This document shows, piece after piece, positions 1 through 64,000 of a DNA stretch of 64,000 nucleotides (positions are counted from its first letter, which is position 1; the number at the start of each line of letters is the position of its first letter). Location of the stretch: NCBI RefSeq assembly GCF_015752205.1, contig NZ_JADOVG010000001.1:310001-374000 (forward strand). The letters run 5' to 3'. This DNA is from Polaromonas sp. CG_9.7. GTDB taxonomy: Bacteria; Pseudomonadota; Gammaproteobacteria; Burkholderiales; Burkholderiaceae_C. Both the position numbers and the translations under genes were made by a program. The notes under the pieces are model-generated. The model ran no database searches. It saw only the letters and a list, made by a program, of their open reading frames with translations, and was not told the origin of the DNA.

Positions 1-30
1 TGTGTCGAGGGTGGGTTTGATGCGGCTCAT
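1..30 (-). CDS. trpA: tryptophan synthase alpha subunit, N-terminal fragment
   Basis: Only the first ten codons are inside the window, reading [10 protein letters not shown], the usual beginning of TrpA. The alpha subunit cleaves indole-3-glycerol phosphate and channels indole to TrpB. The ATG (28-30, reverse strand) overlaps the trpB stop as ATGA, which indicates translational coupling of the two subunits. The gene continues beyond base 1, so nothing can be said about its integrity. Confidence 0.85.
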
Positions 31-1295
31 GACTTGAATTTCACGACTTGCGAGGCACCCTTGATGCTTTGGCCGTGGCAGGAAGGGCGGCAGTAGAAGT
101 TTGCCCCCGACAGGTCGGCCACGGTGCCGACATCCTTGTCGCCCCGCCCTGACAGGTTGACAAGAATGCTCTGGTCGCTGCGCATGGTTTTGGCCAGTTT
201 CATCGCGTAGGCAATGGCATGGGCCGATTCGAGCGCCGGAATGATGCCTTCGGTGCGGCACAGGTAGTGAAAAGCGGCCAGCGCTTCGGTGTCGGTGATG
301 CCGACATATTCAGCGCGTCCAATGTCTTTCAGGAACGCATGCTCGGGTCCGACGCCGGGGTAGTCCAGGCCGGCGCTGATGCTGTGTGTTTCGGTAACCT
401 GGCCATCTTCGTTCTGCAGCACATAGGTGCGGTTGCCATGCAGCACACCGGGGATGCCGCGTTGCAGCGACGCCGAATGCTTGCCGCTGTCCATGCCTTC
501 GCCGGCGGCTTCCACGCCAATCAGGCGTGTGGTTTCATGCGAAATGTAGGGGTAGAAAATCCCCATGGCATTGCTGCCGCCGCCAACGCAGGCCACCACG
601 GCATCAGGTTGTTTGCCGCCGGTCATTTCGGGCATCTGGCTCAGGCATTCGGTGCCGATAACGCTCTGGAAATCGCGCACCATCATCGGGTAGGGATGCG
701 GGCCGGCCACGGTGCCGATGATGTAGAAGGTGTTGTCCACATTCGCCACCCAGTCGCGCATGGCTTCGTTCAGCGCATCCTTCAACGTCTTGCTGCCACT
801 TTCGACGGGTACGACCGTGGCGCCCAGCAGGTGCATGCGGTAGACGTTGGGGCTTTGACGCTTGACATCCTCGCTGCCCATATAAACCACGCATTCCAGG
901 CCGTAGCGCGCGCAGATGGTGGCGGTGGCCACGCCATGCTGGCCGGCGCCGGTTTCGGCAATGATGCGTGGCTTGCCCATGCGCCGCGCCAGCATCGCCT
1001 GGCCAATGGTGTTGTTGATCTTGTGCGCGCCAGTGTGGTTCAGGTCTTCACGCTTGAGGTAAATCTGCGCGCCGCCCTGTTCGCGGCTCATGCGCGCAGC
1101 ATGGTAAATGGGGGATGGGCGACCGACGAAATGTTTCAGCTCATAATTGAATTCGGCCAGAAATTCCGGGTCGTGCTGGTATTTGGCGTAGGCCGCTTTC
1201 AGCTCATTGATGGCATGCGTCAACGTTTCGGAAACGAAACTGCCGCCATACAGGCCGAAGTGACCGGCAAGGTCAGGTTGATGGTAGTCGTACAT
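27..1295 (-). CDS. trpB: tryptophan synthase beta subunit
   Basis: PLP enzyme that condenses indole with L-serine to make tryptophan, working as an alpha2-beta2 complex with TrpA. The PLP lysine is K92 in HTGAHKINN, the E114 region reads AETGAGQHG, and the phosphate-binding loop GGGSNA is at residues 238-243. At 422 residues it is about 25 longer than the usual ~397. The excess is a C-terminal tail after [15 protein letters not shown] that contains FYCRPSCHG, two cysteines and a histidine close together. It lies 32 bases downstream of trpF and overlaps trpA by four bases, so it belongs to the trpF-trpB-trpA end of the operon. Confidence 0.97.
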
Positions 1296-1327
1296 GATTC
1301 TCTTTGATCAGTTGGGAACCAGCCAGC

Positions 1328-2059
1328 TCATTCGCTATGCGCATGCCGCCTGGACTGTCCCGCAAGGTTTTTGAATTGTTCGTCTGCAGCGCGAACGGCT
1401 GCAACAAACTGGATAATTTTCTCAAAGCTCTTGATGCCCTTGGACACCTCGACGCCTGAACTCACGTCAACGGCCAGCGTGGTACAGCGTGGCCTGACTT
1501 GCAAAATGCCATCGGTCACGTTTGCAGGCGTCAACCCACCAGACAAAACGAGGTGAGCGTTGACGCTTTGAGGAAGAAGTGACCAATTGAATGTTTTTCC
1601 GCCGCCGCCGTATCCTTCGACATGGGCGTCGAGCAAGATGGCTTGGGCTGATGAATAATCTTGAACATATTTTAAAAGATCAAAGCGCAGGATGCCCGCG
1701 TTGGGGTTTTCGTCCAGCGGGATGCGGGCAGCGCGCAAAAAGGGTCTGCCGGCCCTCAGGCATTCTTCGGGCGTCTCGTCACCATGAAATTGAACTATAG
1801 CGCACGGAATACGGGCGCACGCAGCTATTATTTTTGTAGTTTCTTCATTTACAAACAACAGCACTGGCGTGACAAACGGTGGCAGTCGACTGGCCAGTTC
1901 TGCGGCGCGCTCCAGGGTGACATGGCGGGCGCTGTGTGCGTACATGACCAAGCCGATGGCGTCAGCGCCCGCAGCTACGGCGGCATCGACGTCTTCCTCG
2001 CGGGTCAGGCCGCAGATCTTGATACGGGTACGGCTTGATGAGGGAAAATAAGTGGTCAT
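1328..2059 (-). CDS. trpF: phosphoribosylanthranilate isomerase
   Basis: Isomerises N-(5-phosphoribosyl)anthranilate to the carboxyphenylamino-deoxyribulose phosphate in tryptophan synthesis; single-domain TIM barrel. The catalytic cysteine is C16 in KICGLTR and the general acid D144 in ILLDAHVEGYGG; SGGL near residue 173 closes the phosphate site. I chose the ATG at 2059 because it forms ATGA with the truA stop; a TTG three codons upstream is less likely. Residues about 71-92 are encoded by a copy of the dispersed GCTAT-N7-ATAGC repeat (1784-1846), which gives a run of AT-rich codons (ACA AAA ATA ATA) unlike the rest of the gene. Confidence 0.95.
   Translation of the reverse strand: MTTYFPSSSRTRIKICGLTREEDVDAAVAAGADAIGLVMYAHSARHVTLERAAELASRLPPFVTPVLLFVNEETTKIIAACARIPCAIVQFHGDETPEECLRAGRPFLRAARIPLDENPNAGILRFDLLKYVQDYSSAQAILLDAHVEGYGGGGKTFNWSLLPQSVNAHLVLSGGLTPANVTDGILQVRPRCTTLAVDVSSGVEVSKGIKSFEKIIQFVAAVRAADEQFKNLAGQSRRHAHSE
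1784..1846 (-). repeat. dispersed ~60 bp repeat, copy inside trpF
   Basis: Read on the minus strand it begins ACTAC-AAAAATA-ATAGC and ends GCGCTATAG. The 19-mer CTACAAAAATAATAGCTGC (1821-1839) is identical to one inside the CoA lyase gene at 20015-20033. The copy is in frame and translates as TTKIIAACARIPCAIVQF. Confidence 0.75.
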
Positions 2060-2850
2060 GGCAGCCAATCATAAGCGGCCGTGCGCGACGGCAAGCCATG
2101 GCGCTCCTCATACACCGGACCCAGAAAATAAAGACCGTCGGGTGAAAAGGTGGGGGCGGCGGCATCACGCCGGCGGGCGGCCACCACGCCAGCCAGCCAC
2201 TCCGGCGGTTGGCTGCCCTGGCCAACAGCCAGCAGGCAGCCCATGATGTTGCGGATCATATGGTGCAGAAAAGCATTGGCCTCAAACTCGAAGCGCCAAT
2301 ACCGCGACCCGGCCCCAGCGCGCTGCGAAATCTCGATGCGGTTCATGGTCTTGACAGGGGACTTTGCCTGGCATTGCGCAGCCCGGAACGAACTGAAGTC
2401 GTGCTCGCCCATCAAGTGCAGGGCGGCTTGCCGCATGGCGTCGCCATCAAGCGGACGATAGACCCAGCCGACGCGCCCGGCTTCCACGCTGGGGCGCACC
2501 GGCGACTCCAGCACGACGTAGGCGTATCGGCGTGCAATGGCGCTGGCACGCGAGTGAAATTCATCGGGCACTGGCTGCGCCCACTGCACCGCAATGTCGC
2601 GGGGCAAAAAAGCATTGGTGCCGCGCACCCAGGAGGCGGTTTCGCGCTGCAGTGCAGTGTCGAAGTGCGCAACCTGCATCAGTGCATGAACGCCGGCATC
2701 GGTGCGCCCGGCGCACATCACGCGAACCGGTTGAACGGCAAACCGGCTCAAGGCCTTTTCCAGCTGGTCCTGAACCGTCCTGCCGGACAGCTGGCTCTGC
2801 CAGCCTTCGTAAGCGCTGCCGCTGTAGCTGATACCCAGGGCAATCCTCAC
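2056..2850 (-). CDS. truA: tRNA pseudouridine(38-40) synthase TruA
   Basis: Makes pseudouridine at positions 38-40 of the tRNA anticodon arm in the cytoplasm. The catalytic aspartate is D51 in AGRTDAGVHA, the signature of the TruA family; the N-terminal SYSGSAYEGWQ is also typical. At 264 residues it has normal length. It sits between fimV and trpF in an operon position common in Burkholderiales, and its TGA overlaps the trpF ATG. Confidence 0.96.
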   Translation of the reverse strand: MRIALGISYSGSAYEGWQSQLSGRTVQDQLEKALSRFAVQPVRVMCAGRTDAGVHALMQVAHFDTALQRETASWVRGTNAFLPRDIAVQWAQPVPDEFHSRASAIARRYAYVVLESPVRPSVEAGRVGWVYRPLDGDAMRQAALHLMGEHDFSSFRAAQCQAKSPVKTMNRIEISQRAGAGSRYWRFEFEANAFLHHMIRNIMGCLLAVGQGSQPPEWLAGVVAARRRDAAAPTFSPDGLYFLGPVYEERHGLPSRTAAYDWLP

Positions 2851-2892
2851 CGGCGTTGTCCCGTTGTTGAATGCGGGTACTTCAAGCGTTGT

Positions 2893-5469
2893 TCACGGCA
2901 AAGTATTGAGAAATGCTTGAGCCTTGAACTTCAAAGGACCTTTGGCTCGGGCCACGACCTCGTCAGCCAGTAACCTGGCACCTTCTGAATCGCCCAGAAT
3001 ACGGAATTCCTCGGCCAACAGAAACTTGATTTCAAGGGGATCTTTTTCCAGGTCGGTCATGACCGCTGCAGGAGGCTTGGTGGCCGGGCCTAGGTCCAGC
3101 GAAAGCGAATCCAGGTCAAACTCCAGCATGCCGCTGTGCACCACAGGCGTCATCGGTGCAATGGTTGCTTTCGGTTTAAATGGCTCAGTCGTGAAGTCCA
3201 GGCCATTGGCTGTCAGGTCGTTCCCCGAAGCAGGCAGTTCTACTGAAATGTGCAGAGGTTCTGTCGCTGGCGCAGTGGCTGCGATACTGTCCAGATTCAA
3301 ATCCAGATCCAGAAAAGCCGACGGAATGGCAATGTCGGGTGTCGGTTCGACTTTTGATTCTGAATAGGCGAGGGCACCTGCTGCCATTGGCGCTGGTGGC
3401 ATCAATTCAGTAGATGCTGCGCCTGCCGAAAAATCCAGATCCAGGTCCAAATCGAAGGCCTGCGGCTTTTTGACAACCGGGGCCAATCCCGCCAGAGCCT
3501 GCGGAAGGGTGTTGCTCAAAGGCATCAAACCAGAGTTGCGTCTTCCGGGCAAGCTGGGCGAAAAGCTGGCGCCAGACTGGTACATGGAATTGCTTGGCTC
3601 CAGTTCCCGGCCCAGCTGGCTGATATGAGACCACTCTTCGCCTTGACCACCCGTAAGCTTGAATGCTGGCAGTGCCGCATTTTCGAAGGCTTTATGATCG
3701 CGCCGTTTGGCATAGATTTCAAGCAGCTTGCTGTGAACCGCCAAACGCTCCGGGTGGGTCTGCAACGCTTCCCTGAGGATTTCTTCCGCCTGTTGGTCGC
3801 GGCCATAGGCCATGTAGACATCGGCTTCAGCCACTGGGTCCACATCGCCCGATGTATCCAGCTGGCTGGGTGAGTAAGAGATCGAAGAAGACTTTGGGGC
3901 ACGGCTTGCATTGGTATCGACACGCTCTCCACCACTGGCGCCAAAGAAGGAATCAGGCTGCTGGCGGCTGTCCAGAAATGAGCTGTCCTCAAGGCTGGGT
4001 CGTGCATTTTTCCGGTGGCGTGCAAATCCCAAGCCCGCCAGCAATGCCAGCAGTACGCCGCCGCCCAGTAGCAATGAGTTGTCCATGATCCAGGTGGTCA
4101 AACCCGGCTCAGGCTGTGCGACGGGAGGGGCTGTCAGTGAAGGCTGCTGGCCGACGGTATCAGGTTCGAGAGGTACAGGTGCGCTTGCAGATGGCATCGA
4201 CTCTGGGGCCAGCGCCTCGGACAGGGCCAGGGCCGAAGCGTCAGTTGCGGGTACTGTGGCGCTGGAGGCATTTAGCGCTGGCGCTGCTGAGATGGCAATT
4301 GCACCAGAAGAAGAAGGAGAGTCGCTGGCGCTTGAAGCCGAGAGTCCCGGCGCCGCGCTGCCTGCTCCGGCAATGACGGGTTGTGGATTCGAAGAGGTGT
4401 TATTTTTTAGCTGATCTGCAGTTCGGCTTGCTGCATCCCTGGCGATTTGTTCGTTGGACTGTAAGCCCTGAACCGCACCTTTTGAAAGCGTCAGCCGGTC
4501 GGGCGAGGCATTGGCCTGGGCGCGATCTTCGACCCTGGCCTGGACTTTTCCGTCAGCCTGACGGCCTGTGCTGTCAAGCTGGGTTGTCGGCACGCCGCTG
4601 GCGAGCTTGCGGCGGAAGGTGTTGAAATCCCGACTCTGGGCAACAAGGGTTTGCCTGGCTTCACCCGGTGAAACTGCATTGGCTGCCTGTTCGTCTGGAA
4701 TATCCACCACGGCGCCAGATTTGATCAGGTTGATGTTGCCGCCAGGGAATGCGTCAGGATTTCTTCTGAGCAGGGCCACCAGCATTTGGTCCAGCGACAC
4801 GCTGGCAGGCTTATTCTGAGCCGCAATCTTGCTGGCATTGTCTCCAGGCCTGACCGTGACCTGGCGGGCACCTGATGTGCTCTGGGCAGGAAGTGTTCTG
4901 ACAGCTTGCGGTTTGGACTCTGCCGACGCCTTGCGTGCAGCAGGCCGTTCATTTGAAAATGGCGTGTCCTGCCTGGAAGGAAGAGTGGATACGACCACCG
5001 GCGCGCGTGGCAGCACCGGTGCCGACGACACCAGTGGAGCACTGGTGTTTCGCAGGTTCGGGGGATCAAACAGCATCGTGTAGTCGCGAGTAACGCGTCC
5101 GGAAGCCCAACGGGCTTCAAGAACCAGGTCCACGAAGGGCTCGCCGATAGCGCGATTGCTGGTCAGGCGTAGATACGGTCTGCCATCTGCGCGTTTTTGC
5201 AGCCGGACATCGAGCCCTGAAGCGGCAGAAGAATATTCCAGTCCAGCCGCCCTGAAAACGTCGGCTCCTGCCACTCCGACCCGCAGGCTTGAGGCCTCTT
5301 CAGCGCTGAGATCAGAGATATCGATTTCTGCGCGCAAGGATTCGCCCAGTGCGGATTGAACCGTGACACGGCCCAAGGCCACAGCATGCGCTTCAAGACT
5401 TGCCAGACAGCCGAGCAATGCAATTGCGCTTGCCATGGCACCAATGCGCCAGCGACCAGGATGATTCAT
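2893..5469 (-). CDS. fimV: FimV/HubP-type polar hub protein
   Basis: Large inner-membrane, peptidoglycan-binding protein that organises the cell pole and supports type IV pilus assembly and twitching. I place the start at 5469, which gives a clean signal peptide ending LEAHA at about residue 28, followed by the FimV N-terminal domain (VALGRVTVQSALGESLRAEI). A LysM-like module (VRPGDNASKIAAQN) lies near residues 203-259, then a Ser/Ala/Pro-rich linker, one transmembrane helix near residue 465 (SLLLGGGVLLALLAGLGF), an acidic region with TPR-like repeats, and the conserved FimV C-terminal domain beginning DPLEIKFLLAEEFRILGD. An in-frame upstream start exists but would bury the signal peptide. 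Confidence 0.93.
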   Translation of the reverse strand: MNHPGRWRIGAMASAIALLGCLASLEAHAVALGRVTVQSALGESLRAEIDISDLSAEEASSLRVGVAGADVFRAAGLEYSSAASGLDVRLQKRADGRPYLRLTSNRAIGEPFVDLVLEARWASGRVTRDYTMLFDPPNLRNTSAPLVSSAPVLPRAPVVVSTLPSRQDTPFSNERPAARKASAESKPQAVRTLPAQSTSGARQVTVRPGDNASKIAAQNKPASVSLDQMLVALLRRNPDAFPGGNINLIKSGAVVDIPDEQAANAVSPGEARQTLVAQSRDFNTFRRKLASGVPTTQLDSTGRQADGKVQARVEDRAQANASPDRLTLSKGAVQGLQSNEQIARDAASRTADQLKNNTSSNPQPVIAGAGSAAPGLSASSASDSPSSSGAIAISAAPALNASSATVPATDASALALSEALAPESMPSASAPVPLEPDTVGQQPSLTAPPVAQPEPGLTTWIMDNSLLLGGGVLLALLAGLGFARHRKNARPSLEDSSFLDSRQQPDSFFGASGGERVDTNASRAPKSSSISYSPSQLDTSGDVDPVAEADVYMAYGRDQQAEEILREALQTHPERLAVHSKLLEIYAKRRDHKAFENAALPAFKLTGGQGEEWSHISQLGRELEPSNSMYQSGASFSPSLPGRRNSGLMPLSNTLPQALAGLAPVVKKPQAFDLDLDLDFSAGAASTELMPPAPMAAGALAYSESKVEPTPDIAIPSAFLDLDLNLDSIAATAPATEPLHISVELPASGNDLTANGLDFTTEPFKPKATIAPMTPVVHSGMLEFDLDSLSLDLGPATKPPAAVMTDLEKDPLEIKFLLAEEFRILGDSEGARLLADEVVARAKGPLKFKAQAFLNTLP

Positions 5470-5720
5470 GGAGTTCTGAGCTTCTGGAGCTCGGTCTGAT
5501 TGAAAAGTTTTAAGGCTTGTACGCACAAAAACCCCGGTGCTAATTTTGAAAACAACCTTAACAGCAAGATCTAATGCTAACAAATAATAACAATTGTTAA
5601 TTATTGATACTTTAATGCAGCATGGATATGCGTTTTGATGCTGTTGCTACAAGACAACGATATACAGCCGGCTGCCGCACTTCATGATTGTAGTTGCTCA
5701 GTTGTCTTGAAAAAAAGGAT
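5470..5720 (-). promoter_or_regulatory. AT-rich leader and likely promoter region of fimV
   Basis: The 251 bases between asd and fimV are much more AT-rich than the flanks. They contain a perfect 12 bp palindrome, TAACAATTGTTA, at 5588-5599. A separate promoter for fimV here is plausible. I could not identify a convincing -35/-10 pair or name a regulator for the palindrome. Confidence 0.3.
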
Positions 5721-6860
5721 TTATGCCTCGATCAGGATCCGCAGCATGCGCCGCAACGGCTCTGCAGCGCCCCAAAGCAGTTGGTCGCCAACTGTAAAGG
5801 CACCCAGGTATTCCGGTCCCATGGCCAGTTTGCGCAGGCGTCCAACCGGAATCTGCATGGTTCCCGTCACCGCCACCGGGGTCAGGTCCTTGATGGATGA
5901 CTCCCGTGTATTGGGTATCACTTTGACCCAGGCGTTGTCCGTCGCAATCATGGCTTCGATGTCGGCCAGCGGAACGTCTTTCCTGAGCTTGAAGGTCAAT
6001 GCCTGGCTGTGGCAACGCATTGCACCAATGCGCACGCAAAAACCGTCGACTGGCGTTTCAGCGGTGCCGAAGCTGGCACCCTGGCCCAGAATCTTGTTGG
6101 TTTCGGCACTGCCTTTCCATTCTTCCTTGCTCATGCCGTCGCCCAAGTCCTTGTCAATCCAGGGAATCAGGCTGCCGCCCAGCGGCACGCCGAAGTTGGC
6201 GGTTTCGCTGGCGCTGAGTGACTGTTGCTTGGCCAGGATGCGGCGGTCGATTTCCAGGATGGCCGATTTGGGGTCGTCCAGCAAGGACTTGACTTCGCTG
6301 TTGAGTGTGCCGTATTGGGTCAGCAGTTCGCGCATGTGCTGCGCGCCGCCGCCGGAAGCCGCCTGGTAGGTCATGCTGGTCATCCATTCAACCAGGCCGG
6401 CCTTGTACAGGGCGCCCACGCCCATCAGCATGCAGCTGACAGTGCAGTTGCCGCCTATCCAGTTGTTGCCGCCTTTGACCAGCGCGTTATGGATGACAGG
6501 CAGATTGACCGGGTCCAGCACGATAACCGCGTCATCGTTCATGCGCAGCGTTGAGGCGGCATCAATCCAGTGACCCGTCCAGCCGGCCGCGCGCAGTTTT
6601 GGGAACACTTCCGAGGTGTAGTCGCCGCCTTGTGTGCTCAGGATGATGTCGCACTTCTTGAGCGCTTCGATATCAAAGGCGTCTTGCAAGATGGTTTCGT
6701 TCCTGGCCTGCGCCGGAGCCTGGCCGCCAGCGTTTGAAGTCGAGAAGAAAACCGGTTCGATCAGTTCGAAGTCGCCTTCGGCCTGCATCCGGTCGATCAG
6801 GACCGAGCCGACCATGCCGCGCCAGCCAACGAGTCCTGTGAGATTGCCTTTGAGTTTCAT
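5721..6860 (-). CDS. asd: aspartate-semialdehyde dehydrogenase
   Basis: Reduces L-aspartyl phosphate to aspartate semialdehyde with NADPH, the branch-point step to lysine/diaminopimelate, threonine and methionine. The NADP-binding loop reads [10 protein letters not shown] (residues 12-21). The catalytic cysteine is C139 in [10 protein letters not shown], and [11 protein letters not shown] carries the conserved histidine. The length, 379 residues, and the GGNCTVS context match the proteobacterial E. coli-type enzyme. It follows leuB by 267 bases on the same strand. The pathway's first enzyme, LysC, is also in this window but far away at 46.2 kb. Confidence 0.96.
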
Positions 6861-6901
6861 GGGGTTGCCCTTAAAAAGTACGAAAAAATCGGCTTTTTGG
6901 C

Positions 6902-6918
6902 CCGGCTCATCGAGCCGG
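6902..6918 (-). other. short hairpin in the leader of asd
   Basis: CCGGCTC and GAGCCGG form a perfect seven-pair stem with a three-base loop. On the minus strand it is followed, about a dozen bases later, by a run of T (GATTTTTTCG) just upstream of asd. It could be a weak terminator or attenuator between leuB and asd; the T-run is too distant for a textbook terminator. Confidence 0.3.
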
Positions 6919-7127
6919 AGGGCACGACGAACCGGGCTTGTCAGCCTTTAATGGTGGTCGTTGGGGTGGTTGGTACAAAAGCCGGCACACCATGGCCTGC
7001 TGACAAAGCAGCGGAAAAGTTGGTGGTGACAAGGCCTTTACACATTTTCTTATTGTAACGAAGGCTGCCTTTTCCCTGGCTGACACGGCGCAGTTGCGCA
7101 GAAGTGGCCAGAAATAAATAGCAGACT

Positions 7128-8213
7128 TCAGCCCAAGGCCTTGACCACCGCATCGCCCATTTCCACGGTGCCGACTTGGGTAGTGCCTTTGCTGTGAATA
7201 TCCGGTGTTCGCAGCCCCTGGGTAAGAACGGAGTCCACGGCTTTTTCAATGCGTGCGGCGGCTTCTGGCTGGTTCAGGCTAAAGCGCAGCATCATGGCGG
7301 CGCTCAAAATGGTGGCCAGCGGATTGGCCACGCCTTTGCCTGCAATGTCAGGTGCGCTGCCGTGGCTCGGCTCGTACAAGCCCTGGTTTTTATCGTTCAG
7401 ACTGGCCGAGGGCAGCATGCCGATGGAGCCGGTCAGCATGGCGGCGGCGTCACTCAAAATATCGCCGAACATGTTGCCCGTCACCACCACGTCGAACTTT
7501 TTCGGCGCCTTGACCAGCTGCATGGCCGCGTTGTCCACATACATGTGGTCCAGCGCCACGTCGGGGTACTGAAGGCCGATCTCGGTGACGACGTCTTTCC
7601 ACAGCTGGAAGGTTTCCAATACATTGGCCTTGTCGACGCTGGTAACGCGTCCTTCGCCACCAGCGGCTTTGCGTTTGCGCGCTGCTTGGAAAGCGACATG
7701 CGCGATGCGTTCGATTTCCGGACGCGAATAGCGCATGGTGTCGAATGCTTCCTCGGCGCCAGGGAAATGGCCATCAGTTGCAATGCGCCGGCCACGCGGC
7801 TGGCCAAAATAAATGTCGCCGGTCAGCTCGCGGATGATGAGGATGTCCAGGCCCGACACCAGCTCGCGCTTCAGGCTCGACGCATCGACGAGTTGCGGGT
7901 AGCAGATGGCGGGGCGAAAGTTGGCGAAAAGGCCGAGGTTCTTGCGCAGGCCCAGAATGGCTTGCTCGGGACGCAAGGGTCTGTCCAGCGTGTCGTATTT
8001 CCAGTCGCCGACGGCGCCGAACAAAATGGCGTCTGCATCTTTGGCCAATTGGAGCGTGGCTTCGGGCAGTGGATGGCCGTGAACGTCAAAAGCAGCACCG
8101 CCCACCAGCGCGGATTCAGTTTCAAATTTCAGGTCCAGGGCCTTGAGCACCTTCACTGCTTCAGCGACGATTTCGGTGCCAATACCATCACCAGGAAGAA
8201 TTGCGATTTTCAT
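7128..8213 (-). CDS. leuB: 3-isopropylmalate dehydrogenase
   Basis: Oxidatively decarboxylates 3-isopropylmalate to 2-oxoisocaproate with NAD in leucine synthesis. The N-terminus [16 protein letters not shown] is typical; substrate-binding arginines lie in [13 protein letters not shown] and [14 protein letters not shown], and the metal/NAD region is [29 protein letters not shown]. It has 361 residues, normal length. It is separated from leuD by only 73 bases, nearly all of which are a copy of the dispersed repeat. Confidence 0.97.
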
Positions 8214-8216
8214 TAT

Positions 8217-8272
8217 TTACTATCTTATTTATAGCTGCTTGCGTCCGTAAGTATTGCGCAATAGCATGATTT
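8217..8272 (+). repeat. dispersed repeat copy between leuD and leuB
   Basis: Begins ACTAT-CTTATTT-ATAGC and continues CTGCTTGCG, then TTGCGCAATAGC. It fills the leuD-leuB gap almost exactly, so it would lie inside the polycistronic mRNA (there in reverse orientation). Confidence 0.65.
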
Positions 8273-8286
8273 CACTGTTTATTTTC

Positions 8287-8937
8287 TTAAACGGTAACCG
8301 TATGACTCAGCCATGGCTTGGCCGCAAGCCGTTCAGCTTCAAAGGCCTTGATCTTGTCGCTCTGCAACAGGGTCAGGCTGATGTCGTCAAAGCCGTTGAG
8401 CAGGCAATATTTACGGAAAGCCTGAACGTCGAAAGGCAGTTCCTCGCCCTGAGCCTTGACGATGACCTGGCGCTCCAGGTCAATCGTGAGCCGGTAGCCG
8501 GGAAAAGCGGCCACTTCGTCAAACAACTGCGCCACATGTGCTTCGGGCAGCACGATGGGCAGCAGGCCGTTCTTGAAACTGTTGTTGAAGAAAATGTCGG
8601 CGTAACTTGGCGCGATGATGGCGCGAAAGCCAAACTGGTCCAGCGCCCAGGGCGCATGCTCGCGCGACGATCCGCAGCCAAAGTTCTTGCGCGCCAGCAG
8701 GATGGAGGCGCCGGCATAGCGCGACTGGTTCAACACAAAATCAGGATTGGGCTTGCGGCTGTCCGGGTCCTGGCCCGGAAAACCAGCATCCAGGTAACGC
8801 CATTCGTCAAACAGATTGGGGCCGAAGCCGGTTTTTTTAATCGATTTGAGGAACTGCTTCGGGATGATGGCGTCGGTGTCGACGTTCTCGCGGTCCATCG
8901 GCGCCACAAGGCCTTCGTGTAAGGTGAATTTTTGCAT
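8287..8937 (-). CDS. leuD: 3-isopropylmalate dehydratase small subunit
   Basis: Small (swivelling-domain) subunit of isopropylmalate isomerase, which pairs with LeuC to interconvert 2- and 3-isopropylmalate. Diagnostic segments are [20 protein letters not shown] at residues 12-31, the [18 protein letters not shown] substrate loop, and the length of 216 residues. It starts 15 bases after the entericidin-like gene and belongs to the leuC-ecn-leuD-leuB transcript. Confidence 0.97.
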
Positions 8938-8952
8938 ACGTGTTTCAGCCTG

Positions 8953-9090
8953 TTATTTGGCCGCATTTGAAACGGCTGAACCGGCGCGCTGCACGTCCTG
9001 GCCAATGCCACGAACCGTGTTGCAGCCGGACAGTGCAAAGGTGGACAGCAAAGCGGCTGCAATCAGGAGTCTTGCGGTGATTTTTTTCAT
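8953..9090 (-). CDS. entericidin-family small lipoprotein
   Basis: A 45-residue protein starting MKKITARLLIAAALLSTFAL with a lipobox LSGC, so C23 would be lipidated after signal peptidase II cleavage. The mature part NTVRGIGQDVQRAGSAVSNAAK matches the entericidin EcnA/B pattern of a small amphipathic helix. The ATG at 9090 has a good ribosome site (AAAGGAA) eight bases upstream. It lies 22 bases after leuC and 15 before leuD. In E. coli entericidins form a toxin/antidote lipoprotein pair; here there is only one and its role is unknown. Confidence 0.85.
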   Translation of the reverse strand: MKKITARLLIAAALLSTFALSGCNTVRGIGQDVQRAGSAVSNAAK

Positions 9091-9112
9091 TGGGTATTCC
9101 TTTGGGGTAGCG

Positions 9113-10564
9113 TCAGACAAATTTGCGGATATCGACAAAATGCCCATGCACGGCTGCTGCCGCCGCCATGGCAGGGCTGACCAGGTGGGTGCGGCCGCCG
9201 GCGCCTTGTCGGCCTTCAAAGTTGCGGTTGCTGGTGGATGCACAGCGCTCGCCCGGCTCCAGCCGGTCGGCGTTCATGGCCAGGCACATCGAGCAGCCGG
9301 GTTCGCGCCACTCAAAGCCGGCGGCGATGAAAATCTTGTCCAGGCCTTCGCGTTCGGCCTGTTCCTTGACCAGGCCCGAACCCGGAACCACCATCGCCAA
9401 TTTGACGTTCTTGGCGACCTTCTGGCCAATTTTTTTCACCACGGCGGCGGCTTCGCGCATGTCTTCGATGCGGCTGTTGGTGCATGAGCCGATGAACACC
9501 TTGTCGATGTACAAATCGTTCAGCGCCTTGCCAGGCTCCAGACCCATATAAGCCAGGGCGCGTTCGATGGCGCCGCGCTTGTTGGCGTCCTTTTCCTTTT
9601 CCGGGTCGGGTACCCGGCCTTCTATCGAGAGCACCATTTCGGGCGATGTGCCCCAGCTCACCTGAGGCAGGATCTGGCGGGCATCAAGTTCGACAACGGC
9701 ATCAAATGTGGCGTCCGCGTCGGACTGCAGCGTGCTCCAGTAGCGCGCGGCCAGTTCCCATTCAGGGCCGCCGACGAACTGGCCGGTCTTGGGGTCGGTG
9801 CCCGGGGACAGCAACCGGCCCTTGAGATACTCGATCGTTTTGGTGTCCACGGCGACCAGGCCGGCGCGGGCACCGCCTTCAATCGCCATGTTGCAGACTG
9901 TCATGCGCCCTTCCATGCTGAGGTCGCGGATGGCCGAGCCGGCAAACTCAATCGTGTAGCCGGTACCGCCCGCCGTACCGATTTTGCCGATGATGGCCAG
10001 CACGATGTCCTTGGCGGTCACGCCAGGCGCGCACTTGCCTTCGACCTTCACCAGCATGTTCCTGGCTTTCTTGGCCAGCAGGGTTTGCGTGGCCATCACA
10101 TGTTCGACCTCGCTGGTGCCGATGCCGTGGGCCAGCGCACCGAATGCGCCGTGAGTTGAGGTGTGCGAGTCACCGCAAACCACGGTCATGCCGGGCAGGG
10201 TGGCGCCATTCTCGGGGCCGATGACATGCACGATGCCCTGGCGCCGGGACATGAAGGGAAAAAAGGCCGCGGCGCCAAATTCCTTGATGTTGCTGTCCAG
10301 TGTGAGGATTTGCTCCTTGCTCACCAGGTCCGTGATGCCGTCGTAGCCGAGTTCCCAGCCGGTGGTCGGCGTGTTGTGGTCTGCGGTGGCGACGATGGAA
10401 CTGATGCGCCAGACCTTGCGGCCGGCTTCGCGCAGCCCTTCAAAGGCTTGCGGACTGGTCACTTCGTGGACCAGGTGGCGGTCAATGTAGAGAATTGAGG
10501 TGCCGTCTTCTTCGGTATGAACGACGTGCTCGTCCCAGATTTTGTCGTAGAGTGTGCGTCCCAT
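9113..10564 (-). CDS. leuC: 3-isopropylmalate dehydratase large subunit
   Basis: Catalytic subunit of isopropylmalate isomerase, an aconitase-family [4Fe-4S] enzyme of leucine synthesis. The N-terminus [15 protein letters not shown], the substrate loop [20 protein letters not shown] and the cluster cysteines in [13 protein letters not shown] and [10 protein letters not shown] are all present; 483 residues is normal. It starts 29 bases downstream of the LysR gene on the same strand and leads the leuC-ecn-leuD-leuB genes. Confidence 0.97.
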
Positions 10565-10593
10565 GGATTTTCCTTCGTGGTCTTTTGGTGATT

Positions 10594-11523
10594 TTAGGGG
10601 CAGGACGCTTGGCTCGAAAGGTGGTCGACCAACAAACGAGCAGTTAGCGGCAGGGTTGAAAAATCTCGCGCCACCAGTTCGATCCGGCGGTTTGCCCAGT
10701 CGTCCAGCAAGGTTATGGACTCCAGTTCGCCCACGCCATGCATCAGTTCAAAGGCGCGCTGCGGCATCACGCCGACGCCCAAGCCGTTGTGGATCATGCG
10801 GCACATTGCATCCAGGCCAGTGACATGGATGCGCAGCTTGATGGTGCGGCCGAGTGCCGCCGCTGCCTGGCGCATCGCCAGGTAAATCGAACTGTTCGAA
10901 TGCAGCCCAACCTGGTCATGGTCCAGCGCCGCTTCGAAATGGAGCGCTTTTTGCGCCAGCAGCGCATGCCCCTTGGGAACGATCAGCACCAGCTTGTCGT
11001 GGCGGTAGGGCCGCGCCTGCAACGCTCCAAGGCCATTGGCGGTATTGCACACGCCCAAATCAGCTGCGCCTTCCTGAACCGCCCGGATTACTTCCGTGCT
11101 CAGGTGCTCTTCAAGGTCGATCTTGATTTCAGCGTGATGGCGTATGAAATCGCCCAGGTCTTCGGGAAGGAATTGCACGATGGCCGAGATGCTGGCATGG
11201 ACTCGCACATGGCCGCGAACGCCGTCGGCATATTCACTCAGTTCACCCTGCATTTTTTCCAGGCTGAACAGCACCGAGCGCGCATGGTGCAACAAACTTT
11301 CCCCCGCCGGCGTCAGGTCGACGCCCCGCGTGTGGCGGTAGAGCAGCGGCGTGCTCAGCAGGGCTTCAAGGTCGCTCAGTCGTTTGCTAACCGCAGAAGC
11401 AGCAATGAATTCACGTTCCGCTGCCTTGCCAATGCTGCCCAGCTCACACACGGCAACAAAGAGCTGAAGCGAGGTCAGGTCAATGCGGCGGGCAAAATTG
11501 CGTTCAGAGCTTTTGATGGACAT
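10594..11523 (-). CDS. LysR-family transcriptional regulator upstream of leuC
   Basis: The N-terminal winged helix-turn-helix covers residues about 14-70 ([20 protein letters not shown], then [20 protein letters not shown]), followed by a LysR substrate-binding domain. I chose the start at 11523 ([10 protein letters not shown]), because a longer start at 11538 would run through an inverted repeat. It precedes leuC by 29 bases on the same strand, so regulator and leucine genes may be co-transcribed. Control of leuCDB is inferred from position only; the effector is not known. Confidence 0.88.
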
Positions 11524-11535
11524 GGAAATAGGTTC

Positions 11536-11552
11536 CATCGCATATCGCGATG
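11536..11552. promoter_or_regulatory. inverted repeat at the LysR gene start, possible operator
   Basis: CATCGC and GCGATG are separated by five bases, directly upstream of the chosen LysR start. LysR proteins often bind such dyads at their own promoters. No effector or binding data can be read from sequence. Confidence 0.3.
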
Positions 11553-11725
11553 GATATCGATTTTGCTACAAGGATATTGGTTTTGTCATCGCTTTTGAAG
11601 ATGGGGAGCCTATCGACCTGAGATTTTTTAAAAATCTGTCGGACAGCTTGAAAATATGATGATTCAGGCAGTAACCGCATACCAGTAAAGAATAGTCTGC
11701 TATCAAAATAGAGATTTTTTTATAA

Positions 11726-11759
11726 AAAAGCCCGCCGAGGTGACCCTCGGCGGGCTTTT
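11726..11759 (-). terminator. rho-independent terminator after gltA
   Basis: A perfect 12 bp stem, AGCCCGCCGAGG with its complement, and the loop TGAC, at 11729-11756. On the minus strand it is followed by TTTTTTAT. It lies 26 bases after the gltA stop. A T-run on the plus side is also present, so it may act in both directions and shield the LysR-leu transcript from the sdh-gltA operon. Confidence 0.9.
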
Positions 11760-11784
11760 GCTAAAACCTGACTAACAACCGTTA

Positions 11785-13095
11785 TTAACGCTGTGCCATC
11801 GGCTTGACTTCACGCGTCGTGGAACCAACGAAGAGCTGACGTGGACGGCCGATCTTGTACTCGGGATCGCCGATCATTTCGTTCAACTGGGCCATCCAGC
11901 CGACATTGCGGGCCAGTGCAAAAACGGCGGTGAACAGCGGCACGGGAATGCCGATGGCGCGCTGCACGATACCCGAGTAGAAGTCCACGTTGGGGTAGAG
12001 CTTGCGGGAAACAAAGTAGTCGTCTTCCAGCGCAATTTTTTCCAACGCCATGGCCAACTTGAACAACGGATCGTTTTCAAGACCCATTTCCTGCAGCACT
12101 TCCTTGCAGGTTTCCTGCATCAGCTTGGCGCGCGGGTCATAGTTCTTGTAGACGCGGTGGCCAAATCCCATGAGCTTGACGCCAGAGTTCTTGTCCTTGA
12201 CCTGTTTGATGAATTCGCCGATATTCTCGACGCCGCCGTTCTTCTGGATGTCGCCCAGCATGTTCAGCGCTGCTTCGTTGGCACCGCCGTGCGCTGGCCC
12301 CCAAAGGCAGGCGACGCCGGCGGCAATGGCCGCGAACGGGTTGGTACCCGACGATCCGCACAGGCGAACCGTGGAGGTCGATGCGTTTTGTTCGTGGTCC
12401 GCATGCAGGATGAAGATGCGGTCCAGCGCGCGCTCAAGCACAGGGTTGACCTTGTACTCTTCGCACGGTGTGGCAAACATCATGTGCAGGAAATTGCCGG
12501 CGTAGCTCAGGTCGTTGCGCGGGTACATGTAGGGCTGGCCAACGGTGTACTTGTACGCCATGGACACCAGTGTCGGCATCTTGGCAATCAGGCGAATCGC
12601 GGCAATGTCGCGGTGCTCCGGATTGGTGATGTCGGTGCTGTCATGGTAGAACGCAGACAGCGCGCCAACCAGGCCGGTCATGATGGCCATTGGATGTGCG
12701 TCTCGACGAAATCCCCGCAGGAAGAACTGCATCTGCTCGTTGACCATGGTGTGGTTGGTCACGCGGCCGACAAAAACCTTTTTCTGTGCAGCATCCGGCA
12801 GTTCGCCGTAAAGCAACAGATGGCAGGTTTCCAAATAGTCGCAATTGGTCGCTAGCTGTTCGATGGGGTAACCACGGTACAACAATTCACCCTTGTCACC
12901 ATCAATATAGGTAATGCCCGACTGGCAAGCAGCCGTTGACAGGAAGCCCGGGTCATAGGTGAACATGCCGGTCTGGGCATACAGCTTGCGGATGTCCACA
13001 ACGTCCGGACCTACGGTACCTTGGTAAACCGGCAGGTCCACGTTGGGGCTGCCGTTGCTGAAGGACAGGGTGGCTTTGTTGTCAGCTAACTTCAT
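11785..13095 (-). CDS. gltA: citrate synthase
   Basis: Condenses acetyl-CoA and oxaloacetate to citrate. The catalytic residues are visible: the first histidine in [13 protein letters not shown], the second in [13 protein letters not shown] and the aspartate in NVDFYSGI. The 436-residue length and the N-terminal extension before [18 protein letters not shown] mark the hexameric, NADH-regulated Gram-negative type. Its start overlaps the end of sdhE by 14 bases. It is the last gene of the sdhCDAB-sdhE-gltA run and is followed by a strong terminator. Confidence 0.97.
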
Positions 13096-13438
13096 GTTCG
13101 TTTCTTTCTCTCTTGTCAGAGGAGGAGTTAGGGGGCCGCAGCATGCTTATAACTTCAAGTGCTTCGGGAGTGGAGGCACTTGCCTTGGCAAGTGCCTCTG
13201 AAAGTTGCTCAGGCTCCTTACGTCTGAGCAACAGGTCAAGCAAGTCGTTGTCAGACAAATCCATTAGATCATTCAAGCCTTTAGCCTGCCTGACATTGAG
13301 CGTGACTTCGAAAGTCTGAAAGAATTTTTCAATCAGCAGGTCGTTCTCCAGCAGGCCCCGGCGGCAGCGCCACCGCAGCTTGCTCAAGCTTCGCTCATCG
13401 AGCAGATCGTCGGTCATTTCCATCGGCCTGTAATTCAA
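13082..13438 (-). CDS. sdhE: FAD assembly factor SdhE
   Basis: Small helical protein of the YgfY/DUF339 family that promotes covalent attachment of FAD to SdhA. The family motif RGxxE is present in [19 protein letters not shown]. It is 118 residues with a longer C-terminal tail than the ~88-residue E. coli protein. It lies seven bases after sdhB and overlaps gltA by 14 bases, which fits its job of maturing the succinate dehydrogenase encoded just upstream. Confidence 0.93.
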
Positions 13439-13445
13439 CTCAATG

Positions 13446-14150
13446 TCAGACCGTGCGCAAAATCATCATTTCCTTGATCTTGCCGATGGCTTTGGCCGGA
13501 TTAAGGCCTTTGGGGCAAACATCAACGCAATTCATGATGGTGTGGCAGCGGAACAGGCGGTATGGGTCTTCAAGGTTGTCCAGCCGTTCAGCGGTAGCTT
13601 CATCACGGCTGTCGGCCAGGAAACGATAAGCTTGCAACAAGCCGGCCGGACCTACGAACTTGTCAGGATTCCACCAAAAGCTGGGGCATGCCGTGGAGCA
13701 ACTGGCGCACAAAATACATTCGTACAGGCCATTGAGTTCGTCGCGCTCTTCCGGGCTTTGCAGGCGCTCGGTCTGTGGCGGCACGTTGTTATTGATGAGG
13801 TAAGGCTTGATCGAGTTGTACTGCTTGAAGAATTGTGTCATGTCAACAAACAGGTCGCGCACTACCGGCAAGCCAGGCAACGGCTTGAGCACGATGGTGC
13901 CCTTCAGCGTGAGCATGTTGGTCAGGCAGGCCAAGCCGTTCTTGCCATTGATGTTCATGGCATCAGAGCCGCAAACACCTTCGCGACAGGAGCGGCGAAA
14001 GGAAATAGTGGGGTCCTGCGCCTTGAGCTTCATCAACGCATCGAGCAGCATGCGCTCGCTGCCGTCCAATTCGACCTCGATGGTCTGCATATAAGGTTTG
14101 GCGTCGGTATCAGGGTCGTAGCGGTAAATTTGAAAAGTACGTTTGGTCAT
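13446..14150 (-). CDS. sdhB: succinate dehydrogenase iron-sulfur subunit
   Basis: Electron-transfer subunit of complex II, carrying electrons from FAD in SdhA to quinone at SdhCD. The [2Fe-2S] ligands are in CREGVCGSDAMNI, and the [4Fe-4S] and [3Fe-4S] ligands in CILCASCSTACPSFWWNP and CHTIMNCVDVCPKGLNP. At 234 residues it is normal length. It starts 20 bases downstream of sdhA. Confidence 0.97.
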   Translation of the reverse strand: MTKRTFQIYRYDPDTDAKPYMQTIEVELDGSERMLLDALMKLKAQDPTISFRRSCREGVCGSDAMNINGKNGLACLTNMLTLKGTIVLKPLPGLPVVRDLFVDMTQFFKQYNSIKPYLINNNVPPQTERLQSPEERDELNGLYECILCASCSTACPSFWWNPDKFVGPAGLLQAYRFLADSRDEATAERLDNLEDPYRLFRCHTIMNCVDVCPKGLNPAKAIGKIKEMMILRTV

Positions 14151-14170
14151 GGGAATTCCTGCTTGTATTT

Positions 14171-15967
14171 TTAGAAGGAGCGAACTGTCAAAGGTATGGA
14201 TTCAACCGTCAAGGGTTTCATTTGCACCGGCTTATACGCCAAGCGGTTGTCTTCGCTGTACCAAAGAGTGTGTTTGTGCCAGTCGGTGTCATTGCGGCCG
14301 TTCGGATGTGCCGGTGTGTCTCCGTAGTCGTCTACGGAGTGGGCGCCGCGGCTTTCGTGGCGCGCTGCAGCAGAAATGATGGTGGCTTCAGCGGCTTCGA
14401 TCAGGTTCTCGACTTCCAGTGCTTCAATGCGCGCGGTATTGAAAATCTTGGACTTGTCTTTCAGGCCGATTGCATTGACGCGCTTGCGCAGTTCCGCAAT
14501 TTTGGCCACACCTTCATCCATGACGGCCTGGGTTCGGAACACGCCGGCATGCTGCTGCATGGCTGCACGGATGTCGTTGGCGACGTCCTGCGCGTATTCG
14601 CCAGTGGTTGCATTGTCCAGGCGTTCAATGCGGGCCATGGTTTTGTCTGCAGCATCAGCAGGCAAGGGCTTGTGCTCGGCATTGGCCTGGTTGAATTCAA
14701 CGATGTGGTTGCCAGCAGCACGGCCGAAGACCAGCAAATCGAGCAATGAATTTGTTCCCAGGCGATTGGCACCGTGTACGCTTGCGCAAGCGCACTCGCC
14801 AACAGCGTACAGGCCGTTGACCACCACGCTCTTGTTCTCGGCGTTCTGCGTGACGACTTGACCATGGATATTGGTCGGGATGCCGCCCATCTGGTAATGG
14901 ATGGTCGGCACGACCGGAATTGGTTCCTTGGTGATGTCGACGTTGGCAAAGTTGTGGCCAATCTCGAACACCGAAGGCAGACGCTTCATGATGGTCTCTA
15001 CGCCCAGGTGGGTCATGTCCAGGTTGATGTAGTCTTTGTTGGGGCCGCAACCTCGGCCTTCCTTGATTTCCTGGTCCATGCAGCGAGACACGTAATCACG
15101 CGGCGCCAAGTCCTTGTAGGCTGGCGCATAACGTTCCATGAAACGCTCGCCGTTGCTGTTGCGCAAAATGGCGCCTTCACCACGGCAGCCTTCGGTGAGC
15201 AGCACACCGGCACCGTGCACGCCTGTCGGATGGAACTGCCAGAATTCCATATCTTCCAGTGGAATGCCAGCGCGTGCGGCCATGCCCAGACCGTCCCCAG
15301 TATTGATAAACGCGTTGGTGGAAGCTGCAAAAATTCGGCCAGCGCCGCCGGTGGCAAGCAGCGTGGTCTTGGCTTCAAAAATATGCACGTCACCGGTTTC
15401 CATCTCGATGGCGGTAACGCCTACGACATCACCCTCGGCATCGCGGATCAGGTCCATTGCCAGCCATTCAACAAAAAAGCTGGTTTTTTCCTTGACATTT
15501 TGCTGGTATAGCGTGTGCAGCATGGCGTGACCAGTGCGGTCGGCGGCAGCGCAGGCGCGCTGAACCGGCTTTTCGCCGTAGTTGGCGGTGTGGCCACCGA
15601 ACGGACGCTGATAAATCGTTCCGTCGGGATTGCGGTCAAACGGCATGCCCATGTGCTCCAGGTCATAGACAACCTTCGGTGCTTCGCGGCACATGTATTC
15701 AATCGCATCCTGGTCGCCCAGCCAGTCGCCACCCTTGACGGTGTCGTAAAAATGGTAGTGCCAGTTGTCTTCGGACATGTTGCCCAGCGAGGCGCCAATG
15801 CCGCCTTGCGCCGCCACAGTGTGCGAACGGGTTGGGAACACTTTTGACAGCACGGCAACGTTCAAGCCAGCACGTGCCAGTTGCAGTGAAGCGCGCATGC
15901 CGGAGCCGCCGGCACCGACAATGACAACATCAAATTTACGCTTGGGAAGTTGGGAGGTAGCAGTCAT
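14171..15967 (-). CDS. sdhA: succinate dehydrogenase flavoprotein subunit
   Basis: Oxidises succinate to fumarate with covalently bound FAD. The dinucleotide fold GAGGSGMRASLQLA is at residues about 17-30, the flavinylated histidine is in SHTVAAQGG, and the substrate region HPTGVHGAGVLLTEGCRGEG is complete. 598 residues is typical. It lies between the sdhD anchor and sdhB in the usual order sdhC-sdhD-sdhA-sdhB. Confidence 0.98.
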   Translation of the reverse strand: MTATSQLPKRKFDVVIVGAGGSGMRASLQLARAGLNVAVLSKVFPTRSHTVAAQGGIGASLGNMSEDNWHYHFYDTVKGGDWLGDQDAIEYMCREAPKVVYDLEHMGMPFDRNPDGTIYQRPFGGHTANYGEKPVQRACAAADRTGHAMLHTLYQQNVKEKTSFFVEWLAMDLIRDAEGDVVGVTAIEMETGDVHIFEAKTTLLATGGAGRIFAASTNAFINTGDGLGMAARAGIPLEDMEFWQFHPTGVHGAGVLLTEGCRGEGAILRNSNGERFMERYAPAYKDLAPRDYVSRCMDQEIKEGRGCGPNKDYINLDMTHLGVETIMKRLPSVFEIGHNFANVDITKEPIPVVPTIHYQMGGIPTNIHGQVVTQNAENKSVVVNGLYAVGECACASVHGANRLGTNSLLDLLVFGRAAGNHIVEFNQANAEHKPLPADAADKTMARIERLDNATTGEYAQDVANDIRAAMQQHAGVFRTQAVMDEGVAKIAELRKRVNAIGLKDKSKIFNTARIEALEVENLIEAAEATIISAAARHESRGAHSVDDYGDTPAHPNGRNDTDWHKHTLWYSEDNRLAYKPVQMKPLTVESIPLTVRSF

Positions 15968-16027
15968 ATTCTTATAAATCTTGGAAGCTGGAAAATGCCA
16001 GCGTTGACCTTGGGGAAAGGCTGCGGA

Positions 16028-16393
16028 TCAAAGGCGCCACAGCACCTGGATACCCCAGCCTGCGCAGGCGATCAGCCAGAAGATGGTGAACACCTGCAGC
16101 AGCAAGCGCAGGCCTACCGGTTTGATGTAATCCATCCAGATGTCGCGCATGCCTACCCATACATGCTGAAGCATGGCAATGATGACCGCAAAGGTAAGAA
16201 CCTTCATCCATTGGGGGGAAAAGATCCCGGCCCACTGGTCATAGCCCATAGGTCCCTTGCTGAAAATGACTTGCCCCAGCAGCAGCAGGGTGAAAATGGC
16301 CATGAGAGCCGCAGTGATGCGTTGGCTCAGCCAGTCGCGGGTGCCGTAATGAGCGCCGACAACGATGCGCTTTGAGCCGTAATTGACAGACAT
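16028..16393 (-). CDS. sdhD: succinate dehydrogenase membrane anchor subunit
   Basis: Membrane subunit of complex II that, with SdhC, holds heme b and the ubiquinone site. The 121 residues show three hydrophobic helices: ITAALMAIFTLLLLGQVIF, a middle helix containing VIIAMLQHVWVGMRDIWMDY with the histidine expected to ligate heme, and a final helix LLLQVFTIFWLIACAGWG. Sequence conservation in this subunit is low, so the identification rests partly on position between sdhC and sdhA. Confidence 0.93.
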   Translation of the reverse strand: MSVNYGSKRIVVGAHYGTRDWLSQRITAALMAIFTLLLLGQVIFSKGPMGYDQWAGIFSPQWMKVLTFAVIIAMLQHVWVGMRDIWMDYIKPVGLRLLLQVFTIFWLIACAGWGIQVLWRL

Positions 16394-16462
16394 GATTTTT
16401 TTCCTTGATCAGAATGGAGGCAACGCTGGCTCTGCTAGCGCAGCAACCAGCCCGCGCACTTT

Positions 16463-16909
16463 TTAGTAGAGTCCGAACAGCTTGGCACCCAGCACCAGCG
16501 TGAGGCCAATGCTGACGATCAGCGTGAAGGCGGCTGATTGCTTGCCAAAAGTCTTGCTGACGGCTTCATGGCTGCTGTCCATCCACAAATGCCGGATACC
16601 CGCCAGGAAATGGTGCAGGTAAGCCCAGATCAGTGCCAGGGCCACCAGTTTCCAGAGCACGCCTGGCAAACCAAGCATGCCCGCATTGAAGGTGGATTTG
16701 AAGCGGTCAAAAGAGATGTCTGAAGAAATCGACGTATCAAACATCCAGATGATGAAAGGCATCAGCAGAAACATAATGGCTCCGCTAACACGGTGCAGGA
16801 TCGAAACAATTCCGGCCAGCGGCAGTCGGTAGCTTGGCAGGTCAGTAAAGGCATTGATGTTGCGGAACTCTGGCCGCTTGGGGCGTGGTGTAGATGCCAG
16901 CTCTGTCAT
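16463..16909 (-). CDS. sdhC: succinate dehydrogenase cytochrome b556 subunit
   Basis: The larger membrane anchor of complex II. The N-terminus RPKRPEFRNINAFTDLPSYRLPLAGIVSILHRVSG contains the conserved SILHRVSG quinone-site motif, and YLHHFLAGIRHLWMDSSH has the heme-ligating histidine. Three hydrophobic helices are seen in 148 residues. It is the first gene of the sdh operon; the 127 bases upstream separate it from the GntR gene on the same strand. Confidence 0.95.
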   Translation of the reverse strand: MTELASTPRPKRPEFRNINAFTDLPSYRLPLAGIVSILHRVSGAIMFLLMPFIIWMFDTSISSDISFDRFKSTFNAGMLGLPGVLWKLVALALIWAYLHHFLAGIRHLWMDSSHEAVSKTFGKQSAAFTLIVSIGLTLVLGAKLFGLY

Positions 16910-16994
16910 TTTTATGGGCTTTCGTGGTGGTAACCGGTTGGTAACTCAGCGGATCATGACTGTCCGTCGATCATTTTAATTCTATTGCAATGCA

Positions 16995-17008
16995 GCAAAT
17001 TTATTTGC
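16995..17008. promoter_or_regulatory. GCAAAT inverted repeat upstream of sdhC
   Basis: GCAAAT and ATTTGC separated by two bases, about 90 bases upstream of the sdhC start and within its probable promoter region. A similar palindrome, GCAAATTTGC, lies at 17844-17853 beside the GntR start. Both are preceded by CA, and the two could be sites for one regulator. Confidence 0.35.
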
Positions 17009-17036
17009 AAAGCGTTGCCTTTTTGGGGCAATGCTG

Positions 17037-17840
17037 CTAGCTGAGCACATTTTTATAGTGATGGGTGTCGGTTCGGTACAGGCCCCGGCGCAACTCCATC
17101 GGGATGTCGTTGTAGGTGTAAGCAATGCGTTCGACGCTCAATAGCGGTTCGCCCTGCTTCACATCCAGCAGCCTTGCCGCCACCGTATCGGCTGCGATGG
17201 CACGGATTTTTTCTTCGGCACGGACCATATGGACGCCAAACTCGGTTTCGAATAACGCATACATGGGCCCGCCGTAGACCGCCAGGCGGCTGGCAGTCAG
17301 ACCTTTGAAAGGGCCGCCCGGCAGCCAGACGTCCTCGACAATCGTGGGCGTCCCCTGGAATGACAGCACCCGGCGCAACTGAAGCACGGCGTCGCCGGTT
17401 CGCAGTGCCAAAGGGCGGGCGATGTCAGCCGTGGCCCGAATCCGCTTGCAGTCAACTATCTGGCGTTCCGCCGGGCCTTCGCTGCTGGTGTCACCGTTGT
17501 CCGGCATCAGCCGAAGGAAACGGTATTGCACCTGCTGCTCGGCGTGGGTGGCAACGAAGGTTCCCTTGCCCTGGCGACGGATCACCAGGTTTTCTGCGGC
17601 AAGTTCGTCAATGGCTTTTCGAACGGTTCCCTGACTGACGCGAAAGCGCGCAGCGAGTTCCATCTCGCTTGGAATCAGTGCGCCAGGCTTCCATTCAGCC
17701 GCTTGCAGTCCTTTGAGGATCAGTACCTTTATCTGCTGGTACAGCGGGCTGAATGCCGGGGTCTGTCCCGCAGGCGCGACGGTCTCCTGCTCGGCAGCTG
17801 CCATTGAGGTATCGGGTATTGAAGAATTGGTATTTGTCAT
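17037..17840 (-). CDS. GntR/UTRA (HutC-type) transcriptional regulator
   Basis: The N-terminal GntR winged helix spans residues about 30-97 (SPLYQQIKVLILKGLQAAEW, IPSEMELAARFRVSQGTVRK, then NLVIRRQGKGTFVATH). A UTRA ligand-binding domain follows, with the typical VERIAYTYNDIPMELRRGLY end. It is placed between the sdhCDAB operon (downstream, same strand) and the divergent mdh-acnB genes, so it is the obvious candidate regulator of the TCA genes on both sides. The ligand, presumably a dicarboxylate or related acid, is not determinable. Confidence 0.9.
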   Translation of the reverse strand: MTNTNSSIPDTSMAAAEQETVAPAGQTPAFSPLYQQIKVLILKGLQAAEWKPGALIPSEMELAARFRVSQGTVRKAIDELAAENLVIRRQGKGTFVATHAEQQVQYRFLRLMPDNGDTSSEGPAERQIVDCKRIRATADIARPLALRTGDAVLQLRRVLSFQGTPTIVEDVWLPGGPFKGLTASRLAVYGGPMYALFETEFGVHMVRAEEKIRAIAADTVAARLLDVKQGEPLLSVERIAYTYNDIPMELRRGLYRTDTHHYKNVLS

Positions 17841-17843
17841 ACA

Positions 17844-17853
17844 GCAAATTTGC
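17844..17853. promoter_or_regulatory. palindrome GCAAATTTGC next to the GntR start
   Basis: Perfect 10 bp palindrome three bases upstream of the GntR initiation codon, overlapping where its ribosome site would be. It may be an autoregulatory operator; it is related in sequence to the inverted repeat at 16995-17008 upstream of sdhC. Confidence 0.35.
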
Positions 17854-17916
17854 GCAGCGACCTGTGATCATGGGGCGCAGCGCCTGAGCCGGACATGAAA
17901 ATATGCCTTGATCATA

Positions 17917-17928
17917 TCTTATATAAGA
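17917..17928. promoter_or_regulatory. palindrome TCTTATATAAGA, candidate GntR operator
   Basis: Perfect 12 bp palindrome in the GntR-mdh divergent control region. It is followed by a second ATAAGAC half-site (the tandem ATAAGACATAAGAC at 17923-17936). It ends 11 bases before the likely -35 box of mdh, a position from which a bound regulator could affect both directions. Assignment to the adjacent GntR protein is inference. Confidence 0.5.
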
Positions 17929-17939
17929 CATAAGACAAG

Positions 17940-17969
17940 TTGACCTGACGCGATTTTCAAGCGTAAAAT
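17940..17969 (+). promoter_or_regulatory. likely sigma-70 promoter of mdh
   Basis: TTGACC (17940-17945) and TAAAAT (17964-17969) are separated by 18 bases, about 150 bases before the mdh start. It is the best match to the consensus in the divergent region. Confidence 0.5.
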
Positions 17970-18116
17970 CCCGGGTTGTGCATCGTACGGACCTTGTTTG
18001 TTGATTTTGTTAGAAAAGACGCTGCTCTCATGGTCCGGCAAAGCTTGAATTTGCGACGCAAACCCTGTGTCATTTTCTGTCCAATCATTTTTTAACCTTC
18101 CTTGGAGTTGTCAGTC

Positions 18117-19103
18117 ATGAGCAAAAAACCCGTACGTGTTGCAGTTACCGGTGCTGCCGGTCAAATCGGTTATGCGCTGCTGTTTCGCATTGCCTCGGGC
18201 GAAATGCTTGGCAAGGACCAGCCGGTGATTTTGCAATTGCTTGAAGTGCCAGTAGAAGGCCCGCAAAAAGCGCTTAAGGGCGTGATGATGGAAATCGACG
18301 ATTGCGCGTTCCCGCTGCTGGTTGAGATGACTGCCCACAGCGACCCGATGACCGCCTTCAAGGATGCCGATTACGCCTTGCTGGTCGGCTCGCGTCCGCG
18401 CGGCCCTGGCATGGAGCGTGCCGAGCTGTTGGCTGTCAATGGCGCGATTTTCACGGCACAGGGCAAGGCACTCAATGACGTTGCCAGCCGCGACGTGCGT
18501 GTGCTGGTGGTTGGCAACCCCGCCAACACCAATGCCTATATCGCCATGAAGAGCGCGCCTGACCTGCCACGAAAGAACTTCACCGCCATGCTGCGCCTGG
18601 ACCACAACCGCGCTGCCAGCCAGATCGCTGCCAAGACCGGCAAGGCCGTGGCCGACATCGAAAAATTGACGGTCTGGGGCAACCACTCGCCCACCATGTA
18701 CGCCGACTACCGATTTGCCACCATCAACGGTGAAAGCGTCGCCCAGATGGTCAATGACCAGGAATGGAACGCCAATACCTTCCTGCCGACCGTTGGCAAG
18801 CGCGGCGCTGCCATCATTGAAGCGCGCGGTTCCTCATCGGCTGCATCGGCTGCCAACGCCGCCATTGACCACATGCGGGACTGGGCGCTCGGCACCAATG
18901 GCAAGTGGGTCACGATGGGTATTCCATCCGATGGCCAATACGGTATTCCAAAGGACACGATGTTCGGTTTCCCCGTGACCTGCGAAAACGGTGAATACAA
19001 GATTGTTGAGGGCCTGGAAATTGATGCATTCAGCCAGGAACGCATCAACAAGACGCTGGAAGAGTTGCAGGGCGAACAAGCCGGCGTCGCACACCTTCTG
19101 TAA
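18117..19103 (+). CDS. mdh: malate dehydrogenase
   Basis: NAD-dependent oxidation of malate to oxaloacetate. The nucleotide fold [15 protein letters not shown], the [12 protein letters not shown] segment and the catalytic histidine in [15 protein letters not shown] place it in the 328-residue cytosolic-type Mdh usual in betaproteobacteria. The ATG at 18117 has TTGGAG ten bases upstream; an in-frame TTG at 18102 would start inside that site. It is the first gene of the divergent TCA arm. Confidence 0.97.
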
Positions 19104-19200
19104 TAGCCAGCCGGAAAATCGGGGGGCGTTGTCAATATCGTTGCGATGCCCACCCAACTCCCGAGCCATTGGTCATCGTCCCCAGAACCAAGTTTATTCA

Positions 19201-20190
19201 ATGACACATCCGCGCGAAGTTCTCCTCGGCGCTCAGGCCGCAGCGGCTTTTTTGCCCGTTTGCGACCATTACAGCGGTGTGGAAGCGCGGATGCGCAAAA
19301 GCTTGCAGTTGCAGGCAGAAATGATCGAGGAGTTCGGCGCCTGCGTGTTCGACGTGACACTGGACTGTGAAGATGGCGCGCCGGTCGGCGGTGAAGCCGA
19401 CCATGCCGCCATGGTGGTGTCGCTCGCCGCATTGGCTGGCGACAAGGCCCGCGTCGCCGTTAGGGTGCATGCAGTTGGCCACCCGGCTTTTGACTCTGAC
19501 ATGGCCGTTATTGCCGGAAAACTTGGCAACCAGCTCTCACACATCATGGTTCCCAAGGTGGAATCCATCGATGACGTGATCAAGGCCGAGCAAGCGCTGC
19601 TGGCTGCATCGGCCGGGAATTTACCCCTGCATGTGCTGATCGAGTCCCCCCTTGCCGTTCGCAATGCCTTTGACATTGCCGCACACCCCCGCGTCCAGTC
19701 GCTCAGCTTTGGCCTGATGGACTTTGTCTCCAGCCATGGTGGCGCGATTCCTGCCGATGGCATGGACAGCCAGGGCCAGTTCACCCATCCGCTGGTCGTG
19801 CGCGCCAAACTTGAAATCGCTTCCGCCTGTCATGCTTATGGCAAGGTGCCTTCACATTGCGTGGTGACGGAATTCAACGATGCCACGGCCATGACGCTCG
19901 CCGCGCGGCGAGCCTCGCGTGAACTGGGCTACACCCGAATGTGGAGCATTCATCCAAATCAGATACGCTTCATTTTGGCGGCTTTTGCCCCAAGTGAGGA
20001 TGAAATTGGAAATGCTACAAAAATAATAGCTGCTGCTGCCCTTGTGGATTGGGCTCCCATTAGTTTTGATGGTAAATTGCATGACAGGGCGAGTTATCGC
20101 TATTTTTGGCAGGTGCTGGAGCGAGCCCACCAGACGGGCCGCACCCTGCCGCCTGACGCTCAAACTTATTTTACGGATGCTCCTGGATGA
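19201..20190 (+). CDS. CitE-like HpcH/HpaI-family CoA ester lyase
   Basis: A TIM-barrel lyase of the citrate-lyase-beta/malyl-CoA-lyase superfamily, 329 residues. Recognisable elements are the acidic metal site [43 protein letters not shown] and [14 protein letters not shown], and the end segment [18 protein letters not shown]. Its substrate cannot be named from sequence; similar genes next to mdh are common in this order. The start at 19201 gives the family N-terminus [19 protein letters not shown]. Residues about 270-290 are encoded by a copy of the dispersed repeat and use AT-rich codons. Confidence 0.85.
20010..20072 (+). repeat. dispersed repeat, copy inside the CoA lyase gene
   Basis: Begins GCTAC-AAAAATA-ATAGC, continues TGCTGCTGCCC, and ends CATTAGTTTTGATGG. 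It is in frame ([21 protein letters not shown]) and in the same reading frame as the trpF copy; 19 bases are identical to that copy. Confidence 0.75.
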
Positions 20191-20216
20191 GCGCCAACCC
20201 AATGACGAGGAATCGT

Positions 20217-20879
20217 ATGAAAACCCAACCCTTCGCCACCCTCGCCGCCGCTTTGGCTGCTGCTTTCCTTCTGGCCGCTGCGCCTATGGCACAGGCAGAG
20301 ACTGACAAGACGTCTGACAAGGCGGCGCCCGGCAAGACAAGCGCTACCAAGCCTGCGGCCAGCAAAACTGCAGCAGCCAAGGCCGACAAGCCAGCGGTTA
20401 AAAAGAAGGCTGAAAAGAAGCCGAAGGTTTCTGCCAGCCGTACCAGCCTCAAGAGTGCTGCCGTCAACGTGGCGGCCGGAATCCAGGCTGCCGAGGCCGC
20501 CATGACACCAACTGAACTGGCAATTGCCGAACGAGTGCAAGTGGGCAAGATGCCGTGCGAACTGGGCGCTTCGGTCACGCTGACCGCCGACGCCAAGAAT
20601 CCCGGTTACTTCGACATGCAAGGCAAGAACTTCAGTTACCGCATGTTTCCAGTGGCCACTTCCACCGGTGCCATTCGTCTGGAAGACCAGAATGCCGGCG
20701 CTGTCTGGCTGCAACTTGCCAATAAATCGATGCTGATGAGCCAAAAGCAGGGCATTCGTCTGGCGGACGAATGCGTCAGTCCTGAGCAAATGATCGTGGC
20801 GCAGAACCTTAAATTGCATCCGCCCGCCAGTATTCTGGATGCGCCTCCAGTGGTGGCCAATCCGGTCCCGGCCCAGTAA
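20217..20879 (+). CDS. periplasmic protein of unknown function with Lys/Ala-rich linker
   Basis: 220 residues. A signal peptide (KTQPFATLAAALAAAFLL, ending MAQA) is followed by a histone-H1-like Lys/Ala/Thr-rich stretch of about 50 residues (for example TKPAASKTAAAKADKPAVKK). A conserved-looking C-terminal domain follows, with ERVQVGKMPCELGASVTL and MFPVATSTGAIRLEDQ. The start at 20217 has ACGAGGAA eight bases upstream; an upstream ATG at 20187 overlaps the lyase stop but breaks the signal peptide. It lies between the CoA lyase and acnB, probably in one transcript. I do not recognise the family. Confidence 0.75.
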   Translation: MKTQPFATLAAALAAAFLLAAAPMAQAETDKTSDKAAPGKTSATKPAASKTAAAKADKPAVKKKAEKKPKVSASRTSLKSAAVNVAAGIQAAEAAMTPTELAIAERVQVGKMPCELGASVTLTADAKNPGYFDMQGKNFSYRMFPVATSTGAIRLEDQNAGAVWLQLANKSMLMSQKQGIRLADECVSPEQMIVAQNLKLHPPASILDAPPVVANPVPAQ

Positions 20880-20933
20880 AGCGTTTTTCTTCTCGTCGCC
20901 ACGATTTCTTATAACTTCAATCTGAGGGTAGCC

Positions 20934-23549
20934 ATGTCATCCGAGTTTCTGCCAACCTACCGCAACCATGTTGCCGAACGTGCTGTTTTGGGTATTCCAC
21001 CGTTGCCTTTGACTGCCCAGCAAACCGGCGAGGTCATAGAACTGCTGAAGAACCCGCCCGTAGGCGAGGACGTTTTTCTGCTCAACCTGATCACCCACCG
21101 CGTACCGGCTGGCGTCGATGCCGCCGCCAAGGTCAAGGCCAGCTACCTGGCTGCCGTGGCGCACGGCACTGAAAAATCTTCACTGCTTTCGCGTGAAAAA
21201 GCCACGCAACTGCTGGGCACCATGCTGGGTGGCTACAACATCAGCCCCATGATTGCGCTGCTTGATGACGCCGATGACAGCGTTGCAGCGCAAGCGGCCA
21301 GCGGCCTGAAAAATACCTTGTTGATGTTCGACCAGTTTCATGACGTGCAGGAAAAGGCCGAAAAAGGCAACCACTTCGCCAAGGCTGTGCTGCAAAGCTG
21401 GGCCGATGCCGAATGGTTCACCAGCCGCCCTGAAGTGCCTGAATCGATCCAGCTGACTGTGTTCAAGGTCGCTGGCGAAATCAATACCGACGATCTGTCG
21501 CCCGCACCCGACGCCTGGAGCCGCCCCGACATTCCATTGCATGCACTGGCCATGCACAAGAATGCCCGTCCCGGCGTCACGCCAGAAGAAGACGGCAAGC
21601 GCGGTCCGGTCAAGTTCATTGAGGAACTCAAGGCCAAAGGCAATCTCGTGGCCTATGTGGGCGACGTGGTCGGCACCGGTTCTTCGCGCAAGTCCGCCAC
21701 CAACTCGGTGTTGTGGTTCACCGGCGAAGACATTCCCTTTGTGCCGAACAAGCGTTTTGGCGGCGTCTGCCTGGGCAGCAAGATTGCCCCGATTTTCTAC
21801 AACACCATGGAAGACTCGGGCGCATTGCCAATCGAACTTGATGTGTCGCAAATGAACATGGGCGACGTGGTCGAACTGCGCCCCTACGAAGGTAAAGCAC
21901 TGAAAAACGGCGAAGTGATCGCCGAATTCAAGCTCAAAAGCGACGTGTTGTTTGACGAGGTGCGCGCTGGCGGCCGCATTCCGCTGATCGTCGGTCGTGG
22001 CCTGACAGCCAAAGCCCGCGCCGCGTTGGGCTTGCCTGTGTCAACGCTGTTCCGCTTGCCGCAAGACCCTGAAGCCACCGAGCGTGGCTTCACGCTGGCG
22101 CAAAAGATGGTCGGCCGCGCGGTCGGCTTGCCGGAAGGCCAGGGCGTTCGTCCCGGAACCTATTGCGAACCCAAGATGACCTCGGTCGGCTCGCAGGACA
22201 CCACCGGCCCGATGACCCGCGATGAGTTGAAAGACCTGGCCTGCCTCGGTTTCTCGGCTGACCTGGTCATGCAGTCGTTTTGCCACACCGCCGCCTACCC
22301 CAAGCCGGTCGATGTGAAGATGCACCACGAACTGCCTGACTTCATGAGCGACCGGGGCGGCATTCCGCTGCGTCCGGGCGACGGCATTATCCACAGCTGG
22401 CTTAACCGCATGCTGCTGCCCGACACCGTCGGCACCGGCGGCGACAGCCACACGCGTTTCCCCATCGGCATCAGCTTTCCGGCCGGCTCCGGCCTCGTGG
22501 CTTTCGGCGCGGCTACCGGCGTCATGCCGCTGGACATGCCCGAGTCGGTGCTGGTGCGCTTCAAGGGCGAGATGCAGCCCGGCATCACGCTTCGTGATCT
22601 GGTCAACGCCATTCCGCTGTACGCCATCAAGGCCGGCTTGCTGACCGTGGCCAAGCAGGGCAAGGTCAACATTTTCTCGGGCCGCATCCTGGAAATCGAA
22701 GGGTTGCCAAACCTGAAGGTCGAGCAGGCGTTTGAATTGAGCGATGCGTCGGCCGAGCGGTCTGCCGGCGGCTGCACGGTGCACCTGAACAAGGAACCGA
22801 TCATTGAGTACATCACCAGCAACATCACCATGCTGAAGTGGATGATTGCCACCGGTTATTCGGATGTGCGCACCATCAAGCGCCGCATTACCGCGATGGA
22901 AGCCTGGCTGGCCGACCCGCAATTGCTCAAGGGCGATGACGACGCAGAATACGCCGCCATTATCGAGATTGACCTGGCTGACATCCACGAGCCCATCGTG
23001 GCTTGCCCGAACGATCCGGACGATGTAAAAACCCTGGCTGATGTCGCCGGCAGCGTCATCGACGAAGTGTTCATTGGCAGCTGCATGACCAACATCGGCC
23101 ATTTCCGCGCCGCGTCCAAGCTGCTCGAAGGCAAGCGTGACATTCCTGTCAAGCTGTGGATGGCGCCACCGACCAAGATGGACGCCAAGCAACTGAGCGA
23201 AGAAGGCCATTACGGCGTGCTGGGTTCTGCTGGCGCGCGCATGGAAATGCCCGGCTGCTCGCTGTGCATGGGCAACCAGGCGCAGGTGAAGGAGGGCGCT
23301 ACCGTGTTTTCGACCTCGACACGCAACTTTCCGAACCGTCTGGGCAAAAATTCCAACGTCTACCTGGGTTCCGCCGAACTGGCCGCTATCTGCTCCAAGC
23401 TGGGCCGCATACCGACCCGGGCCGAGTACATGGCCGACATGCAGGTATTGACAGCGTCAAGCGCCCAGGTGTACCAGTACCTGAACTTTGACCGGGTCAA
23501 GGACTACACCGACATGGCAGATACGGTGAAGGATGGCGTGCCGGCATAA
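20934..23549 (+). CDS. acnB: aconitate hydratase B (bifunctional 2-methylisocitrate dehydratase)
   Basis: Interconverts citrate and isocitrate with a labile [4Fe-4S] cluster and also hydrates 2-methylaconitate. The 871 residues follow the AcnB layout: N-terminal HEAT-like domain (MSSEFLPTYRNHVAERAVLG), then the swivelling domain (GTGSSRKSATNSVLWFTG), then the catalytic domains with GTGGDSHTRFPIGISFPAGS and cluster ligands in GSCMTNIGHFRA and PGCSLCMGNQAQ. It is the last gene of the mdh arm and ends at a strong terminator. Confidence 0.97.
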   Translation: MSSEFLPTYRNHVAERAVLGIPPLPLTAQQTGEVIELLKNPPVGEDVFLLNLITHRVPAGVDAAAKVKASYLAAVAHGTEKSSLLSREKATQLLGTMLGGYNISPMIALLDDADDSVAAQAASGLKNTLLMFDQFHDVQEKAEKGNHFAKAVLQSWADAEWFTSRPEVPESIQLTVFKVAGEINTDDLSPAPDAWSRPDIPLHALAMHKNARPGVTPEEDGKRGPVKFIEELKAKGNLVAYVGDVVGTGSSRKSATNSVLWFTGEDIPFVPNKRFGGVCLGSKIAPIFYNTMEDSGALPIELDVSQMNMGDVVELRPYEGKALKNGEVIAEFKLKSDVLFDEVRAGGRIPLIVGRGLTAKARAALGLPVSTLFRLPQDPEATERGFTLAQKMVGRAVGLPEGQGVRPGTYCEPKMTSVGSQDTTGPMTRDELKDLACLGFSADLVMQSFCHTAAYPKPVDVKMHHELPDFMSDRGGIPLRPGDGIIHSWLNRMLLPDTVGTGGDSHTRFPIGISFPAGSGLVAFGAATGVMPLDMPESVLVRFKGEMQPGITLRDLVNAIPLYAIKAGLLTVAKQGKVNIFSGRILEIEGLPNLKVEQAFELSDASAERSAGGCTVHLNKEPIIEYITSNITMLKWMIATGYSDVRTIKRRITAMEAWLADPQLLKGDDDAEYAAIIEIDLADIHEPIVACPNDPDDVKTLADVAGSVIDEVFIGSCMTNIGHFRAASKLLEGKRDIPVKLWMAPPTKMDAKQLSEEGHYGVLGSAGARMEMPGCSLCMGNQAQVKEGATVFSTSTRNFPNRLGKNSNVYLGSAELAAICSKLGRIPTRAEYMADMQVLTASSAQVYQYLNFDRVKDYTDMADTVKDGVPA

Positions 23550-23572
23550 GCCCTTCAGGGCCAGGCAGCCGA

Positions 23573-23608
23573 AAAAAAGCCCCGTCACGAAGGTGACGGG
23601 GCTTTTTT
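23573..23608 (+). terminator. rho-independent terminator after acnB
   Basis: Perfect 11 bp stem, AGCCCCGTCAC paired with GTGACGGGGCT around the loop GAAG (23578-23603), followed by TTTTTT. An A-run precedes it, so it may also serve the convergent hflK-hflC transcript. Confidence 0.93.
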
Positions 23609-23672
23609 ATGTCTGTGGTCCGAGCACATCAGAACAAAGTCCGGTTCAGGCTACCCCGCCTGAGGCACACAC

Positions 23673-24647
23673 TCAGCGCGTCGACCGGGTATTGCCCGGC
23701 ATTCCGGACTGCTTCAGGTAGCGGTAATAGTCGCTGTCAGTGGTCATGATCATCACGGAATTCTTGTTTTGCCCTTCCTTGTAGGCTTCCAGGGTGCGGG
23801 AGAACGCGTAAAACTCGGGATCGGCGTTGTAGGCCTCGCCATAGACGCGGGCGGCCTCGGCATCCGCCTTGCCCCGGATTTCCTGGACCTTGCGATAGGC
23901 GCTGGACCGGATTTCACTCAGTTCTTTGCCCATGGTACCGAGAATCTCGGCGCTCTGACCTTCACCTTCCGAGCGGAACTGCGCGGCAATGCGCTTGCGT
24001 TCCGAGATCATCCGTGAATAGACTCTTTCACGCACGCTTTCCACATAGTCAAGGCGCTTGATGCGCACATCCACCAGCTCTATTCCATACTGCGGCATGA
24101 TTTTTCGGGCTTCCATCAGGATGGTTCGTGTGATCTCCTCGCGTCCACGCGAGACCTGCTGTTTCAGCTGCTCCTGCACCTCTGCCGGTGCTTCTTCGAC
24201 CGCCTGTCCAGCGGGCGCTTCCCATGAGGCGCTGCGGACCAGTTCCACCAGTTCGCTGCCCGACACCTGATCGCGCACCACTGAATCGATGATGTCGTCC
24301 AGGCGGGAGCGAGCGCCTGTCTCTGTGGCAACGCTTTCGAGGAAGGTCGTGGCATCGGCAATGCGCCAGCGTGCCGTTGTGTCTATCCAGATGAACTCTC
24401 GCCCTTTGGTGGGAATCTGGTTGGGTGCACCGTCCCAGATCAACAGGCGCTTTTCAAAAAGTCGAACGTCCTGGATGAAGGGGATCTTGATGTGCAGCCC
24501 GGCTTCGGTGACGGGTTTTCCGACAGGCCGCCCGAACTGGACGATCACTGCCTGCTTGCCCTCTTCCAGGGTATAAAAGGTTCCCGAGAAGGCGATGATG
24601 GCCGTCAGAACCAAGGCCCCCAATCCGATGGTGATTGATTTCTTCAT
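23673..24647 (-). CDS. hflC: HflC-type SPFH membrane protein
   Basis: 324 residues. An N-terminal signal anchor (KSITIGLGALVLTAIIAFSG) is followed by a band-7/SPFH domain (YTLEEGKQAVIVQFGRPVG through VRIKRLDYVESVRERVYSRM) and an Ala/Glu-rich helical tail. HflC pairs with HflK to form a periplasmic cage around the protease FtsH. An acidic Ala/Glu insert (EAPAGQAVEEAPAEVQEQLK, near residue 145) precedes the ISRGREEITR helix. Its ATG overlaps the hflK stop (ATGA). The usual companions hfq, hflX and hisZ are absent, so this is probably a second HflKC pair. Confidence 0.9.
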   Translation of the reverse strand: MKKSITIGLGALVLTAIIAFSGTFYTLEEGKQAVIVQFGRPVGKPVTEAGLHIKIPFIQDVRLFEKRLLIWDGAPNQIPTKGREFIWIDTTARWRIADATTFLESVATETGARSRLDDIIDSVVRDQVSGSELVELVRSASWEAPAGQAVEEAPAEVQEQLKQQVSRGREEITRTILMEARKIMPQYGIELVDVRIKRLDYVESVRERVYSRMISERKRIAAQFRSEGEGQSAEILGTMGKELSEIRSSAYRKVQEIRGKADAEAARVYGEAYNADPEFYAFSRTLEAYKEGQNKNSVMIMTTDSDYYRYLKQSGMPGNTRSTR

Positions 24648-25708
24648 GGCAGTTTTGCTCCTTTGATGGCTTCTGGCAGCCTGCTTGCGCCGCTTGTGGG
24701 CACAGGTAACTGGCCCCCATCCATGCTAATCAGCGGCAGCATGGCACGCTGCTCGCTATCGACGATATACACGGCTTTCGCGTCCGGCAGGATGCTGCCC
24801 ATGGCTTCCAGATAAAGCCGGCTGCGGGTGACTTCAGGCGACTTCTTGTAATCGGCAAGAATGGCCTTGAAACGCGTTGCTTCGCCCTCGGCGCGGTTGA
24901 CCCGCTCGACGGCGTAGCCTTCGGCTTCGGTGACCGTCTGGACCGCCTCTCCACGCGCCTTGGGAATCTCGCGATTGGCTTGTTCCTGCGCCTGATTGAT
25001 GGTTCGCTCTTTGTCCTGGCGCGCCTCATTGACTTCGTTGAACGCGGGCTTGACGCTGTCTGGCGGCGTCACATCTTGAAGCTCCACCGTCACCAGCTGG
25101 ACTCCCGTGCCATAGGCCGTAAGGATTTTTTGCATCTCCTCTTTGACCTTTAGGGAAATACCGACCCGGCCGACAGTCAGTACATCGCTGCCCAAACGGT
25201 TGCCAACCACCCGCCGCATGACGGCCTCGGCTGTGTCCCGTATCGTCTGTCGCGATTCCCGCACCTCGAAAAGGTAGCTGGTCGGGTCTTCAATCCGGTA
25301 CTGGACAATCCACTGCACATCGATCACGTTGAGGTCGCCGCTCAACATCAGCGACACTTCCTTGTAAGGGTTGTTGTTGGCGGCATACTGGGTTCGCGCA
25401 CCACCTGGACCGCCGGCATCGGTCGTGACGAAGCCAAACTCCTCTTTCAGCACGCGGGCTGTAGGCACCATCCGGACTTTCTCGATCCCGCTGGGGAACT
25501 TGAAATGCAGTCCGGGACCGACCGTGCGGTCCACTGCGCCAAAACGCTGGACGATCCCGGTTTCCTCGGGTTGCACCGTGAACCAGCTCGTGGCGAAAAA
25601 GAACAAAAGCAATACCCCGGCGGCAATCATGCGAATCGATCTGCCGCCGAGCCCGGCGGCACGTTTTCGCAAGGCGGCGACAACATCTTCGGGGTCATAA
25701 GTGGGCAT
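24644..25708 (-). CDS. hflK: HflK-type SPFH membrane protein
   Basis: 354 residues starting MPTYDPEDVVAALRKRAAG. A transmembrane helix (AAGVLLLFFFATSWFTV, near residue 30) leads into the SPFH domain with EETGIVQRFGAVDRTVGPGL, followed by a long helical region rich in Glu/Arg. The start at 25708 has AAAGGA nine bases upstream. The glycine-rich cytoplasmic N-terminus of canonical HflK, usually 50 or more residues, is missing here. It is translationally coupled to hflC, and the pair acts on FtsH in the inner membrane by family analogy. Confidence 0.9.
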   Translation of the reverse strand: MPTYDPEDVVAALRKRAAGLGGRSIRMIAAGVLLLFFFATSWFTVQPEETGIVQRFGAVDRTVGPGLHFKFPSGIEKVRMVPTARVLKEEFGFVTTDAGGPGGARTQYAANNNPYKEVSLMLSGDLNVIDVQWIVQYRIEDPTSYLFEVRESRQTIRDTAEAVMRRVVGNRLGSDVLTVGRVGISLKVKEEMQKILTAYGTGVQLVTVELQDVTPPDSVKPAFNEVNEARQDKERTINQAQEQANREIPKARGEAVQTVTEAEGYAVERVNRAEGEATRFKAILADYKKSPEVTRSRLYLEAMGSILPDAKAVYIVDSEQRAMLPLISMDGGQLPVPTSGASRLPEAIKGAKLP

Positions 25709-26447
25709 GGTTTTCCTTTCAGGAATGCGTGAGATGCCGCACGGCATGGCCGTGGCCCATCTCGAGAGGTAAAGAGAATCTTGAACGGCGCCGCATTCTT
25801 GTTGATGCGATGGCGCTGTCAGCGACCCGTCCAGCGCCTGGCGCCTGTCACGGGAGTCGGCAGTTCCTGGCCGAGCGGATTGCGGGGATTTGAGCGCGTG
25901 CGTCAGGCGCAGCGTCGGGGTGATGACCTTGTTGCCGGTCTGGGGCAAGCGGTCTGTGTTGTCCATCACCCATGGAAAAATCCAGCTTGCTCGACACTTT
26001 TACGTCTGTAAGCGAGGTGATGGTTTGTACTTTATTGTAAGTGCAGGTACCCCAGCAGTCCGTTTGGCCCTGAAAAGCCGTTCAACGCATGTTGATTTTC
26101 GACTGGCTGATCAGCCCGTTGAAAACAGCTGATTGCCTTCCTGGACAGGAACGCTGCGTTGTTTGCCACCAGGCTCGGCAACATAAAGCCTTTTTGGCTG
26201 GACAGACATGCGCGCCGCTCGCGACATGCTCAACTGTGACGCGAAGGTAGTAAAAGCACAGCTGAATCAAACCGCCAACGGCCTTGCTTTCATGCGCTGA
26301 TCAATCAGGTCAATCGACGTATGACGTGGAAAATTTGATTTTCAAGCTCAAGCATGCAGCGCACAAGCCTGGTTTTTGCGCATGACTGCCGGATTTATTG
26401 GAGCCCCGGGTTTGTTGACGTAATCAGGGGCTCGGTGAAGTAAGCGT
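25709..26447. other. 739-base gap without a recognisable gene
   Basis: This gap lies upstream of hflK and downstream of the stress protein gene. Only short, mutually overlapping open frames are present, none with a credible ribosome site and recognisable sequence. The part nearest hflK holds a hairpin. The rest may include a decayed gene, but I cannot support one. Confidence 0.5.
25731..25763 (-). other. hairpin in the hflK leader
   Basis: GAGATG...CATCTC arms with CCGCACGGC facing GCCGTGG give a stem of about 15 pairs with one interruption, ending 23 bases before the hflK ATG and just upstream of its ribosome site. No T-run follows, so it is more likely an mRNA 5' structure than a terminator. 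Confidence 0.35.
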
Positions 26448-26963
26448 TCAGGACAGGTTGAGCTCTTTGTGCTCGCCAAAATTTTTCGGTGGCTCGCCGG
26501 TGACAGCCGCCTTGGCCATGCGCACCAGCTGGACCATCTTGCTTTCCTTCACATCCCAGTATTCGGCATGGCCGATCAGGACTTCCAGCAGCGCGACGTC
26601 TGGATCGGTTGGGCCGCCCGGGAACCAGGCCTTGGCCATCGGCGTCCACAGCGTTTCTTTTTTGCCCATGTCTTCTACGATCAGCGCCTTGCCAGACACG
26701 GAAACATAGCTGTCTTCGCCGGTGTCGGCATAGGACACGTTGACGTTGTCGTCCTGAGCAATATGTTCAGCAATTTCGCCGCTGCGGGAAACGAAGAAGT
26801 ACAAGCGGTTCCCTTCATCCATGTTTTTGTTTTGTGTCGTCAACGGCTGGCTGTGCATCATGCCGTTTGCGTGGCGGTGGACGAACATGCCGAACTTGAT
26901 GTCCTTGATCAAATCCCAAAGTTTTTGATGCTCTGTTGTCGTGGTGGTTGACGTGGTGCTCAT
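26448..26963 (-). CDS. pyridoxamine 5'-phosphate oxidase-fold general stress protein (GS26 family)
   Basis: 171 residues with a split-barrel flavin-binding fold: LWDLIKDIKFGMFVHRHANG, RLYFFVSRSGEIAEHIAQD, VNVSYADTGEDSYVSVSG and the long AWFPGGPTDPDVALLEVLIG segment typical of the general-stress-protein-26 family. The N-terminus is an odd Thr/Ser run (STTSTTTTT). Members bind FMN or related cofactors, but the reaction is unknown. The gene stands alone, with AT-rich gaps on both sides. Confidence 0.85.
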   Translation of the reverse strand: MSTTSTTTTTEHQKLWDLIKDIKFGMFVHRHANGMMHSQPLTTQNKNMDEGNRLYFFVSRSGEIAEHIAQDDNVNVSYADTGEDSYVSVSGKALIVEDMGKKETLWTPMAKAWFPGGPTDPDVALLEVLIGHAEYWDVKESKMVQLVRMAKAAVTGEPPKNFGEHKELNLS

Positions 26964-27444
26964 GAAATCTCCGTGAAGTGGTTGAGTTGCGCATTCAATT
27001 TAGGCCAGTGAATGCCAAACACGAATCAGCCGCTGGCTTGCCTGGCTGTCGGTACTTGCCGATAAGCCAGGTGTAAGAGATCAGTGGATTTCAGCCTGTT
27101 GCCAACGCTGTGTCGAATTCGGCTGTTTTTCAACGAGAACAGGCTTTTGCGCTTGCCTATCGTGTATTTTCTGCTATTAAAAAATATTTTCAGCTTGGAG
27201 GCTTAGTGGCTACGCGATCACGCTGACGTGTCAATCGAACGGGTTCAGTACAGCGCCTGGCAACACTTTGCCAGGCAAGCCGGCGGCCTGGTGTATTTCG
27301 GATCACTTCAACGTCATCTGACCGCTGTCAAAGCCGCCGACCCTAAAGCGCTTGCGCTGCAACGGGTCGTTTGGCATTTTTGTTCCAGGTTGGCCCGCTG
27401 CCTGCCAGAATGTGACTTGATGATTTACCCCAAAGGAGACTGCC
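26964..27444. promoter_or_regulatory. 481-base intergenic region upstream of acnA
   Basis: Divergent control region between the stress protein gene and acnA. It holds one copy of the dispersed repeat (27137-27193). A ribosome site AAAGGAG lies seven bases before the acnA ATG. A GGAGG at 27196 precedes a GTG codon, but that frame stops after six codons. Confidence 0.45.
27137..27193 (-). repeat. dispersed repeat copy upstream of acnA (degenerate)
   Basis: On the minus strand it reads ...TTTTTTAATAGC, then ACACGATAGG, then AAGCGCAAAAGCCTGTT. The right half closely matches the copy at 36101-36158 (GCGCAAAAGCCTATTT). The left GCTAT arm is degenerate. Confidence 0.45.
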
Positions 27445-30414
27445 ATGGCCCATACGCCCACCCACGCTATCCCTGCCTCAAACGCTGCACATGCCTTTGC
27501 CTCCACCTTGCAGAGCTTTGAGACTGCTTCTGGGAAGGCGGGAAAGTTCCACTCCCTGCCGGCTCTGGCTGAACACTACCCCAGCGTCAAGCGTTTGCCG
27601 GTGTCGGTGCGCATCGTGCTGGAGTCGGTGCTGCGCAACTGCGACGGCAAGAAGGTCACGGCCGAGCATGTCGAGCAACTCGCCAATTGGCAGCCACAGG
27701 CCGACAGAAGTGAAGAAATTCCGTTTGTCGTCTCGCGTGTGGTGCTGCAGGACTTTACCGGCGTGCCGCTCCTGGCCGACCTGGCCGCGATGCGCAGTGT
27801 TGCCGTCAAGCTGGGCAAGGACCCGAAAGCCATCGAGCCCCTGGTGCCGGTCGATCTGGTGGTCGACCATTCGATCATGGTCGATTACTTTGGTACCAAG
27901 GACGCCATCGACCTGAACATGAGGCTTGAATTCCAGCGCAACCGCGAACGTTACGAATTCATGAAATGGGGCATGCAGGCGTTTGACACCTTTGGCGTCG
28001 TGCCGCCGGGCTTTGGCATCGTGCACCAGGTCAACCTCGAATTCCTGGCGCGCGGCGTGCACAAGACAAAAGATGACGTGTATTACCCCGACACCCTGGT
28101 TGGCACCGACAGCCACACCACCATGATCAACGGCATTGGCGTGGTCGGCTGGGGCGTGGGCGGCATTGAGGCCGAAGCCGCCATGCTCGGCCAGCCGGTG
28201 TATTTGCTGACGCCCGACGTGGTCGGCATGGAGCTGACCGGCAAGCTGCGCGAGGGCGTGACCGCCACCGACCTGGTGTTGCGCGTGACCGAAACCCTGC
28301 GCCGTGAAAAGGTGGTCGGCAAGTTTGTCGAATTCTTTGGCGAAGGCACGCGCTCTCTGGCCTTGCCTGACCGCGCCACCATTGGCAACATGGCGCCTGA
28401 ATACGGCGCCACCATGGGCTTTTTCCCGGTGGATGAAAAGACCATCGACTACTTCCGGGGTACCGGCCGCACCGAAGAGGAAATCGAAACTTTCGAGGCT
28501 TACTTCAAGGCGCAAGGCCTGTTTGGCGTGGCCGCCGCCGGTGACATCGACTATTCGCAGGTCGTCAAGCTGAACCTCGATGACGTCACGCCCAGCCTGG
28601 CCGGCCCGAAACGGCCGCAGGACCGCATCGAACTGGGCAACGTTGCCAACCAGTTCCGCTCGCTTTACAGCAAGTCGAATGCTGAAAATGGTTTCAACCA
28701 GCCCGCCAGCACGCTCAATACGCGTCACCTGGTGTGCCCCCCCGACACGGAGCGAGCCAAGACGCTTCCGGGTGCGCCACCCACGCCCATGGGTGCCCAG
28801 CGCTCGGTGGTCGAAATGGAGGCTAACCGTCCGACACTGGCGATTGCGCATGGGGACCGCGGCCAGGCATCCAGCAATGACACGCCAGCGGCGCGGGCAG
28901 ACTCAAAAGGCCTGACCGTGGGCAATGGCGACGTGCTGATTGCCGCCATCACCAGCTGCACCAACACGTCCAACCCCAGCGTGCTGCTGGCCGCCGGACT
29001 CTTGGCCAAGAAAGCGGTCGAGGCGGGTCTGCGCGTACAGCCGCATATCAAGACCTCGCTGGCGCCCGGCTCGCGCATCGTGACCGAGTACCTGACTGAA
29101 ACGGGGCTGATGCCTTACCTGGAGCAGCTCGGGTTTGACCTGGTCGGCTACGGTTGCACCACCTGCATCGGCAACTCGGGCGACCTGACGGCCGAGCTGA
29201 ACGAGGCCATCAACGACAGTGACCTGGTCTGCGCTGCCGTGCTGTCAGGCAACCGCAATTTCGAGGCACGCATTCACCCGAACATCAAGGCCAACTTCCT
29301 GGCAAGCCCGCCACTGGTCGTCGCCTACGCGCTGGCCGGATCGGTATTGCGCGACCTGACCACCGAGTCGCTGGGCAAGGGCACGGACGGCAAGGAGGTG
29401 TTCCTGCGCGACGTGTGGCCGTCCAGTGACGAGATTCATGCGCTGATGAAGTTCGCCATGAACGGCGAAGCTTTCCGCGCCAATTACGCCAAGGTCAAGA
29501 CCGAGCCCGGTGAGCTCTGGGCGGGTATTCATGGCGTGACCGGCAACGCCTACACCTGGCCGGACAGCACTTACATTGCAGAGCCACCGTTTTTTAACGA
29601 TTTTGCTATGGAAATGAAAGCGCCTTCCGCAGATGGAGCGGGCGCTACAGGCCAAAACAATGAGTTTTCCGTAAAGGGTGCGCGCATCATGGCGCTGTTT
29701 GGAGACTCGATCACCACCGACCACATTTCGCCAGCCGGCTCGATCAAGGGCAGCTCGCCCGCCGGACAGTGGTTGCAAGCCAACGGCGTGCAAAAGGCCG
29801 ACTTCAACAGCTACGGTTCGCGCCGTGGCAACCACGACGTGATGATGCGCGGCACCTTTGCCAACGTGCGCATCAAGAACTTGATGATTCCGGCCGACAA
29901 GGACGGTTCGCGCGAGGAGGGCGGCGTCACGCTGTTCCACGCAGGGCACGACACGCCGGACAGCGCGATCGAGAAAATGCCGATCTACGATGCCGCCATG
30001 AAGTACATGGCAGAAAACACGCCGACGGTGATTTTTGCCGGCGAGGAATACGGCACCGGCTCGTCACGCGACTGGGCCGCCAAGGGCACGCAGCTGCTGG
30101 GCATCAAGGCGGTGGTGGCGCGCAGTTTCGAGCGCATTCACCGCAGCAACCTGGTCGGCATGGGTGTATTGCCGCTGCAGTTTTTGCCGGGCGAGTCGTG
30201 GGAGTCGCTCAAGCTCGTCGGTTCTGAAACCGTCGAGGTGATTCCGCACCCTGAACTGAAGCCGCAAAGCGAAGCCAAGCTGCGCATCACCCGCGCCGAT
30301 GGCTCGCACCAGGAAGTCACGGTGATCCTGCGCGTTGACACGCCGATCGAGGTGGACTACTACCGCAATGGAGGCATCCTGCCTTACGTCCTGCGGCAGC
30401 TGCTCGCGCAATGA
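27445..30414 (+). CDS. acnA: aconitate hydratase A, enlarged
   Basis: The more stable, IRP1-like aconitase. Domain order is as in Acn[52 protein letters not shown], cluster ligands in [11 protein letters not shown] and [11 protein letters not shown], and the swivelling domain [14 protein letters not shown] with [20 protein letters not shown]. At 989 residues it exceeds the usual ~890. I see an N-terminal extension of about 18 residues and an Ala/Pro-rich insert of roughly 65-70 residues between [10 protein letters not shown] and GLTVGNGD. There is also a shorter insert near residue 725 that comes from a copy of the dispersed repeat. Despite the inserts the frame is intact. Confidence 0.95.
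29601..29656 (+). repeat. dispersed repeat, copy inside acnA
   Basis: GCTAT-GGAAATG-AAAGC, then CTTCCGCAGATGGAGCGG, ending GCGCTACAGGCC. It encodes [18 protein letters not shown] between EPPFFND and the conserved [11 protein letters not shown] segment, a surface linker in aconitase. Confidence 0.65.
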
Positions 30415-30484
30415 AGGTGGGCGCTGATACTTTGCGCAGACACAAGGCTGGTGCTGAAGTCATGACCTGCGCAGCGTGCCGCGC

Positions 30485-31750
30485 ATGACGCGTCAGGCCT
30501 TGATTGCCGGCGGCGGTATTGGCGGGCTGGCAGCGGCATTGGCCGCTTCGCGCGCGGGTTGGGATGTGCGGCTGTACGAGCGCGCTCCGGGCTTCAGCGA
30601 AGTCGGCGCGGGGGTCCAGCTGGGACCGAACGTGGTCAGGCTGCTGCATGGCTGGGGCCTGCAGGACGCACTGGAGCGGGTGGCGGCCTTTCCCCAGCGC
30701 CTTGTGGTGCGTGACGCCCTTTCATGTCAGGAACTGGGCACGATGCCGCTGGGCCAGCGGGCGCTGGAAAAATACGGCGCGCCTTATCTGACGCTTCACC
30801 GCTCCGACCTGCATGCGCTGCTTCTGCAGGCCGTGCAGGCACGGGATCAGGTGTGGCTCAAGCTGAACAGTTCCGTGATGGGTTATGCCGACAGTGGACG
30901 TGATGTCATCCTGCAGATGCAGCCTGCAACGGTGGCCACCCCTGGCCTGCATCCTGTGCAAGCTGCGCCATTGCTGGAAGTTGAAGGCGATGCGCTGATT
31001 GGCGCCGACGGGCTCTGGAGCCGCCTGCGCCAGCAGATGCTGAACGATGCGCCACCGCGTGTCACCGGTCACCTGGCTTACCGCGCCATGCTGTCGCAAG
31101 CCAGGCTGCCTGAGCGGCTGCGCAGCCAGCAGGTCACCGTCTGGCTGGGTCCGCGCCTGCATGTGGTGCATTACCCGGTTCGCAGCGGTGAATGGCTGAA
31201 CTTGGTGGTCATCGTGCAGGGGCAGATTGCGGGCGACCTGCAAAGCTGGGACCACCATGCCAACGGGGCCGACCTGCAGCAAGCCATGGGTCAAACCGCC
31301 AAGCTGTTGCAGGACCTGATTCAGGCAGTGACCGATGGCGGCAACCAGGCCGAACCCAGCTGGCGTCTCTGGCCACTAAGCGACCGTCCCCCCATGACTG
31401 GCGCGTACCAGCAGGCACAAGGCCGCGTGGCCCTGCTAGGCGATGCAGCGCACCCGATGCGGCCCTACCTGGCGCAGGGCGCGGGCATGGCGATTGAAGA
31501 TGCGGCAGAGCTGGGTTCGGTACTGGCTATGGCGCGAGACCCGGCTTTCGACGTGCCGACGGTGCTGCAGCGCTATGCCCTGAACCGCTGGGAGCGCAAT
31601 GCCCGGGTGCAGGCCCGGTCATTGCGCAACGGCCAGATATTCCATGCGCAGGGTCCGCTGCGCTGGGCACGCGATGCTTCAATGAAGCTGCTGGGAGAAA
31701 AGCTGCTCGACATCCCCTGGCTTTACGGTACCGCGCCCAGACTTGAGTAA
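30485..31750 (+). CDS. FAD-dependent aromatic-ring monooxygenase-like protein
   Basis: 421 residues of the p-hydroxybenzoate/salicylate hydroxylase fold: Rossmann motif AGGGIGGLAAALAAS (residues 8-22), a DG-type middle segment with GADGLWSRLRQ, and the GD motif LLGDAAHPMRPYLAQGAGMA binding the FAD ribityl chain. It is most like salicylate or 3-hydroxybenzoate 6-hydroxylases, but the substrate cannot be fixed and no catabolic neighbours are present. The ATG at 30485 is preferred over a GTG three codons upstream. It follows acnA by 70 bases. Confidence 0.82.
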   Translation: MTRQALIAGGGIGGLAAALAASRAGWDVRLYERAPGFSEVGAGVQLGPNVVRLLHGWGLQDALERVAAFPQRLVVRDALSCQELGTMPLGQRALEKYGAPYLTLHRSDLHALLLQAVQARDQVWLKLNSSVMGYADSGRDVILQMQPATVATPGLHPVQAAPLLEVEGDALIGADGLWSRLRQQMLNDAPPRVTGHLAYRAMLSQARLPERLRSQQVTVWLGPRLHVVHYPVRSGEWLNLVVIVQGQIAGDLQSWDHHANGADLQQAMGQTAKLLQDLIQAVTDGGNQAEPSWRLWPLSDRPPMTGAYQQAQGRVALLGDAAHPMRPYLAQGAGMAIEDAAELGSVLAMARDPAFDVPTVLQRYALNRWERNARVQARSLRNGQIFHAQGPLRWARDASMKLLGEKLLDIPWLYGTAPRLE

Positions 31751-31751
31751 G

Positions 31752-31806
31752 TTGCTATTTAAAAAATAGCTGTAAACCAATGTCAGTAAAGCGGTAGAGC
31801 CAATTA
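31752..31806 (+). repeat. dispersed repeat copy after the monooxygenase gene
   Basis: GCTAT-TTAAAAA-ATAGC starting three bases after the stop codon, ending GCGGTAGAGCCAATT. Confidence 0.65.
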
Positions 31807-31842
31807 AGGGTAAAGGTGACAGGGTTGAAAAGAAAACTCTGG

Positions 31843-32448
31843 TCACGACAGCAGCCGGATCAGCGCATCCGGGTGAATGCCCCAGCCCGCCAATCCTGAC
31901 AGTCCCATCAGTACGCCAAAGCCTGTGGGCACCAGCGCCACGAAGTACAACCACCATAAATGGGTCAGCGCCGTCACCGCCAGCAATGAAATCGCAATGG
32001 CCAGCAGCGCATCGGCCAGGTCAAACTGGTCATCCCGGAAGTTGGCGGCGTCGTAGTCCCTCTGGTCTTGCTCGGCCTGAGCCTTCAGCGCATCTTTCTT
32101 TTTGGCCTGATCCGCGGCCAGTTGCGCATACTGCTCGATCGCTTGCTGGTAATTTTCGCGTTCAGAGGCAGGCTGAGACGGCGCTGCGAGCCGCAGTTGA
32201 AGCAACGTTCCCTTGGCAACTTCTTCGCGTATGTTGCGCGCCTGGTAGAAATTCCAGTGGTCAATCTTGTTGGCCTGGGCCTGCTGCATGGATTGGACAA
32301 TGTTGTCGTCCTTGACCTTGCAGATGCCCATGAATGTGGCCAACAGCGCCACCGTGATGGCGACGCACTGGTTCAGCTTGCGGAATTTTGAAAAAGCAGA
32401 TTCATCCGCTTCCTGTGACGAAAGGGTTTCAAGTGGATCGATGGCCAT
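31843..32448 (-). CDS. DUF4337-type membrane protein
   Basis: 201 residues from the ATG at 32448. One hydrophobic helix lies near the N-terminus (CVAITVALLATFMGICKV) and two near the C-terminus (DALLAIAISLLAVTALTHLW and VPTGFGVLMGLSGLAGW). Between them is a Lys/Gln-rich coiled-coil segment including DNIVQSMQQAQANKIDHWNF. This layout matches the DUF4337 family, whose function is unknown. It starts 10 bases after the cytochrome b561 stop, so the two are probably co-transcribed. Confidence 0.8.
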   Translation of the reverse strand: MAIDPLETLSSQEADESAFSKFRKLNQCVAITVALLATFMGICKVKDDNIVQSMQQAQANKIDHWNFYQARNIREEVAKGTLLQLRLAAPSQPASERENYQQAIEQYAQLAADQAKKKDALKAQAEQDQRDYDAANFRDDQFDLADALLAIAISLLAVTALTHLWWLYFVALVPTGFGVLMGLSGLAGWGIHPDALIRLLS

Positions 32449-32458
32449 AGCGCCTGCC

Positions 32459-33016
32459 CTACCGTGAAAACCACATCCGCTGGAAAACGCCGTCTTTGTC
32501 AATCACCAAATGCTTGAGCCCTGCCAGCACATGCAGCGACACCAGCACCACCAGAATCCAGGCAGTCAACGAATGCGCCTCGAAGAACGTTTCTGCCAGG
32601 TCGTGGTTGGCGTCCAACACGCGGGGCAGGGCAGTGCCGAAAAACACGATGCCTTTGTTGCTCAGCAATGACCCGATGATGCCGAAGGTCGGCATGGCGA
32701 TCATGGCGGCGTACAGCAGCCCGTGTGTTGCCCGTGATGCGTTGACCTGCCAGGACGGCACGCTGGCCGGCAAAGGCCGGGGTGGATGACTCAATCGCCA
32801 GACCAGGCGTAAAAGCACCAGCCCGGCAATCACCAGGCCAATGGATTTGTGCAGGTTGAAGAACCAGGCGCTGCCCGGATCGTCTTCAATCTCCAGCATG
32901 TACCAGCCCAGCGCAACCATGCCGATGATCAGGACGGCCAGCGTCCAGTGAAGCAATATGGCAAGGGGTGCATAGGGTTTGCTGCTGATCGCTGGAATAG
33001 AGCTGGGTGCGCGCAT
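32459..33016 (-). CDS. prokaryotic cytochrome b561
   Basis: 185-residue four-helix membrane protein. Heme-ligand histidines fall in the expected places: LLHWTLAVLI (helix 1), NLHKSIGLVIAG (helix 2), RATHGLLYAAMI (helix 3) and LVSLHVLAGLKHLVID (helix 4). Members pass electrons from ubiquinol or periplasmic donors, some to superoxide. It lies upstream of the DUF4337 gene on the same strand. Confidence 0.9.
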   Translation of the reverse strand: MRAPSSIPAISSKPYAPLAILLHWTLAVLIIGMVALGWYMLEIEDDPGSAWFFNLHKSIGLVIAGLVLLRLVWRLSHPPRPLPASVPSWQVNASRATHGLLYAAMIAMPTFGIIGSLLSNKGIVFFGTALPRVLDANHDLAETFFEAHSLTAWILVVLVSLHVLAGLKHLVIDKDGVFQRMWFSR

Positions 33017-33171
33017 CGAGTTTCTTTTTTTGAGTGGTTATCAGGCGCTTGGATGAGTTGATAAAAGCCGATGAAGCTTTCGCCAGATTTGTATGTGGAT
33101 CGTAAAACCGCCGTCTTAAAGGAAGATTAAGCCGCGCGGCTTTGCACGCGTTGCCAATTTTCCGACTTTGT

Positions 33172-35919
33172 CTACTGCCAGCCAAAACGCCGGATGTAAT
33201 AGCGTTTCATCAGCGTTGTCAGCACCGCGTAGCCCAGCAATATCGCCACCAGCCAGCCAAAGTAGGCCATCGGCAGCGCTTCGAGCTTGAAATAGCTGGC
33301 CAGCGGTCCCATCGGCAGAAAAATACCCGCCACCATGATGAGCAGCGTCATGACCAGCAGGGGCCAGGCCGCGCGGCTTTCAATGAACGGGATTTTCGGC
33401 GTGCGGATCATGTGCACGATCAGTGTTTGCGTCAGGAGGCCGACGACAAACCAGCCCGACTGGAACAGCGTCTGGTTGTCGAGTGAATTGGCCTTGAACA
33501 CGTACCACATCACCACAAACGTGGTGATGTCGAAAATCGAGCTGATCGGCCCGAAAAAAATCATGAAACGGCGGATATCGTCGGGGTTCCATTTCAGGGG
33601 CTTGCTGACCAGTTCGGCATCGACGTTGTCAAACGGAATGGCGATTTGCGACACGTCGTACAACAGGTTTTGCACCAGCAGCTGCAGTGGCAGCATCGGC
33701 AAAAATGGCAAAAACACACTCGCGATCAGCACTGAAAACACGTTGCCAAAGTTTGAGCTGGCTGTCATGCGGATGTATTTCAGCATGTTGCTGAAGGTCT
33801 TGCGGCCTTCGATCACGCCTTCTTCGAGCACCATCAGGCTGCGTTCGAGCAGGATGATGTCGGCCGCTTCCTTGGCAATATCGACAGCGGTATCGACCGA
33901 AATGCCGATGTCGGCGGCACGCAGCGCCGGCGCGTCGTTGATGCCGTCGCCCATGAAGCCGACGACGTGGCCGTTGCTGCGCAGGCTGCGCACGATGCGC
34001 TCCTTGTTCAGCGGCGAGAGCTTGGCAAAAATGGTGTGCTGCTCGACCGCTTTGGCCAGTGCCTGATCGTTCATCGTGTCAATTTGCGGACCCAGCACGA
34101 TGCCTTCGACCACCAGGCCAACCTGACGGCAGACTTCGGCCGTCACCAGCTCGTTGTCGCCGGTCAGCACCTTCACGGTAATACCGTTCTCGGCCAGCGC
34201 CTTGAGGGCGGGCGCCGTCGATTCCTTGGGCGGGTCAAGAAAAGCGATGTAGCCAATCAAGGTCAATTCTGACTCGTCAGCCACCGAGTAAGCCACCTGA
34301 TCGGGCGGAATTTCCTTCATGGCGACGGCCACCACACGCAGGCCGTCTTCGTTCAGGTCGCGGGTGACATGGTGCACCCGCGCCAGCATGGCGGCGTCGA
34401 GCCGCACTGTCTGGTCGCCGTCGCGCACATGGGTGCAGGCGGCGACGACTTCTTCCACCGCACCCTTGCAGATCAGCTCATGGTGATGCTCGCGTTCCGA
34501 CACCACCACCGACATGCGGCGGCGCTGGAAATCAAAGGGGATTTCATCGATCTTTTTGTAATTTTCGGTCAGCTGCAGGTCGGTGAGCACCTCGACATGC
34601 TCCAGCACGGCGCGGTCCAGCAGGTTTTTCAGGCCGGTCTGGTAGTAGCTGTTGAGGTAGGCAAACCCCAGCACCTCTTCGGATTCGTGGCCAAACACAT
34701 CGGTGTGGCGGGCCAGCGCAATCTTGTCCTGCGTGAGCGTGCCGGTCTTGTCGGTGCACAGCACATTCATGGCGCCAAAGTTCTGGATGGCATCCAGCCG
34801 CTTGACGATGACTTTTTTGCGCGACAGGATCACCGCGCCTTTGGCCAGTGTTGAAGTGACGATCATGGGCAGCATTTCAGGCGTCAGGCCGACTGCCACC
34901 GACAACGCAAACAAAAACGCTTCGGTCCAGTTGCCCTTGGTAAAGCCGTTGATCAGCAGCACGATGGGCACCATGACAAAGGCGAATCGGATCAGCAGCC
35001 AGCTGACCTTGTTGACGCCGACCTGAAAGGCATTGACTTCGGAAGTGTTGGCGGTGACGCGGGTGGCCAGCGTGCCGAAATAAGTGCTGTTGCCGGTGGT
35101 CAGAATGACCACCGTGGCCGATCCCGACACGACGTTGGTGCCCATGAACACCAGATTGGCCATCTGCAACGCGCTGTCCACTGAACCCTTGGCATCCGGA
35201 AATTTTTCGACCGGCAGCGATTCGCCGGTCATGGCCGACTGGCTGACAAACAGGTCCTTGGCCAGCATCACCCGGCTATCGGCCGGAATCATGTCGCCGG
35301 CCGACAACAGCACGATGTCACCCGGCACCAGTTGCTTGATGTGCAACTCGATCTGGCCGGCGGGCTGCATGCCCGGTACGTTTTCGGGTGGATGGCTTGT
35401 GTCAGCGGCTTGTTCCACACGCCGGATCACGGTCGCGGTGTTGCTGACCAGCTCTTTCAACGCCAGGGCAGCGTGGTTGGAGCGCCTTTCCTGAATGAAG
35501 CGGATCAGTGTCGAGAGCGTCACCATGCTGCCGATCACGATGGCCGCCTTGATGTCTTCTGTGAAATAAGACACGACGGCCAGCACGGTCAGCAACAGGT
35601 TGAACGGGTTTTTGTAGCTCAGCCACAGGTGCAGCCACCAAGGCATGGGCTTTTCGTGTTCCACCTCGTTCGGGCCAACCCGGGCGCGTATGGCGTCGGC
35701 TTCGGCAATGCTCAGGCCTTCCTTGCGGGTATTGAGTTGCGCCAGTATGTCGGGCAGGTCTTGCCGGGCCCTTTGCACCAGTTGCTGGTTCAGCTGGTCA
35801 GGAACGGCAGCGGCACGGCCTTCCCTGGGCAGCGATTCCAGAATGACCCGGCGGCTAAACAGGTGGCGGGTGTGCCGAGATTCGAGAAAGCGGCCAAACA
35901 ATTGATTGAAAAAGATCAT
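33172..35919 (-). CDS. mgtA: magnesium-transporting P-type ATPase
   Basis: 915-residue P-type IIIB ATPase importing Mg2+. Motifs in order: TGESLPVEK actuator loop, phosphorylation site CTDKTGTLTQDK, KGAVEEVVAACTHV nucleotide domain, and the GFMGDGINDAPALRAADIG hinge. Ten membrane segments can be traced, four of them after the hinge. The N-terminus (SIAEADAIRARVGPNEVEHEK) is the family cation-ATPase N-domain. The gene is transcribed alone; a pair of TTAAG direct repeats lies about 75-85 bases upstream. I see no mgtL-like leader peptide. Confidence 0.95.
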   Translation of the reverse strand: MIFFNQLFGRFLESRHTRHLFSRRVILESLPREGRAAAVPDQLNQQLVQRARQDLPDILAQLNTRKEGLSIAEADAIRARVGPNEVEHEKPMPWWLHLWLSYKNPFNLLLTVLAVVSYFTEDIKAAIVIGSMVTLSTLIRFIQERRSNHAALALKELVSNTATVIRRVEQAADTSHPPENVPGMQPAGQIELHIKQLVPGDIVLLSAGDMIPADSRVMLAKDLFVSQSAMTGESLPVEKFPDAKGSVDSALQMANLVFMGTNVVSGSATVVILTTGNSTYFGTLATRVTANTSEVNAFQVGVNKVSWLLIRFAFVMVPIVLLINGFTKGNWTEAFLFALSVAVGLTPEMLPMIVTSTLAKGAVILSRKKVIVKRLDAIQNFGAMNVLCTDKTGTLTQDKIALARHTDVFGHESEEVLGFAYLNSYYQTGLKNLLDRAVLEHVEVLTDLQLTENYKKIDEIPFDFQRRRMSVVVSEREHHHELICKGAVEEVVAACTHVRDGDQTVRLDAAMLARVHHVTRDLNEDGLRVVAVAMKEIPPDQVAYSVADESELTLIGYIAFLDPPKESTAPALKALAENGITVKVLTGDNELVTAEVCRQVGLVVEGIVLGPQIDTMNDQALAKAVEQHTIFAKLSPLNKERIVRSLRSNGHVVGFMGDGINDAPALRAADIGISVDTAVDIAKEAADIILLERSLMVLEEGVIEGRKTFSNMLKYIRMTASSNFGNVFSVLIASVFLPFLPMLPLQLLVQNLLYDVSQIAIPFDNVDAELVSKPLKWNPDDIRRFMIFFGPISSIFDITTFVVMWYVFKANSLDNQTLFQSGWFVVGLLTQTLIVHMIRTPKIPFIESRAAWPLLVMTLLIMVAGIFLPMGPLASYFKLEALPMAYFGWLVAILLGYAVLTTLMKRYYIRRFGWQ

Positions 35920-35989
35920 GGATTTTTTTGTTTTGGCCGGCGTTTTGCCGGATGACCCGCTGGCGTGGCTGGAATCTACACGATTAATG

Positions 35990-36005
35990 TTTAAGAAACC
36001 TTAAG
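35990..36005. promoter_or_regulatory. TTAAG direct repeats upstream of mgtA
   Basis: TTTAAG and CTTAAG are repeated exactly 10 bases apart, with a further TTAA seven bases before. Direct half-sites one helical turn apart are typical of OmpR/PmrA-class response regulators. Which regulator might bind is unknown. Confidence 0.3.
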
Positions 36006-36100
36006 CCTACAAATCCGTGCAGACCGGGCAAGCCGAACGGATCCACGGAGCCAACGGGCTGGCAAGACCTGTCGGGTCGGGTTGTGCCAATCCAATCTAA

Positions 36101-36158
36101 TATGCTATTTAATCTATAGCTATGAACACAATATCTGCTTGCGCAAAAGCCTATTTTT
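36101..36158 (+). repeat. dispersed repeat copy at the 3' end of mtfA
   Basis: GCTAT-TTAATCT-ATAGC, then ATCTGCTTGCGCAAAAGCC; it runs up to and over the mtfA stop codon. Confidence 0.65.
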
Positions 36159-36930
36159 TCTTGAAAAATTGGTCAAACAGTGCGGTCAGGGCAGCAAAGT
36201 CCTGGGTGAAGCGTTCGCTGTTCACGAAGTACGCTTCGCAGGCGACGGCAAAGAATTCCGCCGGTGCGCTGGCGCCATAGGCGTCGAGCCAGGGCGGCGC
36301 CGCGCCAAAGCGCTCGGCCATGGCGACCTGCTCGCAAAAGCGCTCGTAGGCGGCCTGCATCGTGTCGTGCCAGGCGGCGTGGGCCGCGCGCGAGGGCAGG
36401 GGCGGGCAGCCGTCGGCTGCGCCGTCCCGCATGTCGATCTTGTGGATGAACTCGTGGATGACGACGTTGTGGCCGCGCTCGGCCGAATCGCCTGAAGCGG
36501 CCACGTCCTGCCAGCTCAGGGTGACCGGACCGCCCTGCATGGCTTCGCCCAGCAGCGCTTCGCGGTAGTCGTGGACCACGCCGGCGGGGTCGATGGCCTT
36601 GCGCCGCGCCAGCATGGCGCCGGAATGCACGACGATGCCAGCGAAATCGTCATACCAGTCGAGTCCCAGGTGCAGCACCGGCAAACAGGCCTGTGCAGCA
36701 ATGGCCACGGCCATGTCGTCGGTCACTTCCAGGTCGTGTGCGCCGGTGAATTCCTTGTGCAACAGGAACCGTCCCACAAGCAGGCGAAGTGACTGCCGGT
36801 CGGCACCGGGAAGCCGTGCCAGGAAAGGGTAATGCTGCAGCGTGCGTTGCCAGAGTGCTTCGGGAATTTCCTTGGGGCGCGCGCCGGGCAGGCCCAGGGC
36901 GCCTGCCAGACTGTTCAGCCAGTTCAGCAT
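36151..36930 (-). CDS. mtfA: M90-family zinc metallopeptidase MtfA
   Basis: Zinc protein with the HExxH site in NVVIHEFIHKIDMRDG and the downstream glutamate in APAEFFAVACEAYFVNS. In E. coli MtfA binds Mlc, the repressor of the glucose PTS, and has weak aminopeptidase activity; no such partner is visible here. I chose the ATG at 36930 (259 residues); a TTG at 36948 would overlap lpxH. The last codons lie in a dispersed repeat. It follows lpxH by 10 bases. Confidence 0.9.
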   Translation of the reverse strand: MLNWLNSLAGALGLPGARPKEIPEALWQRTLQHYPFLARLPGADRQSLRLLVGRFLLHKEFTGAHDLEVTDDMAVAIAAQACLPVLHLGLDWYDDFAGIVVHSGAMLARRKAIDPAGVVHDYREALLGEAMQGGPVTLSWQDVAASGDSAERGHNVVIHEFIHKIDMRDGAADGCPPLPSRAAHAAWHDTMQAAYERFCEQVAMAERFGAAPPWLDAYGASAPAEFFAVACEAYFVNSERFTQDFAALTALFDQFFKKK

Positions 36931-36940
36931 TGCACTGGTC

Positions 36941-37744
36941 TCATCCAACCGGCAGGGCGATGCGCTGCAGGCCGCTGCTGTCCAGCCGAAGCACCTCGGC
37001 GCGCGGCACTCTGGCGCCGGCGTCCCAGTCGCTCAACACCACGCGCGACAGCGCCTTGCCCAGGTCGTGCAACGCAGGCTTGTGGGTGTGGCCGTGAATC
37101 AGCGTGCGCGCATGCGCTGTCTCCAGCCACTGGCGGGCAGCGTTGGAGTCCACGTCGCCATAGTCCATGCCGGAGCGCTTGCGCGCTTCACTCTGACTGC
37201 GCATCTGGCGCGCCATGGCCTGGCGCTCAACCAATGGCCGGGCCAGGAAGGCTTGCTGCCAGCCGGGGCTGCGCACTTGCTGCCGGAAGGCCATGTAATC
37301 GGTGTCATCCAGGCACAGCGCATCGCCATGCGACAGCAACCAGCGCTGTCCGGCAAAGCTCAGTACGGTCGGGTCGTCCAGCAGGCGGGCGTGGCAAGCC
37401 GCCATGAAGGCCGGGCCAACCAAAAAGTCACGGTTGCCATGCATGAAAAAAAGTGCCAGCCGGCGGCCTGTCTCGGTCAGCACGCTGGCGCAGCGGTTTT
37501 CAAATCCGGATTCGGGGTGGTCTTGGAAATCAGCGCTGACGGCATCGTCGCCGACCCAGACTTCGAACAGGTCGCCCAGTATGAACACCGCATCGGCTGG
37601 CGTGTCCCTTAAATAAGCCTGCCAGGCCATGAAGGTGGTGGGCTCGTCGGCGTTCAGATGCAGGTCGGAAATGAAATCGACCGTGCGCCACGATGATGGA
37701 GCCACAAGCTCGCTGAAAGGGGGCACGGTCGCAAACGAGGGCAT
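36941..37744 (-). CDS. lpxH: UDP-2,3-diacylglucosamine diphosphatase
   Basis: Releases UMP from UDP-2,3-diacylglucosamine to form lipid X in lipid A synthesis, at the inner face of the membrane. The calcineurin-type metal motifs are all visible: FISDLHLN, ILGDLFEVWVGDD, FMHGNRDFL, LLSHGDALCLDD and LIHGHTHKP. 267 residues is slightly longer than the E. coli enzyme. It lies between ppiB and mtfA on the same strand. Confidence 0.96.
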   Translation of the reverse strand: MPSFATVPPFSELVAPSSWRTVDFISDLHLNADEPTTFMAWQAYLRDTPADAVFILGDLFEVWVGDDAVSADFQDHPESGFENRCASVLTETGRRLALFFMHGNRDFLVGPAFMAACHARLLDDPTVLSFAGQRWLLSHGDALCLDDTDYMAFRQQVRSPGWQQAFLARPLVERQAMARQMRSQSEARKRSGMDYGDVDSNAARQWLETAHARTLIHGHTHKPALHDLGKALSRVVLSDWDAGARVPRAEVLRLDSSGLQRIALPVG

Positions 37745-37778
37745 GGAGGACTCAGTCAGGCTCAGTCCGGCTGCCGGG

Positions 37779-38288
37779 TCAAGCTAGCTCGACGGCTTTT
37801 TCGATGATCACGTCTTCAACTGGCACGTCGTCATGAAAACCCTTGCGACCGGTCTTGACGGCCTTGATCTGGTCCACCACCTCGGTGCCGGAAACGACCT
37901 TGCCGAACACGGCGTAACCCCAACCCGAAGCGTTCTGGCCGGTGTGATTCAAAAAGCCGTTGTTGCCGACGTTGATGAAGAACTGCGAACTGGCCGAATG
38001 CGGCGCGTTGGTGCGCGCCATGGCGACGGTGTACATGTCGTTCTTCAGGCCGTTGGTGGCTTCGTTCTCGATCTCGCCGTCGGTCGGCTTTTGCGTCATG
38101 CCGACCGCAAAGCCGCCGCCCTGGACCATGAAGCCGGGAATCACGCGGTGGAACACGGTGCCATCGTAATGGCCCTTGTTGACATAGTTCAGGAAGTTGG
38201 CGACCGACTTGGGTGCTTTTTCAGCGTCAAGTTCCAGGGTGATGACGCCGTATTTGGCAATGTGCAGTTCGACTTTTGGATTGCTCAT
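37779..38288 (-). CDS. ppiB: cytoplasmic cyclophilin peptidyl-prolyl isomerase B
   Basis: 169 residues without a signal peptide. The cyclophilin core FHRVIPGFMVQGGGFAVG contains the catalytic arginine, and SQFFINVGNNGFLNH and the GYAVFGKVVSGTEVVDQI strand complete the domain. It assists folding of cytosolic proteins by cis/trans proline isomerisation. It lies 21 bases after ppiA and upstream of lpxH. Confidence 0.95.
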   Translation of the reverse strand: MSNPKVELHIAKYGVITLELDAEKAPKSVANFLNYVNKGHYDGTVFHRVIPGFMVQGGGFAVGMTQKPTDGEIENEATNGLKNDMYTVAMARTNAPHSASSQFFINVGNNGFLNHTGQNASGWGYAVFGKVVSGTEVVDQIKAVKTGRKGFHDDVPVEDVIIEKAVELA

Positions 38289-38309
38289 GAAATTTCCTTT
38301 AAAAGTGGG

Positions 38310-38918
38310 TTAATTGACGAGGGTTGCGGATTTGATCATGACCGGCGTCTTGGGAACGTCCGACGGGAAGGGGCCGCCGCTGCCGGTAGGCACAGACTTG
38401 ATCTTGCCCACGACGTCCATGCCGCTGATAACCTTGCCGAACACGGTGTAGCCGGGGGCTTGCGTGCCCGGGTTCAGGAAGTCATTGTCTTTCACGTTGA
38501 TGAAAAACTGCGACGTGGCGGAATTGGGGTCATTTGTGCGGGCCATTGCCAGCGTGCCGACGACATTTTTCGGGCCACCCTTGGCCAACGCCTCGCGGCC
38601 TTCATGCACCACCGGGGCGCGGGTTTTCTTTTCGGCGTAAGCCCCATCGTAGCCGCCGCCCTGCACCATGAAGTTGTTGATCACCCGGTGAAAAATCGTG
38701 CCGTCGTAGTGCTTGTCCTTGACGTACTGGAGAAAATTCTCGACTGTCTTGGGCGCCTTGTCGGGATAGACCTCGACCACGAAATCGCCTTCGCTGGTGG
38801 CAAATTTGACCTTGGGCGCGGCCGGATCGGCCGCCAGCGCGACGCCGGCGCTCAGAGTAAGAGCGGCCAGCAGGAGCGTTGCGCTGCGGCGGGTGAAAAG
38901 GGTGCGTGAAATGTTCAT
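38310..38918 (-). CDS. ppiA: periplasmic cyclophilin peptidyl-prolyl isomerase A
   Basis: 202 residues. A signal peptide (RRSATLLLAALTLSAGVALA) is followed by the cyclophilin domain with FHRVINNFMVQGGGYDG and SQFFINVKDNDFLNPG. The exported form sits directly upstream of the cytoplasmic one, suggesting tandem duplication. A TTG six codons upstream is an alternative start. It is 34 bases after the TPR gene. Confidence 0.93.
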   Translation of the reverse strand: MNISRTLFTRRSATLLLAALTLSAGVALAADPAAPKVKFATSEGDFVVEVYPDKAPKTVENFLQYVKDKHYDGTIFHRVINNFMVQGGGYDGAYAEKKTRAPVVHEGREALAKGGPKNVVGTLAMARTNDPNSATSQFFINVKDNDFLNPGTQAPGYTVFGKVISGMDVVGKIKSVPTGSGGPFPSDVPKTPVMIKSATLVN

Positions 38919-38952
38919 GGGGTGAATCTTTTTCAAAAGTTAAGTGTTGATT

Positions 38953-39519
38953 TCAAGGCGCCTTGGCAGGTGCGGCAGCTTTTACGGCAGGTGTCAGCAA
39001 CTGGTTGACCAGGGCCAGTTTGGGGGGCAGCGCGGCGTTCGCGGCATTGAGCTGCAGCGCACGGCTATAAGACTGGCTGGCCAGCCGCGCATACACGTCG
39101 CCCATGTTTTCATGGGCCACGGCATAGCGCGGGTTCAGCCGAATCGCCATGTCCAGCGATTCCCGGGCCTTGTTGAACTGGCCCAGGCCGGCATACAGCA
39201 CGGCCAGGTTGTTGTAAGGCTCAGGCAGTTCGGGAAAGTCGCGGTTGAGCTGGGCAAAGGTTTCCATGGCTTCAGCGGTCTGGGCAGATCCGCTCTGGAT
39301 CACGCCCTTGAGGAAACGCATCTGCGGATCGCGCGGCTTGGCGGCCAGGTAGCGATCGGCGCTGGCCAAAGCCTGCGGGAACTGTCCGGCGCTGATCAAC
39401 TGGTTGACATCGGTGTACTCGTCGGCGTGGACTGCCGGCGCTCCCAACAGCGCGAGCAGCAAAAGGCTGGCCGGCACGAATGACAAGGGTTTGCAGAAAA
39501 GAACGGCTCGCAAGGGCAT
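38953..39519 (-). CDS. exported TPR-repeat protein
   Basis: 188 residues from the ATG at 39519. A signal peptide (VPASLLLLALLGAPAVHA) is followed by three to four TPR-like units: VNQLISAGQFPQALASADRY, AEAMETFAQLNRDFPELPEP and YNNLAVLYAGLGQFNKARES, with a final unit around YAVAHENMGDVYARLASQSY. It likely acts as a periplasmic interaction scaffold; no specific partner is evident. It heads the run ppiA-ppiB-lpxH-mtfA, which hints at envelope protein handling. Confidence 0.85.
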   Translation of the reverse strand: MPLRAVLFCKPLSFVPASLLLLALLGAPAVHADEYTDVNQLISAGQFPQALASADRYLAAKPRDPQMRFLKGVIQSGSAQTAEAMETFAQLNRDFPELPEPYNNLAVLYAGLGQFNKARESLDMAIRLNPRYAVAHENMGDVYARLASQSYSRALQLNAANAALPPKLALVNQLLTPAVKAAAPAKAP

Positions 39520-39821
39520 AGGACTCTCGTTGTTTTTGGGCAAACAGGGGACCGCGCCAAGGCGCAATGTGGCTGGCTGGCTAGCCGGCCACAGCCGCAT
39601 TGGCAGCACCCTGACAGGCATTCGAACCGGCTCGATAGACTGTTTAATTCTAGCCGAGGGGGTATAGTCACCCTCCTTGCCCTGTTGTTCCTTGCCGGTT
39701 TTTGCCGAAGAATTTCGCTTCTGTTTCAGCGCCATCGCCGCCGGTGGCGCCCGGATATTCAGGTTTTCCTTTTTCCTTCCTCTGGCATTTTCACGTCAGA
39801 CCACGCATCCAGACAATTTTC
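39520..39821. promoter_or_regulatory. 302-base divergent control region, TPR gene / cysS
   Basis: Contains a GAGGG...CCCTC dyad with TATAGT between its arms (around 39656-39677), a possible -10 region for cysS. No clear -35 match. No T-box or other riboswitch was recognised. Confidence 0.35.
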
Positions 39822-41213
39822 ATGAGCCTTCGCATTTACAACACGCTGTCGCGTGCCGCAGAAGATTTTTCCCCTATTGTTCCCGGCCAGGTCCGCATGT
39901 ATGTTTGCGGCATGACGATTTACGATCTTTGCCACATCGGCCATGCACGCATGATGATGGCTTTTGACGTGGTGCAGCGCTGGCTCAAGGTCAGCGGCTA
40001 CCAGGTCACCTATGTGCGCAACATCACCGACATCGACGACAAGATCATCAAGCGCGCCGTCGAACGCGGCATCACGATTCGCGCCCTGACCGACGAGATG
40101 ATTCAGGCCATGCACCAGGACATTGGCGCCCTGGCCATCGAGCCGCCGACACTCGAGCCGCGCGCAACCGACTACGTGCCGCAAATGCTGGCGATGATCG
40201 GCACCCTTGAGAAAAAAGGGCTGGCCTACCGTGGCTCGGGCGGCGACATGAACTATGCGGTGCGCAAGTTTCCCGGCTATGGCAAGCTGTCGGGCAAGTC
40301 GCTTGACGAGCTGCGCGCCGGCGAGCGGGTGGCGGTGCTTGAAGGCAAGGACGACCCGCTGGACTTCGTGCTGTGGAAATCGGCAAAAGAAAGCGAACCG
40401 GAAGACGCCAAGTGGGACAGCGCCGCCTTGGGCCATGACTATGGAAAAGGCCGGCCCGGCTGGCACATTGAGTGCTCGGCCATGAGCTGCGCCACGCTGG
40501 GCGAGACGTTCGACATCCACGGCGGCGGGGCTGATTTGCAGTTTCCGCACCACGAGAACGAGATTGCCCAGAGCGAAGGCGCCAACGGCGAGCCGCTGGC
40601 GCGCTTCTGGGTGCACAACGGTTTTGTGCGCGTGGACAACGAAAAAATGTCCAAGTCGCTGGGCAATTTTTTCACCATTCGCGAGGTACTGGAAAAGTAC
40701 GACGCCGAGACGGTTCGCTTTTTCATTCTTCGCGCGCACTACCGCAGCGCGCTGAACTACAGCGACGCGCACCTGGACGACGCGCGCAATTCCCTCAAGC
40801 GCTTGTATACCGCGTTAGGCTTGGTCACTCCGGCCGATGTGGTGATTGATTGGTCCAAGCCGTTTGCCGCCCGCTTCAAGGCGGCCATGGACGAAGACTT
40901 TGGCACGCCTGAAGCGATGGCCGTGCTGTTTGACCTGGCGGGCGAGGTGAACCGGACCGGTTCGGCCGAACTGGCGGGGCTGCTGAAAAGCCTGGGCGGC
41001 TGCCTGGGCCTGCTGCAGGGCCAGCCTGCGGCATACCTGCAAGCCGGCTCCACGCTGGACGACGCCAGCATCCAGGCGCTGATCATGCAACGCGCCGATG
41101 CCAAGAAAGCCCGCGACTTCGCGGCTGCCGACCGCATCCGCAGCGAACTGCTGGACCAGGGCATCGTGCTGAAGGACACGTCCCAGGGAACCACCTGGGA
41201 GGTGACATCGTGA
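39822..41213 (+). CDS. cysS: cysteinyl-tRNA synthetase
   Basis: Class I synthetase charging tRNA-Cys, 463 residues. Zinc ligand C29 in [13 protein letters not shown] motif at residues 38-41; KMSKS in [16 protein letters not shown]; the conserved [10 protein letters not shown] and [18 protein letters not shown] are intact. The ATG at 39822 gives the family start [11 protein letters not shown]. Confidence 0.97.
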
Positions 41214-41228
41214 AACATTCAATATTTT

Positions 41229-41291
41229 CAAGCCTTTTAGGCCGTTCCCGCATATCTGACGAGTGTTTTAAGCTATGAAAAACATAGTAAA
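41229..41291 (-). repeat. dispersed repeat copy between cysS and the glycosylase gene
   Basis: Minus strand: ACTAT-GTTTTTC-ATAGC, ending GGCCTAAAAGGCTTGAAA. It covers the start codon and first residues (MKNIV) of the downstream gene. Confidence 0.55.
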
Positions 41292-41979
41292 TTCAGAGGT
41301 CGCCACCTCGGTGCCCATTGAACTGACAGACAAGGCCGGCGCGCCCCAACCGGCCATCGTTGTGCCGCCGTACTGGCATGACGCGTGCAAGCACCTGGTC
41401 AAGAAGGACCGGGTCATGAAACGCCTGATTCCGCAGTTCGGCAACACCTGCCTGCAGTCGCGCGGCGACGCCTTCAGCACGCTGGCGCGCAGCATTGTCG
41501 GCCAGCAGATTTCGGTGAAGGCCGCGCAGACCGTCTGGCACCGCTTTGCCGCCTTGCCCGCTGAAATGACACCCGCGCATGTGCTGCGCCTGAAGATTCA
41601 CGACATGCGCGCAGCCGGCCTGAGCGCGCGCAAGGTCGAATACTTGGTCGACCTGTCGATCCATTTCGACGCCGGCCGCGTCCATGTGCAGGACTGGCAG
41701 GCGATGGACGATGAAACCATCATTGCCGAGTTGATTGCCATTCGCGGCATTGGCCGCTGGACGGCCGAGATGTTCTTGATGTTCTACTTGACGCGGCCCA
41801 ACGTGCTGCCGCTCGACGATGTCGGGCTGATCAACGGCATCAGCCACAACTATTTTTCCGGCGAATCGGTCAGCCGCAGCGATGCGCGTGAAGTCGCCGC
41901 CGCCTGGGCGCCGTACTGCAGCGTGGCGACTTGGTATATTTGGCGTTCGCTGGACCCGAAAATTGTGCCCGGCGCCTGA
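41275..41979 (+). CDS. DNA-3-methyladenine glycosylase (AlkA/HhH-GPD family)
   Basis: Base-excision repair glycosylase of 234 residues that should remove alkylated purines. The helix-hairpin-helix IRGIGRWTAEMFLMFYLTRP is followed by the Asp-containing catalytic loop NVLPLDDVGLINGI; IVGQQISVKAAQTVWHRF is the conserved N-terminal helix pair. It lacks the AlkA N-terminal TBP-like domain of the 282-residue E. coli protein, as in many short bacterial homologues. The cysS-glycosylase-accA order is common in Burkholderiales. The start codon lies inside a repeat copy. Confidence 0.92.
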   Translation: MKNIVNSEVATSVPIELTDKAGAPQPAIVVPPYWHDACKHLVKKDRVMKRLIPQFGNTCLQSRGDAFSTLARSIVGQQISVKAAQTVWHRFAALPAEMTPAHVLRLKIHDMRAAGLSARKVEYLVDLSIHFDAGRVHVQDWQAMDDETIIAELIAIRGIGRWTAEMFLMFYLTRPNVLPLDDVGLINGISHNYFSGESVSRSDAREVAAAWAPYCSVATWYIWRSLDPKIVPGA

Positions 41980-42041
41980 GGGCCGGTGTGCCGCGCGCTT
42001 CGCAACCTGCCTGACCAAGCATTGAAAGTCTGAGGATTACC

Positions 42042-43022
42042 ATGGCAAAAAAGACCTTTCTCGATTTCGAGCAGCCGATTGCGGAGCTTGAAGGAAAAAT
42101 CGAAGAATTGCGTTATGTGCAAACCGAGTCGGCGGTCGATATTTCGGATGAAATAGAGCAGCTGGCCAAAAAAAGCCAGCAACTCACCAAGGACATCTAC
42201 AGCGTCCTGACGCCCTGGCAGATCACCAAGATCGCCCGCCATGCCGAGCGGCCTTACACCCTGGACTACATCCGGGACATCTTCACGGATTTTGTCGAAC
42301 TGCATGGCGACCGCCATTTTGCCGACGACCTGAGCATCGTCGGCGGCCTTGCCCGCTTCAACGGCAATGCCTGCATGGTGCTCGGCCATCAAAAAGGCCG
42401 CGACACCAAGGAGCGCGGTTTGCGCAACTTCGGCATGAGCAAGCCCGAGGGCTACCGCAAGGCACTGCGACTGATGAAGACGGCTGAAAAATTCAGGCTG
42501 CCGGTGTTCACCTTTGTCGACACGCCGGGCGCGTACCCGGGCATCGAAGCCGAGGAGCGCGGCCAGTCCGAGGCTATCGGCCGCAACATCTTCGAAATGG
42601 CGCAGCTTGAAGTGCCGATCATCACCACCATCATCGGCGAGGGTGGCTCCGGCGGCGCGCTGGCCATTTCGGTGGCCGACCAGGTGGTGATGCTGCAGTA
42701 TTCGATCTATTCGGTCATCAGCCCCGAAGGCTGCGCGTCGATTTTGTGGAAAACGTCCGAAAAGGCGCAGGACGCGGCCGAAGCGCTGGGCATCACCGCG
42801 CACCGGCTCAAGGCGCTGGGCGTCATCGACAAGATCGTCAACGAGCCGGTCGGCGGCGCGCACCGCGACCCGAAGCAGATGTCGGCTTTCCTCAAGCGCG
42901 CCCTGAACGATGCCTTCCGTCAGGTCAGCGATTTAAAGGGCAAGGAATTGCTCGACCGTCGCTATGACCGGTTGCAAAGCTATGGGCGTTTTATTGACAC
43001 AAAAGCTGAATTGATCAAGTAG
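42042..43022 (+). CDS. accA: acetyl-CoA carboxylase carboxyltransferase subunit alpha
   Basis: Half of the carboxyltransferase (with AccD) that makes malonyl-CoA for fatty-acid synthesis. Starts [20 protein letters not shown]; contains [53 protein letters not shown] and [16 protein letters not shown]. 326 residues is normal. In relatives tilS follows directly; here an AT-richer two-gene insert separates them. Confidence 0.97.
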
Positions 43023-43078
43023 TGTAACTAAATGAAAGTAAAATACAAATTGTTTCAACTTTGTATTTGAAAGAATTT

Positions 43079-44230
43079 ATGAGTTTTGGTTACATCAAAA
43101 ATAAGATCCTGTCACCGCTGGTTTGTATAACAATTTTGGCTTTTGCAGCGATAGGTGCTGGTATTTCTTACGGCGTGCTTCTTTCATTCAAGTCGCGCTC
43201 AGTCGTTTTGTTCGACAGGAGTATTTCTGAATTCAGAACTCTGCAAGAGCAGGTTAGTAGCGTAGGAGTTTTTGATCGTTACTTGGGTGACGCTAAAATT
43301 ATTTCGGGAGGGACTGAACTTCGAAACCAAATCGTACGTTCTGGTGACTGGATTTCTCCGATTTTTAGATTCAGTAAGAAGGATGCCAAAGAACTCAGTG
43401 GTTTGAAAGATCCCTCTAATCTTTCCGATCTTGTTGGATACGAAATCAGCTACACCTCGTCAGAACCGGAAACTGCGCGCGAAAAAGTCGATCTTCTGGC
43501 TGATTATGTCTCTGATGCTTCTCTAAAAATTCAAATTGATAATTTTGTTACGGATACTTTGGCGGCTAAAAATTTACTGCTTACTGCAGCTCTTTTGGAA
43601 AGAGACATTGAAGCCTATAACCTGAGTCTTTTAGAAAATCGTCTTAACGACCTTAAACGTTTGGCAGCAAGTTATCCTATAGTTGCTACTGCATCGGAAA
43701 GGCAAATATTTAGCATAGAAAAAAATGGCGAACGTTATATGCCATTACCAATGCAAATAATAGCAATTGAAAGAGAGCGGTTCGATATCAAAGAGAAATT
43801 GGCGAAAACCCAAAGGCAGGTTGAAGGGCTTCCTAGCGAAGAATCCATGCTCGTAGCGCATGGAAAAATTACTCAAAAAACCAATTCGGGTAAAGATTTA
43901 GCTTTCGCTTTGATTAAGGATATTCAGACACGTGTGCCAACCGCCCAGAAAGGCTATGAACTGATTGCGCTGCTGGAGTATGAAAACAAATACTCAAGAA
44001 TGGTCACAGGTGCTTTTTCGCCAAGTCGATTTATTGTTTCGCCTACTCTCCCAGTAATGCCTGTCAGGTCACCTTTAAAAATAATTGTTTTGTTTGCGGC
44101 TTTGGGTGGATTTCTTGCGTTGCTGTGGCAATTTAGTGGGTCTATCAAAATGCTGATCCGCCAATCTAGTGTCGGAGAGATGGGCTTGAACAAATTGACA
44201 GGTCTTGCGCCTGTATTGAAAACTTCATAG
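43079..44230 (+). CDS. Wzz-like two-helix membrane protein, AT-rich insert
   Basis: 383 residues. An N-terminal membrane helix (LVCITILAFAAIGAGISYGV, near residue 18) and a C-terminal one (IIVLFAALGGFLALLWQF, near residue 350) flank a long periplasmic part with predicted coiled-coil helices (IQIDNFVTDTLAAKNLLLTA, LSLLENRLNDLKRLAASYP). A Pro-rich stretch (SPTLPVMPVRSP) precedes the last helix. This is the polysaccharide co-polymerase (Wzz/chain-length determinant) layout, but motifs are weak and no glycan genes adjoin. GC is about 35-40% in the lines I counted, against about 65% in accA. The downstream gene starts on the next base after its stop. Confidence 0.7.
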   Translation: MSFGYIKNKILSPLVCITILAFAAIGAGISYGVLLSFKSRSVVLFDRSISEFRTLQEQVSSVGVFDRYLGDAKIISGGTELRNQIVRSGDWISPIFRFSKKDAKELSGLKDPSNLSDLVGYEISYTSSEPETAREKVDLLADYVSDASLKIQIDNFVTDTLAAKNLLLTAALLERDIEAYNLSLLENRLNDLKRLAASYPIVATASERQIFSIEKNGERYMPLPMQIIAIERERFDIKEKLAKTQRQVEGLPSEESMLVAHGKITQKTNSGKDLAFALIKDIQTRVPTAQKGYELIALLEYENKYSRMVTGAFSPSRFIVSPTLPVMPVRSPLKIIVLFAALGGFLALLWQFSGSIKMLIRQSSVGEMGLNKLTGLAPVLKTS

Positions 44231-45031
44231 ATGTCCAATCATAAAATCCCCCAATTTTTTATGATTGGACGGACGCATCTCATCATAGTGTTTATGCTGA
44301 CAGGTGTTTTGATAAATGTAAGTGCTGCGACTATTTCAACAAATTGGATTTATAATGTTTCAGTTGTTTCGGGAGCACCTACTCCCGATGCCGCAGCCAA
44401 ACTGATTGTTGGCGCAGCAGGGTTTTTGGGTTCGGTTGGAATTGGCACTGGCCAAGATACCGGAACTATTGATAAAAATACATATGCATTACGTTCCCAG
44501 ATTGAAGGGGCACGCTTGTTGACCACTGTCCTTTCCGATCTAAAAGTAATTCGACAGTCCAACGGTCGATTTATTAATGGTGTCGCATTGACCGTTCGCT
44601 ATACGGATAAACGTGGAAGCAGCGACGAACTGACATCTGTTACCAATCTAACAGCCAAACGGTATGAATTCAGCAAGGGGGGTAAACCCAATGGCACAGA
44701 ACCTTTCAACGTGGCTGCAAGTGACTTACTAATGGCGCCCTATGCTTTTCTCGGTAAGCCGGCTCCTAACAAACCCAGTTTTCTTGCTGTGAGTGACGGA
44801 AAAGGAATTCGTCAAATCAGTCTTTCTCCAAAAGCTGAACTTGTCAAAGTTGCGGGTAAAGAAATTAATGCGATTCGATTTTCAGGTCATACTTCTGTCG
44901 GGATTTTTGATTTGTGGGTTCGTGCTGAAGACAGTTATCCTCTGAGAATGCGAATTGGCTTGGGTATCAAATACGGTGCTGTACTGGATCAAATTGCCAA
45001 GGATATTCCCACTAATTTAATTTTTCTTTGA
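44231..45031 (+). CDS. exported protein of unknown function, AT-rich insert
   Basis: 266 residues with an N-terminal hydrophobic export signal (HLIIVFMLTGVLINVSAA). The remainder looks like a beta-rich envelope protein: ALTVRYTDKRGSSDELTSVT, LMAPYAFLGKPAPNKPSFLA, and near the end FDLWVRAEDSYPLRMRIGLG. That last pattern (D-x-W, E-D-x-Y-P-x-R) resembles DUF3108-like exported proteins, but I cannot assign a family. Its ATG directly abuts the stop of the Wzz-like gene, so the two form a unit. GC is below that of the flanks. Confidence 0.7.
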   Translation: MSNHKIPQFFMIGRTHLIIVFMLTGVLINVSAATISTNWIYNVSVVSGAPTPDAAAKLIVGAAGFLGSVGIGTGQDTGTIDKNTYALRSQIEGARLLTTVLSDLKVIRQSNGRFINGVALTVRYTDKRGSSDELTSVTNLTAKRYEFSKGGKPNGTEPFNVAASDLLMAPYAFLGKPAPNKPSFLAVSDGKGIRQISLSPKAELVKVAGKEINAIRFSGHTSVGIFDLWVRAEDSYPLRMRIGLGIKYGAVLDQIAKDIPTNLIFL

Positions 45032-45128
45032 TGAAAATAATTTGCTCTGGCTAATTCAGCTATTTTGGGGATTTAAATTTTTTTATCCCTTTAATTAAGC
45101 CAACCTGAAATCAATTAATCGAATTTCA

Positions 45129-46079
45129 GTGAGCACATCACCTATCGCAGCAGCTCTTGCGGGATTAAATCCACCCCTGCCCATCGGTGTGGCCTACAGC
45201 GGGGGGGCGGACTCGAGCGCGTTACTGATTGCTGCAACCAAATGCTGGCCTGGCCAGATCGAAGCCTTTCATGTTCACCATGGACTTCAAAGGTCTGCCG
45301 ATGAGTTTGTGCGCGTCTGCACTGCCGTATGTGCAAAATTCCGCGTGCCTATACATGTGGTGAATGTCGATGCCAAGCATGCTGCCGGAGAAAGCCCTGA
45401 AGATGCAGCGCGGCGCGCACGCTATGCCGCGCTGGCTACTTCAGCATTGTCACAAGGTATGAAGGGCGTTTTGCTTGGTCAGCATGCTGACGACCAGGTC
45501 GAGACGCTGCTGTTGGCGCTTAGCCGAGGAGCTGGTTTGCCTGGCTTGTCGGCCATGCCGGCGCAATTCGAGCGCGGCGGCATGGTGTTTTACCGGCCGC
45601 TGCTACAGATTCCTTCCGCCGTCCTGCGCGAGTGGCTCATGTGTCAGCCGGTTGAGTTTGTTGACGACCCGACCAACACCGACGAACGCTACACCCGCAA
45701 CCGTATCCGTGCACGCTTGTTGCCCGTACTGGCGCAAGCTTTTCCGCAGTTTCGGTCGACTTTCGCTCGCAGTGCGCGCCATGCCGCGCAGGCGCAATCG
45801 GTGTTGATAGAAGTCGCCATTCAGGATCTGGCTGCCGCCGGCAATCCGCCTGTCATCACGGCTTTGCAAGCTTTGTCCACGGCACGCCAGGCCAATCTGC
45901 TGCGCCACTGGCTGCTGCTACAGCAGGCCACGCCGAGTGCGGCGCAGTTGGATCAATTGCTGCATCAAGTTAGCGCCTGCACCACCCGGGGCCACCGGAT
46001 TCACCTCAAGGTGGCCAATGGTCACGTGACGCGGCAGGGAGGCGCACTGCATTACACCGCCAGTTACGCAGAACCATGA
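45129..46079 (+). CDS. tilS: tRNA(Ile)-lysidine synthase
   Basis: Converts the wobble C34 of tRNA-Ile(CAU) to lysidine using ATP and lysine. The PP-loop VAYSGGADSSALL is at residues 21-33, and HADDQVETLLLALSRGAGLPGL is the family signature. DDPTNTDERYTRNRIRARLLP is also present. At 316 residues it lacks the C-terminal domain of the 432-residue E. coli enzyme. It starts with GTG at 45129. The 97 bases before it are AT-rich and belong to the right edge of the insert. Confidence 0.94.
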   Translation: MSTSPIAAALAGLNPPLPIGVAYSGGADSSALLIAATKCWPGQIEAFHVHHGLQRSADEFVRVCTAVCAKFRVPIHVVNVDAKHAAGESPEDAARRARYAALATSALSQGMKGVLLGQHADDQVETLLLALSRGAGLPGLSAMPAQFERGGMVFYRPLLQIPSAVLREWLMCQPVEFVDDPTNTDERYTRNRIRARLLPVLAQAFPQFRSTFARSARHAAQAQSVLIEVAIQDLAAAGNPPVITALQALSTARQANLLRHWLLLQQATPSAAQLDQLLHQVSACTTRGHRIHLKVANGHVTRQGGALHYTASYAEP

Positions 46080-46096
46080 TCAAAAATTGCGCTGGC

Positions 46097-46102
46097 TATA
46101 AT
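46097..46102 (+). promoter_or_regulatory. possible -10 box upstream of lysC
   Basis: TATAAT in the 129-base gap between tilS and lysC, about 105 bases before the lysC start. No good -35 box is seen at the right distance. Confidence 0.3.
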
Positions 46103-46208
46103 TGAGAGCTTTGCTGCCGAGCTGAAAAAGCGGGATTTTTTGAAAGCTTTTTATGGGTCGCCAGCAGGAGAGATCAATTCACCACCAACTCCTGATTGAC
46201 CAACCGCA

Positions 46209-47501
46209 ATGGCTTTGATCGTTCACAAATACGGCGGCACTTCGATGGGCTCGACCGAGCGTATCCGCAATGTTGCCAAACGCGTTGCCAAATGGGCGCG
46301 CGCCGGCCACCAGATGGTCGTGGTCCCCAGCGCCATGAGCGGCGAAACCAACCGCCTGCTCGGCTTGGCCAAAGAGTTGGAGCCTGCCCGATCCGATAAT
46401 TCCTACAGCCGCGAACTCGACGCTCTGGCCGCCACGGGAGAGCAAGCTTCGAGCGCGCTGTTGGCCATTGCACTGCAAGCCGAGGGCATGCAGGCGGTCA
46501 GTTACGCCGGCTGGCAAGTCACCATCAAGACCAGCAGTGCTTATACCAAGGCGCGCATCGAGTCGATCGACGACGAAAAAGTACGCGCCGACCTGGATGC
46601 AGGCAAGGTGGTGATCATCACCGGTTTCCAGGGCATGGACGCCGGCGGCAACATCACTACGCTGGGACGGGGGGGCTCCGACACCTCGGCCGTGGCGATA
46701 GCTGCCGCGCTCAAGGCGCATGAGTGCCTGATCTACACGGATGTCGATGGCGTGTACACCACCGACCCGCGCGTTGTGCCCGAGGCGCGCCGCTTGCAAA
46801 CTGTGAGTTTCGAGGAAATGCTGGAAATGGCCTCGATGGGATCCAAGGTGCTGCAAATCCGCTCGGTCGAGTTTGCGGGCAAGTACAAGGTGCCGCTGCG
46901 CGTGCTGTCCAGCTTTACTGACTGGGATATCGACATCGACGAAGAAGCCAAATCAGGCACATTGATCAGTTTTGAGGAAGACGAAAACATGGAACAAGCC
47001 ATCGTATCGGGCATCGCATTCAACCGCGACGAAGCCAAAATCTCGGTTCTCGGCGTGCCCGACACCCCGGGTATTGCCTACCAGATCCTGGGAGCCGTGG
47101 CCGAGGCCAACATTGAAGTCGATGTGATCATCCAGAACATCAGCAAGGACGGCAAGACCGACTTCAGCTTCACCGTGCACCGCAACGACTTTGCCAAAAC
47201 CCTGGACCTTCTCAAATCCAGGGTGGTACCCGCACTGGGCGCGCAAGAAGTTACCGGCGACGCCAAAATCTGCAAGGTCAGCATCGTTGGCATCGGCATG
47301 CGCAGCCATGTCGGCATTGCCAGCAAAATGTTTGGCGTGCTGGCCGAGGAGGGCATTAACATCCAGATGATCTCCACCAGCGAAATCAAGACATCGGTCG
47401 TGATCGACGAGAAATACATGGAACTTGCCGTGCGCGCGCTGCACAAGGCTTTTGATCTGGATCAGCCTGTCAGCTTGATCAGCGCCGAAGTCGTGCGATA
47501 A
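46209..47501 (+). CDS. lysC: aspartokinase
   Basis: Phosphorylates aspartate, the entry step to lysine, threonine and methionine. Kinase domain from [11 protein letters not shown] to about residue 245, with [20 protein letters not shown] and [13 protein letters not shown]. Two ACT domains follow, in a 430-residue total, the type expected to be feedback-inhibited by lysine plus threonine. An in-frame ATG at residue 261 could start a separate regulatory subunit. It is followed 10 bases later by tRNA-Ser. Confidence 0.96.
46989..47501 (+). other. possible in-frame start for an aspartokinase beta (regulatory) subunit
   Basis: ATG at codon 261 ([11 protein letters not shown]), with TTTGAGGAAG about nine bases upstream, would give a 170-residue protein made only of the ACT domains. 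Alpha2-beta2 aspartokinases made from nested starts are known in Bacillus and Corynebacterium. The position here, between kinase and ACT domains, is the same. Confidence 0.5.
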
Positions 47502-47511
47502 TGCTTCGATT

Positions 47512-47604
47512 GGAAACGTGACCGAGTGGCCGAAGGTGCTCCCCTGCTAAGGGAGTATGGGGTGTAGAGCCTCATCGAGAGTTCGAATCTCTCCGTTTCC
47601 GCCA
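47512..47604 (+). tRNA. tRNA-Ser(GCU)
   Basis: A 93-base class II tRNA with encoded CCA. Acceptor GGAAACG pairs with CGTTTCC (47594-47600), followed by G and CCA. The anticodon loop CTGCTAA gives GCU, reading AGC/AGU. A long variable arm (around GGGGTGTAGAGCCTC) and the GTTCGAATC T-arm are present. Confidence 0.95.
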
Positions 47605-47610
47605 AATCTG

Positions 47611-47643
47611 ACGCGCAATCTTTATTGATTGCGCGTTTTTTTT
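47611..47643 (+). terminator. rho-independent terminator after tRNA-Ser
   Basis: ACGCGCAATC, loop TTTATT, GATTGCGCGT (perfect 10 bp stem), then eight T. It lies six bases after the tRNA and ends the lysC-tRNA transcript. Confidence 0.93.
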
Positions 47644-47669
47644 GGTCTCTTGCAGGGTTTAAGGCTTTG

Positions 47670-48311
47670 CTAGCTGACCGTGAATCCCAGGCCCTTGAAG
47701 TAAATGTCCATTGTGCTTTGACCGGCTTTCGTCAATTCAAACGCTTGTGGGTCAAGCAGCCAGTTTTGTATCAATCCATCAATCAAGGCGTGTAACCCCC
47801 TGGCCGCCAGAACACTTGGCACCGGCAGCGTCAGGTTTTTCTGTCTCGAAGCGGTGTCCAGGCCTTGGGTGACCCGGCACAAGAAACCGTTGCAGGCGGT
47901 CAGGTGCCGCAGGCGAATGTTCCGGATGCCTTCGATGTATTCCACCTTTTGGGTGGCGATCTCGAGGACGCTGCGTGTCTGCGGATCGTTGACGATTTGA
48001 TGGAGTGCCTTCAGGATGGCATTTCGCGTGTGCATGAGGGCCTGGGTGCCTGAGTCGCTGCTGGTTTCCTCCGGGCTGTGTTCGTGGCTGAAATAACTTT
48101 CCAGCGGCAGCGTGACACGCTCCATCATGGCGTCAAACAGGTCTGCCTTGTCCTTGAAGTGCCAATAGACGGCTCCCCGGGTAACACCTGCATGCTGGGC
48201 AATATTTTGCAACGTGGTGCGTGAAACGCCTTGGGACTGAAACAAAACCTCTGCTGAATCCAGCAGTTTGTTGCGTGTTTCAAGCGCTTCCTCTTTGGTT
48301 CGGCGGACCAT
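47670..48311 (-). CDS. TetR/AcrR-family repressor of the efflux operon
   Basis: 213 residues starting MVRRTKEEALETRNKLLDSA. The TetR helix-turn-helix spans about residues 10-55 (TTLQNIAQHAGVTRGAVYWH, then FKDKADLF), with a drug-binding C-terminal domain like AcrR/TtgR. The ATG at 48311 is favoured because AGGAG lies six bases upstream; another ATG two codons earlier is too close to it. It is divergent from acrA and faces an AcrR-type operator in the gap, so it almost certainly represses acrAB-oprM and itself. Confidence 0.92.
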   Translation of the reverse strand: MVRRTKEEALETRNKLLDSAEVLFQSQGVSRTTLQNIAQHAGVTRGAVYWHFKDKADLFDAMMERVTLPLESYFSHEHSPEETSSDSGTQALMHTRNAILKALHQIVNDPQTRSVLEIATQKVEYIEGIRNIRLRHLTACNGFLCRVTQGLDTASRQKNLTLPVPSVLAARGLHALIDGLIQNWLLDPQAFELTKAGQSTMDIYFKGLGFTVS

Positions 48312-48322
48312 GTGCATCTCCT

Positions 48323-48334
48323 GAAATCGATTTC
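48323..48334. promoter_or_regulatory. palindrome GAAATCGATTTC beside the repressor gene
   Basis: Perfect 12 bp palindrome 11 bases upstream of the repressor start, within its 5' untranslated region. Unassigned. Confidence 0.25.
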
Positions 48335-48342
48335 ATCGGGTT

Positions 48343-48370
48343 TTTACATACATTCGAAAACGTATGTAAA
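48343..48370. promoter_or_regulatory. AcrR-type operator
   Basis: TTTACATAC and GTATGTAAA form a perfect 9 bp inverted repeat with a 10-base spacer. It shares the TACATAC...GTATGTA arms of the E. coli AcrR site and lies midway between the divergent repressor and acrA genes. Confidence 0.8.
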
Positions 48371-48495
48371 CTATAGCATCGTAAACCCTTAGTCTCTTAT
48401 CATCAGATTTTTGGTTTTCAGTCGATTTGTTTTTTTCTTCCGAATTCACACCCAAACTTTTTCTGCCTTTTTGGCTAAAAATACGAGGAATAGAT

Positions 48496-49782
48496 ATGCC
48501 TAAGCCCAGCGTCGCCCCTACTTTTTTGCCCATCAGGTTCGGGCGCCAGCAGTCGCTTGTACTGGCTGCGGTTCTTGCGTTGTTTCTTGCTGGCTGCGGC
48601 AAAGCCACTGCGCCTGATGCAGGCGCTGCTCCGCGTCCGCCACCGCCTCAGGTCGGGGTGGTGACGGTCACGCCTGGTGATGTGGGCCTGGTCACCGAAT
48701 TGCCCGGTCGCCTGGAAGCCTCGCGTGTCGCTCAGGTGCGGGCACGGGCAGCAGGCATCCTGCAAAAGCGGTTGTTCCGCGAAGGCAGTGACGTGAAGGC
48801 AGGCCAGCCGTTGTTTACGATCGATGCTGCACCGTATGCTGCTGCGGCCGCCAGTGCGCGGGCCGGCCAGGCACGCGCCGAGGCCAACCTAGCGCAGGCA
48901 ACTGCCTTGGCCGATCGCTACAAGCCGCTGGTCGAAGCCAATGCCATCAGCAAGCAGGAATACGCCAACGCCGTCGCCTCGCAAAAGCAGGCAGCGGCCG
49001 ATGTGGCCTTGGGCAAGGCCAATGTGCAGACCGCCAACATCACGCTGGGCTACGCCTCGGTGACGGCCCCAATTTCAGGCCGTATCGGTCGTTCGCTGGT
49101 GACCGAAGGCGCGCTGGTCGGGCAGGGCGACGCGACGCAATTGGCCGTCATTCAGCAGATCAATCCGATGTATGTCAATTTCACACAGTCGGCTTCCGAC
49201 GCGTTGAAACTGCGATCGGCGATGGCCAGCGGCCAGTTCAAGCGGGCCAACGGCGCCGATGCCGCCAGTATTCGTATCGTCCTGGAGGATGGTACCGAGT
49301 ACGCGCAACCGGGAAAACTGCTGTTTTCAGACCTGACGGTAGACCCCACGACCGGGCAGATCACCTTGCGGGCCGAAGTGCCCAATCCGCGCGGGCAACT
49401 GTTGCCGGGCCTGTACGTGCGTGTACGGCTGGAGCAGGCTCAGGCCACCAATGCCATCACCTTGCCGCAGCAGGCCGTCACGCGCACGGCGCAGGGCGAC
49501 ACGGTTATGGTGGTGGGCAGCGATGGAAAAGTGACCCCGCGAACGATCAAGATCGGCTCTGCCAAAGACACCAAATGGGTGGTTCTGGACGGCCTCAAGG
49601 CCGGCGAGCAGGTGATGGTCGATGGCTTCCAGAAGTTGCAGATGATGCCGCCCGGAACGCTGGTCAAGGCCGTGCCATGGCAGCCGGCAGGCACTGCTCC
49701 GGCGCCTGCCGCTGGCACCTCGGCGCCGGTGGCTGCCGGCGCTGCGCCTTCGGCTTCTGCCGCGTCCGACGCTGCGAAGTAA
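48496..49782 (+). CDS. acrA: RND efflux periplasmic adaptor (AcrA/MexA type)
   Basis: 428-residue lipoprotein linking the pump to the outer-membrane channel. Lipobox ALFLAGC with C34. The lipoyl/barrel-sandwich halves are PGRLEASRVAQVRARAAGIL and GYASVTAPISGRIGRSLVTE, around an alpha-hairpin (ARAEANLAQATALADRYKPL). The tail is Ala/Pro/Ser-rich. The ATG at 48496 has GAGGAA six bases upstream; in-frame upstream codons lack this. It starts the efflux operon, 12 bases before acrB. Confidence 0.95.
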   Translation: MPKPSVAPTFLPIRFGRQQSLVLAAVLALFLAGCGKATAPDAGAAPRPPPPQVGVVTVTPGDVGLVTELPGRLEASRVAQVRARAAGILQKRLFREGSDVKAGQPLFTIDAAPYAAAAASARAGQARAEANLAQATALADRYKPLVEANAISKQEYANAVASQKQAAADVALGKANVQTANITLGYASVTAPISGRIGRSLVTEGALVGQGDATQLAVIQQINPMYVNFTQSASDALKLRSAMASGQFKRANGADAASIRIVLEDGTEYAQPGKLLFSDLTVDPTTGQITLRAEVPNPRGQLLPGLYVRVRLEQAQATNAITLPQQAVTRTAQGDTVMVVGSDGKVTPRTIKIGSAKDTKWVVLDGLKAGEQVMVDGFQKLQMMPPGTLVKAVPWQPAGTAPAPAAGTSAPVAAGAAPSASAASDAAK

Positions 49783-49794
49783 GGAGCACACCGC

Positions 49795-52700
49795 ATGGCC
49801 AAGTTTTTTATTGATCGACCCATCTTTGCATGGGTGATCGCACTCTTTATTCTGGTGCTGGGCAGCGTGGCTGTCACGCAACTGCCGATTTCCCAGTATC
49901 CGCCGGTGGCGCCGCCTTCCATCGTGGTGACGGCCGGCTACCCTGGCGCTTCTGCCAAGATCCTTGAAGACAGTGTGCTGAGCGTGATTGAGCGCGAGAT
50001 GAACGGCTCGCCAGGCCTCATCTACATGGAGTCGGTTGCCCAAGCCAACGGCAGCGGCACGCTGACCCTGACCTTCGAGACCGGCACGAATCCCGACCTG
50101 GCCCAGGTCGATGTGCAAAACCGCCTGTCGCGCGCTGCACCGCGCCTGCCCCAGGCGGTGACACAGCAGGGCGTGCGGGTGGACAAGTCGCGCTCGAACT
50201 TCCTGATGTTCACCATGCTCTCGTCCGAGAACCCGGAAATTGATCCGGTGGCACTGGGCGACTATGCCTCGCGCAATGTGATTCCCGAACTCCAGCGCCT
50301 GACCGGCATCGGCCAGGCCCAGCTGTTCGGCACCGAGCGCGCCATGCGCGTCTGGATCGATCCGGCCAAGCTGACCGGCTTTGCACTGTCTGCGGCCGAT
50401 GTGACAAGCGCCATCCGCGCCCAGAATGCCCAGATCGCTTCCGGCACGATTGGCGACCTGCCCAATGTGGCCGGCCAGGGCATCGCCGCCACCGTTGTGG
50501 TCAACGGCCAGCTCTCCAATGTTGAGCAGTTCGGCAACATCGTGCTGCGGGCCAACACCAATGGCTCGACCGTGCGCCTGAAGGACGTGGCCCGCATCGA
50601 ACTTGGCGCCCAGACCTATGCCACCTCGGCGCGGCTGAACGGCCAGCCTGCCACCGGCATCGGCCTGCAGTTGGCAGTGGGTGGCAACGCGCTGGAAGCC
50701 GCCAAGGCCGTGCGCGCCAAGATGGAGCAGCTCAAGCCCTTTTTCCCACCGGGCGTGAACTATGCGATTCCCTACGACAGCTCGCGTTTTGTCAGCATCT
50801 CGATCAAGCAGGTCGCCATCACGCTGGTCGAGGCGGTCGTGCTGGTGTTTTTGGTGATGTTTTTGTTCTTGCAGAACTGGCGTTACACCATCATCCCGAC
50901 CATCGTCGTGCCGATTGCCTTGCTGGGAACCTTCGCCACGCTGCTGGCGCTGGGCTTTTCCATCAACGTGCTGACGATGTTCGGCATGGTGCTGGTGATC
51001 GGCATCGTGGTCGATGATGCGATTGTCGTGGTCGAAAATGTCGAGCGCATCATGAGCGAGGAAGGCTTGCCGCCGCTGGAAGCCACGCGCAAGGCGATGG
51101 GCCAGATCTCGGGCGCCATCATTGGCGTGACGGTGGTCTTGATCTCGGTGTTTGTGCCGTTGGCGTTTTTTGCCGGCTCAGTGGGCAATATCTACCGACA
51201 GTTTTCCGCCGTCATGGTCGCGTCGATCGGTTTTTCAGCCTTCCTGGCACTGTCGCTCACGCCTGCGCTGTGCGCCACGCTGCTCAAGCCGGTCGAAGCC
51301 GGTCATCACCATGAGAAAACCGGGTTCTTCGGCTGGTTCAACCGGGGTTTTTCACGCACCGCCAAGGGCTACGAAAGCCTGGTCGCGCGCTTGCTTAAAC
51401 GCGCTGGCCGTTACCTGATCATCTACGCGGCCATCATCGGCGTGGTGGCGCTGGTCTACACGCGCCTGCCGACATCGTTTTTGCCGGCCGAAGACCAGGG
51501 CACGCTGCTGGTCAACGTGCAACTGCCGCCGGGCGCCACGCGGGAACGCACCCAGGCCGTGATGGAACAGGTCGAAGGATTCATGCTGAAGCAGCCCGAG
51601 GTCGAGAGTATGGTCGGCGTAATGGGTTTCAGCTTTTCCGGTCAGGGACAAAACGCCGGACTGGCCTTCGTGACACTCAAGGACTGGTCGGAGCGCAAGG
51701 AAGCCAGCCAGCAGGCCGATGCGCTGGCTGGACGGGCTTTTGGCGCGCTCTCAGGTATTCGCGACGCGTCCGTGTTTCCGCTCAGCCCGCCGCCGATTCC
51801 CGAACTCGGTTCTGCCAGCGGATTTACTTTCCGTCTGCAGGACCGCTCGGGCGCGGGTGGCGCGGCACTGCTGGCAGCACGCAACCAGCTGCTCGGCATG
51901 GCGGGCAAAAATCCTGTGCTCGCGCAGGTACGGCCCGATGGCCTGGAAGATGCGCCACAGCTGCAGCTCGACATTGACCGTGACAAGGCCAACGCCCTGG
52001 GCGTGAGCTTTGACGCCATCAATACGGCACTGTCCACCTCGCTGGGTTCGAGCTATGTGAACGACTTCCCTAACCAGGGCCGTTTGCAGCGTGTCATCGT
52101 GCAGGCTGATGCGCCGGCCCGCATGCAGCCCGACGACCTGCTGAAGATCAACGCCAGCAACAGCAAGGGCGAATCGGTTCCGCTGTCGGCTTTTGCGAGC
52201 ACGCACTGGGCCAAAGGTCCCATGCAGACGGTTCGCTACAACGGCTATCCGGCGATGCGCATCAGCGGCGCCGCCGCGCCAGGCTACAGCACGGGCGCGG
52301 CCATGGCCGAGATGGAAAAGATGGCGGCCCGGTTGCCACAGGGCTTCGGCTTTGAATGGAGCGGGCAGTCGCGCGAGGAAAAACTCGCCGGCTCGCAGGC
52401 CATGATCCTGTACGGCTTTGCGATTCTGGCGGTGTTTTTGTGTCTGGCCGCGCTTTATGAAAGCTGGTCGATTCCTCTGGCCGTGATTCTGGTCGTGCCG
52501 CTGGGTGTGGTTGGTGTGCTGCTGGCAACCTTGTTCCGAGGGTATGCCAATGACGTGTACTTCCAGGTGGGGCTGATCACCATCATCGGCCTGTCGGCGA
52601 AGAACGCGATTTTGATCATTGAGTTCGCCAAGGACCTGCAGGCGCAGGGCAAGGGTGTGGTTGAGGCGGCGCTGACGGCTGCGCACCTGCGCTTTCGGCC

Positions 52701-52968
52701 CATCATCATGACCTCGCTGGCCTTCATGCTGGGTGTGCTGCCGCTGGCGATCGCCACTGGCGCGAGTTCGGCCAGCCAGCGGGCCATCGGCACCGGCGTG
52801 ATTGGCGGCATGATCACCGGCACCGCACTCGCCGTGATCTTCGTGCCGATTTTCTTTGTCGTGGTGCGCGGTTTTTTCAAGGGCAGCGCGCGGCAGCAGC
52901 AAATCTACAACGAGCATGCCAAGGCGGCAGGCATGGGCGGACAAGAAGGAAAGCCAGCACATGAATAA
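49795..52968 (+). CDS. acrB: RND multidrug efflux transporter (AcrB/MexB type)
   Basis: 1057-residue inner-membrane proton/drug antiporter of the HAE-1 family. Starts MAKFFIDRPIFAWVIALFIL. TM4 carries the proton-relay pair in GIVVDDAIVVVENVERIM, and the later relay region GLSAKNAILIIEFAKDLQ is present. Twelve membrane helices in two repeats with large periplasmic loops. It overlaps the outer-membrane channel gene by eight bases. Substrates cannot be predicted; the family exports hydrophobic drugs and solvents. Confidence 0.97.
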   Translation: MAKFFIDRPIFAWVIALFILVLGSVAVTQLPISQYPPVAPPSIVVTAGYPGASAKILEDSVLSVIEREMNGSPGLIYMESVAQANGSGTLTLTFETGTNPDLAQVDVQNRLSRAAPRLPQAVTQQGVRVDKSRSNFLMFTMLSSENPEIDPVALGDYASRNVIPELQRLTGIGQAQLFGTERAMRVWIDPAKLTGFALSAADVTSAIRAQNAQIASGTIGDLPNVAGQGIAATVVVNGQLSNVEQFGNIVLRANTNGSTVRLKDVARIELGAQTYATSARLNGQPATGIGLQLAVGGNALEAAKAVRAKMEQLKPFFPPGVNYAIPYDSSRFVSISIKQVAITLVEAVVLVFLVMFLFLQNWRYTIIPTIVVPIALLGTFATLLALGFSINVLTMFGMVLVIGIVVDDAIVVVENVERIMSEEGLPPLEATRKAMGQISGAIIGVTVVLISVFVPLAFFAGSVGNIYRQFSAVMVASIGFSAFLALSLTPALCATLLKPVEAGHHHEKTGFFGWFNRGFSRTAKGYESLVARLLKRAGRYLIIYAAIIGVVALVYTRLPTSFLPAEDQGTLLVNVQLPPGATRERTQAVMEQVEGFMLKQPEVESMVGVMGFSFSGQGQNAGLAFVTLKDWSERKEASQQADALAGRAFGALSGIRDASVFPLSPPPIPELGSASGFTFRLQDRSGAGGAALLAARNQLLGMAGKNPVLAQVRPDGLEDAPQLQLDIDRDKANALGVSFDAINTALSTSLGSSYVNDFPNQGRLQRVIVQADAPARMQPDDLLKINASNSKGESVPLSAFASTHWAKGPMQTVRYNGYPAMRISGAAAPGYSTGAAMAEMEKMAARLPQGFGFEWSGQSREEKLAGSQAMILYGFAILAVFLCLAALYESWSIPLAVILVVPLGVVGVLLATLFRGYANDVYFQVGLITIIGLSAKNAILIIEFAKDLQAQGKGVVEAALTAAHLRFRPIIMTSLAFMLGVLPLAIATGASSASQRAIGTGVIGGMITGTALAVIFVPIFFVVVRGFFKGSARQQQIYNEHAKAAGMGGQEGKPAHE

Positions 52969-54427
52969 GACGAAAATTTTCCAGCGCCTGGCCGTGAGCG
53001 CTGCGGTGTTGCTGGCCGGCTGCTCGATGATTCCAACCTACGAGCGTCCGGCGGCACCCATCGCCACCGACTGGCCCGCGCTGAGCGCCACGACCGCCGC
53101 GTCCGCAACGACAAGCAACGACGTGGCAGCTGCCGACATCGAGTGGCAGGAGTTTTTCAGCGACGCCCGGTTGCGCCAATTGATCGACGCGTCGCTGCGC
53201 AATAACCGCGACCTGCGCATCGCGGTGCTCAACATCGAGCAGGCCAGGGCGCAGTTCCAGATTCGCCGGGCCGACCAGTTCCCGACTGTGGGCGCCGCCA
53301 TGACCGGCTCGCGCCAGCCTGCGGCCAACCAAGGCATTACCAGCGTCTACACCGCCGGCCTGGCGCTGACGTCATACGAGTTCGACTTTTTCGGCCGCGT
53401 TGCCAGCCTGAAGGAAGCCGCACTGGGCCAGTACCTGGCCTCCGAGGAAGGTCGCAAGTCCGCGCAGATCAGCCTGGTCGCGGCGGTTGCCAATACCTAC
53501 CTCAGCCTGCTGGCCGATGAACAACTCATCAGTATCACCCGGCAGACGCTGGCCACACGTGAGGACTCGTTCCGCCTCAGCAAGCTGCGCTTTGACAACG
53601 GCGTCAGCTCGGAACTCGACGTTCGCCAGTCCGAGTCGCTGATTGAAGCGGCGCGCGTCTCGCTGGCGCAGCTGACGCGTCAGCGCGCGCTTGACCAGAA
53701 CGCGCTGGTCCTGCTGCTGGGCCAGCCCGCCACTGGCGAACTGGCTGTGGCCCTGCCGGCGGGCAAGGGCCTGGCGGACATGCCGGTGATGGTGGACGTA
53801 CCGGCGGGCCTGCCGTCCGACTTGCTGACCAGGCGTCCCGACGTACGCCAGGCCGAGCAGTTGCTGCTGGCGTCCAACGCCAATATCGGTGCGGCGCGGG
53901 CCGCATTTTTCCCGCGGATTTCGCTGACGGCCAGCGCCGGCAGCGCCAGTTCGCACCTGGGCGACCTGTTCAAGAGCGGCAGCTTCGGCTGGACGCTGGC
54001 CCCCCAGTTGTTCCTGCCAATTTTTGACGCGGGACGCAACCGCGCCGGTCTGGAGTCGTCCAGGGTGCAGCGTGATATTGCCGTGGCGCAGTACGAAAAA
54101 TCCATCCAGACGGCGTTTCGGGAAGTGGCCGATGCGCTTGCCGGCCGCGCCACGCTGGGCGAGCAGTTGCGCGCGCAGCAGGCCCAGGCCAATGCCGAAG
54201 GCGTTCGCTACAAGCTGTCCAATCTGCGTTACGTGAACGGTATTGCCAGCCAGCTCGACCTGCTGGACGCGCAGCGCTCGTTGTTTGCTGCGCAGCAGGC
54301 GGTGGTGCAGACCCGGCTGGCGCAACTGCAAAGCCAGGTCACGCTGTACAAGACGCTGGGAGGCGGCTGGAAGGAGCCGGGCGAGGCAGTGCCCGTGGCG
54401 AATGCAGCGCTGCCGCTTCAGCCTTAG
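52961..54427 (+). CDS. oprM: outer-membrane efflux channel (NodT/OprM type)
   Basis: 488-residue TolC-like lipoprotein. Lipobox AVLLAGCSMIP with C21. Two outer-membrane-efflux repeats are visible, LRNNRDLRIAVLNIEQARAQ and the later RRPDVRQAEQLLLASNANIG, with the family signature YEFDFFGRVASLKEAALGQY. It forms the exit duct for AcrAB. The ATG overlaps the acrB end. It converges on murI, with a dispersed repeat between them. Confidence 0.94.
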   Translation: MNKTKIFQRLAVSAAVLLAGCSMIPTYERPAAPIATDWPALSATTAASATTSNDVAAADIEWQEFFSDARLRQLIDASLRNNRDLRIAVLNIEQARAQFQIRRADQFPTVGAAMTGSRQPAANQGITSVYTAGLALTSYEFDFFGRVASLKEAALGQYLASEEGRKSAQISLVAAVANTYLSLLADEQLISITRQTLATREDSFRLSKLRFDNGVSSELDVRQSESLIEAARVSLAQLTRQRALDQNALVLLLGQPATGELAVALPAGKGLADMPVMVDVPAGLPSDLLTRRPDVRQAEQLLLASNANIGAARAAFFPRISLTASAGSASSHLGDLFKSGSFGWTLAPQLFLPIFDAGRNRAGLESSRVQRDIAVAQYEKSIQTAFREVADALAGRATLGEQLRAQQAQANAEGVRYKLSNLRYVNGIASQLDLLDAQRSLFAAQQAVVQTRLAQLQSQVTLYKTLGGGWKEPGEAVPVANAALPLQP

Positions 54428-54429
54428 TT

Positions 54430-54488
54430 CGAAAAAGGCTGTTTGCGCATATCCGGCATGTGCAAGAAGCTATCAAATAAATAGCAAA
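54430..54488 (-). repeat. dispersed repeat copy between oprM and murI
   Basis: Minus strand: GCTAT-TTATTTG-ATAGC, then TTCTTGCACATGCCGG, then ATGCGCAAACAGCCTTTTT. The murI stop codon and its last residues (LLFI) are formed by this repeat. Confidence 0.65.
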
Positions 54489-55354
54489 TCGACAGATGTC
54501 GAGAGATCCAGCCAGCGCCTGGTGGCGGACTGCAATAGCTGAGGATCGCCGGTCGTCAACAGGCTGACCCGGCCCGGCGGCGCATTCGCTGCCGTCAAAC
54601 AGGCGGACAGCCGCCGGCGTGTCTGCCGGGCGACTGCTTCGCCGTTGTCAATCAGACGCACGCTGGGGCCTGTCAATGCGCGCAACTGCTCGCTGGCCAG
54701 TGGGTAATGCGTGCAACCCAGCACCAGCGTGTCGATCTGGCCATTTTTAGTGCCAAAAATCCCTGCTGCGCTTATGTAGCGGGCGCAGAGTGCTATGGTT
54801 TCTGAAGTGTCGCCAGTTTGCGCGCTGCGCTCGATGGCGTGGGCCAGTCCGTCGCAGGGTTGCATGACAAAGTCGGCTTGCGCGGCATGCGACGCCAGCA
54901 GTGCCTGGAACTTGGCGCTGCAAAGCGTGCTGCGGGTTGCAAAAACGCCAATACGCCTGGTGTTGCTGAGCGCCACGGCCGGTTTCAGCGCCGGCTCGAC
55001 GCCGATCAGTTCCATCCCCGGATGCTCGGCGCGCAGCCAATGAATGGCGGCGGCCGTGGCCGTGTTGCAGGCCATCACCAGCGCCTTGATGTTTTGGCTG
55101 ACCAAATAATGAACGATGGCGCGTGAACGCGCGAGTACATGCGCCGTGTCGCGCTCGCCGTAGGGCCCGTGGCCGCTGTCGGCGATATAAATGAAGTCCT
55201 CGTGCGGCATCTCGGCGCGCAACGCCCTCAGCACGCTCAGGCCACCGATGCCGCTGTCAAACACACCGATGGATTGGCCCCCGCGTTCATTCACTGCGAG
55301 CAGCTCTCTTCTCCCGAGCGGGGCGGCTCCACCTGCCGGCTGGCAAAGCCGCAT
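54473..55354 (-). CDS. murI: glutamate racemase
   Basis: Makes D-glutamate for peptidoglycan. The two catalytic cysteines are in ALVMACNTATAAAI and TLVLGCTHYPLA; SIGVFDSGIGGLSVL and IADSGHGPYGERD are family hallmarks. The listed start (55354) gives 293 residues; a GTG at 55294, nine codons before SIGVFDSG, may be the real start, since most homologues begin close to that motif. The C-terminal residues VDLLFI and the stop come from a dispersed repeat. It lies 46 bases after the class I fumarase gene. Confidence 0.93.
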   Translation of the reverse strand: MRLCQPAGGAAPLGRRELLAVNERGGQSIGVFDSGIGGLSVLRALRAEMPHEDFIYIADSGHGPYGERDTAHVLARSRAIVHYLVSQNIKALVMACNTATAAAIHWLRAEHPGMELIGVEPALKPAVALSNTRRIGVFATRSTLCSAKFQALLASHAAQADFVMQPCDGLAHAIERSAQTGDTSETIALCARYISAAGIFGTKNGQIDTLVLGCTHYPLASEQLRALTGPSVRLIDNGEAVARQTRRRLSACLTAANAPPGRVSLLTTGDPQLLQSATRRWLDLSTSVDLLFI

Positions 55355-55400
55355 CGGCGACTTTTGTTTGAAATGGCGGCCTCACGCATCCCGCTGCGGT

Positions 55401-56963
55401 TCAAATGCTGGTGACAGCAATGTCCTTGAACTCGTTCATCGCAATCTTTTTCTGCCATTCGGCCGGGCCGGTGATATGGGCGCTGGTCCCGCCCGAGTCC
55501 ACCGCCACGGTCACCGGCATGTCGACCACGTCAAATTCATAGATCGCTTCCATGCCCAGGTCGGCAAAACCGACGACTTCGGCATGCTTGATGGCCTTGG
55601 ACACCAGGTAAGCGGCGCCGCCGACAGCCATCAGGTAGGCGCTCTTGTGCTTCTTGATGGCTTCGATGGCGACCGGGCCGCGCTCGGCCTTGCCGACCAT
55701 CGAGATCAGGCCGGTCTGCGCCAGCATCATTTCGGTGAAGCCATCCATGCGTGTCGATGTCGTCGGGCCGGCCGGGCCGACCGCTTCGCCCTTGACCGGA
55801 TCGACCGGGCCAACGTAGTAAATCACGCGGTTGGTGAAATCGACCGGCAACTTTTCGCCCTTGGCCAGCATGTCGGCAATGCGCTTGTGCGCGGCGTCGC
55901 GGCCGGTCAGCATCTTGCCGTTGAGCAGCAGCGTCTGGCCGGGTGTCCAACTGGCGACTTCTTCCTTGGTCAGGGTGTTCAGATCGACCTTCTTGCTCTT
56001 GACGTAGTCAGGCGCCCAGTTCACGTCGGGCCAGGTGTCAAGCGATGGTGGCGTCAGGTAGACCGGGCCGCTGCCATCCATCACGAAATGCGCGTGGCGC
56101 GTGGCGGCGCAGTTCGGGATCATCGCGACCGGCTTGCTGGCGGCGTGCGTCGGGTACATCTTGATTTTCACGTCGAGCACGGTGGTCAGGCCGCCCAGGC
56201 CCTGCGCACCAATGCCCAGGGCGTTGACTTTGTCGAACAATTCCAGCCGCAGGGCCTCGACCTTGGTCAGCGCTTCGCCGCCGGTCTTGGCGCTGGCGGC
56301 CTTGGCTTGCAATTCATACATGTCCAGGTCGTCCATCAGGCTTTCTTTGGCCATCAGCACGGCTTTTTCAGCGGTGCCGCCAATGCCGATGCCGAGCATG
56401 CCGGGCGGGCACCAGCCGGCACCCATTGTTGGAACGGTCTTGAGCACCCAGTCCACCACCGAGTCGCCGGGGTTGAGCATGGCCATCTTGCTTTTGTTCT
56501 CGGAGCCGCCGCCCTTGGCCGCAACGGTCACTTCCAGCATGTTGCCGGGAACGATTTCAGTCGAGATCACCGCCGGCGTGTTGTCCTTGGTGTTTCTGCG
56601 GTCAAACTGCGGATCGGCCACGACCGAAGCGCGCAGCGTGTTGTCCGGGTGGTTGTAGCCTTGGCGAACGCCTTCGTTGATGGCGTCGTCTATGCTTCCG
56701 GTGAAGCCGTCCCAGCGAACGTCCATGCCGACTTTTAAAAACACGTTGACGATGCCGGTGTCCTGGCAGATCGGGCGGTGGCCGGTGGCGCTCATCTTGC
56801 TGTTGGTCAGAATCTGGGCAATCGCATCCTTCGCCGCCGGGCTTTGTTCGCGTTCGTAGGCACGCGCCAGGTGAGCAATGTAGTCGGCCGGGTGGTAGTA
56901 GCTGATGTACTGCAGGGCAGCGGCAACGGATTCGATGAGGTCGGCTTGTTTGATCGTGGTCAT
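55401..56963 (-). CDS. fumA: class I fumarate hydratase ([4Fe-4S])
   Basis: Reversible hydration of fumarate to malate by an oxygen-sensitive cluster enzyme; single 520-residue chain. Cluster cysteines are in ICQDTGIVNVF, IPNCAATRHAHF and AGWCPPGMLGIGIGG. The C-terminal half contains GPTTSTRMDGFTEMMLAQTG. The start at 56963 (MTTIKQADLIES) is chosen on homology; the ribosome site is weak and longer in-frame starts exist. It is divergent from fumC across 110 bases. Confidence 0.95.
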   Translation of the reverse strand: MTTIKQADLIESVAAALQYISYYHPADYIAHLARAYEREQSPAAKDAIAQILTNSKMSATGHRPICQDTGIVNVFLKVGMDVRWDGFTGSIDDAINEGVRQGYNHPDNTLRASVVADPQFDRRNTKDNTPAVISTEIVPGNMLEVTVAAKGGGSENKSKMAMLNPGDSVVDWVLKTVPTMGAGWCPPGMLGIGIGGTAEKAVLMAKESLMDDLDMYELQAKAASAKTGGEALTKVEALRLELFDKVNALGIGAQGLGGLTTVLDVKIKMYPTHAASKPVAMIPNCAATRHAHFVMDGSGPVYLTPPSLDTWPDVNWAPDYVKSKKVDLNTLTKEEVASWTPGQTLLLNGKMLTGRDAAHKRIADMLAKGEKLPVDFTNRVIYYVGPVDPVKGEAVGPAGPTTSTRMDGFTEMMLAQTGLISMVGKAERGPVAIEAIKKHKSAYLMAVGGAAYLVSKAIKHAEVVGFADLGMEAIYEFDVVDMPVTVAVDSGGTSAHITGPAEWQKKIAMNEFKDIAVTSI

Positions 56964-57073
56964 GGCTTTTCGATGAAGTGACGCAACGCCCGGTGATGGC
57001 GGTTGCTTTTGTTTACTTTTATTAGCGGCTATGCTGAAACCACCCTCCATTTTGACAGGTCAGGCCTTACACC

Positions 57074-58471
57074 ATGAGTACACCCTCCACCACGCGCAGC
57101 GAGCGCGACACCTTTGGCCCCATTGACGTCCCTGCAGACCGGCTGTGGGGCGCGCAGACCCAGCGTTCCCTGCAGAACTTCGACATTTCGGGCGAACGCC
57201 AGCCGGTCGAGTTGATCCGGGCGCTGGCCAAGGTCAAGCGGTCTTCGGCGCTGGTCAACCAGGCGCTGGGCCTGCAGGACGAGAAGAAAACCCGGGCCAT
57301 CGTGAATGCGGCCGATGAAGTCATTGCCGGCCGCCACCCGGACGAGTTCCCGCTGGTGGTCTGGCAGACCGGTTCGGGCACGCAAACCAACATGAACATG
57401 AACGAAGTGCTGGCCAACCGTGCCAGCGAATTGCTGGGCGGCGAGCGCGGCGATGCACGGCTCATCCATCCGAATGACGATGTGAACCGCAGCCAGTCGT
57501 CGAATGATGTGTTTCCTACAGCGATGCATGTGTCGGCGGTCATCGGCATCACCAACCGGCTGCTGCCGGCGCTGGAAAAACTGCGCGGCACGCTGGCGCA
57601 AAAAGCGCTGGACTTCGACGACATCGTGAAAATCGGCCGTACCCACTTGCAGGACGCCACGCCGCTGACGCTGGGTCAGGAATTTTCGGGCTATGCCGCC
57701 CAGCTGGCGCATGGCGAAAAGCATCTGCGCGATGCATTGCCGCACCTGCATGAACTGGCGCTGGGCGGCACCGCCGTGGGCACCGGGCTGAACGCACCGA
57801 AAGGCTATGCCGAGCAGGTTGCGGCCGAGCTGGCGCTGCTGACGGGGCTGCCGTTTGTCACCGCGCCCAACAAGTTCGAGGCGCTGGCGGGGTGCGACGC
57901 GCTGGTGCATGCCCACGGCGCGCTGAAAACCCTGGCGGCCAGCGTGATGAAAATTGCCAATGACGTGCGCTGGCTGGCCAGCGGGCCACGCAGCGGCATT
58001 GGCGAATTGAGCATTCCCGAAAACGAGCCCGGCTCGTCCATCATGCCGGGCAAGGTCAACCCGACGCAGAGTGAAGCGCTGACCATGCTGGCCGCGCAGG
58101 TGTTCGGCAACGATGTGGCGATCAATTTTGGTGGTGCGTCGGGCAATTTTGAGTTGAACGTGTTCCGGCCCATGATTGCGTACAACTTTTTGCAATCCGT
58201 TCGCCTTCTGGCCGACGGCATGGTCAGCTTCAACGACCATTGCGCCGTGGGCATCGAACCGAACCACGAGCGAATCGCTGAACTGGTGAGCCGTTCGCTG
58301 ATGCTGGTGACCGCGCTGAACCCGCACATTGGCTATGACAAGGCGGCGTTCATCGCCAAGAAGGCGCACAAGGAAGGAGTCAGCCTGCGCGAAGCGGCGA
58401 TTGCATCAAGCCATGTCACGGCAGAGGAATTCGACGCCTGGGTCGATGCGGCCAGCATGGTGGGTCGATAG
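57074..58471 (+). CDS. fumC: class II fumarate hydratase
   Basis: Iron-independent, oxidant-resistant fumarase of 465 residues, homotetrameric. Signature segments: [57 protein letters not shown] and the mobile catalytic loop [16 protein letters not shown]. It shares a 110-base control region with the divergent class I gene, which would allow a switch between the two under oxidative or iron stress. Confidence 0.97.
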
Positions 58472-58493
58472 CCTTCAAAGCGACACTTTCGTC

Positions 58494-59783
58494 ATGTCGG
58501 AAAAGCTTCTCTATCTGCTGCAGCGGCTGCTGCACAAAACCTGGGTGCGGTGCGCTCTGTTTTCTCTGTTGGCGCTGCTGGCCGTAACGCTGGCAAAGGT
58601 CCTCGGTCCGCTCATTCCCGAAGACATTGCGTTCAAGCTGGGGTCTGACTCCATCAGTAGCCTGCTCAACATTCTGGCCACCAGCATGCTGACCGTGTCA
58701 GTTTTTTCTGCGAGCACCATGGTGGCCTCGTTTTCGGCGGTGGCCAGCACGGCCACGCCGCGCGCGTCCCAGCTGTTGATCGAAGACAGCACCATCCAGA
58801 ATGCGCTGGCCACGTTTGTCGGGGCTTTTCTCTACAGCGTGATCGCGCTGATCGGACTCAATGCCCAGATTTATGCCGGTGGTGGGCGGCTGGTGCTGTT
58901 TGGTTTCACGCTTCTGGTCTTGCTGGTGGTGGTGATCGTGCTGCTGCGCTGGCTAGACTATCTGTCGGTGCTGGGGCGTCTGGGCGAAACCATCAGCCGG
59001 GTCGAAGCGGCCACCACCAAGGCGATGGCGCAACGCCTGAAAAAGCCTTTCATGGGTGGCATGAAACAAGCCGAAGGCGCCCGTGGCGAGCACACCCTGC
59101 GTGCGCCGGCCACCGGTTTTGTGCAACATGTATCGATGGATATCTTGCAGGAATGCGCGCAGCGCACCGGAGCCATGATTCACCTGCATGTCCAGCCAGG
59201 GGATTTTGTCGAGACCTCGATGGCGATTGCCACCAGCACGCGGGTGCTTGACCAGAAAGATTGCAAGGCGGTGGCTGATGCCGTGTTGATTGGTGCGTCA
59301 AGAACCTTTGACCACGACCCGCGTTTTGGGCTGCGGGTGATGGGCGAGATTGCTGCGCGCGCCTTGTCGCCTGCGGTGAATGACCCCGGCACGGCGATTG
59401 AAGTCCTGGCAACCGCCGTCAGGACGATGATCTACTGGGTCGATGAACAGCGGGCGCAAATCAACTGCATGGAATCCGAAGCTGCACAGGCAAACCATCC
59501 CGAGTTCGACCATGTGTCCGCGCCTCATATGCATGAGGCCTGCATGTTGACCGATGTGTTTGATCCGCTGGCCCGGCATGGCGCGCTGGCGGTGGATGTG
59601 GGCGTGGCGCTGCAGCACGCGCTGGCCTCTCTCAGGCGGCTGAACCACACGGCATTCAACGCGATGCTTGACCAGCTGTCCCGGGATGCCATCCGGCGGG
59701 CCGAGCATGCCGGCCTGTTCGAGCCCGATCTGGAGTGCCTGCGTGAAGCCGCGCTGTCAGAGCGTCAGGCCCGGCCTGGCTGA
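58494..59783 (+). CDS. DUF2254 membrane protein
   Basis: 429 residues from the ATG at 58494. Four hydrophobic helices lie in the N-terminal third (ALFSLLALLAVTLAKVLGPL, LLNILATSMLTVSVFSASTM, FVGAFLYSVIALIGLNAQIY, LFGFTLLVLLVVVIVLLRWL). The large cytoplasmic part carries the family segment RALSPAVNDPGTAIEVLATA and FDHDPRFGLRVMGEIAARAL. This matches DUF2254; the function is unknown. It follows fumC by 22 bases and may share its transcript. Confidence 0.87.
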   Translation: MSEKLLYLLQRLLHKTWVRCALFSLLALLAVTLAKVLGPLIPEDIAFKLGSDSISSLLNILATSMLTVSVFSASTMVASFSAVASTATPRASQLLIEDSTIQNALATFVGAFLYSVIALIGLNAQIYAGGGRLVLFGFTLLVLLVVVIVLLRWLDYLSVLGRLGETISRVEAATTKAMAQRLKKPFMGGMKQAEGARGEHTLRAPATGFVQHVSMDILQECAQRTGAMIHLHVQPGDFVETSMAIATSTRVLDQKDCKAVADAVLIGASRTFDHDPRFGLRVMGEIAARALSPAVNDPGTAIEVLATAVRTMIYWVDEQRAQINCMESEAAQANHPEFDHVSAPHMHEACMLTDVFDPLARHGALAVDVGVALQHALASLRRLNHTAFNAMLDQLSRDAIRRAEHAGLFEPDLECLREAALSERQARPG

Positions 59784-59878
59784 ACCGGCTGCGGGATGCG
59801 CGGTGCCCGGTAGCCAAAAGCCAGTGAAGGATCGCACTGCCGAACAGAATTTGAAGCGGTCATGAAAAAAGCGCTGCC

Positions 59879-59934
59879 GCTATTATTTAAATAGCTGGCA
59901 GCGCCCGTCCCGCTTGCGCAGAAGGCATTTTTAA
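59879..59934 (+). repeat. dispersed repeat copy at the 3' end of proX1
   Basis: GCTAT-TATTTAA-ATAGC, then GCTTGCGCAGAAGGC, ending three bases before the proX1 stop codon (as read on the plus strand). Confidence 0.65.
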
Positions 59935-59937
59935 TGC

Positions 59938-60951
59938 TTATTTGGCAGCAGCCATGGCTTGAGCGATCCAGCCGTCAAAGGTTTTCTGGTGCCCCTTGAT
60001 CCAGCCATCGGTATGACGCTCGATGTCTTGCTGCCTGTTCTCGCCATCATTCAGGCGCCTGTTTTGCGAGCTGATGTCGCCAATCGGCAGCACCATGATT
60101 TCAAACAGCTTGGCCGCTGCCGGGTTTTTTTCGACAAACACTTTGTTGGCCACGATGTACTCGTTGTTCAGTGGAAAGCCGTAGTTCTTGCCATTGGCCT
60201 GCTTGGTGTCCATGCCAGCCTGTACGCCGGGCATGGCTGAAAACGGCACTTCCAGCCACACCGATTCCTGGCCGGGGCGCAGCACATTGCTCAGCCAGTA
60301 AGGCGTCCACGCGTAGTACAGCACAGGCTTGCCGGCCTTGAAGCGGGCCACGGTGTCGGCGATCAGCGCGGGGTAGTTGCCCTGCGTGTAGGTGACGGTG
60401 TTGCGCAGCTTGAAGGTGGTGAGCTGGTGCTCGACGACGGCTTCACCGCCCCAACCGGCACTGGGGCCCACCAGGTTGGCCTTGCCATCGCCGGTGGTGT
60501 CAAACAGCTTGGCCAGTTTTGGGTCCGTGAGCTGTTCGATGCTGGTGATCTTGTACTGGTCGGCAGTTTTCTTGTCGATCATGTAGCCCTGTGCCGCACC
60601 GGCCGAATAAACGCCCTTGCGCGACAGCTTGGCGTCGCCACCGGCGTTTTTATAGAACTCGGCATGGTGCGGGTTCCAGTGGTTGGCCATCAAGGTGGCG
60701 TCGCCGTTGGCCACGGCGATGTGCGCCGTGGGGTAGGCGACTTCCTTGATCGGGCTGACGTCGTAACCGAGCTTTGTCAGGGCGCGGCTGACCAGCAGCG
60801 TTTGAAAGGTTTCCTCGACCAGATTGCTTTGCAGCGGCTGCACCTTGACGCCTTTGCCGGGCAGGTCGGCGGCAACGGCAGGCGTCGCCAGGCCCAGGGC
60901 GAGCAGGCCGCCAGCCAGCAGGGTGCGGGTGAAATTGCGGGTATTCATCAT
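59938..60951 (-). CDS. proX: ProX-type glycine betaine/proline-binding protein, copy 1
   Basis: 337 residues with a signal peptide ending ATPAVA. It resembles E. coli ProX throughout: [14 protein letters not shown], the aromatic box residues in [12 protein letters not shown] and [34 protein letters not shown], and the end [17 protein letters not shown]. It should capture compatible solutes in the periplasm for a ProVW-type importer. Unlike the other copies the two-cysteine loop is gone: the segment reads [14 protein letters not shown] instead of [14 protein letters not shown]. Ribosome site AAAGGAAG seven bases upstream. Confidence 0.92.
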
Positions 60952-61015
60952 TCGGAATCTTCCTTTGAGTCAGGAGCGGGGGAAAGGCCGCCGGATGAGG
61001 CCGAAGCGATGCCAC

Positions 61016-61061
61016 TTGCTATTTATTTTTTATTCGATAGCGGATGGCGCTTTAAGGCCGC
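61016..61061 (+). repeat. dispersed repeat copy at the 3' end of proX2 (variant)
   Basis: GCTAT, 14 bases (twice the usual seven), ATAGC, then GCGCTTTAAGGCC. Confidence 0.5.
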
Positions 61062-61121
61062 GGATTCACGGCGGGGGTGAAGGCAGGGTTGCCTTGTTTC
61101 ATGTCACTGGTTCAGCAGCGA

Positions 61122-62138
61122 CTATTTCTGGGCGAGCTTCAGGGCTTGCGCGATCCAGCCGTCGAAGGTTTTCTGGTGTGCCTTGATCCAGCCGTCGGTA
61201 TGGCGTGCGATGTCTTGCTGCGAGCCTTGGCCGCTGTTCATCAGCTGGTTCTGGGCATTGACGTCGCCGATGGGCAGGACCATGACTTCAAACAGTTTGC
61301 CGGCCGAAGGGTACTTTTCGACAAAGGCCTTGGTCGCCACGATGCGGTGGGTGTTCAGCGGAAATCCATAGTTCTTGCCGTTGGGCAGTTTCGTGTCAAC
61401 CGTGCCCTGGTCCTCGGGCAGCGCCGTGAACGGCACTTCGAGCCAGGTGACTTCCTTGCCGGGACGCAGTACGCCGCTCAGCCAGTACGGCGTCCAGGTG
61501 TAGTAAAGAACGGGTTTGCCCTCTTTGTAGCGTGCCAGGGTGTCGGCGATCAGCGCGGCATAGTTCCCCTGCATGTGCGTCACGGTGTCGCGCAGTTTGT
61601 ACGCGGTGAACTGGTACTCCACCACGGCTTCGCAACCCCAGCCGGGGTTGCAGCCGGTCATGTTGGCCTTGCCGTCGCCGGTTGTGTCAAACAGCTTGGC
61701 CAGCTTGGGGTCCTGCAGCTGGTCGATGCGGGTGATGTTGTATTTTTCAGCGGTCTTTTTGTCGATCAGGTAGCCCTGCGCGGCGTTGGATACATAGCTG
61801 CCCAGACGCACCAGCTTGCTGTCACCCCCGGCATTTTTGTAGAAGTCGGCGTGCAGCGGGTCCCAATGGGTGGCCATGAAGGTGGCGTCGCCGTTGGAAA
61901 TCGCGACATGGGCGGCCGGGTAGTCGACTTCCTTGATGGGCTGCACGTCAAAGCCCAGTTTTTGCATGGCGCGGCTGGCCAGCAGGGTCTGGAAGGTTTC
62001 TTCGGCGGTGGAGCTTTGCAGCGGCTGCACCTTGACGCCCTTGCCAGGCAGGTCGGCAGCGGCTTGTGCAGAAAGGCCCAATGCCAGCAGGCTTGAAGCG
62101 ACCAGGGTTCGGGTGAAATGGCAGGTGTCGATCATCAT
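61122..62138 (-). CDS. proX: ProX-type glycine betaine/proline-binding protein, copy 2
   Basis: 338 residues; signal peptide ending SAQAAA, then [20 protein letters not shown]. Contains the cysteine loop [15 protein letters not shown], as in E. coli ProX, and the aromatic-box segments [12 protein letters not shown] and [16 protein letters not shown]. Close in sequence to copies 1, 3 and 4, with 170 bases separating it from copy 1. No permease or ATPase gene is in the window, so its transporter is either further along or elsewhere. Confidence 0.93.
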
Positions 62139-62243
62139 CTGTTGGGGGTTTCCTTTTGAAGTGAAGTGAAGTGAGGTGAGCGCGGGCAGGCTGCCCGGTG
62201 GTGCCAGTCCCTGCCTGAGTCGGGACCACTCGCACAGACATAT

Positions 62244-62304
62244 ATGCTATTTAATGAATAGCTGCTTATGCAATATAGATGTGCGCCAGAGGCTGATTTG
62301 GCTT
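62244..62304 (+). repeat. dispersed repeat copy at the 3' end of proX3
   Basis: GCTAT-TTAATGA-ATAGC, CTGCTTATGC, then GCGCCAGAGGCTGATTTGG; overlaps the proX3 stop codon by two bases. Confidence 0.7.
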
Positions 62305-63319
62305 ATTTTTTAGCCGCGTCCATGGCTTTGGATATCCAGCTGTCAAAGGTTTTTTGGTGCGACCTGATCCATCCGTCGGTATGCCGTTCGATGTCCTGCA
62401 GCGTGTTCTCGCCCTGGCTCATCCGCAGGTTTTGCGCGTTGATGTCGTTGACCGACACCTTCATGATCTCGAACAGCTTGCCTGCGGCCGGATTTTTGGT
62501 CACGAAATCCTTGCTGGCGACGATGTGCTGCGTGTTCACGACAAAGCCGTAGTTTTTGCCAGAAGGCTGCCTGGTGTCCACTTGGGGCCCTTTGCCCGGC
62601 AGTGACGAAAACGGCACGTCGAGCCACACCACGTCCTTTCCAGGGCGCAGCACGGCGCTGACCCAGTACGGCGTCCACGTGTAGTAGATGACAGGTTCAC
62701 CCTGTTTGAAGCGCGTGATGGTGTCGGCAATCAGCGCTGCGTAGGTACCTTGCTTGTGCGACACGGTGTCACGCAATTTGTAGGCGTCGATATGGTGGTC
62801 GATGATGTTCTCGCAGGCCCAGCCGGGCGTGCAGCCTGTCAGGTCGGCCTTGCCATCGCCGTCGGTGTCAAACAGCTTGGCAATCTTCGGGTCCTTGAGT
62901 TGCCCGATGTTGGTGATCTTGTAAGCGTCTGCAGTTTTTTTGTCGATCACATAGCCCTGCGCAGCGTTGTTTGAGTACACACCCTGGCGCGAGAGTTTGT
63001 CTTTACCGCCGGCGTTCTTGAAATAGTCGTCCTGTTGTGGATTCCAGTGGTCGGCCATGAAAGTCGCATCACCGTTGGCTATGGCGATATGCGCCGTGGC
63101 GTACTCCACCTCCTTGATGGGCTGAACGTCATAGCCAAGCTTTGCCAGTGCGCGGTTGACCAGCAGTGTCTGGAAGGTCTCTTCGGCCAGCGAGCTCTTG
63201 AGTGGCTGCACCTTGATGCCCTTGCCGGGTAAGTCGGCGGCGGCATGTGCGCCCAAGGTCAGCGTCAGCAGGCATGCCGCGAGCAAGGGTCGGGTGAAGT
63301 TGCGCGTTTTGATCGTCAT
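62303..63319 (-). CDS. proX: ProX-type glycine betaine/proline-binding protein, copy 3
   Basis: 338 residues starting [18 protein letters not shown] with a signal peptide ending GAHAA. Has [15 protein letters not shown] (cysteine pair kept), [12 protein letters not shown] and [18 protein letters not shown]. The start at 63319 has AAGGA 11 bases upstream and gives a normal signal peptide; longer in-frame starts do not. Confidence 0.93.
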
Positions 63320-63415
63320 TGCCAAGGGAATCCTTTTTTTACTGAGCGGAGGGTGCAAAGGTGACATCGTCGCGTGAGTTACCGCCCACAACCTGCCCAT
63401 TTGCGCAGCGCACAA

Positions 63416-63476
63416 GCGCTATGGTTTATATAGCTGCTTGTGCTTTGAGAATCAGTGTGCGTGTCTGATTTTTCTT
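63416..63476 (+). repeat. dispersed repeat copy at the 3' end of proX4
   Basis: GCTAT-GGTTTAT-ATAGC, CTGCTTGTGC, then TGTGCGTGTCTGATTTTT, reaching the proX4 stop codon. Confidence 0.65.
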
Positions 63477-64000
63477 ACTTCTTGGCGACGGCCATGGATT
63501 GTGCAATCCAGCTGTCAAAGGTCTTTTGGTGTCCCTTGATCCATGCATCGGTGTGCTGCTCAATGTCTTTTTGCGAGTTCTCGCCATTTTTCATGCGCTG
63601 GTTCTGGGCGTTGATATCGCCGACGGGCAGCCTCATCACTTCGAACAACTTGGCAGCCGACGGGTTCTGGTCGGTGAAGGCCTTGTTGGCCACGATGCGC
63701 TGGGTGTTCAGCGTGAAGCCGTAGTTCTTGCCATTGGGCAACTTGGTGTCGAGCTTGGATTGCGCGCCAGGCAGCGACGAGTAAGGCACTTCGAGCCAGA
63801 CCACATCCTTGCCGGGACGCAGCACGCCGCTGATCCAGTACGGGGTCCAGGTGTAGTAAAGAACCGGCAGGCCTTTTTCGAAGCGGGTGATGGTGTCTGC
63901 CATCAATGCCGAGTAGGTGCCCTGCGCATGCGAGACGGTCTCGCGCAAGCCGAAGGCGGTGAGCTGGTGCTCAATCACGGCTTCGCAGCCCCAGCCGGGA
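63475..64000 (-). CDS. proX: ProX-type glycine betaine/proline-binding protein, copy 4 (5' part outside window)
   Basis: The C-terminal 174 codons are inside the window and the frame runs off the end. The first visible residues, [13 protein letters not shown], match the cysteine loop of copies 2 and 3. [20 protein letters not shown] and the end [20 protein letters not shown] follow. Stop at 63475. More copies or the ABC partners may lie beyond base 64000. Confidence 0.93.

Follow-up and report, generated by a model that had tools for sequence, protein, structure and literature searches.

The locus raises the question of how two unrelated genes of Polaromonas sp. CG_9.7, trpF and a CoA lyase gene, came to share an identical 19-mer. 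The first-pass annotation proposed that one repeat had replaced native codons in both genes, in the same frame and without adding length. The window analysed, meaning the whole stretch of DNA, was 64,000 nt long (NZ_JADOVG010000001.1, positions 310,001 to 374,000, forward strand). The 19-mer CTACAAAAATAATAGCTGC was found on the minus strand in trpF and on the plus strand in the lyase gene with 0 mismatches, at the coordinates that had been reported (Table 1), and both translations gave TKIIAA, as had also been reported. No further site was found in the window at ≤3 mismatches, and 0 were found in 100 shuffles. The genome contained one more exact copy (G000:C7:73741-73759), placed at the 3' terminus of an opposite-strand gene that we take to be cobD. 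The 19-mer was found to form the left portion of a 68-bp motif. When the model of this motif was built without the three 19-mer copies, all 68 positions were matched in trpF (31.6 bits, E 1.2e-8) and in the lyase gene (27.5 bits, E 3.9e-7), the E-values being rough because of short calibration; the annotation was therefore right that the flanking bases follow the repeat as well. Both instances had the same orientation as the host gene.

Table 1. Motif instances, 19-mers and host genes, numbered from the first letter of the window
Feature	Position	Strand	Remarks
Motif instance in trpF	1774..1841	-	68 positions, same orientation as gene, encodes TTKIIAACARIPCAIVQFHGDE; 31.6 bits
19-mer in trpF	1821..1839	-	exact sequence match
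trpF, phosphoribosylanthranilate isomerase	1328..2068	-	ORF from first possible start; solved homologues
Motif instance in lyase gene	20013..20080	+	same orientation, encodes 22 residues; 27.5 bits
19-mer in lyase gene	20015..20033	+	exact sequence match
CoA lyase, citrate-lyase-beta type	19201..20190	+	below NCBIfam cut-offs; best solved match 3r4i
Motif instance in murI	54742..54809	-	full-length, 26.2 bits
murI, glutamate racemase	54473..55354	-	
Intergenic motif copy	8218..8285	+	63.4 bits; part of model-building set
Motif copy, mostly intergenic	36103..36170	+	20 nt overlap with gene 3' end; 32.8 bits
Motif copy, convergent spacer	54419..54486	-	overlaps both gene ends, 9 and 14 nt (murI); 44.2 bits
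Intergenic motif copy	59878..59945	+	45.3 bits
Intergenic motif copy	62245..62312	+	63.1 bits; part of model-building set
Intergenic motif copy	63417..63484	+	39.8 bits; part of model-building set
Weak motif copy	41222..41289	-	17.6 bits, E 0.0015; E 0.019 in larger search

The 19/19 identity between trpF and the lyase gene was peculiar to CG_9.7. Among 20 further motif-rich Polaromonas, of which two (G017 and G024) are without the trpF instance, the two genes agreed at 8 to 18 of these positions. The mean similarity to orthologues was 0.78 for the trpF copy (computed without G017 and G024) and 0.81 for the lyase copy, compared to at most 0.66 for any other copy in the genome in both cases. 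Because the orthologues of each copy were nearer to it than any other copy in the genome was, a recent copy-over of one repeat into trpF and the lyase gene was ruled out. The two genes are judged from these similarities to carry the same DNA motif in two distinct instances, neither copied from the other. What stands of the proposed replacement is one repeat family in the same frame of both genes with no added length; recent copying over native codons is not supported. The lesson is that identical in-frame stretches of unrelated genes are not necessarily copies of each other.

In 63 copies the motif measured 68 bp and 59.9 bits, with parts of it palindromic and the information spread over its whole length in conserved blocks. 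The model was built from 23 copies, 1 in a gene (L009 = L137 4802) and 2 at gene edges (L007 and L012), and it returned 132 rows. Manual removal of 23 rows that scored under 17.6 bits, and of 5 that overlapped a stronger row on the opposite strand, left 104 copies in 826 kb of the CG_9.7 genome, approximately 1 per 8 kb. With genes called by a simple codon-score script and not a standard caller, 68 copies were intergenic, 26 were inside predicted genes and 10 were at gene edges. Their G+C content was mostly 30-50%, and their equal column profiles derive from copies all found with one model. There was no clear strand bias among 100 copies (49 vs 51; 25/20 and 24/31 on two contigs). Gaps between copies were more even than random (CV 0.67 and 0.68 compared to 0.97 and 0.98; P 0.0045 and 0.0025, respectively), and copy density was 1.49 per kb in convergent, 0.53 in tandem and 0.37 in divergent spacers. 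The five longest repeat-free intervals, considered as possible mobile DNA, held mostly ordinary genes, and one contained transposase-like fragments by eye. At least six motif matches, among the matches listed, were found in 42 of 120 sampled genomes of the family. No description of the motif appeared among the results listed by the literature searches, and the papers returned for short core subsequences did not concern these bacteria, judging by title.

When relatives were compared, the trpF site scored >0 bits in 19/21 motif-rich and 0/9 motif-poor Polaromonas, and the lyase site scored >12 bits in 22/23 and 0/7, respectively, the locus having been returned for 30 of 37 genomes per gene. In a second set of 38 genomes, hand-picked from 80 loci, the trpF site was present in 15/19 motif-rich and 1/19 motif-poor genomes, or in 15/17 and 1/16 after removal of 5 genomes with trpF identical to genomes of the first set. 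The alignable in-gene sites scored >0 bits in 16/16 cases in rich relatives (7 genes including trpF and the lyase gene) and in 1/42 cases in poor relatives (17 other genes). The genomes are related, and these associations are not independent trials; motif-poor G003 and JS666 sat among rich species on the tree, giving three changes in all, of which the well-supported branches force only one. In-gene instances were thus nearly always missing from genomes without the motif elsewhere, and the trpF and lyase instances kept the same place across species. The trpF site was also found in motif-rich Rhodoferax, Acidovorax, Comamonas and Ramlibacter. Its presence there and in most motif-rich Polaromonas contradicts a recent overwriting of native codons in CG_9.7. 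The first-pass annotation would have taken orthologues of distant genera with the same residues and codons as a sign of ancestral coincidence; those found argue against recency, but the match is no coincidence, since presence follows the genome-wide motif.

The signal inside genes was compared with that of control motifs. In 736 predicted genes, 36 positions scored >0 bits, compared to 0 for the reversed motif and 0, 1, 0, 0 and 0 for five column-permuted motifs. Synonymous recoding of the genes left 10-12 such positions, and the in-gene motif is carried by both residues and synonymous codons. Per-copy recoding gave P <0.01 in 26/26 in-gene copies, a result inflated by the selection of copies with high scores; among them, L161 11910 scored -48.9 and its gene call is doubtful. 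Synonymous conservation was exceptional in the lyase gene (equalled in 1/278 windows) and not exceptional in trpF (equalled in 57/105 windows). In-gene copies occurred in both orientations. In column 15, G was found for T in 5/5 forward phase-1, 2/15 backward phase-1 and 0/5 forward phase-2 copies, and the forward phase-1 register was open in only 1/67 intergenic copies; the stop-making base is altered in the register where the motif would give a stop. Two other registers, open in 15 and 16 of the 67 intergenic copies, were never used in genes, indicating that the choice of register goes beyond openness alone.

That neither protein is longer at the repeat was borne out against 30 Polaromonas genomes for each gene, with no indel. 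TrpF was ungapped at the site against all 4 solved homologues shown, and the lyase against the closest 2 of 4, the other two being approximately 3 residues longer. As a general rule, length neutrality did not hold, and other in-gene sites varied more than the rest of the proteins: compared to motif-poor relatives, their net length difference was zero in 22/42 cases, whereas it was zero in 1096/1217 equally sized windows from other parts of these alignments. Against JS666, 11/16 other in-gene sites were of equal length and 2 differed by one residue. The strongest in-gene copy (L137 4802-4869) was 19-20 residues longer than in motif-poor G031 and G013, which would fit an in-frame insertion. Relative to JS666, the median length difference was +91 nt for spacers with a copy (15 cases, range -138 to +422) and 0 for spacers without one (161 spacers). 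The intergenic empty-site comparison in rich relatives had too few cases to work with (20 of 196 spacers with a copy in either genome). The frequent length change at in-gene sites fits permissive linkers and also insertion; measured against its control, it puts less weight on a DNA-level recognition motif, on a self-DNA mark and on a chromosome protein, and more on insertion.

The motif was compared with known repeat systems. Rickettsia palindromic elements (RPE) are a repeat family found in frame within protein genes, where they are insertions. The 68-bp motif resembles them in lying in frame inside protein genes, but trpF and the lyase gene are ungapped at the motif and not lengthened, and the other in-gene copies are mixed in this respect. 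REP/BIME and MITE repeats are dispersed, have palindromic parts and are mostly intergenic. The motif shares these features, and its copy-bearing spacers exceed those of JS666 in length; it differs in that 26/104 copies are in genes and the spacing is more even than random. The beta-proteobacterial repeat element (BRE) is described as present in Comamonadaceae including Polaromonas with some copies in coding sequence, as approximately 90 bp long with 69% G+C in Bordetella, often tandem, and with 29 copies in JS666 (PMC3110155). The motif, with 5 matches in JS666 among the matches listed and 30-50% G+C, is set apart from BRE by this description. Like the DUS of Neisseriaceae and the USS of Pasteurellaceae, the motif has many dispersed copies on both strands, both intergenic and genic, which are kept at orthologous places among carriers (trpF, the lyase gene and all 16 alignable sites). 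According to two papers, uptake sequences number hundreds of copies, occur also in genes, in permissive regions, and are kept at their places (PMC2397512, PMC2346458). The core of DUS and USS, however, is some 10-12 bp, whereas the motif is 68 bp with about 60 bits and has no such short core; it is far longer and also sparser than known uptake sequences. ComEC was found in 35/41 genomes and PilQ in 41/41 (37 over the cut-off), in rich and poor genomes alike, and the competence genes were rejected as a discriminating factor; the presence of the motif does not follow either.

Taken together, the motif is perhaps a signal at the DNA level and not a repeat that was inserted. We tentatively interpret it as a DNA-level recognition motif kept in place, putatively similar to uptake sequences. 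Something recognising DNA, and not RNA or protein, would keep it; a trans-acting factor would read it, and in permissive parts of proteins, substitution or homologous replacement would create in-gene instances and maintain them. By analogy only with the uptake sequences of Neisseriaceae and Pasteurellaceae, the most likely kind of factor would be one for self-DNA recognition in uptake and recombination.

An alternative is that a chromosome-organising or other DNA-binding protein binds to the motif, unconnected to DNA uptake. We consider this unlikely, although it agrees with the even spacing and equal strands, the conserved blocks along the 68 bp, the loss of in-gene copies together with the others, and ComEC and PilQ not following the motif; there is no candidate protein, and strand bias, expected of translocase guides though not of all such sites, is unclear. 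The longer spacers and the in-gene length changes, including those at L137, would be explained if a small REP- or MITE-like mobile repeat inserts and the in-gene copies are old insertions later trimmed. A Y1-type transposase, the only type looked for, was present in 40/41 genomes, but these included rich and poor genomes and it was not restricted to carriers. Moreover, the spacer differences are not of one size and fit deletion in JS666 too, trpF and the lyase gene are ungapped as described, most other in-gene sites match JS666 in length, and the copies are spaced more evenly than at random; such an origin is thus rather improbable, though less so for the copies between genes.

It is very unlikely that the motif acts as RNA, either as a terminator or as an mRNA 3'-end element with in-gene copies as by-products. 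Copies are densest in convergent spacers, parts of the motif are palindromic, and 3 of 8 copies folded better than shuffles (z -2.8 to -4.2). Nevertheless, the other 5 folded at z -1.8 or weaker, no pair was changed on both sides among 11 pairs in 23 copies, mismatched pairing partners were common in 63 copies, Rfam gave no match in 5 loci, and in-gene copies lie in both orientations; the pairing, folding and Rfam tests left an RNA structure unsupported. Codon coincidence in two conserved protein segments might be suggested by TKIIAA itself, which at either site agrees with the family pattern (EKILDVA in 1lbm for trpF and TEILLAA in 3r4i for the lyase). Since the presence of the trpF and lyase instances follows the genome-wide motif, this match is not coincidence, and the matches over all 68 positions and the control motifs also make such an explanation exceedingly improbable.

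Two bacterial families provide the best-known cases of sequence-specific genome marks within genes. Under the preferred reading of a DNA-level recognition motif, the 68-bp motif could conceivably be a third, unrelated genome-wide self-DNA mark, kept within housekeeping genes in spite of their codon preference and wiped out of genes in lineages that lose the system, though this stronger proposal is doubtful. If true, it would add a third group with a much longer mark and with carriers and non-carriers within one genus. The motif would then let one ask what puts marks in genes and what factor reads them, and it would serve as a gauge of how far proteins yield to DNA-level selection.

An exact match to the 19-mer that the first-pass annotation had reported as identical in trpF and in a CoA lyase was found at both places. 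It did not occur elsewhere in the whole 64-kb window, even with up to three mismatches, and one more exact copy was found in the Polaromonas sp. CG_9.7 genome. An outward search revealed that the 19-mer makes up the left-hand part of a larger repeat. A 68-position model was built from 23 aligned copies (20 found by the core in other loci and three from the window; one proved to be in-gene and two to be at gene edges), with the trpF, lyase and third 19-mer copies kept out. The trpF and lyase (citrate-lyase-beta type) sites both matched the full model, and in the whole genome at least 150 candidates were scored, all 150 of which passed. The third 19-mer lies in a gene that we take to be cobD/cbiB, where the C-terminal 28 residues of the putative product are mostly motif-encoded.

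Positions of motif copies and neighbouring features (window coordinates unless a locus or contig is named)
Feature	Position	Strand	Model score (bits)	Remark
19-mer, trpF	1821-1839	-		
19-mer, lyase	20015-20033	+		
Motif, trpF	1774-1841	-	31.6	full match
Motif, lyase	20013-20080	+	27.5	full match
Motif, murI	54742-54809	-	26.2	
Third 19-mer	G000:C7:73741 region (own genome, contig C7)			3' end of presumed cobD/cbiB, opposite strand
Presumed cobD/cbiB	L003:1484-2605			
Strongest in-gene motif copy	L137:4802-4869 (C1:264802-264869)		70	
Repeat family D1	59938-63978	-		four related tandem genes, about 75% identity
Motif copies in spacers beside D1 genes	59878, 62245, 63417			
D4 and D8	37849-38762			adjacent similar stretches

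Conserved blocks of the motif were found near columns 3-6, 9-11, 14-19, 26-27, 38-44, 53-55 and 63-64, and its outer limits were sharp. The blocks were largely the same in 63 intergenic and 24 in-gene copies, both sets having been collected with one model. Three palindromic parts were visible. Palindrome partners showed no covariation (0 pairs altered on both sides in 23 copies) and were often mismatched (63 copies), and folding was clearly better than that of shuffled sequences in three of eight copies and not clearly better in five. These findings point to a DNA target. No Rfam match was obtained in five loci.

A census of contigs C1 and C2 (826 kb, 20% of the genome) gave 132 model rows, of which 23 weak and five overlapping opposite-strand rows were discarded. 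The 104 copies kept were intergenic (68), wholly within predicted genes (26) or at gene edges (10), as judged by our own gene calls, with at least one in-gene copy (locus L161, 11910) being doubtful. Copies were densest in spacers between convergent genes. Among 100 copies, 49 and 51 lay on the two strands, and the gaps were more evenly sized than expected at random (CV 0.67 and 0.68 compared to 0.97 and 0.98; P = 0.0045 and 0.0025) under a model of uniform placement that ignores the preference for spacers. Separately, the adjacent D4 and D8 stretches suggest a tandem duplication.

The idea that one repeat had been copied into both trpF and the lyase gene was contradicted by the finding that each site is nearer to its orthologues than to any other copy in its own genome. 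Identity of the trpF site to orthologous sites in 18 motif-rich species (leaving out G017 and G024, which have no trpF instance) averaged 0.78 (minimum 0.71) compared to 0.48 (maximum 0.62) for 99 other own-genome copies. For the lyase site, the mean was 0.81 (minimum 0.74) in 22 species compared to 0.48 (maximum 0.66). Moreover, 19/19 identity between the two sites occurred only in this species among 21 compared, the other 20 having 8 to 18 matches. The striking identity is thus of a kind that a single motif, read in the same frame, can yield twice.

When 736 predicted genes were scanned with a weight matrix derived from the 23 model copies, 36 positions scored above 0 bits, compared to none for the reversed motif and 0, 1, 0, 0 and 0 for five column-permuted motifs. 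When the genes were synonymously shuffled or recoded, 11.9 and 10.1 positions remained; thus, the motif is carried by residues and synonymous codons alike. Ten in-gene copies lay in forward orientation, split evenly between two phases, and 16 in backward orientation, 15 of them sharing a phase and one in another. One of the forward phases would make a stop of the TAG in ATAGC; all five copies in it had GAGC instead, and 1 of 67 intergenic copies was open in this phase. Of the 15 backward copies in phase 1, two also had GAGC, and there a stop does not account for the change. Two registers open in 15 and 16 of the 67 were never used in genes, so openness alone does not account for register choice. 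In motif-rich species, conservation of same-residue codons at the lyase site was so high that 1 of the gene's 278 windows reached it. Synonymous conservation at the trpF site was ordinary (57 of 105 windows reached it) and was counted as negative; the remainder of trpF is richer in G+C, which may mask an effect.

Matches per genome split 41 Polaromonas genomes into motif-rich (highest counts at least 125) and motif-poor. The trpF site scored above 0 bits in 19/21 rich and 0/9 poor genomes. The lyase site reached at least 12.7 bits in 22/23 rich genomes and at most 4.6 bits in 7/7 poor ones (4.6 in two); at 0 bits, the counts were 22/23 and 2/7. In poor species the lyase site still outscored the rest of the gene, and is thus a relic or a pre-adapted spot. 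Alignable in-gene sites exceeded 0 bits in 16/16 cases in rich relatives (seven genes, including trpF and the lyase) and in 1/42 in poor relatives (17 other genes). In a second set of 38 hand-picked genomes, mostly of other genera, the trpF site was present in 15/19 rich and 1/19 poor genomes (15/17 and 1/16 without five repeats of the first set); the exceptions were four rich genomes without the site and a poor Rhodoferax (S03) with it. When 21 rich and six poor species (27 in all) were placed on a tree, the poor G003 and JS666 fell among rich ones. The tree called for three changes, as did the bootstrap range; if only well-supported branches are counted, a single change is forced. Of 120 genomes from the wider family, 50 had at least one match, and 42 of these had six or more. 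A gene resembling Y1-type transposases, in most cases with about 240-280 residues, was present in nearly every Polaromonas genome, rich or poor.

Length neutrality, also proposed in the first-pass annotation, held for trpF and the lyase and failed as a rule for other in-gene sites. Codon alignments from 30 Polaromonas genomes each had no indel in either site; trpF of one genome (G015) had four extra residues just past it. TrpF was ungapped at the site against 4/4 solved homologues shown, and the lyase against the closest two of four, the other two having about three extra residues. Eighteen other in-gene sites were sought in three motif-poor Polaromonas, and in 17 genes one or more alignments spanned the site, giving 42 pairs. 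Net length was zero in 22/42 pairs (JS666 11/16, G003 6/10, G013 5/16; the remaining five sites against JS666 differed by -1, -1, -4, +5 and -19 residues) compared to 1096/1217 other same-size windows of the same alignments. This control speaks against length neutrality as a general rule, and the other in-gene sites therefore lie in length-variable protein parts, or some were inserted or deleted.

A mobile repeat is a possible reading as well, particularly of the intergenic copies. In 15 spacers that carry a copy here but lack one in JS666, the length exceeded that in JS666 by a median of 91 nt (range -138 to +422), compared to 0 in 161 spacers with no copy in either genome; this fits either insertion here or deletion in JS666. 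The strongest in-gene copy, at locus L137, looks the most insertion-like, with about 20 extra residues compared to two motif-poor relatives, and is shared by two rich ones. No description of the motif was found in the literature searched, which includes few subscription papers. The beta-proteobacterial repeat element (BRE), as described in PMC3110155, is distinct in its base composition, its tandem arrangement and its abundance in JS666.

These findings show that a long DNA motif is dispersed over the genome, that it persists at orthologous places in the tested genes (with no length change in trpF and the lyase), and that it is absent within genes where it is absent genome-wide. A factor would read the motif. 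A protein that organises the chromosome would explain these facts almost as well as DNA uptake or recombination. ComEC and PilQ, found in rich and poor genomes alike, count against uptake. Our leading guess is nevertheless that the motif may serve DNA uptake or recombination, on the analogy of the uptake sequences DUS and USS of Neisseriaceae and Pasteurellaceae, which are likewise found in permissive parts of core genes (PMC2397512, PMC2346458).
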